From the NCBI RefSeq assembly GCF_964204645.1, contig NC_134036.1, positions 3,644,001 through 3,708,000 on the forward strand: 64,000 nt of DNA, written 5' to 3'. This document shows positions 1 to 64,000 of this stretch, in pieces (within the stretch, counting starts at the first letter, position 1; the number at the start of each line of letters is the position of its first letter). This DNA is from Tubulanus polymorphus (lineage: Eukaryota > Nemertea > Palaeonemertea > Tubulaniformes > Tubulanidae). A model generated the notes under the pieces. It did no database searches, was not told where the DNA came from, and was given only the letters and a program-made list of their open reading frames with translations. The position numbers and the translations under genes were made by a program.

Positions 1-298
1 TGAGGATCAGTTATATCACAACGACACGCGTTTTGATCTGGTTTGTATTTTACTAGACTTTTTCAAAATTAAGCCTTGAACCAGTTTTAACCAACTTTGA
101 CGTGACTTTGAAAAACTTATCCGAAATTCTACTGGAAATAGTACTAATTCTGATTTTATTGGAATCTTATTCTTCGTTTTGAATGTTCCAATTTGTCTGT
201 TGCTTTATTCGGTTTGAAAATATCTCTACCTCGTCGGTCTTGATTGACATTCAGTTTATTCTAACTTCAGAGGCAGTTAGCGGATCAAACCAGAAGAC
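1..298. other. Gene-free left edge
   Basis: I see no coding exon, RNA gene or clear repeat in this AT-rich stretch before the minisatellite begins. It could be part of an intron or intergenic sequence of something outside the window. Confidence 0.5.
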
Positions 299-1250
299 TT
301 GCAGCTTCGAAACACTCGACTACCATCTTCAAACCTCGTGACCAGGCTCTACTCCGACTACCATCTTCAAACCTCGAGACGCAGACTCCATTTCGACTAC
401 CATCTTCAAACCTCGAGACGTAGACTCTACTCCGACTACCATCTTCAAACCTCGAGACGCAGACTCTACTCCGACTACAGCGCCAAACCTCGAGACGCAG
501 ACTCTACTCCGACTACCATCTTCCAAACCTCGAGACGCAGACTCTACTCCGACTACAGCGCCAAACCTCGAGACGCAGACTCTACTCCGACTACAGCGCC
601 AAACCTCGAGACGCAGACTCTACTCCGACTACCATCTTCCAAACCTCGAGACGCAGACTCTACTCCGACTACAGCACCAAACCTCGAGACGCACACTCTA
701 CTCTGACTACCTTCTTCAAACCTCGAGATTCTTCAAACCTCGAGACGCAGACTCTACTCCGACTACAGCGCCAAACCTCGAGACGCAGACTCTACTCCGA
801 CTACCATCTTCCAAACCTCGAGACGCAGACTCTACTCCGACTACAGCACCAAACCTCGAGACGCACACTCTACTCTGACTACCTTCTTCAAACCTCGAGA
901 TTCTTCAAACCTCGAGACGCAGACTCTACTCCGACTACAGCGCCAAACCTCGAGACGCAGACTCTACTCCGACTACCATCTTCCAAACCTCGAGACGCAG
1001 ACTCTACTCCGACTACAGCACCAAACCTCGAGACGCACACTCTACTCTGACTACCTTCTTCAAACCTCGAGATTCTTCAAACCTCGAGACGCAGACTCTA
1101 CTCCGACTACAGCGCCAAACCTCGAGACGCAGACTCTACTCCGACTACCATCTTCCAAACCTCGAGACGCAGACTCTACTCCGACTACAGCACCAAACCT
1201 CGAGACGCAGACTCTACTCTGACTACCTTCTTCAAACCTCGAGACGCAAA
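299..1250. repeat. Minisatellite with 172-bp higher-order unit
   Basis: The block is made of short units of roughly 36-39 bp built on the core AAACCTCGAGACGCAGACTC followed by TACTCCGACTAC and then either CATCTTC or CAGCGCC. From about 712 on, a higher-order unit is visible: the doubled junction CCTCGAGATTCTTC occurs at 721, 893 and 1065, a spacing of 172 bp. Near-identity of the 172-bp units indicates recent amplification. Open frames on both strands are by-products of the repeat and not genes. Confidence 0.92.
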
Positions 1251-1609
1251 CTTCAACTTCCTGTTCGTTTTGCCGCATGTTATAAAAGCAACGTAAATAA
1301 ATAAGCGTAAAATTAAATTGCTCGACTTTATTGAAATCATTTTGCCCGGAAAGGACTCTTCCGCTCACTCTCTTTTGTCTCGGGCCTTTTGCCCCGAAAA
1401 GGACTCTTCCGCTCTCAACTTCACACTCGTTCAAAGGAGAAAGGACAAAGTCAAAGGAAAGGGACAAACGCAAAGAAAATACAAATCAAGACTTTTATTG
1501 AGGAAGAAACATCCGAAATTCACAAATTCAATTAATGATTTGTTTCAGTTTGTTTGCAAAAGTTAAATTCAACATTTTATTGAATCGTCTAAAATTAATA
1601 AATAAAATT

Positions 1610-1682
1610 TTCGGGATTTGAACTACCAACCTTTCAGCTAGCAGCACAGCACCCTACCAACTACGCTATAGCGGCACACACC
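1610..1682 (-). repeat. tRNA-derived SINE-like fragment
   Basis: On the minus strand an A-box-like TAGCGTAGTTGG is followed about 36 nt later by a B-box-like AGTTCAAATCC, the internal RNA polymerase III promoter of tRNAs. The D and T stems do not pair properly, so I read it as a tRNA-derived SINE head or tRNA pseudogene rather than a functional tRNA. It runs into an AT-rich tail. Confidence 0.5.
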
Positions 1683-1745
1683 CAACCTGCAGGGGAACTC
1701 CTATTCATCCATTGCTTAAGCACATTTTGGTTAAAAAAAAATGGT

Positions 1746-1797
1746 GCCATCTACCGGGCGAGACAGGAACTAGTCCCATCTCAACCCGGTAGATGGC
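1746..1797. repeat. Short foldback (GCCATCTACCGGG inverted repeat)
   Basis: GCCATCTACCGGG at 1746-1758 is mirrored by CCCGGTAGATGGC at 1785-1797, giving a 13-bp perfect stem with a 26-nt loop. A related, more diverged copy lies at 42665-42710, so this is a small mobile foldback family and not a local accident. Confidence 0.6.
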
Positions 1798-1799
1798 AG

Positions 1800-4510
1800 A
1801 ACTAAGAGAGGGGATTGGGGTTTTCGCCCAACATGGCGAACAGACGTTCCGTGCTTACTCATGCGTGACGACCAGCATCCTATCATATTTCTAGCATTCG
1901 CCGTGCCAACGCACCGTTCGTAGAAATTAACAGACACATTGATGCGTGGAAATTTACAGTCGTCGCATTCCGTCACATTGATGATAAACATCCTAAAAAT
2001 ATAGATAAGATTTAATAGTTTTGAGGCCACAAACAAGTTAAGTCCAGGTCTCAATCGAGGTACCCCCAAAAATAAGAAGAGGAGTCTCCGATTCCACACG
2101 TATTCTGGCCTCCGCAGTTGTGAGTTAAGGTTCAAAAATGAACTAATTTCAACTGTAGGCCTAGTTCACAACTGTGGAACTGGATCTTGGTGCTAACATG
2201 ATCTGAGGCTTTAACCATGAGATTTTGAATGACCGCAACTTTTCTTTTCAAAATCTGATTGCAGATTCGGAATCAAGCGACCTAAATTTCGAGCAAATAG
2301 AGGAGGTTCGATTTTTGGCCAAAAATGGCAAACAGGAGTTTTTAGGGCAAAAAATGTATTTCAATTTGTACCCCAGAGTTTTTGAGATTATTCAATTCTG
2401 ATTTGAATCAGCACCCCTGAAAAGCAAATCGAAGAGGTCCGAATTTCTGGCCAATAATGATGGCTAAAGTCCAAAATGAGGGTCGGGGTCAAATATTTTT
2501 TGTCTCCGATTTCGATGTAATTTAGTATAGACATGTATTCTGGGGTGCTGATCACAGATCTGAAAGAATTTTTAGGATCCGAGGCCCCAAAAATGAGAAA
2601 TTCGAATTTTTGGGGGGACCCCTAAATTTTCAAAAGGCCTTGGACCCCAGACTTTTCGAGATATTCAAAATCTGTTTGCAGATATGGAATCAGCACCCCT
2701 GAAAATAGTAAGGACTAAAATTTTAAGCAAATCGAAGAGATTCGATTTTTTGACCAAAAATGGCAAAAATCCTAGGTGTAAGTCCAGGAGTTTTTTTTCG
2801 GCGAAAAATTTTTTTTCTCTGATTCCTTCGAAACTTGGTAGGTAAATGTATTTTTGGGTGTAGATTCGGGATCTGCAATCAGATTTTGAATCGGAATTCA
2901 TCTTCATGACCAATTCAGGGTTTTAATGGCCAAAATATGCACCCCAAAAATGGGGTACGAAGTCGAAAATTGTTTTTAGCCCTATTTTATTAAAATTCAA
3001 TACAGACATGTTTTTTGGTGTGCTGATCACGAATATGAAGTTAGTTTTTGGATCCAATGCCCCCAAAATGAGATATTCAGGATTTCGAGTTTTGACCCCT
3101 AATAAATTACGTCTCTAATTTTGTTGAAATTCGGTCCAGAAATACGATTTTTCATTTAATGATGCCAAGTATTCAATTAATTTTTAAGGTAGAAATTTAT
3201 ACTCTTACTAGAACCCTGAATTACAATTCCTGCAAAGCAATTACGCCGCTGCAAAAAACTCAATTGACGATTCTAAAAAAATTCAGTGTAAACAGTATGT
3301 TTACATATAGATAAACTGCTTTCTCGGTAATTGTTTTTGCAACTTAACGAAATTCAGTATTACGTGGTTTTAAATCGAAGACGAGCCGGACTATCGATAT
3401 CTCTCGATTGAAATGGAATGTTTATGAAATAAGTCTTTACAAAAGAAACCGGTGAATTTTGTACGAATCGATTATTGAGCCGAACTCGAGCCCTTTCACC
3501 GAACATAACGCATTCGGACCGATTATCGATAGCAAATTCTATTGACGCGCACGGTGCGATTTGGGTTCGAGTCCCGTTTATCCACACGCGCAGCGGGTAA
3601 GCAGTTTGCGTAGGTATCACGGGCACGATGATTTGGGTTCGAGTCCCAATTTTATAAGAAACGCAATTGTATCATCGTTTAAGAAAGGTTAACATCATTG
3701 GAATTTACCGTCAAGAACATAGCAGAGAATAAATACCTATGACCTAGTAATTTCATCGATAATTTGATCCGTTGAATTAGTTCGCAAACCCTGGTTTGAA
3801 ATCCATAGAAAAGAATATTTTGCATAAGAGCACGTTCTAACGAATTCCGCCATATCTTTAACATTGTTTGACAGTTCAAATGAAATTTCATATTCACCTA
3901 CGACGCAAAAATCACATCCATTATTAAAATGGCTTTTAACTCGTCGAATCGACCATCATCAAAACGTCAACAATACAATTTCACAGTTTACAATTGAAAT
4001 AATAGTTACCTTTTGACTTTGTCCCTGTTCAAATCCGGCCTGAATGGTGGAAATGGTCCAGTAATCCCGGTCTAGAGTATCCTTACTAAATAGTTTGAGC
4101 ACTTTGTTAAACGGATCGCCAGCAGTGAAATCCACAAAACTTGTAATCATTGATCGGCGCATAAGAAGTGGAGCCCTCGAGGAGAATCGTGAAGGTAAGC
4201 GCTGCGCGTATGGACGTCCGAGGAGGCGCTAACAACGATATTCCGAAGATCGAAGGTTTTCCCGATCGATGGTACGCGTCATTGCTAAAATAATATCGAT
4301 ATGTTGAAACCTCCCCGCCATCTATAATTTGGTTCGGATGGTCGGTCGTCAGGAAAACGGTTTCACACAAGCCATCTAGCCACACGCGTACGCCATCTAG
4401 CGGATTTCTGAAAATTATAAGATGAAATGGATCTCGATAGAAATAGAGACTTAGTACAGGATCTATCGAAGATGTAAATCGACGGGTTAACTTACTATTA
4501 GTTACGCGCA
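1800..4510. other. Gene-free, repeat-derived stretch
   Basis: No exon could be supported. Between about 2200 and 3150 there are diverged internal repeats; for example GAATCAGCACCCCTGAAAA recurs at about 2405 and 2687. Two isolated B-box-like GGTTCGAGTCCC motifs occur near 3558 and 3634 without a recognisable tRNA fold upstream. The part next to 4510 should include the 3' untranslated region of the EML-type gene, but I could not place a polyadenylation signal. Confidence 0.5.
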
Positions 4511-7500
4511 TCAAACCAACATCCACTGCATGATACATGTGTCCACACCGCCCACTGTTATGATGTATCGGCTATCACGAGTGAAACAGGAATTCTGCAG
4601 GAAGCAAGGACCTTTATACGTGTGACAAAACACCTGTAAAAAACAATAGATACTTAACGTTAAATTTCGAGTCGAAAAGATAAGTGTATCGCACTCAATT
4701 TGTGAGCGATGCTATTGATGAATATACGAGAGATAGGGGGGGGGGGATCGGGAGTAGTAAGGTGTTGATTGACTTGATACAAGTTTCGAGAAAAAATCGT
4801 TGAATCCCCGTCGATGATACCAACACTCTGTCCGTGTTGAAACGATGAACGATTAGAAATACCGCACTCGGAAAGTAATTAAAAGAATCCGAAATAATGT
4901 TCCCTGGGGCCAATGGATTTTTCTCAATAGTTTCGACTCTGATGCTGATAATAGTCATTTTCAGGAATACTATACTCCTGAAGATGACTAGGATATAGTC
5001 GAAATGTCGCGAGAAAAAAATCATCAGCAGGAGGAAAACCTCGTCCTTTTCTCTTTAATTCTGAGCGTGGAATTTTCGATTTCATTTTCGCTTCTGGCAA
5101 CTGATCTATGATGTAGATGTACGCCCGGACTCGCTCGCAGGTGAAAACGCTAGGTTCACAGAGGCCATCAAACCCGGCTGATTCACACGGGAATTCGCGA
5201 CTCGTAAACTCCGAACTAGATTCTCCGACCCACGATTAAACGACCACGCTAAACCGTATAGATATTTTATTTCTGGAAATTTTATTCATTTATGCCCGAC
5301 GACCGTGATCTTCATCGACGACGTCACAGTTGGCGCGTTTTTTTACGTCACTAGATTTAAATACCAATCAAAATCTATTAGAATTAGAATTCAGTTTAGT
5401 AGGCCTACCTTGTCAAATTAGATTTGATTTCACTAATCACAATTTGCTAGTCACGTGTAATCTAATCAAATAAGATTTGCACAACAAGATGAATTTGACG
5501 CCTTGTTCCAAACGGCTGACAAGAAAATACTGTCCCACTTTTCAAAATATATTTCCTATAATTGAGTTTCAGGTTTCTCTTTCAGTTTTGCCATTTATAT
5601 CAGTTTTTCGAAAAAGATTTGTGAGTCTACCATCTTCAAATCGTATCAAATCACCTTTGGAGGTGATTTGATTATTTCACAAATCGATTTGAATTTGATG
5701 CCGTGTTCAATTCAAAAATGAGACCGAATCAAATTTGATTATGACAAGATAAAAACGATTTTACTTAAAAGCAAATTTAATTTGACGTGATAAATTCCAG
5801 GCAGGGAAATATCAAAGAAAGGTGATAAAGGGAATGAATTGCCATCTCAGCTTTGATTATTTTCCTTGAGTGGTCCGGTCTTAAGAGGGTTTGATAATCA
5901 TTCCGTTTTATATCATTGACGTGGCATACAATTTTTAGGATTTAAGAATTTATAGTTTAGTGTTGATTCAGTATCGGCATCCCTGTTGCTATCAGAAAGA
6001 CATCTAAATAACTCTGACAATCTATAATTCTTTTTCATATTTCAAATTAAAGTTCATGTTATTTTATATTCATAGTCTTACAGTTCATTTTTGCTTTGAT
6101 GTTGTTATAAATGGTTTGAAAAATCTCTTGAAATCTTGAATAAGTGAATGGCTACTGATCCGGAAAACTGCTGTGACCTAAAACGTCCACCATTGACTGC
6201 ACTGCCTGCAGAAAAGACGGCTTCACCCGCGGCCGAATCGAGCAAAAAATAGAATTTCCTTTTCAAAATTATCTCGATTTCCAAGTGAACAACTTAATAA
6301 ACTGCTTTCGGAAAACTCGCATCGTCGCGATGTAAATGAAAAAGTTGATACAGTAAATGAATTGGCGAAGAATAGCACACAACCTTTCAAAATCCGACCA
6401 TAGCATTCCAAAAAAATAGTTAAAAAATTTGATATCTGGTTTATGACCAGTGTATCGATAATACAATTTCTGTACAAAACTGTTGAATGAACTTAAGAAG
6501 TTAAAAATTGCGTGGGGCAAAACTAGTACAATATAAACAATAACTACGACTAGCAGAGTTTTACTGGCTGAAGATTTCTGAGTACGATCAGTTTTAGTTC
6601 TGAGCGGATACGCGGATTTCTTAGCGCGCCATACAGCAGTTAGAACTGACGCGATAACAATAACCACACCGGCAAATATATCTTCAATAAATACACTGAT
6701 AAATGGACGTGTTTCCCTCATTAGGGCAATGTTGCTTCGGGTAAAGTGACGGGTTAATGTTTTCGAAATAGAACACGACCACCGATAATAGGTTACGTTG
6801 GAACGGCGGCTGAAATATTCTATACGGCGAACATCGCTATACCAAATATTGAAAACCATTTGTACGGCGTACGACCACAAGACGACAACAACCACCGCTA
6901 TTTTACACCAAGTGGCGCTAAAATTTTTCATGTGAAAGAAAGGAAAACGAATCGAAACAAATCTTTCGATAGCGATCACCAGCACTATGTAGTTACATAT
7001 CATTACAGCTTCTTCTACGAAAAGTATATTCAGAAAACAGTAGGGAATCCATTGTTCGAGAATATGGTGAAAATAGTAATAAACATAGTAAATATTTGGA
7101 CATTGATCTATGAGTTTTGCGAATGACATGAGATACGTATTGCACCGGGTCAATCTAACCCGCGTGAGGAAGGCTACCAGGTTTGCGGCGAAATGTTCAG
7201 TCACATTATATAGCACGACAATCTGATCGCAGACGGCTAGAGTTATGAGATAGGGGAACGTGTAACGAACCGACTGATACCTTCTACATTTGATCAGTAA
7301 AATAATCGTCAGAAAGTTAAACACGCTGCCCAGCGGATACATGAACACCGACCTGGCCAGAGTGTTCCAATCGCTGTAGAATCGCACTTTTATGGCGAAT
7401 ACTTTCCAAGGCGGGTGGGTCCTGTAGGTGTAGCTCCGTCGAGTCGTCGCGATGGCGATACCGGTGAAGTTATCCATCACGACGTGAGACTGTCCTGTGA

Positions 7501-10500
7501 GCTGTAGCAGAGATACAGAACGAAAAGTGATTTCTACTTCTCCAGCTGCTGCTGCTGCTGCTTCTGAACGACAAACCGCAGGGCACGACTCACACACCTA
7601 TACTTATTTCCATAGGCAGTCTACGTTACGCGTGAATAGCGAGTATGCGATATTTTCATATGTACAGATCTAAAAATGTCCGCTTCCACGAACCTACATA
7701 AGCACTGCGTGATACACTTATACAAAACTGTCGCCTTCTGCAAGCAACTTCAGCACATGATGTGGGGTACTGAATCGCGAAACCAATCCTTATCGTTATT
7801 GCGCCGTCGATTTCGACAACTCAGACACCAGATCAGTGATGTACGCCCGGACTCGCTCGCAGGTGAAAACGATACGTTCAGAGATGCCATCAAACCCTGC
7901 TGATTCACACGGGAATTCGGGACTCGCGATCTCCGTAATAGATTCTCCGACCCTTCGATTAAACGACCACGCTGAACCGTATAGACATTGTATATCTGAA
8001 CGTGGCTAGGCTGTTCTCGATATTTCGCACGAGCCGAATAGGCAAATTAGCTGAGAAATCGAACTTTGATCTTTTGAATGAAATCCTTTGAAGCCAAACG
8101 AAATATATACCTTGTTTCTCATCACGGCCCGCATCGAAAACGAAAAAAATTACGTTTAAAAACGTTAAAAAAACTAAAATCAAATAAAGTGACGAATAAA
8201 ATCTACTACAAAATAGAATCCGCACGACCGCGTGTGTTATGAGTTGATTCTTGCTCGTTTTGGTTTGTTTTTTGCACTTTTTTATCGGTTTTTCTGACTT
8301 TGAGTTACAGTCGGTATTGATAATGAAAGAGAGATACTCGCAAACGCTTGTGTAACATTTCTTAGTAACAACCACCGGTCGTTAAGCCCGGCGACGGTAC
8401 AGCAGTGGAGTTGGAAGTTCGTGAAATCGAATCGTAAGCCCGAGCTTGAATGAAAGAGGGTGAGCTGCTCTATCCGTCGTAGCTTGAAGCCTCGGTAATG
8501 CCCGACGATCATAGCAATTCACAGTTGGTGCTCCTTTTCTTGACTAAATCCAAAAATCTATCAAAATCTACTAGAATCAGAATTTAGTTTAGTACTCTCG
8601 CCGTTGTCCCCCGAAAAAGGGGTCCGTAACGTCTGGTGTTAAGACTAAATTAGAATGGTGCCCATTCCAGGCAGGGAAGTATCGAAGACTGGTTATTTAT
8701 CTTGAGTGGTCTGGTCTTAAGAGGGTTTGATAATCATTCCGTCTTATATCATTGACGCAGCATAAAATTTGTATCAGTATACCAGGGATTCACAAATTTA
8801 TAGTTTAGTGTTGATTCAGCTATCAGAAAGACCTCTAAATAACTCTGACAATAAAAGAAAGTAACTTCATTCCTACAATGTATATAATTATTTTCAGATT
8901 AAACATTAAAGGTCATTCCCTTTTATATTCATAGCCTTGCAATTCATTTTTGCTTTGATGTTGCTAAAAATGGTTTGAAAAATCTCTTGAAAACAATAAG
9001 TGAATCGCTACTGATCCGGAAAACTGCTGTGACCAAAAACGTCCACCATTGACCGCACCGCCTGCAGAAAAGATGGCTTCACCCGCGGCCGAATAGAGCA
9101 AAAATAGAATTTCATTTTCAAAATTATCTCGATTTTCAAGTGAACAACTTAATGAACTGCTTTCTGAAAACTCTCATTGTCGCGATGTAAATGAAAAAGT
9201 TGATACAGTAAATGAATTGGTGAAGAATAACACACAACCTTTCAAAATCCGACCATAGCATTCGAAAAAAATACTTAAAGAATTTGATATCTGGTTTATG
9301 ACCAGTGTATCGATAATAAAATTTGTCTACAACCAAGTTGAATGAACTTAAGAAGCTAAAAAACGCGTGCGGCAAAACCAGTACAATATAAACTATAACT
9401 ACGAATAGCAGAGTTTTACTGGCTGAAGATTTCTGAGTACGATCAGTTTTAGTTCTGAGCGGATACGCGGATTTCTTAGCGCGCCATACAGCAGTTAGAA
9501 CTGACACGATCACAATAACCACACCGGCAAATATATCTACAATAATTACACAGACAAATTGAAGTGTTTCTCGCATTGGGAACAAGTTGCTTTGGGAAAA
9601 GTGACGGGATAATATTTTCGGAATAGAACATGACCACCGATAATAGGTTACGTTGGAACGTAAGAATAAGTTGACGTTCTATGCGGCGAACATCGCTATA
9701 CCAAATATTGAAAACCATTTGTACGGCGTACGACCACAAGACGACAACAACCACCGCTATTTTACACCAAGTGGCGCTAAAATGTTTCATATGAAAGAAA
9801 GGAAAACGAATCGAAACAAATCTTTCGATAGCGATCACCAGCACTATGTAGTTACATATCATTACAGCTTCTTCTACGAAAATTATATTCAGAAAACAGT
9901 CTGGAATCCATTGTTTGGGAATATGGTGAAAATAGTAATAAACATTGTAAATATTTGGACATTGTTTTTTGAGTTTTGCGAATGACATGAAATACGTATT
10001 GCACCGGGTCAATCTAACCCACGTGAGGAAGGTTACCAGGTTTGCGGCGAAAAGATTAATCACATAATGCAGCACGACAATCTGATCGCAGACGGCTAGA
10101 GTTATGAGATAGGGGAACGTGGAACGAACCGACTGATACTTTCTACATTTGATCAGTAAAATAATCGTCAGAAAGTTAAACACGCTGCCCAGCGGATACA
10201 TGAACACCAACCTGGCCAGATTGTTCCAATCACTGTAGAATCGCACTTTTATGGCGAATATTTTCCAAGGCGGTTGGGTCCCGTAGGTGTAGCTCCGTCG
10301 AGTCGTCGCGATGGCGATACCGGTGAAATTATCCATCACGACGTGAGACTGTCCTGTGAGCTGTAGCAGAGATACAGAACGAAAAGTGATTTCTACTTCT
10401 CCAGCTACGGCTGCTTCTGAACGACAAACCGCAGGGCACGACTCACACACCTATACTTATTTCCATAGGCAGTCTACGTTACGCGTGAATAGCGAGTATG

Positions 10501-13500
10501 CGATTTCATATGTACAGATCTAAAAATGTCCGCTTCCACGAACCTACATAAGCACTGCGTGATACGCTTATACAAAACTGTCGCCTTCTGTAAGCAACTT
10601 CAGCACATGATGTGAGGCACTGAATCGCGAAACCGATCCCTATCGTTATTGCGCCGTCGATTTCGACAACTCAGGCACCAGGACAACATCTGGATGATTA
10701 GCGTTTAGAAATGTTACCATGTCAGGTTCCGCGTGAACGCGTATTCTAATCGTCTTTGCTTCACTTTCCGTGTTAACCAGCTCGGTGCGATGCGCTGAAT
10801 CTAAGATGGCGGATGCAAAAGCGGGAGTGCGGGCAGAAGGGAGAATGGGTGAGGTTGTGATGTAATTGGTGAGAATTAAAAAAGCATTTTTCTAGCCTAT
10901 GACCAATGCATAATTCAACCTCAAATGATGCCGGAAAGACGTACTAAGCATTCTATTTCATAGTAAAAATTGAAGAACTTACCCCTTTTCCTACGCAAGG
11001 ATGTTTGTATAAACTGACGTAACCGTTTGAATTGCCCATCGCTATCAGCTTATTGTTGTGACTGACCGACAGTGTGGTCACATCGCCTTCCTTCGCCGGT
11101 TTACTGCTCCAGATACCTGCAAGAAGAGAAAATGCGGATATGACAGAAATGAAATGGTGAAATGGCTATCGAATGTAACTGAGCATGTGGCGGATAAATT
11201 AAAGAAAATCACCTCAAAATGATGATATCTTAAGTTCGAGAAACTTAAAGTAAAGTAACGTTTAAATAAAGTAACTGTTTCTGTGAAGGTGGGATTTAGA
11301 TAAATCACGAAATTATCAGAAATACACTTTAGATGGCATCAATAGTGCATTTCATTTCATTAGATTTTTTTTTGTAATTTCTGTCGTTTACATTGTTCTT
11401 CAACGTATATTACAACCAATTATTGCAGAAAACTATATTCAAGCCTTCTTTCGTAATAGAGCTCATTGATAATATCTGTTGAGACCTAATTGGAAAATTT
11501 GTCAATTCTATGTTGTATTTCTATTTTTCTACAATAAAGACTTCAATAGGGCATTTGCTGAGAACATATCTACTGAAGAAAATATTGCATTGTACGTGAT
11601 ATGAACGAATATACAAAGACGATAATTTATTATAGAAATACCGGTACCATTTTTCAACGGTATCAAATTTGCGACAATCATACCTGATACGTTATAAGCC
11701 AATCTGCAATTATTTGAAGCCCATTTCGTATTCTTACTACCTTCGAGTTTCACCAGTTCACACGTATCCGTACGATCTAGAATTAGGCAAAATAATCCAG
11801 GTCACTCAGCGGTGTAGTGTAGAACTTACCGGTAAAATACCTACATCAATATTAGGGCCCGTTGATAGGACATGCTTGAGATTCGTTTTAAGACCAGGGG
11901 CCAGTTGCACAGTCGTGACTTCAGTCCAAAAGTGGACTTAAATCTTAAGACTGGTCTTAAGTTAATAGAATAGCTATAGAACTAAGTTGGTCTTAGACTG
12001 GTCTTAAGTCTAAGCCATGACTATGCAACCGGCCCCTGGCTCTTAACACAATCCAAGACCAGTCCCAAGATTTCAGGCCACTTTCGGACCCTAGTCACGA
12101 CTGTGCAACTGGGCCTTGGTATTTGAAATTTAACAGGCGATTTGTGGCAGTTTCGGATGGCGGTGATGCAGGAAATTATGATGAAAAGCGCAGGGGCTCG
12201 TATCAGAGTTGAAGTTAGTGTTAAAACCGTACCAGTTGATCATGCATCTAAGACATGCTAGAATGTCGTCTTATATCATCAAAGACACAGATTAACAGAT
12301 TATCGTTTCGACAGTACCCACAACTCTGAATGAAACGAGCTCCTGTGATAAAAATAATTGACAATCACAGTTGTTTTTGGGGAAGTCGTTACACTAAAAT
12401 CGTATTAAGGTAAAATTTCGTAAATGATTTTACACTTACAGACATTGAGTTCCATACTGTACGAGCTTGTTCGTATAAGCCACGCGCCATTGCGTTCGTC
12501 TATACGCTCAGACCAGTCGATTGCGTTGATATACCCTGTTGCGCCCTGTTCAAATATCAACGAGATTATTCATGACAAGTAGCGGGTGGTGGTTGGTACG
12601 GTAATTCACCTATAGATGTCGTACGTGTGCGTGCACTTCTTGTAACTAATTCAAGGTCAAAATAAACTTCACTTTCTTAAAAAAAGAAGTTATGCTTCAT
12701 GCAATCCGTAAAAACCGTCTGAATTTTGATAGGCTACCTTTGGTAACCTAATTTCATATTACAAAAGATCCAACAACCCAATTAGCTAAATTCACCAAAA
12801 TAGGCTTAGGTATCCCTCAAATAGTTGATATATCATGAATAGCGATCGTATGTTTTGTTAATAACTTTGTCATATTTTATCAAGAATAGTTTATATTTTC
12901 TGTTGTTTTGTAAATATTGTATATCGTTTAATAATCTGCCACCATATACCATGGAAATGGTTGAAGTGTAAATAAATCCATAATTCCTAATGTTTGTGGT
13001 CAAGGGCAAAACAAAAATACGCGTCTCATTCACGATAACGAAAATAACTTTTTAAAACTGTTTTGAAAATGGCTCATACTAATTCGTCGAAACCTCACAT
13101 TCTCACAGTTTTTCTGAAATCGTGGGTTTGTCAATGGCAGATTCTAGTGGCGTGTATTCCACTTACCGTACATGTACCCGTGGCTTGCCACGCTAATACT
13201 GTTTCGAGATCCCCACTGGGTGTCTCCTGCTGCATCTCGACCAGAGAAGCGATGCACACCGTATTGTTGAAGAACCCCATCGCAACTTGTTGCGTGTCTG
13301 GTGAGATTCTCACGACGCTCGGTTTCTGTAAATGTAATAAATTCGATCGTTCGCCGAAACCTTTTTTTCGCGATATCCCTTAGAACACGACGTCCCGAAC
13401 GTGGACGAAATGCTGGGTAGAATTCGTAATCTCACCCGCGGCCCGCGCGAAGCGTTCCCCGCACATATCAGTGATTTAGAAATTTTCAGAGGTTCGTTTT

Positions 13501-16500
13501 CACTAATTTCAATACAAAATACAATGTCCCCTTCTTAGAAAAACTTAGCGTTATCGAAATAAAACGCGCGGGCTGAAGCCAAACTTACTATTACCTCTTT
13601 GGGAAACGAAACTCGCGCTATCTCAACCAATGTCGTAGTGAAGGACGCGGTAGGTTGCGCGTCGGGTGCGTCACTATCGTCAGCTTCGACTTCATTCTTA
13701 ACGTTGGTCAAGGAAAACAAAACCAGCCTGAATAAATGATAAAATAGGCGATATATATGGCATTGACATTATCAGATTTCGACGTATATTCTATGAATAA
13801 CAGAAGGCGATGATTTTCTAGATTATGCTAGAGCTTACTTGCCATCCTTGGTACCGACCGCTATCAATGAACCAGTACTAGTCGCATCCACGCACAAAGC
13901 CGGGGCTCCCTGCGCAAAGAATACAAAAGATGTACAAATGAACAGTTGCCCATCAGTATTTTTTGCGACGGAAAATGAAGTCATTCTCCCGGCAGGAAAC
14001 ATAGCACCAGCCGGTGGCGCCGCTCCCGCTTAAAGCCAAGCAGCCAATCAACTCGAAGTAAACACGTTCCTTTCAGTTCCGGAACTCAGGCGTAAAGGTG
14101 TATTTTCGTGATCCAACGCATCATCGATATTGACGGTTTTGACGAAAACACGTATAATTCGGTGGTCGCTCGTGGCGAGGGGGCTTTACTTTGAGCACGA
14201 TCGCTTAACTCAACAGAGATGACGGTGCCCCATCCGCCGATCGAAGTAAGCTCAATCCAAAAGGTTATTCAAAGATCATTCTCAACGGAACTGGGAGAAT
14301 TGTATCGGAAAAACGTACACCCACGAAGAGAAATTAAATTAATAATGACGCTTTCACTCAATTCGAATTTCTCATAGATTTTAAGTCGAAACTTCTGAAT
14401 AACTGTCGGGATTTTTATCAAACACAGTCGCTCGCCTATAGAAACCGACAGGGCATGCGGGGTCTACCGTTGGCTTCAGAATTTGGTACGGGCACAGATA
14501 ACCGTAGGTAGATACACCTTGGAGTATGATACACTTACCGTCATCACGTGTTTCCAAAGGGCTACGTGTCGCGACGCATCGAACAGACACAGCGAACTGT
14601 CGTATCCGGCCGTCAGGAACAGCGAGGTATTCGAGTCGAGTTGAATACTAGTCAAACCGCGCAAATCATCGTAATGGCTCTAAATATATGGTTGTGGAGA
14701 AATTGACAAAAACGAATGAACGCGGATATTTTCGAGACATTGGGGTTGAAGGCAACAATAATACAATATTGCAATAAGTGATGCAAAAATGCCAAAAGGC
14801 AAACATACCTCTCATTTTGGGGGGAAAAGAAATTTCGAACCCGTTAAAATTATGTAAATTCTACTTTCCAACTAGGATGTATCTGTACTCCAACTATAAG
14901 AGATTTCAAAATCGAACCCGCTCGTACCATTTCCCGGCAAGTGTGGTGAATGAATGAACACTTAATTTTTCAAATATAATTTACAGCATATTGTACAGAG
15001 CATAATACAAAATACAGTAAATTAGACTTGGAGGGGCCTGTAGAAACTAAGAAATAGTTTACATAAAACAGGTCCCTCAAAAGAGAAAAGTGGTGGGGCA
15101 ATGATCGAATGTGGTTCGCATGCAAAGATGACCAAAGCTTCTTTGACCGAACACTGATTTCCTGGAGGGAAGTATAAACATTTGTGATTTACCTGCGTCA
15201 GCGAGCCTGGGTTGAGCTGCACGTCCTGTAACGGGAAGTATTGAGTGTTGATGTTGGCGGTCAAGATACTGTTGGTGGTAGTGCCCATTAGTAGCATGTC
15301 TTTGTAAAGTTTGAGCATTCGAACACCGCCTTCGTGAGCTGGAATCTGAAGAGTATTCAGTTGATGCTAATGAGTTGCAGGAACAAAATAGACGATATGC
15401 AAATAAGGCAATGGGTACCGTTGGCCATCGGTGGAGTTGGCGTCTTATAAGGCAACAGGTTGGGAGCTCGGTTTTGAAATTAAGAAACCCCCTGATTTGT
15501 GTCCGGCAGGTGTGGTGGACTCGTAAGGGATACAAAAAATAACAACATAGAAATTGCATCAATCAAGACGGCCAAAAAATCAATATTTCGAGTTTCCAAA
15601 TGACGTCTTCGTAATACGTACTTTCAGTATACCGACCGAGTCCATGTACCGATCCCAAATCCAACTGCGCACTTTGTTATCACGGCCACCAGTGAGCAGA
15701 ACATTCTTAATCAACAGTAGCGAAAATACCGGACCCTTGAAAAAAAAACCAGAAATATATGAACATAGATTTTGCGATAGACCTGGCTACATCACCAGGT
15801 ACGCACGTGTGCAAATCATGCATTGTATTGTTTATTTCTTCTTGGGACCAAAAGCTTTGCTGTCTTCGTGCCAATAGTAGACAAAAATGACGAAGTTACG
15901 AGCTATAAGAACTCGTTATGATAATGAAATACACACGAGCTCTACGTGCAGTAAAGACGCCGTTTGTAAAACTAACATCCTATAATCTCCGGTCAATGTT
16001 TAGTTCAACCTTGAGGCAAATTTGCCCTAGCTCTCAAAGAGCCTTCGACTACCAGAAAGTTGCCTTATCATTTACATTTTACTTTTATACCGCAAATAAA
16101 ACTCTTTTTGCTATAGGATTATCCTAATGTCTCTTATCCATTCATGCGTGTATTACCTCTTAATTCATAAGCCAAGTACAGTGGAACCTCGTTACAGCTT
16201 CACGGGACCAGATTATATGTTCGTTATAACGAGTATCAAATAAATCAAATTGTCCTACTTGGGACAAAATTTTATATTTTGTTGTATCAGATGAATCGTT
16301 GTATCCTAGTTCGTTCTAACGAGGTTCCACTGCAGCCATATTTTCTATGGAACTATGGCAATAAGTGATTACAGTTGTTACTTATCACCACTTGATTAGT
16401 TAAGGAGAAGTTAAGCAGTATTGGTTCGTTTACCTCGTGCGCGTGTTTAACGAGATTGACAACTTTGTTCGTGCTGTAACCCCATATGTAAATAGTACCG

Positions 16501-19500
16501 TTAGAATCACCCGTAATCAAATCACCGCGATCGTTGTGTATCATCGTGTTTATGTATTTCGCCCGTAAATGGCTCTGAAAAAAAATCAAGAAAGGCGATT
16601 TAAACGCCACGAACTGGAAGGCAATGGCTGGAGAGGGATAGTCGAGTATCGGTTCCCAGAATTTGATCGATATGCACACACAAAACGGGCCTGTGAAATA
16701 TCAAGTTTAGAAAGGACACATATGCATTAAACGTCTCATCTATTCTCCAGTTTTGTTCTTTCTAACAAAAGTACTAGCATCGAATCGTAAGGATTATTGC
16801 ATTTTTTGCACCGCATCAAGCATGTCTATTGAAAATTAGAACGACACCAATTTCCACCAGTACGAGATATTTCTATTTCAAATATATCTCGGAAAGTAAA
16901 TCTTTCATCTTGTCAGCGACTTCAAAAGTACGATATTTCTAACGTCAAATGCACACTAACATGTGAGTAAGGAGAAATCCTATTTCTACAGACCTGATAG
17001 TCAGCTTTTGCTTGGAGGTGCAACGAAGCGCTGTCCGGGATGAACTTCCACCAGACCAGATGTTCAAGGCCGATTGTGACGATGAGGTCCGCGTTTCTCG
17101 GGTTGAATTTGATGTCACAAACTACGGGCGTCCCGACCTTTATAAGTCAGGAAAATACACTGTACTTTAATCGATATACATTCAAAATTAGAGATTCGCG
17201 ACAAATGCAAAGGATTTGATTCTTGATTGCTGTTTTCTGGTTTATCTTAATGTTATGAAATCTTTTAGAACTATATACATCATAATCATCTATTTCCACT
17301 GCAGTTTGCCTTGAACGAATTCAACCGTGCCATGGAAAAAAACCCGGCCTTGTCCTTTCCTCATCCATACTCTAAAGTGATTTGATACTTTGCCCGGCCG
17401 GAGGATGATCTCACTCACCTGAACGCTTGTTATCATCTTCCCTCTCAACGTGTCCCACACTGACATCGTGTGCTCTTCACTACTGTCGACCGCGACCAAA
17501 TAATCCTGAGACAAAATGAAATGATTATACTTAAGATTGATAAGAGGTTACTCGAAGATGCTCAACAACGCCTATAAGGCCACATTTAACAATAGGCTTG
17601 CCTAGTGAGCTGGATTACGACAAAATCCAAAATTCCATATTTTCAGTAGGCCTATACAGAGATTTATAGAAACCGACCTATAATTACAAGCCACATGCTT
17701 AACTTAATCAGGTCAATCTTAAGGGACGAAACCTTGATTGATTGAGACCCGTAAATATATGTAGCTGTTAGGTTTTACCTTGTTTTTGGCGAAGGCCAAA
17801 GCTATCACAGACTTCTGGAAATATTTACACCCGAGAACATGCAGAGTCTGCATAGTATCACAGCGCCATACTCTGACCTCAGCCTGGGTGAGGAGGTAAG
17901 CATAAACATATCTCAAATACTGAATAAGATTTATAATTTCTATGACACATACAAAAGTTCTATCTATTAATTTTTAAGTAAATCATTTTGCTTGTTAAGG
18001 TTTTTGATTATTGTTTATTGTTATAGCATCCTCTAAAAAACAAATTATTTACCTCAATCTTTTTGTCGTTCTCCAAACAGGATTGGCCAGTCGCTATAGT
18101 TACCCCATCAGAATGCACAGCCATGCTTCAATGGAAATACAGATATTGTTAGAATTATTGATATATTCATTGATTTGTCCAAAGCATTTGAGAACATAAC
18201 CCAGTGATTTGTACATGTCAACTTTCAAATAATGAATCACAAAAGCGATTTATCTAGTATTAGGCATAATTAATAAAATTTTATTTTGATATTGACAAAG
18301 CATGAAAAATTTCTGAATAATCAACCGACCATCTGGACCCTCGATTTCCGATTTCGAAATCAAACCCCGTTCCAGCAGGACGTGTAGTAGGTTAGTATGG
18401 GACACCGATTCGATGGATAATCCTTTTAGATCAAACACCTCACCTTTTTATCTCGCTGCTGTGGGCCTTGTAGTGTCGCTGCTGTCGTTCTTCGATTTTA
18501 TAAATAACGACGATGTTCGCGATGTAATAGGCGATCTCGCCGCTGCCCAAAACGAATATGTTACTGCGACAGTCGTTGCCTCGATAACCGTACACCCAAT
18601 CCAGTTGTAACCGTTCACGGGGTGGGTCACTGTTCAGACCTGCAAAACCCGTCGAAAGCTACAGTTTTCCAAAGAACTTTACCCACAGCTTTTGGGCCTA
18701 GTATCCTAAGTACTATATAGAAACAAAAATTCTTTTTAAACGAATATTGAATATTTTTCTATACAATATCTAAGATACTTGGGGTCAAGGTTTTTCATAT
18801 GAGTTGACCGAAACGATTATAGGTTTGCGATGCTGACCACCAAAGTTCCGAAGGAGCTAAAGTTTACTGTGGATTACACACGCCAGACTTAGCTGTTTTC
18901 AAACACATGCAGCCTTCGTATAACAAATGCTTAATGTCTGGGCTTGATGGATAGACTGATGATGATGTTATGGGTGTCGAAGCGAATGAATGTTTCTGCA
19001 ATTGGCGATATCTTACAAACAAAATTAGGTTACTTTCGGTCTGAATTGTGATATAGATTAATTCTTAACAATTTGAAGAAATAAATGAATGCAAGATAGC
19101 GTCAATTACGAAATCTTTCATGTCTGGGGGTTTGCTCGGGTTCGCAACGTGCTAAGCTAACCTGCTAGTTTGAGGTTGTCCGGTAAGAAAAGCAGCTGCT
19201 TTTTACCACCGATATCGACAGAGATCGTGTTGTTCGCGTCGGAATGCTTGACGGGATGTTCTCCGAGTGGCTTATCTTTGACGCTCACACCGCCGCCGCG
19301 TCCCTGCGCTGGAATCATCTCTGTAAACGAACGAATCCGAATGTCAAAGAAGAGAACATCGAAACATACGTATTATATTAATCTCTATCAAGTAAATAGA
19401 CGAGAGGTCGAAATATATGCTAGAACTTTGAACTCGAGTCGATCGCGGTTAAATCGTCAGAGTTCAATTTTCGTATCCCAATTTGTATTTCTAATTCAAT

Positions 19501-22500
19501 TTACTGAGTGTAAGTCGTCATTTAGATAGGTTATCAACGCAACGACCGTCTCGACTACGACGACTCAAGCGAGCTCGACCGAATAAACACTAATAATAAT
19601 GATAAAACTGTAATAATAAAAGACTCGAAGAAGGCTTTCATTTTTGCGCATATCGACAAATACAACTTACATACCGCCAGTATCCTCGTGTATGACGTCA
19701 TTGTGTTTATCGACTTGTATAAGTGGAATCGAAGATTGTTTTTGTTCGCCTTTCTTTTTACCGGCTAAATAGAAAAAAAAGTAATCAACTAAAAACTTTT
19801 TGTCCTTGAGTTCTCTCGCAGTCTCTCATTGAAGGTTGGTGATGAGATATGCGAAATCGATCATCGAAACTTGGTTTTCCTTGCTAGATTTAAGTTCTGC
19901 CTTTGACACTATTGACCAGCAACCTTTATTAGAACGTCTTAATGTTGATTTTGGTTTGGACGGATGATTCCCCCAATTGATTAGAACTGGCGGGCGTACC
20001 CGGGAAATTTCAAAATAGTCAACGTTCTAGGCCCGACTAGTCAAATTCTCAATTATGGGGTGCCTCAAGGTTCAATTCTAGGTCCGCTTTTATTATCACC
20101 GTTTACAAATACCATTGGTAATCTCGTCGTTTCTTTTACTATCTACATTTTTTCTGTTTTTCATATGGACTGACTCATGAAAGAAACGGCTGGTTGGGGA
20201 CATTCTTATATAATAACGGTACTAACCATTTCGAAGTAAACCCCTGACTGAACTAAAAAATCCCGTTTTCGTCGGAGCAACTGATTTTTGTTCTGAAAAA
20301 GAAAATCATGAAAATTCATCTTCATGCTCGGATGCTGATCTTGAAGAGTTGATAACCGGACGGATTATTCAGATTTGTTTCGGGTGGTGTAGAGTCTAAA
20401 AAATCTAATCCGGAATAATGGACAAGTACATCGTAGCACAGTTCAACAATCTATGATGAATTTTCCAAAAAATGGAGACGAACGGTTTCAGAAATAAAGG
20501 CGATTTGTTTACGCACCCGGGGTATGAATACATATTCTGTTTATTTACCTTTCGAAACGGGAGGTACGGTTAATGAATTCTGCGTATTGATAGGTGCGTT
20601 AGCCGAAACAGGCGTGGCTTCTGTCATTTCTAAATCGAAAGATAAAAGATGCGATAAGATATCCAAAATTTGATATCAAGACCGATTTTTCAACAGGTAT
20701 TCTCAGTTTAGAAGATGATGAACAAATTCACGATTGATGATACTAAAGGCTATATCTTTCTGACGGTTTCGAGGTTAATCTAAGTCTTATATTCAAAGGA
20801 ACAGAATTGATTTCTTTTCTTTCTGAAGATGGTGTTCAGAGAAACCTCGAAATTTTTGAAATAATAAACTTCATTAGTTGGACTTAAATTATTTGAAACG
20901 CAATTTAATTGATCTTTTGCTATAAGAAATGTCGTTTTAAAGCACGGTTTGACACATTTTCTGTAGATACTTCTCGAAAAAACGTTTCATGTGTAAGTAC
21001 CCTTGGACCAAAGTGGATTTAGAACATTTTCTTAATTCAATGACTTGGATAACTTACGCGCACCGGGTTCCGAGTATTCGGCCAATAGCTCTTTGGTTTT
21101 ATTGACTGATATCTTTATCTGTCCCTGCGTCAGTTTCTAGATAAAAAGTAACACACATAAAAACATCAACTTTATCTTAGATGTATCAATGTCATGCTAA
21201 AGTGATCTATTTTTGCTGAGTGTGTGGTTTATTTCAAAATGCCTTTTTCTCGTGCGACGTTAAGTTTTCGTATAGTTCTTCGCTATAGAAACGAGTAAAC
21301 TATTATCATCACTAAGTGCAGCTTTTGTATCGTATTTTCGACGTTACGTCAAAAACTGATCGTCCACAATTCACGTGGTGTTCAGGACTTCTGAGACAAT
21401 TTGATCGAACTTTCAACGCCAGACGGATATTAAAGGGCAAATGAAGAGTCCGTTATATAATCATCAATTAGCCTTTTAAAAGTAATTAGTTGAAACGTCA
21501 TATATAACATATGTAAACTTTCGAAATCCAATTTATCTACAAATTTAAATACTGGTTTTTCTTCACATAACCAATTATTATCCAGACACATCAACTCTTT
21601 ATTAGATTTGGGTTAACATCACTATGTGTCACTCTGTTATCGCCACCCTTTTCAGTCCACTTCACATAGTTTGTTTTTACCCTGAACTGTTTAGAATTGC
21701 TGTGGTTTCCACGGTACCCCTTGATGTTTTATTGCTTGGTCTTTTTATCTTTAGTTTTGACACACTGCTTCTATTCTAGATCCTGTGAGTTAATATGCTT
21801 TGTTACTTGTTTTTCTGGTCATTCCACCTGATGATGGCTGTTAGTCAACAGCCGAAACGTTGTGGTTTCGTAATAATAAAATTGTTCGTGTAGTTTCAAA
21901 TTCGAAGTGTGGGATTTCTACATTTATCTACAGTTTACACGGATTATAGTGTTTATTCGACAACTAGTTGAAACGTCATTTTACACAAAACAAAGCTAAG
22001 ATTTTCATCGGCAAACTTTGAGAATACGATTCAAACTACGATGGTGAATGTCTGCACAGTTGATCTAGATTTCAGATCGACACCCGCATTGATAGCGAAG
22101 GAAAGTTACGGCCCAACGGACTTCAATACTTTCGGCAGTCTTAAAATAAGCCATCACTACCTTCCTGAGGTTGGAGAGGGTGCGCTCTTTTTCCGTGTCG
22201 AGGGAACCGAAGCTGTTATCTCGTTTACACCAAGGCTCTTGCAGTTTGAAGAATTCGGGTTTTTCGTCGGGCGGCAAACTCTCCAGAAACGTTTCCTGGG
22301 CTTTTTCGAGAAAACTGAGCATCTCCGGCCAGCTGGAATAAATCGAAAAAATAGGAATCGAAACGAGTTAGCAAATATTGGCAATTTCAGCGAATATTTC
22401 GAAACAGTTTCCGGAAAGTACTGCCACCTGGCGACGATTCAGTACTGATGACGCAAAGGAAGGGTTACCGTACCCGGAAGCTAAACAAAGCATCTCGCTT

Positions 22501-25500
22501 GGCTCGCTAAACACATCGTTTTTCGAGAATGAATTATCAATTTTGTGCTGTTTACTACACTTTTTGATGGTATGTACCACATACAAATGTATATTACATC
22601 AACTAGTTTCAGTGACTGGCATCTAAATCGAACAAATGCAAAAAATCTTAATATGCTAAATTCGATCGTACACGACCGTGTTTTTTTGCACAACCGACAA
22701 GGTCGTTTCTGAGTAAGGAGTTAAGGAGGACCGACGCGTACTTAACTGCATTATCAGTTCACTCTCAAAAATATTTACCTGACCTTCCCGTTCGCTTCGT
22801 CGTCGCATCGTCTCAACAGACTCGTCAACAAGGCACCGTAGATGGGCATGTCATCCGTGTTGAATAGTTCGATGATTTTCTGCTGTTCTAACTGGCCGGT
22901 TTTCTGCTTGTCCATAATCTTGATTAAAGACGAGATGCAAATAAAATTAGAATGTCACAAATGTTCGTATACGTTGGGGTTCTGTGCTAGTCAATATGCA
23001 CTACAGTGAAATTAGGCATTCATTTCATGACCCTAATTTATATGCGATGAATTTTGATAATTAAGTGTTGTGTCTTTTTTGATGATGCGCACCACTTCAT
23101 CAATATATCGGGCCTAGACTGGATGCGGATCGTCGATTATCGATGTATTCAAATACAAGATTACTTTATCGATCCTTAATTTATAATCTATATCATTCAT
23201 AATTAGCAGAATATGCGGTTTTTTTTTCAAAGCGTCAAACAACTTTCATTAGTTTTCTTGTTATATATGTGAATATGTGAATATGGTATCAATTCAATAG
23301 ATTTCATCTAATATAAGTTATCGAGGGGAAAAGATTTATTGTGCGACTATTCTATTAGATTATTAAATTTCATTGAAAAACGCGTCTTGCTCCAGCAGTG
23401 ACATCGTGATATCTGAGTTGACATCTCTAAGTAATCGTTGTTTTTCTTTTTTACAATAATCACCTGCAATATACGGCGTAATTCGTTCAGATCGGGCTGC
23501 AGCCTGGAGCGCGCCAGCTCGCACTCGACCCTAAAAATCAGATCCTGATCACGTGCTTCAGGCGGCAAGACGGAAGTGTTCGAAGTGTCGTTGGCGTTGT
23601 CGGTGTTCAGCGCCTCGACGCTGTCACGGCCTGAAAAAAAAATATAAATAATTCATTTTTTTGAGTTGACCTGTACAATCATACCGGTATCAACAGGCAG
23701 CCTGGACTCGCCTTCAGAAATTGTGCATATACTTATACTGATTATTTCTTGAAAGTTTATACGTAGCGGTGTTTGTTGTTCATTTTCAATTAGAAATGTC
23801 TCAGGTGAAGTTCTGAATACATGTGAAGTGTGGACGATCAGTTTTTTTAAGTTTGCTGATAAAATATCTTATTTCTGGTGTTTGTAGTTCATTTTCAATT
23901 AGAAATGTCTCAGGTGAAGTCCTGAACACATTTGAAGTGTGGACGATCTGTTTTGGAAGTGTGTTGATAAAATGTCTAATATCTATTTTTTTGTAGTTCA
24001 TTTTCAATTGAAAATGTCTTTAGTGAAGTACTGAACACATGTGAAGTGGAGGCGATCAGTTTTTGAAAGTTGAAAATATCTAAAATGAAATAATCATCAC
24101 AAGTGGAACGTGGACGATCAAAATGTCTGAAGGGTTTCGAGAGTGCATAAGGACATCGAATTTGTTTCGAATTCGAATTTTTGCTATTTTTTGCCGTTAT
24201 TGCTCCGCTTGAAGCCGAAGAAATTTCTAAACAGAAAAACGAATGACCTTGGATTACAAATTTTTCAACGCAATTATAGACAAGCATTTTGATCAAAGAA
24301 ACCAACAAGCTATATTGTCAAAATTGCATAGAATATTTTTACGCTTTCGACAAAATTTACAACAATTTTACAATGATGGTTTGGGGTTTTCGGAATGTTG
24401 GCTTTTGGTAAAATCATTGGGACTTTATGGCTAAAACTGTATAGTTTTACCAGTTCACGTCATCTTATTCCATGCTCATATATACAAGACCAACAGACGA
24501 ACAACGGTTTAAAACTGGCGAACAAAGGATGCGAAAATCTATAACGCATTTTACTCCCTTTGTAAATTCAACGAAAATATATCAAAGCTAAAAGTTTCTA
24601 CGGCGTCAGTTTCAGTACAAAAGATCAAACATGACAAAGAGCCAATTTGCGCCGCGCGTTCTGCTGAATAAAACTAAATTAAATTAGCGAACAAAAGCCG
24701 TTCGCGAATGCCTCGGTATCAAAGGCTGCCTTTTCATTTTAGATATCGTATTCGTAGAGAAAAGTTCACTGCAAGTTTAGAAACTTTGTCGGCAAATTCG
24801 TCTCCGCAATATTATCGCGCCGCGTAGGACGACAGACCACTGTGGTACTCAGTATCGATAATTTAAGTTTTGCCTTCAGTTTTCAGAGAAAGATTTCCGC
24901 TACAGTCGTTCGTTTTACACCTAGAAATTGATATTTGTTTCATACCTAAATATAAATATTCTTTTACAGAACATCTGCGATATTTTTAAAGCTACGAGTG
25001 AACTATTGAATTATCAAATCGCGTCTGTGATTGGCGCTACAGGTTTTAAAAGATGGAATAAATATTTCTTTAGATGTAGTATCTCGCATTTGATATTTGT
25101 GTTCGTTTTTCGATACGATTGTTTTCGACATGACACGAATTAAGAATGTTATGTTTGTAGTTCTGGTTTCCATCTTACTTCAAGTTTGCATCGCGCGCGC
25201 TGATCGCGCAGACTCTATCGAGAAATCGTCTGTGACGGTAAGTTCGTCTTGTAACAACACGTGGTACCCGCTAGATTCTACGTCCGGTTACATCGTTTCA
25301 CCGAATTACCCGTCGTTAACGCGCGGTGTTGAATGTCGTTGGTTCATCAACAGTTCTTTACCGGGAACTTTTCACGTCCAAGTTTACCACGATATCGATA
25401 TGTCGATATTCTGTAAGGCCAGCTACCTACTCGTGGGCGAGTCTGATGACAGATTATGCGGTGATGGAAAACATGAAATCCGCCGTAACGATTCGATCTC

Positions 25501-28500
25501 GTTGATGTTTAGAAGTAACGTCGATGATTCGCGAGGTAGTCGGGTTTATATCATTTATCGTTATGAACGAAACCGATTGATTCTAAGTCACAACTGTAGA
25601 TCCAATCGTCTTAGGTTGGAACGATTGCAAACATCAAATGGATACAAATTCGCTCTATCAATTTTTCAACAACATTGTCAACTATATTTAGAATGGCTCG
25701 GACTTCAGGATGGTTTCGCTTTGAACCTTACATTCATAGACGTTAGCTTCGAATTACACCCCATTGTTAAAAAAGTTTCGGTTAGAATCCACGACGGTTG
25801 GAACACCAGTAGCGAACCTATCGCTCATATACCTGAACAAAAAGGACTAACACCATCTACGTTTTATACTAAAACAAACAAGGCCATCGTCGGTATGCCA
25901 CCATTCGGATTCACATTTCACTCAAAATTACATGTGCACATTTACAAAATATCAGATTGGAACGTCTCTAACCCGTTGATTCAGATCTATAATAACGAGT
26001 CGGGAGTGCTCATTCCCGATGACAACAGTTTACACGTAATAACTCGATCAAAACACTTACACTGCTGGTCTATCACAGTGCAGGTGTTACAGTACGTCGT
26101 CTTCAACTGGACACGTGATCTCCTCACATCAGCTGACGGTGTTTATAAACTAGAAGGGTTACGCGCTGTAGAAACTGATATTTTACTCGGTTACAACTAC
26201 CTGCAATCACTGAGTGTCAAATCGGAAGGTTTTCTCGTCGTATTGTGCGTCATAACGGGAAAAGAACTAACGCAGTCTCGTATTGAGATAAATCAGCACG
26301 TGGAATCGCTTTCGATGACCGACGTTAAGGTTTCTACGCGACGAGTAAGTAATAAATACGTTTTGATATAGAATCGAATGTTTTTTTTTCAAAATGCTTT
26401 TAAACACAAATAGGAATTTTAACATCTGGCATCTTTTTCTACAGGCTATGGGCCAGTATTTTACGCCTTTTCGACAGTTCCCAACGAGAAACAAGCCGAT
26501 AGTGACGTACCGCGTGCAAATATTGAAGTTCACAACAATAGTAAATATTCATGAATCTGGTTTACGCATGTTGGTTTTATCAGAGAACTGCGAGCGAGCT
26601 GGATTTTACATATACGACGGTGGTAATTTCACGGCTAGACGATACGGTCCGTATTGTCCTCGTTCAACTAGGTACGACCGTAACGTCGTCAGTCTGATTA
26701 CATCAGGTCGATCGGTTACTATAGTAGCATACGCCTACAAATGGGACGGACAGTTGACCGAAGATAACCCACTTCTCAGATTTCAACCAACCGACTGTGT
26801 CGGGTACATCCTCCGGGAGGGAGAACGGCAGGTCAACATGACGTCACACTGTCTCGTGATTACACCCGAAAATCGACGCCTTCCTTTGAGACATATTTAC
26901 ATATTATCAGAACACGAATATCAAATTGACCGATGTTTTCCCGGAAAAAGGCAGATGTCTTCGTGCAAAAGATCTACAACTGTAAAAAGCCGATTTCTCA
27001 ATAACAGTCTCGTATTAAACACGGTTAGTCTTGACAGCGAAAACCAGTTCTGGCAATCTCCATTCATAGTTAAAGTACGTCGTAAATGCCAGAGTTTGAA
27101 GTTGGCCACTTCAGGTAGTATCGGAATGTTTTTACCGGATAAAGATGAATGCGGAATCGTGCAGTCACCGAACTACCCGGGATATGCAGGCTATCTTTCT
27201 CAGTCGCTTGGCTATAGATTCAATACTAGATTTGTAGGAAACGCAATTCAATACAAATACTACAGATTCGTTATCAAATACATCGACGTAACGCCGTGTT
27301 CTAAAGCATCTTTATCGGACAAGGATCCGATTGAGTTTGTTCAACAAATGTACGATTATATCATCGAAAAGCGGACGGAGGGCGTGCATAAAATCTGTAA
27401 AATTAACCATCCTTTACTCGGCAGCGTATTTCACAGTTTAAAGAAGGGTGGCTTCTATTTTAACGTGAAAGGTGAAGTTCCGGCATTTCAAATACAATAC
27501 ACATTAGAAGCATCGTCACAGATCGAAGGGAGTGGCTGCGACCCGGGATTAATTGATTCGGGAATTTCATGCGTTAAATATATCAGTGATGAACGTCTGA
27601 ATTGGGAGAATGCTGAATTGTATTGTAGACAGAAGTACGCGGGACATCTACTCAGCATCAACTCAGAACAGGAAATGGCGGCTATCAAGACGTTATTCGC
27701 TACGAAACTCCTTCAAAATGCTTATTCACAGATATCGCTCGTAATGATGATTGGATTAAAACTGCAGGTAATAAAACTTAATTTTCAGAGCTTTATTTTG
27801 TTTAGAATCAGATGCTGTTTACGCAATATAGCAAATCTTATTCAAATACGTAGTTGATAAACAACGAAAATTAGTTAAACTGGCGTTTCGGATAAAATTT
27901 CACAGATTTATATCTCAAAAAATACATTAGATTTTGAATATAGCTCCGAAGAAGGATAGGGCAGTGTAACAACAGATCTTACGTCGTTATGGTCAACATT
28001 GTGGGATTTTCATCAATCCTACTCAAGATAATATATATTACAACTATGAGTGCAATCATATGCTAAGTGTGAATACATATTATCAGGAAAATATATAATA
28101 TGCTTGTGTTTTCCAGCCAAATACTAGTCAATACACGTGGACTGACGGGAAACCATTGACCTACACAGAGTGGTATAAACCTACAAATAACGAAACCATA
28201 CCAGATGTTATTCAAGGATTGATATCTTTTAGAAGAAAACAACCGATAAATGACGTCAATATGCCGTGTACAGCGATGATACTGAATAATCCACGAGGTT
28301 CGGCGAACTGGGTTCGATTCCCGTGTCTTATCGAGGAGGTTCATACGACGTTTGTTTGCGAATCGGATAGAAATGAAACAAAACAAGATGGCAATCTGAC
28401 TTCATACGAAAATGAAACAATACTATCCGCTAAAAATGATTTTTTTCCAAAGCTAGACACCAGTTCAACCTGCCCTCGCGGTTGGGTAGGTATAGCAGGG

Positions 28501-31500
28501 CGATGTTATCAAATACTGACAAATTGGAACAAAAACCGAAGTTTAGATATTGTAAGCGCGGGAGAAATGTGCCGTGGCATCAGCGGTGAAATAGGTGAGA
28601 TCTCTTTAACTGTAAATTTCGTAAGCGTTTTAGTCACTACGTTTCACTATCAACACCAATATGGCGCCATATTAGTTAAGGATGGGCATAAGAAAACCAG
28701 AGTGATACAGCCATTGCTGACCAGGGACGGTATCACCTACGTTCATTCATTGGGTTGGTCCTTCGATTCCACCGAAAACACAGAACTTGGTGATGTGCAT
28801 TCTGTTCTGTGTTCATACAATGCAACTGATGAAGAGTTAGCTTCTATAAGCGGTTGTAAATCGTGGCAGTTTAAATGTAACGATCAAAGATGTATCAGCG
28901 ACCATCGCGTATGTGATACCAGACACGACTGTCAACACGGTGAAGATGAACTCAATTGTACGGATATCAATCTACGCAGTCAGTTTCAATGCGATGATGG
29001 GCAGATTATATCAATAAGTGGTTTCTGTGACTTCATACAGGATTGCGTCGATGGTTCCGATGAGACCTCGTGTTTTCATCCACCGTGTTTGTCCGAACAA
29101 TTTCGCTGTAAAAGTGGTCAATGTGTCAGTAGGTCAAACAGATGTGATGGAATAACTAATTGTAGGGATGATTCCGATGAAATGGGATGCACTGCTGAAC
29201 TGTGTCAGGGGTTCCTATGTAACAGTGGAGACTGTATCAGTTCTGAGTTGTATCAAGATGGTGTCGTGGATTGTAGTGGAAGCCTCGAAGAAGATGAAAT
29301 AGTGACAAATAGTGTTACAGTGAATCCTACTGTTCATTGCAATGATGAAAACGAATGTACGACTAACTTCACAAATCTCTGCGTAGAATCTGATGAACAA
29401 AAATGTTCTTTTAATTCTCCGCGTTGTTACTCAAGACGCCACAGATGTATTCTGGAAAGATTGAAAAATAGTTTCCCAGTTTGTAGAAATCTTGAGCATA
29501 TATTGAGATGTGAAGAATTTGAATGTCCAGCTGGGACTGTAAAATGTCCAGCATCGTACTGTATACCGATCAGACAGGTGTGCGATGGCCAATCAGATTG
29601 TCCTAATTCAGAAGATGAGCAAAACTGCGAGACATTTTTATGTCCGGGAATGTTTAAATGTAGTCAGGAAAATCGGTGTATTCCACAATCTGAAGTTTGT
29701 GATGGTGTTGTAAATTGTAAACATACAACCGATGACGAGGCTTTCTGTAACGTCACGTGTCCTAGTCGTTGTCAATGTCAAGGTCATTCTGTGGACTGTA
29801 GGAATGTTGGTCTCACCGATATTACTGGTCTAATCACGATATCAACTCGAGTTCTAATGTTGTCCAATAACAGTGTGCTTTTAAATGCGTCAGCGTTTGC
29901 TTCCTTTGTCTATCTTCGCATGCTCAACCTCTCCTCCAATGAATTGTCTCACATTTTGCCAAACACATTCACAAACCTGCATAATCTACGAACGTTAGAC
30001 CTTACGTATAACTCGATTAAGATTTTATCAACTAATACATTCAACGGTTTGTATAGTTTAAAAGAACTTTTCATAACTGGAAATCCAATTCGATATCTAG
30101 AAGATGGTAGCTTTAATGGTTTAATCTCCCTTCCCAGTTTTGACCTTCACGGACTGTACATTTCAATACTTGCCGCAAATGTATTCAAAGGTTTATCCTC
30201 AATGACTTCATTGAATATCAGCAGCAATAGAATTAATTTTATATCGAAATATGCTTTTTCTGGTTTAAGCGAACTTTTGTATCTTGATTTATCCAATAAT
30301 TCCAATTACATTGCGACAGAGATAGGGATTTTCGACAATCTGACATCATTAGTCTACCTAACGTCTGATGCTTACAAATTTTGCTGCATGGCTCCGAATG
30401 TTGACCAGTGCCTTCCCGAAGCTGATCAATTTTCCTCCTGTTCTGATCTGATGGGTAACACAGTTCTCAGAGCTATCATCTGGGTCATCGCTGCGTTTAG
30501 TTTCTTCGCCAACAGTATCGTCATTTTACTTCGAATTCAAGTATCACCATTCGAAACGCGTAACACGTCTTCTGACATCCTCATCACGAATCTCGCAGTC
30601 TGCGATTTCATGATGTCGATCTATTTGTTCTTGATCGCCGGAGCCGATTACGTTTACAAAGGAGTCTATTTCCTAAATTCTGAAATTTGGACGGACAGTT
30701 CGTTGTGTCGATTTGCCGGGATTTTAGTTACTATCTCTTGTGAAGGATCTTTGACATTCTTGCTTCTCCTGACGCGTCATCGATACTCGAACATCGTCGA
30801 TCCATTTTCCGATAGTGTGATGATCACTCCTAAACACCTCACCAGTATTTGCTGCCTTTGCTGGATCATTTTGAGCATCGTTTCCTTGTTACCGCTGTCA
30901 CAATCGCCGTACTTCGGTACGAAGTTCTACGGTACTACCGGGGTTTGTTTGCCGATGAATTTACTTACAATCGATGTCAATGCCTGGCATTATTCATTGG
31001 CCATTTTCGCTGCGTCCAACTCAGTCATACTTGCTACAATTATGGGCACTTATGCCCAAATGTACAGATTCGTATCTGGAAGCAGGTCTGGTTCTGGTAG
31101 AGCTGATCCTACCGAACTGGTTTTAGCACGCAGGAGTTTGGTGATAAATCTCTGTAATTTATTTTGCTGGCTGCCATTAATTACCGTTCAGTTTTGCGCG
31201 GTACTCCGCGTGGACATTCCGAATCAGGTGGCGGCTTGGCTTGCGGTTCTTTTCTTACCGATCAACTCGTCCCTCAATCCTATTCTTTACACCATACTGA
31301 CTATCGATATGAAATCTGTTCGAGCAAAGAACAAACGCCTTCGAAGACAGAGAAGAATTATCTAACCTCAAATTATCATTCCACAGCTCACCATGCATAA
31401 TTATGTCTGATACATCGATAGATCTGCACAGTTCACCTTTCACAATGTTGTTTCAAATAATATAATAATTCCGATGATTAACTGTCATTAGCCACGATCA

Positions 31501-34500
31501 ATGTGAAATTTTTAAAGTGATACTTCCTTGTTCTCTTAACAACCGTACGTCATTAGCCTTACCTCGCCGTGCAGGGAAGTAATATTATAGTCAGGCTTAG
31601 GCTAAACAAAGATGATACCTTGTTTCTCCGCAATGGCCGGGTCACGTTCGTAAACTGCAATGAAATTTGTAATCAGTTCATTCCTATAACCGCAAGGACT
31701 AGTGTGGTATGGTTAGCCTGATCATGAATCAAAAAAGTAATGCACTGGAAGGCGGCGAGCCTTTTAAGCTGAACAGACGAAGAAACAAGGTATCAATTTG
31801 TTAGCCTTAGATATGGAGCATTCCGGAGTCCAGCTTGTAGAGAGGGAATAAGCAATCTCCGAGCCACAGCCGGGTCATCCTATCAGGCCAAGTTGCTCTT
31901 GCGCGGAGAGAGTCTTAAGGAAGGACAATTTCGAGGTTTAAATACTCATATAACTTGCACAAAACAGATCACTTTTATCAGTGTTCGTAGAAAATAGATC
32001 ATAAACATAATTGTTGAAAGACACGTTTCAATTTAAGGTGAAGGTGGGGGATTTCGTTTATATGGTTCTCCGATATACTCTAGATAGCGTATTATATGTA
32101 TACATGTACATTGCATAGAAGCTAAGGTCGTTTTTGACGAATTTGGTCAGTGCTATACTACTGAGCTTGATACGGGTCCAACCAGTTTTCGCGATGTTAA
32201 AGCCAGCCGAACAAACTCGGCATAGCGTCAACTACAGTGGTGCTGGTATATATTAACTAGATGTTGCGCACAAAATTTATCATTTCTCACACAAACATCA
32301 AATGGAGTTCATCTTCATCTTCTGTGTGTGTGTGCGTGTCCGTGTGTACGCGTGTGTGCGTGTGCACGTGCGTGTGTGCGTGTGTATGCATATATGTGTT
32401 TGCGCGTGTATGTGCGAGTGTGTGTATGTATGTGTGCGTGAGTGTGCGTGTGTGTATGTATGTATGTATGTACGTATGTATGTGTGTGTGCTTGTGTGTG
32501 TGTGTGGTGTGTGTGTGTGTATGTGCTTGTGTGTGTGTGTGCGTGCGTGCGTGTGTGCTTGTGTGCGTGTGTGAGTGCGTGCGGGCGTGAGTATGCGTGT
32601 GTGTATGTATGTATGTATGTATGTATGTATGTGTGCGTGGGTGTGCGTATGTATGTATGTATGTATGTATGTATGTATGTATGTATGTGTGCGTGTGTGT
32701 GTGTGCGTGCGTGTGCTTGTGTGTGTGTGCGCGTGTGTTGTGCAAATTCAAGGTGAAAGATCACTAAATGTTGTCTCCAAAACAGGGAGTCAGCACCGCT
32801 TTAAAGAAAACAATCCTGATTGATTGAAAATGTTTGATTATTATATACATGTATATCATTATTCACATGTAGCTCACGGGCAACTGTCTGAAGCAGGCAT
32901 TTATTTCAAAGACTAACATTGACAGTGTAAAACATGCACGATATGCAGTCAACGACGTTATAACATACTATATATAACCCGATAGACGTTGTCTTAAAGA
33001 AATAAAACCAATCACTGAAAGTCTTTATGTTGCGTTTGTTAATTGACCTGAGTTCCAGCGGTTCGAGGAAAGCACAAAAGTTTTCACGAAAGTTGATGTT
33101 GATGATATCGATTCCAAGAACAACCCAACAAAACCTTACGAGTAAATCTAATCGCATTAGCTATTGTCACTTAATGCGTCTGTAGTTCTTCCACGAGATG
33201 TTCATGTGCGCGAGGGAGGATGATATTTTACATGCGATTGATAACAGAGCAATGCCAGTACGTGATAACGAAGTTAGAATGCACCAATCACGTTTTCCAT
33301 TGGTTGACAGGTATAATACACCTGCGGGATGATTTGCCAGCGGCCAATTTCACCAAACATCATTAGAATTATTAGCAAATAAAGGACAACTCCCCATTCT
33401 CAACGCTGACGTCGAAATTAAGTGTAACGCGATTTGAATAGATTTACAGAAATGAAGCTACGTTTTCGACAACGTCTTAAACGACTGACAAGACAAATTT
33501 AGAACATTTGCTGTGCGTAAGCCTATACCTGTTTTCGACTGAGCATAGACCAATGTTTTCCACAGTTTCTCGTAGTCGACGCCGAGTTGGTCTTCGAATT
33601 TTTCTACCAACATCTGGAACACGCGCGACGATAGCTTCAAACCATTTTCCTTGAACAAAAGAAAAATAACGGGAGCGTTTGAATTTTAATTACTATTTCA
33701 TACATTAAAAAGCGTAACATTGATGATTTTGTGTATCTAAAATAGTACGTAGGCCAGCAGGACGACGAAAAATATTTTTCCAAAAAATGATCCTGACATA
33801 AAATTGAGAATTCTTTTTCGATGAGGGACAAGCAAAAGCCTAAAAGCTTATTATACTGTAAGCGTCTAATGAGTGAAATGAGCAAAACAAAGAGAACAGT
33901 GAAGAGGACGTTGAAGGCGAAGATGGGAATTACTTAATATCTAAATAATTTACTGATACTTTATGATTCTTATCTTCTTAAATTGTGTGTAAAACACCGG
34001 GATTAATGTCGATTAGTACGGCTTTATATAATAACATTATCATTATCATTATCGTTAGGCCTACCTGCATGACAAGCGAGATGTCTTTCGACGATATGCG
34101 GCAGTCCATGTTGCCGTATTTTCGAAGGCCCATGTGAATCGACCTCAGTCGTTGGCGGCTGCAATCTTTCATCGGTTTGATCAGCAGATGCATCAGCTCC
34201 TGATCGGGCGCGATCGTCGTGTCCGATTTGAGCAGAAGGCTGTCCTGCGTCAGGCCGCGTCCTGGATAATGGAATTTTATTTGTTCGTATACTATTCATT
34301 AGTAGGAAGTTAGTTTCCTTCGTTTCTTCCATCGATTGAATCTAATTCAACGTAATATTTACTGTTTTTCTTTTTAAATCTTCCGCAGTACTTTCAACGT
34401 TGTAAGTGGAAAATACTCGAATAGTTAAAAAGAAAATAGTTTCATACGTTTCCATTCTAAAACGTCCGTGTAGTAGAAAACATTTTCAAAATAGTTTTCA

Positions 34501-35383
34501 TATCTTTCTCTTCGCCCACCGCCGTTTTTTGTTTTACACTCCGAGTCATCAAAAAAGGCTGCAGTGCCGTTGTGAGTATCATTGAACTAAAGCGATGCCG
34601 ATGCAGCTGTCAATCTGCTGTCTGTACCCACCACCCACAGCAGACGATCACCTTTTGAATGGCGCAGTCCGGACGAACAAATTTTTCACAAACGGTGGAT
34701 GTCTGTCTAAAATTAATGGTTCATGCATGACACCCGAAATCATTTTTCAAAGACAAATGTCTGGGGTACTGGCAGAGGGGGTTGGCGACGCCTGGACGAA
34801 CATGTTTTTGGAAAATGGCGAATGTCTGTCGAATGTCTGAGGGGTGTGTACAGACAGCAGATTAATAGCTGCATATGCATCGATACATCTATATCATCGC
34901 TACCCTGTCACATGCAAGTCATGGTCTTACGCTTACACGGATATCCTGGACAAGTTCTAACTTACCCGGTCCGCTAGGTTGATTTCCAGTTGTCTCTTTG
35001 TTTTGCGGATACCGATAAGCCCGCAGGCGCTGGGCTCTTTTTTGCTGAAATAGATGATAAAGCCGACGTTTGTAGAATAGCCCAACAGAAGTGGAGAATA
35101 GATCATTGAATTAAAATCCACTAGATACAAATTCAATACGAAATTTTAAAATCAAAATCAAATGTGACGATGGTCAGAGACTTTTCTTTTAACTTTAATC
35201 TGTTGATTAACATTCATTTCGTTTTTTATTTTTTTTTACAATTTGTATTAAATGGGTTTTAATCCTTTAAAATTCGAAGTTTCCGTCCTCAATTCATCAA
35301 AGGATTCGACGCCCTTCGAGTATAGACCTAAATACTCACCACCTCTTTGATCGAGGCGTTCAAGGCGCTGCTCGCCGTGTTCG

Positions 35384-35416
<33 letters not shown>

Positions 35417-36543
35417 TCGCCGACGAAGTAAGAGATGAATTCAGTCCGCGAACAGCGTTCGTGAATTTACTGCTCGGTACTCTATGGTTGACAGTAGTCT
35501 GCATGGCTTCGCTTTCCGTTTCGCAATCTAGAACTTCCTGCAGAAAATGAAAAAAGAGAGAACACGATTTTTGATTCTATGTTTAACTATAAATAGATTG
35601 TGTTACTATGAATACATCTTTCATAAGGTATATACAGATTTTTGTTACTATAAATATGTCGGCGTTATTTACTATGAACAGAATTCTATTAATAGAAATC
35701 CATATTTCGATACCCTGTGTAATTTTGAAACCAAATAACTCTTAATATACTCTTCTATTCTAGAAGTCTTTTTGGCTGAATTATTGTCGAATTTCGCTCG
35801 TCAAATGAAGCCAAAAAGATTTTCTCTCGCGCCACGTTTGATTCCGCTTTATACACGTATATGCATGCGCATATACGGTCTGATTTGTCGTATACGTTTG
35901 TATATAACTTCGACAATAAGCCACACTCTGTACTCGGCAACGATAAAATGGGTGAATCTCACTGAAGTCTTTCTGGAAAAATGACTTCAATATTCCCAGT
36001 TCTCAGCCCACGGTATCCGTGGTCAACTCGGTCCGATATTTACAGTCCCAACCCTACGAGTGCGACGGAGTCTACCGTATCATGTTTACTGTAAATAGTT
36101 CCAAACGGTACCGAGTATGGTCGAGTCTACATCTAACGTGTTGATTATAACAAAGGGATACTATGCTGGCTACATGTTGAAACAGCAAGACTGAGTTAGT
36201 CGAATTCTAAGAATATGGAAAAGCTGAACTCTCGGCAGTTGAGAATGTATTTAGCCTGCAGCTAAAACCGAACCAATGAAATCAATTCATCTCGCGTTGT
36301 AATAAACAGATATAATTGATACGATTTCGGCGGAAAATTCACCTGAAATTCGCTCGATTTGACGAACTGAGACCCGTGCACGTCAACGGGCACCTGTTGT
36401 AGCGAGGCGGACGTCGATGCGGACGGTGCCTGGTGCGAATGGTGTTTCTTCGCGGCTATAGCTTTGAACGCCATGATATCGGCTTCCAGACGCCATCTAC
36501 TGCGCAGTTCTTTTCTGGCGCTGACCACCGATGACCGTTTCAT
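4511..36543 (-). CDS. EF-hand/EML fusion protein: C1orf87-like N-terminus plus HELP-WD40 (28 exons)
   Basis: Coding exons: 36543-36343, 35537-35340, 35044-34966, 34261-34065, 33649-33529, 23630-23464, 22918-22779, 22332-22161, 21136-21058, 20629-20549, 19764-19675, 19320-19162, 18639-18444, 18125-18053, 17883-17779, 17505-17419, 17137-16994, 16574-16434, 15735-15622, 15345-15193, 14679-14539, 13909-13839, 13727-13589, 13325-13167, 12545-12440, 11776-11684, 11116-10983, 4633-4511. All junctions keep phase and give 1220 aa. An in-frame stop lies upstream of the ATG. Residues about 105-115 are polyGln; 160-425 hold two EF-hand-like modules ([31 protein letters not shown]), similar in order to C1orf87/CREF as I remember it. 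The HELP motif ([16 protein letters not shown]) starts near 575, followed by EML WD40 repeats ([16 protein letters not shown]-like [13 protein letters not shown]) ending [12 protein letters not shown]. The EML family binds microtubules. The donor at 13589 could instead be at 13595. The microtubule or ciliary role is inferred. Confidence 0.87.
6269..7597 (-). CDS. Class A GPCR, peptide-receptor-like, copy 1 (intronless, nested)
   Basis: This is a single-exon rhodopsin-family receptor of up to 442 aa. The better start is probably Met41 (at 7477, MDNFTG), which places an N-glycosylation site at the N-terminus; the stretch before it is a GCT/GCA-repeat-coded Ala run that differs between copies and looks like 5' UTR. 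TM1 is [16 protein letters not shown]3 ends [12 protein letters not shown] (DRY as ERF), TM4 has [12 protein letters not shown]2 contains NVT and a Cys, TM6 has a conserved Pro (LVLPHAIF), and TM7 ends YCINFFIYI (NPxxY relative). FMRFamide-receptor-like peptide GPCRs are the closest group I can name; the ligand is unknown. It sits in the last intron of the EML-type gene on the same strand. Confidence 0.82.
   Translation of the reverse strand: MCESCPAVCRSEAAAAAAGEVEITFRSVSLLQLTGQSHVVMDNFTGIAIATTRRSYTYRTHPPWKVFAIKVRFYSDWNTLARSVFMYPLGSVFNFLTIILLIKCRRYQSVRYTFPYLITLAVCDQIVVLYNVTEHFAANLVAFLTRVRLTRCNTYLMSFAKLIDQCPNIYYVYYYFHHILEQWIPYCFLNILFVEEAVMICNYIVLVIAIERFVSIRFPFFHMKNFSATWCKIAVVVVVLWSYAVQMVFNIWYSDVRRIEYFSRRSNVTYYRWSCSISKTLTRHFTRSNIALMRETRPFISVFIEDIFAGVVIVIASVLTAVWRAKKSAYPLRTKTDRTQKSSASKTLLVVVIVYIVLVLPHAIFNFLSSFNSFVQKLYYRYTGHKPDIKFFNYFFGMLWSDFERLCAILRQFIYCINFFIYIATMRVFRKQFIKLFTWKSR
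9136..10450 (-). pseudogene. Class A GPCR copy 2, frameshifted
   Basis: This is the tandem copy of the 6269-7597 receptor. The first frame (10450-9476) matches copy 1 from the N-terminus through TM4 ([12 protein letters not shown]) and then departs; TM5-TM7 continue in another frame (9585-9136). The break lies at about 9658-9692, in the ECL2 coding region, where copy 2 has 39 bases against 35 in copy 1, a +4 net change with rearranged local sequence. The C-terminus is also shorter (ends FIKLFT, lacking WKSR). Elsewhere the identity is high, so inactivation is recent, or the site is polymorphic or an assembly error. A small intron removing the insertion is possible, but I see no good splice sites. 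Confidence 0.78.
11894..12039. mobile_element. MITE with CCAGGGGCC terminal inverted repeats
   Basis: The left end CCAGGGGCCAGTTGCACAGT and the right end (reverse complement CCAGGGGCCGGTTGCATAGT) form imperfect inverted repeats of about 27 bp around an AT-rich core rich in GGTCTTAAG. A partial copy follows at about 12045-12117 and a degraded one near 48180. No transposase is present; superfamily undetermined. Confidence 0.7.
16179..16332. mobile_element. Mariner/pogo-type MITE (CAGTGGAACCTCGTTA ends)
   Basis: CAGTGGAACCTCGTTA at the left is mirrored by TAACGAGGTTCCACTG at the right, 154 bp in total, with a TA on the left flank. Ends of the form CAGTGGAACCTC are typical of non-autonomous Tc1/mariner (pogo/Tigger-like) elements. 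It is in an intron of the EML-type gene between exons 16574-16434 and 15735-15622. Confidence 0.75.
18444..18639 (-). CDS. HELP-domain exon of the EML-type gene
   Basis: This single exon of the large minus-strand gene carries nearly the whole HELP signature: [17 protein letters not shown], then [14 protein letters not shown] and [10 protein letters not shown]. These residues align with the hydrophobic EML-like protein motif that packs against the WD40 propellers in EML1-6. It fixes the family assignment. It starts in phase 1 after a CAG acceptor and ends AAAAAG before GTGAGG. A 46-codon open frame just beyond the donor looks like read-through intron. Confidence 0.9.
19875..20110 (+). mobile_element. 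Non-LTR retrotransposon reverse transcriptase fragment
   Basis: Translated from 19881 the plus strand reads [13 protein letters not shown] and, after frame breaks, [13 protein letters not shown] near 20055. These are conserved reverse-transcriptase blocks of LINE elements (Jockey/CR1-type). The catalytic YxDD block is not visible and stops or frameshifts separate the blocks, so it is a dead fragment inside an intron of the EML-type gene. Confidence 0.82.
21600..21905 (+). mobile_element. Penelope-like element end (probable)
   Basis: About 300 bp of intron sequence ends in a hammerhead-like hairpin (21828-21858) and an AT-rich tail (GTAATAATAAAATTG). That arrangement matches the terminal regions of Penelope-like retroelements, which are known to carry hammerhead ribozymes. 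No reverse transcriptase or endonuclease frame remains here. Confidence 0.45.
21828..21858 (+). ncRNA. Hammerhead-ribozyme-like core
   Basis: CTGATGA at 21828-21834 is followed by a perfect hairpin GGCTGTT-AGTC-AACAGCC and then GAAAC at 21854-21858. CUGAUGA, stem II, GAAA is the catalytic core of hammerhead ribozymes. I cannot confirm stems I and III or the cleavage site by eye. Confidence 0.6.
23760..24130. repeat. 110-bp repeat family, locus 1
   Basis: Several imperfect units of about 110-120 bp contain TTCATTTTCAATTAGAAATG, TCAGGTGAAG, ACTGAACACATGTGAAGTG and GACGATCAGTTTTTGAAAG. The same unit occurs at 41440-41900, 44205-44425 and 61865-62300. It lies in intron 5 of the EML-type gene, next to the exon 23630-23464. 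Confidence 0.85.
25130..31365 (+). CDS. Chimeric GRL101-like receptor: CUB / C-type lectin / LDLa / LRR / 7TM
   Basis: Three coding exons, 25130-26344, 26445-27767 and 28117-31365, join in phase 0 to give 1928 aa. The start at 25130 gives a signal peptide (hydrophobic [16 protein letters not shown]); an in-frame ATG at 25097 is less likely. Order: CUB about 41-150 ([14 protein letters not shown]); an unassigned Cys-poor region; second CUB 641-755 ([14 protein letters not shown]); C-type lectin 770-927 ([12 protein letters not shown] spans the exon 2/3 junction); second lectin-like module about 965-1078; five clear LDLa repeats plus degenerate ones 1093-1391; a Cys cap and LRRs 1393-1600; 7TM from about 1629. 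DRY appears as HRYSNIVDP and TM7 as NPILY. Snail GRL101 has LDLa-LRR-7TM and relaxin receptors are relatives; the lectin/CUB part suggests carbohydrate or protein recognition. Ligand unknown. It lies antisense inside intron 5 of the EML-type gene. Confidence 0.88.
31366..32290. other. Downstream flank of the chimeric receptor gene
   Basis: The interval should hold the receptor's 3' UTR. No further exon is visible. A MITE occupies 31597-31809 and the rest is unremarkable up to the TG microsatellite. Confidence 0.5.
31597..31809. mobile_element. MITE with GATACCTTGTTTCTCC ends
   Basis: The left end TTAGGCTAAAC...GATACCTTGTTTCT is mirrored by AGAAACAAGGTATC...GTTAGCC at the right, about 213 bp apart. 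Members or pieces of the same family occur at 39873-40046, 42293-42392, 48451-48556, 50596-50802 and 51470-51570. No coding capacity; superfamily not assigned. Confidence 0.75.
32320..32740. repeat. Long TG / TGTA microsatellite
   Basis: About 420 bp of (TG)n mixed with TGTA, TGCG and TGTATGTA tracts. Open frames on both strands (alternating Cys/Val or His/Thr) are low-complexity artefacts. It lies in intron 5 of the EML-type gene, downstream of the nested receptor. Confidence 0.95.
34593..34882. mobile_element. MITE with about 30-bp inverted ends
   Basis: The left end ATGCAGCTGTCAATCTGCTG continues TCTGTACCC and the right end is its imperfect reverse complement (GGGTGTGTACAGACAGCAG then ATTAATAGCTGCAT). 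The interior has two related blocks around TGGACGAACA and GGCGAATGTCTGTC. It sits in the intron between EML-type exons 35044-34966 and 34261-34065. Confidence 0.7.
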
Positions 36544-37864
36544 ATTCCCGATATAGGTAAAATGTGGGTAAAGGTCGAAATCTTATACGGTTAAACTCTT
36601 CCTCTGCGGATATAGATTCCGCAATAACGCGAATTTCCTAAATGTTTTTAGACTTTCGAAAGTGGTCTCGAAAATCGTAAAAACAAGTCGGTTTTATCAA
36701 GACAAAGAACAAGTGTATTCCCTACAGTATCAAATTATTCTTCGTCTCTGAAATCGGCTTCTGCTCTTCGAGTCTTCACAAAAAATTTTCCTGCGAAATT
36801 TTTACGAACGCTTCAATGAAATCAGAAAAATGATTCATTCCGCGGATCGGTTCATGAAGTATATGAATCGCGGGCTTTAAGCGCGATATCCGGCTGTAGA
36901 AAGTAGCGATACAGATAACCGTGTAAGCATATAATACGCAGCAATATCAGCGGCAAAATTGCTAAATGAAGCGACATCGACGGGCTTCAAACTCTAAAAA
37001 TCTAAATCCAAAAACTACGTTTCTCGCGCGTTGTGGCCTGTATTGCCATCGACGTGAAATCTAACGAAATCCTATCCGTTCATTCCCGATTAAAACGCGA
37101 GCGATTAAAACAGCTGTTCGTATATATCAACAGGATTTTAATACGGACTGGATCCCGCGGGTTCGTGTCGTTTCCGTGGTTTTCTATACGTATTTGTGTA
37201 TACAGTACAGCTGTCGGTCGAGTGCGCGAGTTTTTTCGACGAATGAAACGAGCTCGAGTAAGTAGTGATTAGTCCAAAACTCGAAGAATTCAACAACGCG
37301 CCCTCGAAACGAGAGCGTAATTAGCATACATTTCGAGTCGTCGGACAATGGATCGAAAATCGGAAATTACAAAAAAAAACTGAATTTCGTTATTAATTCA
37401 TCTTACGATCGATAAATATCGGAAGAACCGAACAGAGAAATTCTCTTTGAAAAAGCGTACCACGGAAAAGAGGTGAAAGCAGATTACGAACATTCTCTCG
37501 GGATCTGCATTTTTCTTTATAGAAAGCGAGTCGGGCTCTTTCGTATCATGTCCCGATTCATAGCGATTTTGAAAAAGTTAGATTTAGCCTTTATAAACGC
37601 GAATCCATTCTCCGAAGAAAGAAATGTACGCCTTATGGTCGCGGGAAGTAGGTTTACCGACGGACATTAGGAGAACACAGAATCGGAGCGTACAAAATAA
37701 CTCTCACTTAAAATCAAGAAATCAATGAAACCAAATACAAGATGTAATAGCGCGGTAATATCAGGTGATTTTATTAGAAATCACGGGTTATTCGCTACTT
37801 GTGCAAAGAGTAGCTTCATCGGTAACATGTGTACTTCAATGGACAGACGACAGTCCATTGACTT

Positions 37865-37893
37865 CAGTGAAGCTGCTATGCTAGTAGCGAAAG
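37865..37893 (+). ncRNA. Degenerate hammerhead-like hairpin
   Basis: CAGTGAA precedes a seven-pair stem GCTGCTA-TGC-TAGTAGC (one G-U pair) and GAAAG. The stem II and GAAA parts resemble the motif at 60330, but the CUGAUGA box is diverged, so this is probably a decayed copy. Confidence 0.35.
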
Positions 37894-38954
37894 CTCGTAT
37901 TTTCAATGAAATCAAGCTAATCGTCAAAGTACTACCAGTCTTCCAGGGATATATACCTAACATTTGAATGTTGGGGGGAGGGGTGAAAAAGGGCAGTTAC
38001 CTACAGTGAAAAGCCGAAAAAACGATTCTTCAGATGTCCTGACAAAACTCTGTTAGTCCTATAACAAAATGCTAGTCAGTCGCAATAAAAAGGATTCCAC
38101 ATTAGTCTATTGAGTATTGCGATAATATTTGCGAAAGGGCACTTTTTAAGATTACTGTGCCCCCCCCCCCGCTATGTACGGTCCTATCTTCACGTTTACC
38201 GATCTTAACACCGGGTTAACTAACGGTTCATCTTTACAACCCCTTTTAAAAACAAGAACATTAAATTTACCTGCAACGTAATGGCGTTCGAACTAATAAC
38301 GCTAGCCGGGCGGTAATCCATTTTCAGAATTGTATCAACGACGTCGAAGTCCCCGAATCGAATAAGACGTAGATAATGAATTTCATGAGTTCGTCCAGTT
38401 TTAAAGCTGGCACCCAACAAGTTCTTCTTAGTTTGCAGCCGGGCAATAATATCACCCCGCCACAGACCCGCATGCTTTGAAGTAACCGTTTCGAATCGTT
38501 TGTCCTGCTTATATTCTTTCTTTTTAACTGAATCCAATATTTCGAGGTCTATGCGATGAACCGCCTATTCCAAACCTATGAGTTTAGATATTAGTGACCC
38601 CGATAACTCGCCCGGATTAGATATTACACCACGGACGTAGCGTACGCCCGATGATGCGTATACAAAATGGTCGAGTTACCCTTGACGATTGGGTCAGTGC
38701 GCTTCGTTGCTCTCTATCTCTCCCTCTCTCTTTCAAATATGCATCTATCGCCCGGCGAACACAATAAAAGGTCACGTCCAATAACGGTATCAATATCCTG
38801 AGATCTGTTTCACACACAAAACCTCATTACCATCAGTCGCCAGTAGCAACTTTAATTCGCATTCATTCGATCGGTTTTATAAGTTGACTTAACTCTAATC
38901 AGACGGCTAATGCCCGATTCTATACGGCGTTCACCACTTTCGAGTCGAAAATAC

Positions 38955-39330
38955 CGTGGAACTGGATCCAGAGTTGAATAAAACCGACGCATAAGTGTAG
39001 AACTGGGTTCAGAGTCAAAATTGAACCAACACAACTGTGGAGCTATTTTCAGAGTCGAATTAAAAACCCGGACAGCTGTGAAACTGAGTTCAAGAGTCAA
39101 ATTAAACACACACATCTGTGGAACTTGGTCCAATCTATACTGACACAACTGTGGAACTGGGATCCAAACACTCAAAACACCGTGGAACTGGATCTAAATG
39201 GAAATAAACTCATACTCCACTCATAACCGTGGCAATGCACCCATAAAATGTGATTCGCCACTTATAGCGGAACTGAATCCATAGTGAAATGAAATTGAAA
39301 CCGCACGACACTGTGGTCAATTGAATACAT
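38955..39330. repeat. Diverged tandem repeat (ACTGTGGAACTGG unit)
   Basis: Units of roughly 40-50 bp contain ACTGTGGAACTGG(A/G)TCCAGAG followed by TCAAATTAAAC. The same motif recurs at 56340-56515 and, as single copies, at about 2165 and 59412. Confidence 0.7.
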
Positions 39331-39872
39331 TATTAACTCAGCGTTTGAATGATGTTATTCAAAAATATAAGGCGTTTAAGTCATCAAATCAGGATAAAAC
39401 CGAACACGATTAATGCATTAACATTGGCGCAACTAATTCAGAATTTCAACCCGAAACAAAACAGCAAAACCATCATATTTCTAAAACAATGCACCGTTGC
39501 TTTTTGTGCCTAAACAAGACGGGTTCGTTGTGATGAAACTGGTTTTAATGCACGCTTATGGGAATCGATTCACAATCATTTCATTTTCCTATAGTTTCGA
39601 TGAAAAATACGCCAAATCGTCCCCGACCAGTTACACGGCTGGCCGAAAAAGATCAAAAGATTTGGTAGTCAGTTTAGAAATTTGGGATTTCAGAAATATT
39701 CGTTGCAAATGGCAAAAACGTCAATTTAACCGGGTTTGGTCCAGTGATTCGTGACAATATTTTTGTTTATTGCTATTTTTCGTAATGTGGAAATTGAAGA
39801 TTTTAGAATCTGGAATTCCTTTAAAAAGCAACTCGCATAATCCTGAGTTCCCGTAAAATCATCATTTATCGA

Positions 39873-40046
39873 TGAAGGACCTGGCTGGCCGCCAATCAAC
39901 ATTACATTGCTTTTTTCAAAATCACGATAAACCTAACCATAAAAGACCCGACAGCTATAGAACTGAACTGATTACAAATTTTATTCAAATTTACAAAATG
40001 ACCCGACCACTGCGGAGAAACCAGGTATCATTTTCTAGCCTTAAAC
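39873..40046. mobile_element. Partial MITE of the GATACCTTGTTTCTCC family
   Basis: The right end GGAGAAACCAGGTATCATTT and interior (TTACAAAATGACCCGACC) match the 50596-50802 element. The left terminal repeat is not recognisable. Confidence 0.5.
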
Positions 40047-41439
40047 TGTATGACGATTTGTAAAAGCAAAATTCTTTGAATTATTATTGGCTACCCGCTA
40101 CACACCTTGTCAACGGGACCGTATCTACATTTTCTGTCGTAGAAATACAACGTACTTTCAATTAGCGAGTCGTGAAGCGCCTCAGTCTCGGTTGCTATGG
40201 TAATTTCTGTATCGCGTCGCTAACTCTGTCCGACTATACGCAGGAATGTTAGATCGAATTATTACGTGTTTATATGACATGCTCGTCCGATTTATGAAAT
40301 CATACGGCCAGAAAATTGAGCCTACGCATTTTGCTTTTTTACCGATCGTTTACCGCGGAAAGGCCTGACAGACATATAGGCTAAATTTTTGTTTCAAAAG
40401 GCTATCCAGTTTACTATAATTAAATTGAAGTTATCAACAAAATGAAGAAGAAAACTGCGAAAGTAATTTGACGTTTTTGAAAATGGCTCGTATAGAATTG
40501 AGTGGAAACGTCAAATATTTGTATATCTACCTTGGTAGTTTTTCATCCATATTTTGGCCGACGACCATCTTGACCATAGCAATAATATTTTTTTAAAAAC
40601 AGTTCAGTCAAAAATCGAACCTCTATAAATTCAACACTGGGACGCGGAATCACATGTACATAACCGAATATTGTTATACAGATCCGTGATTCGGGGATAA
40701 ACACTTTTCTTAACGAACTGGGTCCACACAGTCCGACCAGCGCCTACTGTCGAATGTGGGTCTACGACTGTCTATGATTGAATCCTTCTGTGAAGTTGAC
40801 TAATTTCTAATTTAATCGAGAAATTGGATCGAAATCTTCGATTTTACGCGAAATGAAATTCTGTAAAAAATCCCTTACCTGTATATAGAAATATGTATAT
40901 GTCCTCAAGCCCAAAGTGTACTAACGGTCACGATGTCCGATTCATATTTGTTTCCAAATGTTCCTCTCTTACGGTCCTAGTAACATCTAACGAGTTTGAT
41001 ACCAGCAGCGCAGTCGCGATCAAAGACTAAACGTTAATAGTTGTTCTCGTGTGACATCAAACGAACGAATACATCAATATCAATTTTGAGACGTATTACT
41101 CGTCTAATAACTCCATCAAATACGATACGTGATGAAAACCGTGAAGGTATACGATAATGTGTAGTAAATATAAAATCCCGTAAAGCGCCTAAAGCGCGGC
41201 GTATTATACAGGGATTCTTTTTTTAATTCAGATCCGACTCGAGACCAAAAAGGTTGAAATAAGTTCACCACGCGACGCATCCTTGTACGTGTTAGCGATC
41301 AATATGTAGGGAAAACTAATTGAAGTTGAAAAGGAATTCTGTCTCTTTTTTTTCGGTGGAACTCCGATTCTATGAAGTCGGTAACCAATTCATTGTAATA
41401 TTCTACTATGCGAATATGCAAAAGCTACCAGGCATCATG

Positions 41440-41900
41440 GCAATGTAGTAGATTTGCTGACTAATATAATGTCTAATGTCTGTTGCTTGTTCATTTTCAA
41501 TTAAGAAAGCCTCAGATGAATTAGTTGATCGCGAATCATATACCAGGTATATATGATTTTTTGTCGGTTTTCTTAATGGGTAACAGAAATCCTGAAAACA
41601 GTTTTCAACCATCAAAAATGTCTCAGGTGAAGTAGTGAACACACGTGAAACGTGTGGACGATCAGTTAGTTTTTGATGATCAAAACTGAAAACATGTGAA
41701 GTCTGGACGATCAGTTTTTTATGTTCAAAAATAATCTAAGATGAAGTACTGAACAGGTGTGAAGTGTGGACGATCAGTTTTCGAAAGTGAGCTGATAAAA
41801 TGTCTTAAGCCTTGTGTTCGTATTAGTTCATTTTTTCGATGCGAAAAATTGTAAGCGAAGTTACGAACTGAAGCGTAATTGAGACGATCAAACATTGGAA
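41440..41900. repeat. 110-bp repeat family, locus 2
   Basis: About four diverged units with TTCATTTTCAATTAAGAAAG, CTCAGGTGAAGTA, GAACACACGTGAAACGTG and GACGATCAGTTTTT, in the gene-free stretch between the EML-type gene and EXD2. Confidence 0.8.
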
Positions 41901-42292
41901 GAATGGTGATGAAAAAGGATCGAATGTAGGCTGTTGAGAGTTGCAGGGCCCGTGCCGCCAAATAATAATGGTGCACGCTCATGTACTGGCATCACGACAT
42001 CGGTTCGTTATACATTTACATAAAAATACGAACCACCAGAATATCAGACGTATTACGGTAATTAATGTTGCTGGTCTCGCGCTCGAGTGTTTTGTCAAGA
42101 AAATAATTGGCAACTTATCAAAACCCGTTCACGGCAACTCGAGTATCAATCAATTAACGGTTTATTTTGTACTCGACTAATCGTACAAGCTCTAACCGTA
42201 TAATGGCTTTATTATTTTCAATATCGTCATGGTGATTATACGACAACGAACCGCGTCTGTGCCAAATTTGACGTTTTTATTCGTTCCAATGG

Positions 42293-42392
42293 GTAAGGCT
42301 AGAAAATGGATATACCTAATGTTTCTAATTTCGGCCGAGCTTAAAAGTTGATCCGGCCGCTGACAGTTGAGATAAATTTGAATATGCCGGTC
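42293..42392. mobile_element. Left-end fragment of the GATACCTTGTTTCTCC MITE family
   Basis: AAGGCTAGAAAATGGATATACC with GAGCTTAAAAGTTGATCCGG matches the left third of the 50596-50802 element. The right terminal repeat is missing. Confidence 0.45.
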
Positions 42393-42664
42393 ATTTGCAT
42401 ATTGATTTTTCACGCGTGTCGCTATATTAGCTCTCCCCAACCCTCTTTTCCTAAACGGCCCGTTAGATGGCAAACATGCGCTCGAAATAATCTCTCTCCA
42501 GCGTCCTGCGGGAGGATAGAAAATTAACTTAAAAGAACATGCTGAAAAAATGAGACGTTTTACCTTGATAAGTTGTAATCTGGACGGGATGTCCTGCGAT
42601 ACAAAAGAAACGAATGCAAACGGATATTTTATTTTATTCACGAACGTTATTGGTAAAGCGATGT

Positions 42665-42710
42665 GCCATAACTCCCGGGTCAAGGAACATGTCTCAACCC
42701 GGTAGATGGC
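42665..42710. repeat. Diverged copy of the CCGGTAGATGGC foldback
   Basis: GCCATAACTCCCGGGT at the left and CAACCCGGTAGATGGC at the right form an imperfect inverted repeat matching the element at 1746-1797. Confidence 0.5.
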
Positions 42711-43349
42711 TGAACATTAAATTATAATGGTGTACAATTCACAACGTTATTATAGATTATGTATGACAAAAAATTTTTAGATTATTGTCTTAAGATTTGA
42801 ATTATCATTTCATATTTATTTCAATAATTAAGTAATAAAAATGTCAAATCCACCTTAAAACCAAAGATGCAAAACTGCGAAAAAGTTTCTGACTCTGAAT
42901 TTTCATTGCGGGTTTGACATTCTAGTTCCTAATTTGCGACATTTAATTCAATCTCAACTCTATTTCCAAAACGTAGCTTTCAAATGTTTAATGGTGCCCG
43001 CTTTTTTGTTTTCAGAATCAATAGTTAACAGTTACATAGAATGTATGGCTTATGCCAAAAGCCAACCGCTAAACAGATGGCGAGTTTGACGGTTAAGAAG
43101 AATGAAACAGCCGATATGATCAGAAATATTTAATGTTATTTCCAGGGGCATTTGAGAGACATTGTACAGAGAAATCTAGAAGAAAGATTACCCCACAACA
43201 GATTCTCAATAGTTTGCAAGAGAAAATTGCGAAGGGAACACGCGCTCCTCGTCTGAATCCGCCTCTGGGTTACCACAACATTTACCTAAAAACTGCAAAT
43301 AATACCAACGATCTTTCATTTTCATCCGTAGAACTAAATTGCACCGAAA

Positions 43350-46159
43350 TCATAAACTGTTCTTTAACCGATTTTCATATTCTTCTAGCTCCCGATGGCT
43401 GTGATCGACCGACCAGCATTCCGGTAAAAACCGCGGCTTCATCGTGTCGATAAAATGTTGCCTCCATTCGCGTTCGAATCGTATCAAACCTTCGTTTCTG
43501 GCGACGAACTCGACGACTTTTTTGCCGTGCGGCACGAAATCGTCGTTCGTCTCGTTCGGGTCGAGCTCGAGGACGGCTCCGAGCAGTTCGTCGTTGAGTT
43601 CGCGTACGTTACAGTAATCCTTCACCACTTTGCGTAACGCCGCTAGTCGCGGTTCGGGAATTTTGGCCGTACGGTTCAGCAACGCCTTCGCCGCGCTTTG
43701 CACCCGCACGATTTGCCGGTTTCGTTTGACCGACGTCTCCTCGGAGCCGACCGGCGCCGAACACCGGTCGGCCAGTCGCTGGCGCTCGATCGAGTCGTGA
43801 ATACCGCTGCGGTGGTGGCACCGCACGCACATCAGCAGGACGTCGTGCGAACGGTGGCTTTTCATCACCGCCGGGAAGTATTTTCGATACTCGTGCGGAA
43901 CGACGTTTTTGCGGATGTACGACTCGCCGTAGCCGCACACGACGCACACGTTCTCTTTAAAGTGGAGGTAGTAGTTGCGGTCGGACTGCGGTCGCCCGGA
44001 CGGTTCGAACGTCAAGCGTACGACGAGCGGCTCGTCGTTCACTTTCACTCCTAAACCTGAAAAAGATGCGAAAACAAAATATAAAACCTCTTTCGTTGGG
44101 GCGAAAATTCTCTCCTTGTTTCCTACTATATTGATAGAATGGTTTTTGCACGTCCCGGAACAGTATGCATGGATTGAGGGATCAAAATCTGCGACCGTTT
44201 TTTGAAAGTGTGAAGATAAAATGTCTAATATCTGGTGTTTGTAGTTCATTTTAAATTGAAAATGTCTCAGGTGAAGTACTGAACACATGTGAAGTGTGGG
44301 CGATCAGTTTGTGAAAGTGCGCAGATGAAATGTCTAATGTCTAGTGTTTGAAGTTCATTTTCAATTAGAAATGTTTCAGGTGAAGCACTGAACACGTGTG
44401 AAGTATGGACGATCACGCATTGGAAGAAAAGTGATAAATTAACACATTTCTTAGGTCTAGGTTGAATACCAGCAGTGCCAAATTAAACAATGTTACCTTT
44501 TTGAATGTACCATTCGGCCTTCTTCAAATCGCACGTGCACAAAAGCTGTCCGTCGGGCGCTTGCAGCTGGCAGTTGTGATACAGCGGGTTCTGGCGCACC
44601 GAATAACCGGTCAGTTTTTTAACGCTCGTCTCGCCGCACGGAACAGGCTGCTGTTTACGAGAAACGTTGCGAGGAGAATTCGCTTCACTGGATGCCTTGT
44701 ATTTCGAATCCAGAATACCTGAAAAAATAATTGAGCGACATACGATGAAAAATAAATTATTATATTATTGATACTATATTCAGACAAACAGTAATGCTTT
44801 TGTTTTGGACCCAATTTCATAGTTGTGAGTTAAGATTTCACTTGGAGTTAACTCATTCAAAATGAACTAATTTTAACTCAGAGTTTAAGGGTCCCGAAGA
44901 TCGAACTTAGATAAATCTAGAAAATTTCACATAACATTACGCATAACCCCTGGCTTTTGAATGGAGGCAAATTTCCCATTCTTAAAGTTCTTCAAACGTT
45001 GACCCTAAACTACTCCACCTAGAGACTATACCGTATGTACGAAGCCTTGCCAGTATATGGGGGGATGACGCTATTGAAAGGTCCAATCACAAGGGGAATC
45101 TTACAGTTGTAATCTTATGGAAGGTCTACGACTCTGACTTTAAACTTTCTCGGACAAAAACTCGAATAATTTTTTTTTTGCCGACGGACAAAAACTCGAA
45201 ATATTTTTTTTTTTTTCGTTTTCTAACTTATTTACCGATCCTAAACTCGCTAAACTCCTAAACTCGTACTAAGGTGGTCCAATATTGTCCGAGTAAGGTG
45301 AGGCTTACTGTACGAATTGTGAGAACCCGTGTAACCTACCTTGACAAGCGGCTTTTGCCGTATACGTAAATATCGCCTCTAACGTTTCGAGCTGCGCCAT
45401 CGTCGTCGTTAACTTATTATGTTTTTTGTTCGCCAAATTCTCCAAGTTCAACTCGGTGAAAATGTCTACGGCGACCAGCGCGTCGTTGGCCGCGTATTCG
45501 ATCTGCACCGGCGACAGAGAATCCGCTTCCCAATCGCCGCAACGCACCGACGAATCTTTATCGACGTCTTTACCGAGGATCAGTCGGCTTAGACCCTTCA
45601 GTCCGAGGCCGTTACCGTCGCGAAGTTCGGCCCGTATCCGCGGTCGATGCGCGCGACTACGCGCGGCCACGTTCCGCAAGTCGACGCAGCCGCGCGTCTC
45701 CAGCCCGTAGTCGGCGAGCAGCAGCTTGGCGTCGTCGAGAATTCCGACGCCGAATTTCAGGATCGTCCGATCGCGAAGCACGTCGACCAAACCGTCCGGA
45801 ACGGAGTCGAGCTTACTGAGTCGTATCAGCGCGCAGAAGCCGGTCTGAGTGGCGAGTTGGAGCAGAGCGACCGGGCGACGGACACCGGCGCTACTTACCC
45901 ATTCGCAGTCTAATCCCAGCACCGGTATCCGTTTTAGCTCGCTTAGGAGTTCGGCCTCGACGCCGTCGTCCCATTTCGAACGGGAATCGACGCAAACTAC
46001 GGTCTCTTTTTTACGACGTAATTTACGCTTGAGAATTTTCTCTTTTCGTCGATTAGCGTCTAACAGTTTCCTTCTGTTGGTTATGAACCAAAACCCGAAC
46101 GTACCGGCAGCTGCGGCGGCCACCAGCGCGGCTAAAGCCAGTTGAGTTGTTCGCTTCAT
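43350..46159 (-). CDS. EXD2: EXD2, 3'-5' exonuclease domain-containing protein 2
   Basis: Three exons, 46159-45340, 44718-44497 and 44056-43350, splice in phase (1, then 1) into 582 aa. Residues 7-27 form an N-terminal membrane anchor followed by a Lys/Arg-rich stretch, as in EXD2 proteins anchored at the outer mitochondrial membrane or ER. The DEDDy exonuclease is complete: GLDCEWV (Asp84, Glu86), KFGVGILDDAKLL (Asp142/143) and QIEYAANDALVAV (Tyr222, Asp226). The C-terminal part has an HNH-like zinc module: CVVCG, then NVVPHEYRKYFP, then CVRCHH. The family degrades single-stranded DNA/RNA ends and is linked to double-strand-break resection and mitochondrial translation. The gene lies 1.3 kb downstream of USP8 on the same strand. 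An AATAAA (reverse of TTTATT at 42815) lies about 530 nt past the stop. Confidence 0.93.
44205..44425. repeat. 110-bp repeat family, locus 3
   Basis: Two units of the GTTCATTTTCAATTAGAAATG / GAACACATGTGAAGTGTGG repeat lie in the second intron of EXD2 (44496-44057), making up about half of that intron. Confidence 0.85.
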
Positions 46160-46302
46160 TTTAGAAAGTTATACGTATATATCTATAAAATGGAATAACA
46201 ATAAGTGAAGATAAGATAAAAAAAACCCACTATTTACAAATTAAAAGAAATCTAAAATCGAGAATTTATTTATTGAAACAATCTAAAATATAAGAACACG
46301 AC

Positions 46303-46333
46303 GTTTCGATCTGACACTAGAGATCATCGTCAG
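46303..46333 (-). ncRNA. Hammerhead-ribozyme-like core (CTGACGA variant)
   Basis: On the minus strand CTGACGA is followed by a GATCT...AGATC hairpin and GAAACG. It differs from the consensus CUGAUGA box by one base, so activity is doubtful, but the layout equals that at 21828-21858. Confidence 0.45.
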
Positions 46334-47334
46334 CCTTGTTGTATAAAACATGTACAAATTGATACATGGCACACGAATACATGAAGCGATCTTGCAGTAA
46401 ATGCGAAATCCCTGGGGAGTTGGGGGGCACCCTTGGGAAATTTGAAAAAATCAGGAAAAAGATCATTTAAATTCTGGGCATCATAGTGATTCTAGAACAA
46501 AATGGCCCGCAATAATTTGCCACTGTATATGTGTAACTTTCAGGTGATATACGTGGGAATGAGTAATTAATGGAATAAAGCAAACCGATCTTGGCCGACG
46601 GCACCTGATTATGACGAATAAATAAAAATTTGAATTCAAAATAATTATGATGAATAAATATGAATTTGAATTGATGAAGAGTCGTTCACGGCTTTCCCGA
46701 AATTCAATCAAATTTTGTTGACGACATAAAACAGGTGCCCGATCACTGAGCACTTACCTCGCCGGTTCGAGTACGAATTGATGCCGGTTCAGACAGATAA
46801 ATATATTCTCTCGTTTAACACAAATCCCCACAGCACTTACAAGCCATTCAATTACCGAAAATGCAAAAAGCTTTTTAGACCGCAAAATTGCCTTCAATCT
46901 TTAGACCCAGATTGTGCTGCCATCTAGTGAGATTACATGATCATGGCCGGCAGTAGCTGGTGGCGCGAAGCTTTGAAAACGTCAGCTTTTTATCTTCAGC
47001 TGTTACCTACGATAGTTTTAGCCGTTTTGGTAGTAGTTGGTCACACTGAGGGAAACTGCGTGTATATACTGATTAATCATCGGTTATATAGTCAGTAGTC
47101 GACCATTTTGGGTTATGTAAGCCGTTGTATGTCATTGAAGGAAACTGCGCTGGCGCAACTGATGATGGTGGCGGTGACATGTTGATCGATCAAAACCTGG
47201 CAAATTTTCTTTTATTAACTATATATACATATAATTTATTCAAACATCAATTAAAGATTTACACGATAATAATAATACAAGTATGTTTTGGTACTAATTT
47301 TTCCCATTTACGATGGCAAATAACCGCGCGCGTA

Positions 47335-47340
47335 TTTATT
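47335..47340 (-). terminator. Candidate polyadenylation signal of USP8
   Basis: AATAAA on the minus strand about 107 nt beyond the USP8 stop codon at 47447-47449. Position fits a short 3' UTR; not otherwise proven. Confidence 0.4.
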
Positions 47341-47446
47341 CTTTTAAGAATAATCTACACAAACAATAGGTAACATTGAAATGAAAGGTGGTTCTCGGTT
47401 ATCCGTCAGCTCAATGGTGCATCATCGTCATCATCAGTATGCTTCA

Positions 47447-63761
<16,315 letters not shown>

Positions 63762-63856
63762 CTGAAAACGTTAGAATGATAATCATTTCCCTGACTATTC
63801 CCCGATGTGTACCGACAGATCAGTCATTCCTGGATATGAGGAGTTTTCGAGGAGTT

Positions 63857-64000
63857 TTAACCCTTTCAGTGCTGGCTAATTAATACCCTATAGTGCTGAA
63901 GATAATTTGAAAATTCTGAAAAATTCCACCCTAGTGTGTTGAATAATGGGAATAGCACTATAGTGCCTCTACACCGCGGCGCAGTGTATCGTTAGTTACT
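63857..64000. mobile_element. piggyBac-like MITE, second copy, cut by window edge
   Basis: TTAACCCTTTCAGTGCTGGC starts a copy that matches the 57579-57875 element in reverse orientation up to the window end (GTGTATCGTTAGTTACT). The far end is outside the window. Confidence 0.75.

Follow-up and report, generated by a model that had tools for sequence, protein, structure and literature searches.

A predicted EML-family gene with degenerate EF-hand-like modules ahead of its HELP-TAPE core in the nemertean Tubulanus polymorphus

EML/EMAP-like proteins are defined by a HELP motif followed by WD repeats (PMC2642796, PMC4761370). Members of the family differ mainly ahead of the HELP-TAPE core, and this part helps to set how microtubules are held. 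EML1-4 have a trimerising coiled coil there, DCX-EMAP (fly CG42247 type) has doublecortin domains, and EML5/6 have no such module. The association of EMLs with microtubules is described as requiring both their basic region and their trimerisation domain (PMC4761370), and DCX-EMAP is described in PMC3048163 as marking the ciliary dilation in mechanosensory cells of the fly. An EF-hand has been claimed for EMLs before, as a passage in PMC9037033 (citing O’Connor 2004) singles out EML5 as the one EML that has no calcium-binding EF-hand; the place of this EF-hand within the EMLs is not given in that passage. C1ORF87 (CREF), a protein with degenerate EF-hand pairs, is called a ciliary tip protein of human airway cells in PMC12700831, and is tied to ciliated cells or named as a ciliary candidate in three further sources (PMC12772120, PMC13096173, PMC11317154). 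Among the matches listed in a literature search, none described the fusion of an EML with an EF-hand or C1orf87 module.

Here, a stretch of 64,000 nucleotides of the Tubulanus polymorphus genome (henceforth the window; C12:3644001-3708000, free of any N, from an assembly of 268 Mb in 77 contigs) was analysed. A search for COX1 gave no match. Exons were predicted with a finder trained on the codon use of long open reading frames of the window, using generic splice-site matrices set by ourselves. The curated model lies on the minus strand (36543-4511) and consists of 29 exons encoding 1240 aa, with an ATG at 36543, no internal stops, and a stop codon that ends at 4511. A preliminary description of this DNA had reported 28 in-phase exons and 1220 aa; the stop-free series from the ATG at 36543 to 4511 was recovered, and both counts were revised. 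The 66-nt, phase-neutral exon 20292-20227 may have been skipped in the earlier reading. The exons named there (33649-33529, 23630-23464, 19320-19162, and 18639-18444) are all present in the curated model.

Following the minus strand in reading direction, exon 1 (36543-36343) carries the start ATG and encodes a disordered N-terminus, which continues with a poly-Q stretch in exon 2 (35537-35340) and is followed by exon 3 (35044-34966). The first EF-hand-like module is divided between exon 4 (34261-34065), whose 12-residue loop is degenerate, and exon 5 (33649-33529). Beyond intron 5 (33528-23631; 9.9 kb), the second, DUF5580-like EF-hand module begins in exon 6 (23630-23464), continues in exon 7 (22918-22779) with a 12-residue EF loop and the start of another 12-residue stretch, and ends in exon 8 (22332-22161). 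The linker is encoded by exon 9 (21136-21058), which has no in-frame ATG and ties both halves together, exon 10 (20629-20549), with an in-frame ATG at 20627 at which a separate EML gene could begin, exon 11 (20292-20227), and exon 12 (19764-19675), which is basic. Exon 13 (19320-19162) contributes both linker and the EML strand before HELP, and the HELP motif itself (18506-18625) lies in exon 14 (18639-18444). Exons 15-28 (18125-10983) encode the first and most of the second EML beta-propeller (18125-18053, 17883-17779, 17505-17419, 17137-16994, 16574-16434, 15735-15622, 15345-15193, 14679-14539, 13909-13839, 13727-13595, 13325-13167, 12545-12440, 11776-11684, and 11116-10983), and exon 29 (4633-4511) encodes the end of the EML domain and the stop codon.

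Several other frames share the window. Intron 5 holds a gene on the opposite strand (25094-31365, plus strand) for a receptor with CUB, LDLa, LRR, and rhodopsin-type 7TM domains, in which a C-type-lectin-like domain scored below the cut-off; we presume this receptor to be GRL101-like. A copy of it was located 510 kb away at C12:4208201-4238200 (85-88% identity in two long matches), in a region that also carries rearranged intron pieces and an exon-5 fragment of the EF-EML gene. Two similar tandem 7TM receptor-like frames occupy the last intron on the same strand as the gene (6272-7597 and 9136-10450, minus strand), the former with a 7tm_1 score of 24.7 bits, i.e., below the cut-off of 30.5, and the latter split over two frames. 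At 281-1304, open frames of several phases overlap one another and are visibly repetitive. Upstream of the EF-EML gene and on the same strand, a 3'-5' exonuclease-domain frame (45305-46168, minus strand) was found, which we take to be EXD2-like, and the adjoining frame at 43350-44303 gave no Pfam match over the cut-off. A single-frame 7TM receptor (55359-56321, plus strand) matched Srw/Srx chemoreceptor profiles over the cut-off.

The C-terminal half, as translated from the model, is certainly a genuine EML protein, and its earlier description as a complete EML was confirmed. HELP, Beta-prop_EML, and Beta-prop_EML_2 were detected over the Pfam cut-offs in the whole model (PF03451 66-67 bits, PF23409 263-267 bits, PF23414 178-183 bits). 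The closest solved relative was EML1 (4ci8; E 1.7e-100, 31.7% identity by blastp), of which residues 32-654 aligned to residues 37-708 of the 709-residue query, spanning two beta-propellers and the whole TAPE domain. The HELP motif and the tandem atypical propellers are thus shared with EML1-4, as is a basic disordered linker before HELP like that described in PMC4761370. Where EML1-4 have their trimerising coiled coil, the window protein has the EF-hand-like modules; the only coiled-coil match in Pfam scans was a weak one to ZMYND8_CC (E 0.35). The window contains a single HELP match, as opposed to the three HELP-TAPE units of EML5/6, and none of the genome’s 8 matches to the DCX domain, which DCX-EMAP carries upstream of HELP, falls inside it.

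Across the genome, 6 HELP matches were found in all, and three HELP loci exist besides the one in the window, i.e., a canonical EML at C1:22.09 Mb, an EML5/6 type with three HELPs at C1:6.75 Mb, and a DCX-EMAP type at C7:18.72 Mb, where a DCX domain precedes HELP by 5 kb. Judged by its predicted product, the window gene is the fourth EML locus of this genome. Its core is divergent, with 35% identity to EML1 in anchored columns compared to 62% for the canonical copy, and 26-35% identity to EML1 and the other EMLs of the genome. In an unrooted tree of seven rows, the core had the longest branch and grouped with DCX-EMAP (support 0.935); both branches are long and the few rows are query-anchored tblastn pieces, and the grouping was therefore treated with care. 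With DCX-EMAP, the window protein has in common an EML core and an extra N-terminal module, which consists of EF-hand-like modules instead of doublecortin domains. Several introns of the first propeller lie near those of the canonical copy, with approximate positions judged by match edges.

The two halves of the model are connected by the four small in-phase exons 9-12. Their joining in phase was rejected as proof of fusion because it is too weak: the score of the chain was reached in 0/60 shuffles, in 3/1000 of a second shuffle set, and in 3/144 same-strand intron tests, but in 52/153 plus-strand tests (antisense of exons included), amounting to 55/297 over all controls, and in-phase chains occurred in 16/52 control stretches, which were not gene-free. 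With a stiffer intron penalty (-10), 2 of the 4 linker exons were retained and 75/297 tests reached the score. Composition is the stronger evidence that the linker is coding. C, W, F, and Y account for 3 of its 102 residues and disorder-promoting residues for 73.5%, compared to 14.7% and 53.9% in 31 pseudo-exons drawn from the gene’s own same-strand introns (last intron and linker introns excluded), and the linker values were reached in 0 of 20000 resamples. A disorder-promoting fraction of 0.71 was attained by 4/4 linker exons and 0/31 pseudo-exons. Exons 11 and 12 have two open frames each, and in both exons the frame that fits the chain has the linker-like composition. Exon-like segments numbered 4 in the 2.8 kb linker versus 7 in the 9.9 kb of intron 5 and 1 in 6.3 kb of EML introns. 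Since exon 9 is devoid of an ATG and no in-frame initial exon (ATG to donor, donor score >2) was found in 22064-21176, exon 8 is taken to be its partner. Fusion into one protein, as put forward in the preliminary description, is hence favoured on the composition of the linker, with in-phase joining alone being weak; at the level of sequence, we consider a single fused gene with one transcript to be quite probable.

An arrangement of two tandem genes would instead consist of an EF-hand gene running from 36543 to a TAG at 22065, followed by an EML gene that starts in exon 10 (ATG 20627) or exon 13, perhaps by means of trans-splicing or of a leader exon on its 5' side. Exon 8 is open on to this TAG and the extension scores +2.6, an AATAAA lies at 21957 (108 nt past the TAG), and in-frame ATGs are located 2 nt after the acceptors of both exon 10 and exon 13. 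The read-through tail after exon 8 is, however, intron-like in composition (CWFY 0.23, disorder-promoting 0.52), and the linker-like, ATG-less exon 9 would be left without an initial exon upstream. AATAAA was counted 8 times in the linker compared to 3.95 expected (8 being reached in 6/200 shuffles), and 0 times compared to 0.23 expected at the EML end (3900-4511), which is an uninformative stretch. Two-gene and fused models scored nearly alike, with 62.8+103.3 versus 168.4 at E -10, 83.7+123.2 versus 206.5 at E -9, and 113.6+145.0 versus 253.5 at E -8, where at both E -9 and E -8 the partial models share exons and the two-gene sum is too high. A DUF5580_C domain with which the N-terminal gene could finish was found neither in the three frames of 22160-19321, where an exon-split domain could be missed, nor in the whole model among the best 25 of 34 families, nor genome-wide, where an intron-split domain could escape. 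The search for a spliced leader RNA, which weighs little here as the model covers SL1 only and 50 of 57977 candidates were scored, found none of SL1 type. Taken together, two tandem genes are considered unlikely. Far more improbable is an accidental join of recent date, by read-through or in the assembly, that yields no functional fused protein: other receptor genes do sit in intron 5 and in the last intron, but the window is free of N and the composition of the linker is protein-like. The single fused gene thus remains our preferred reading.

The identity of the N-terminal half, with its two EF-hand-shaped, degenerate modules (exons 4-5 and exons 6-8), was assessed using comparison sequences of calmodulin and human C1orf87 as well as a PROSITE EF-hand pattern. 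The C1orf87 sequence matched DUF5580 N, M, and C over almost their full lengths, and we take DUF5580 to be the C1orf87 family, provided that this sequence is correctly named. Against cut-offs of 24 bits for DUF5580_M and 23.9 bits for DUF5580 N, a 291-aa stretch with the second module scored 28.5 and 24.9 bits, respectively, and both profiles reached 24.4 bits with 136 aa; scores fell below the cut-offs in the whole 1240-aa protein (22.5 and 20.4 bits) and amounted to 22.4 and 20.5 bits in an earlier 428-aa version with another start of exon 7. The range of DUF5580_M (22.4-28.5 bits) hence straddles its cut-off and varies with the stretch given. EF-hand_7 gave 18-23 bits in the window protein (22.9 in the 291-aa stretch; cut-off 30) versus 55-145 bits in three generic EF-hand controls, and because of this difference and of DUF5580_M scores near the cut-off, the likeness of the second module to C1orf87/DUF5580 is regarded as real but marginal. 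We give only slightly less than even chances to the N-terminal half being a generic degenerate EF-hand region, i.e., to an EF-hand EML without special C1orf87 kinship. In pairwise alignment, calmodulin was as good a match to the second module (score 66, z 6.9) as either C1orf87 domain, with a score of 63 (z 6.9) for N and of 56 (z 6.0) for M, hhalign of the single sequence against C1orf87 gave a probability of 5% at best, and generic EF-hand proteins themselves reached 19.0-21.7 bits for DUF5580_M. The N and M profiles moreover match the same stretch of the window protein and are not colinear, i.e., N does not lie upstream of M, and the first module shows no likeness to C1orf87, the z values being 0.0 for N and 1.0 for M. 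Against a generic origin, both DUF5580 scores of the 291-aa stretch exceed that of EF-hand_7, whereas EF-hand_7 leads DUF5580_M by at least 34.8 bits in the three generic controls.

Kinship with EF-hands as such is supported by the predicted sequence for the second module and appears weak for the first, which resembled calmodulin (z 4.8, 0/500 shuffles) and matched only HTH_21 in Pfam (E 0.084). When the N-terminal 530 aa were compared by sequence with solved structures, no relative was significant, and calmodulins were the best hits (E 0.08). The EF-hand N-terminus of the preliminary description is accordingly supported for the second module, and the attribute C1orf87-like may apply to this module in part, with DUF5580_M and N as its nearest profiles; the first module gave no sign of it, and a C domain was not found. 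The protein had also been described as calcium-regulated or degenerate-EF, and the latter term fits better: the PROSITE pattern for the canonical 12-residue EF-hand loop had 0 matches in 1240 aa, and one 12-residue loop was a near match. Since no more than one EF loop seems suited to binding calcium, regulation by calcium is probably either weak or missing altogether.

A standalone C1orf87 gene was sought in the genome with PF17743, PF20742, and PF20743, which gave nothing over the cut-offs, and with part of human C1orf87, which gave no match; searches with PF17743 and PF20742 also missed the window’s own gene, and the absence of a standalone C1orf87 is thus not demonstrated. Weak places in the genome numbered three for PF17743 and four for PF20742, and the two of these seven that were inspected (C1:1703582 and C1:4078577) both looked like ordinary EF-hand proteins. 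A candidate for a second, standalone C1orf87 gene at C12:4218041 was rejected, as it is a fragment of exon 5 (90% identical in DNA over ~103 bases and, as protein, 71% identical over 34 residues) that adjoins the duplicated opposite-strand receptor gene and rearranged pieces of the 9.9 kb intron. In comparison to C1orf87, which is built as N-M-C without an EML part, the window protein shares degenerate EF-hand pairs and adds HELP-TAPE.

We therefore propose a single gene whose product is one protein of the EML family with N-terminal EF-like modules, an explanation that we hold, as a whole, to be likely. The protein would be disordered at its N-terminus and would then carry two EF-hand-like modules, both degenerate, the second of which has C1orf87/DUF5580 as its nearest family. 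A linker that is basic (pI 9.4) and disordered would lead into the complete HELP-TAPE domain. By analogy with its relatives, the TAPE domain would bind tubulin and the basic linker would help to hold microtubules. The EF modules would occupy the place of the coiled coil, as doublecortin domains do in DCX-EMAP. Microtubule binding through the linker is uncertain, since no trimerisation domain was recognised here and EMLs, according to PMC4761370, need both elements; it would consequently fall to the EF-like modules to provide another contact, or to anchor the protein at microtubules of the cilium or elsewhere. A ciliary role is plausible given the reported location of C1ORF87 at the ciliary tip (PMC12700831) and of DCX-EMAP in fly sensory cilia (PMC3048163). 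The EF-hand that PMC9037033 implies for other EMLs has no stated position in the passage concerned, and the EF-like modules of the window protein form a separate N-terminal region.

The locus is best described as a new N-terminal design within the known EML family, for which one gene is likely but unproven. A tentative and rather doubtful reading sees in it an EML subfamily of its own, perhaps an old one, that is marked by the fusion of an EF-hand module of C1orf87 type to the EML core. Beside the coiled coil, the absence of such a module in EML5/6, and the doublecortin domains, the EF-like modules would be a fourth N-terminal design and would widen the EML family. By the ‘Rosetta stone’ argument, proteins that one species has as a fusion are often interaction partners elsewhere. 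If this subfamily reading is true, human C1ORF87 would be predicted to cooperate with an EML on the microtubules of cilia, and if the module is truly C1orf87-like, this would provide a testable partner prediction for a little-studied ciliary protein.
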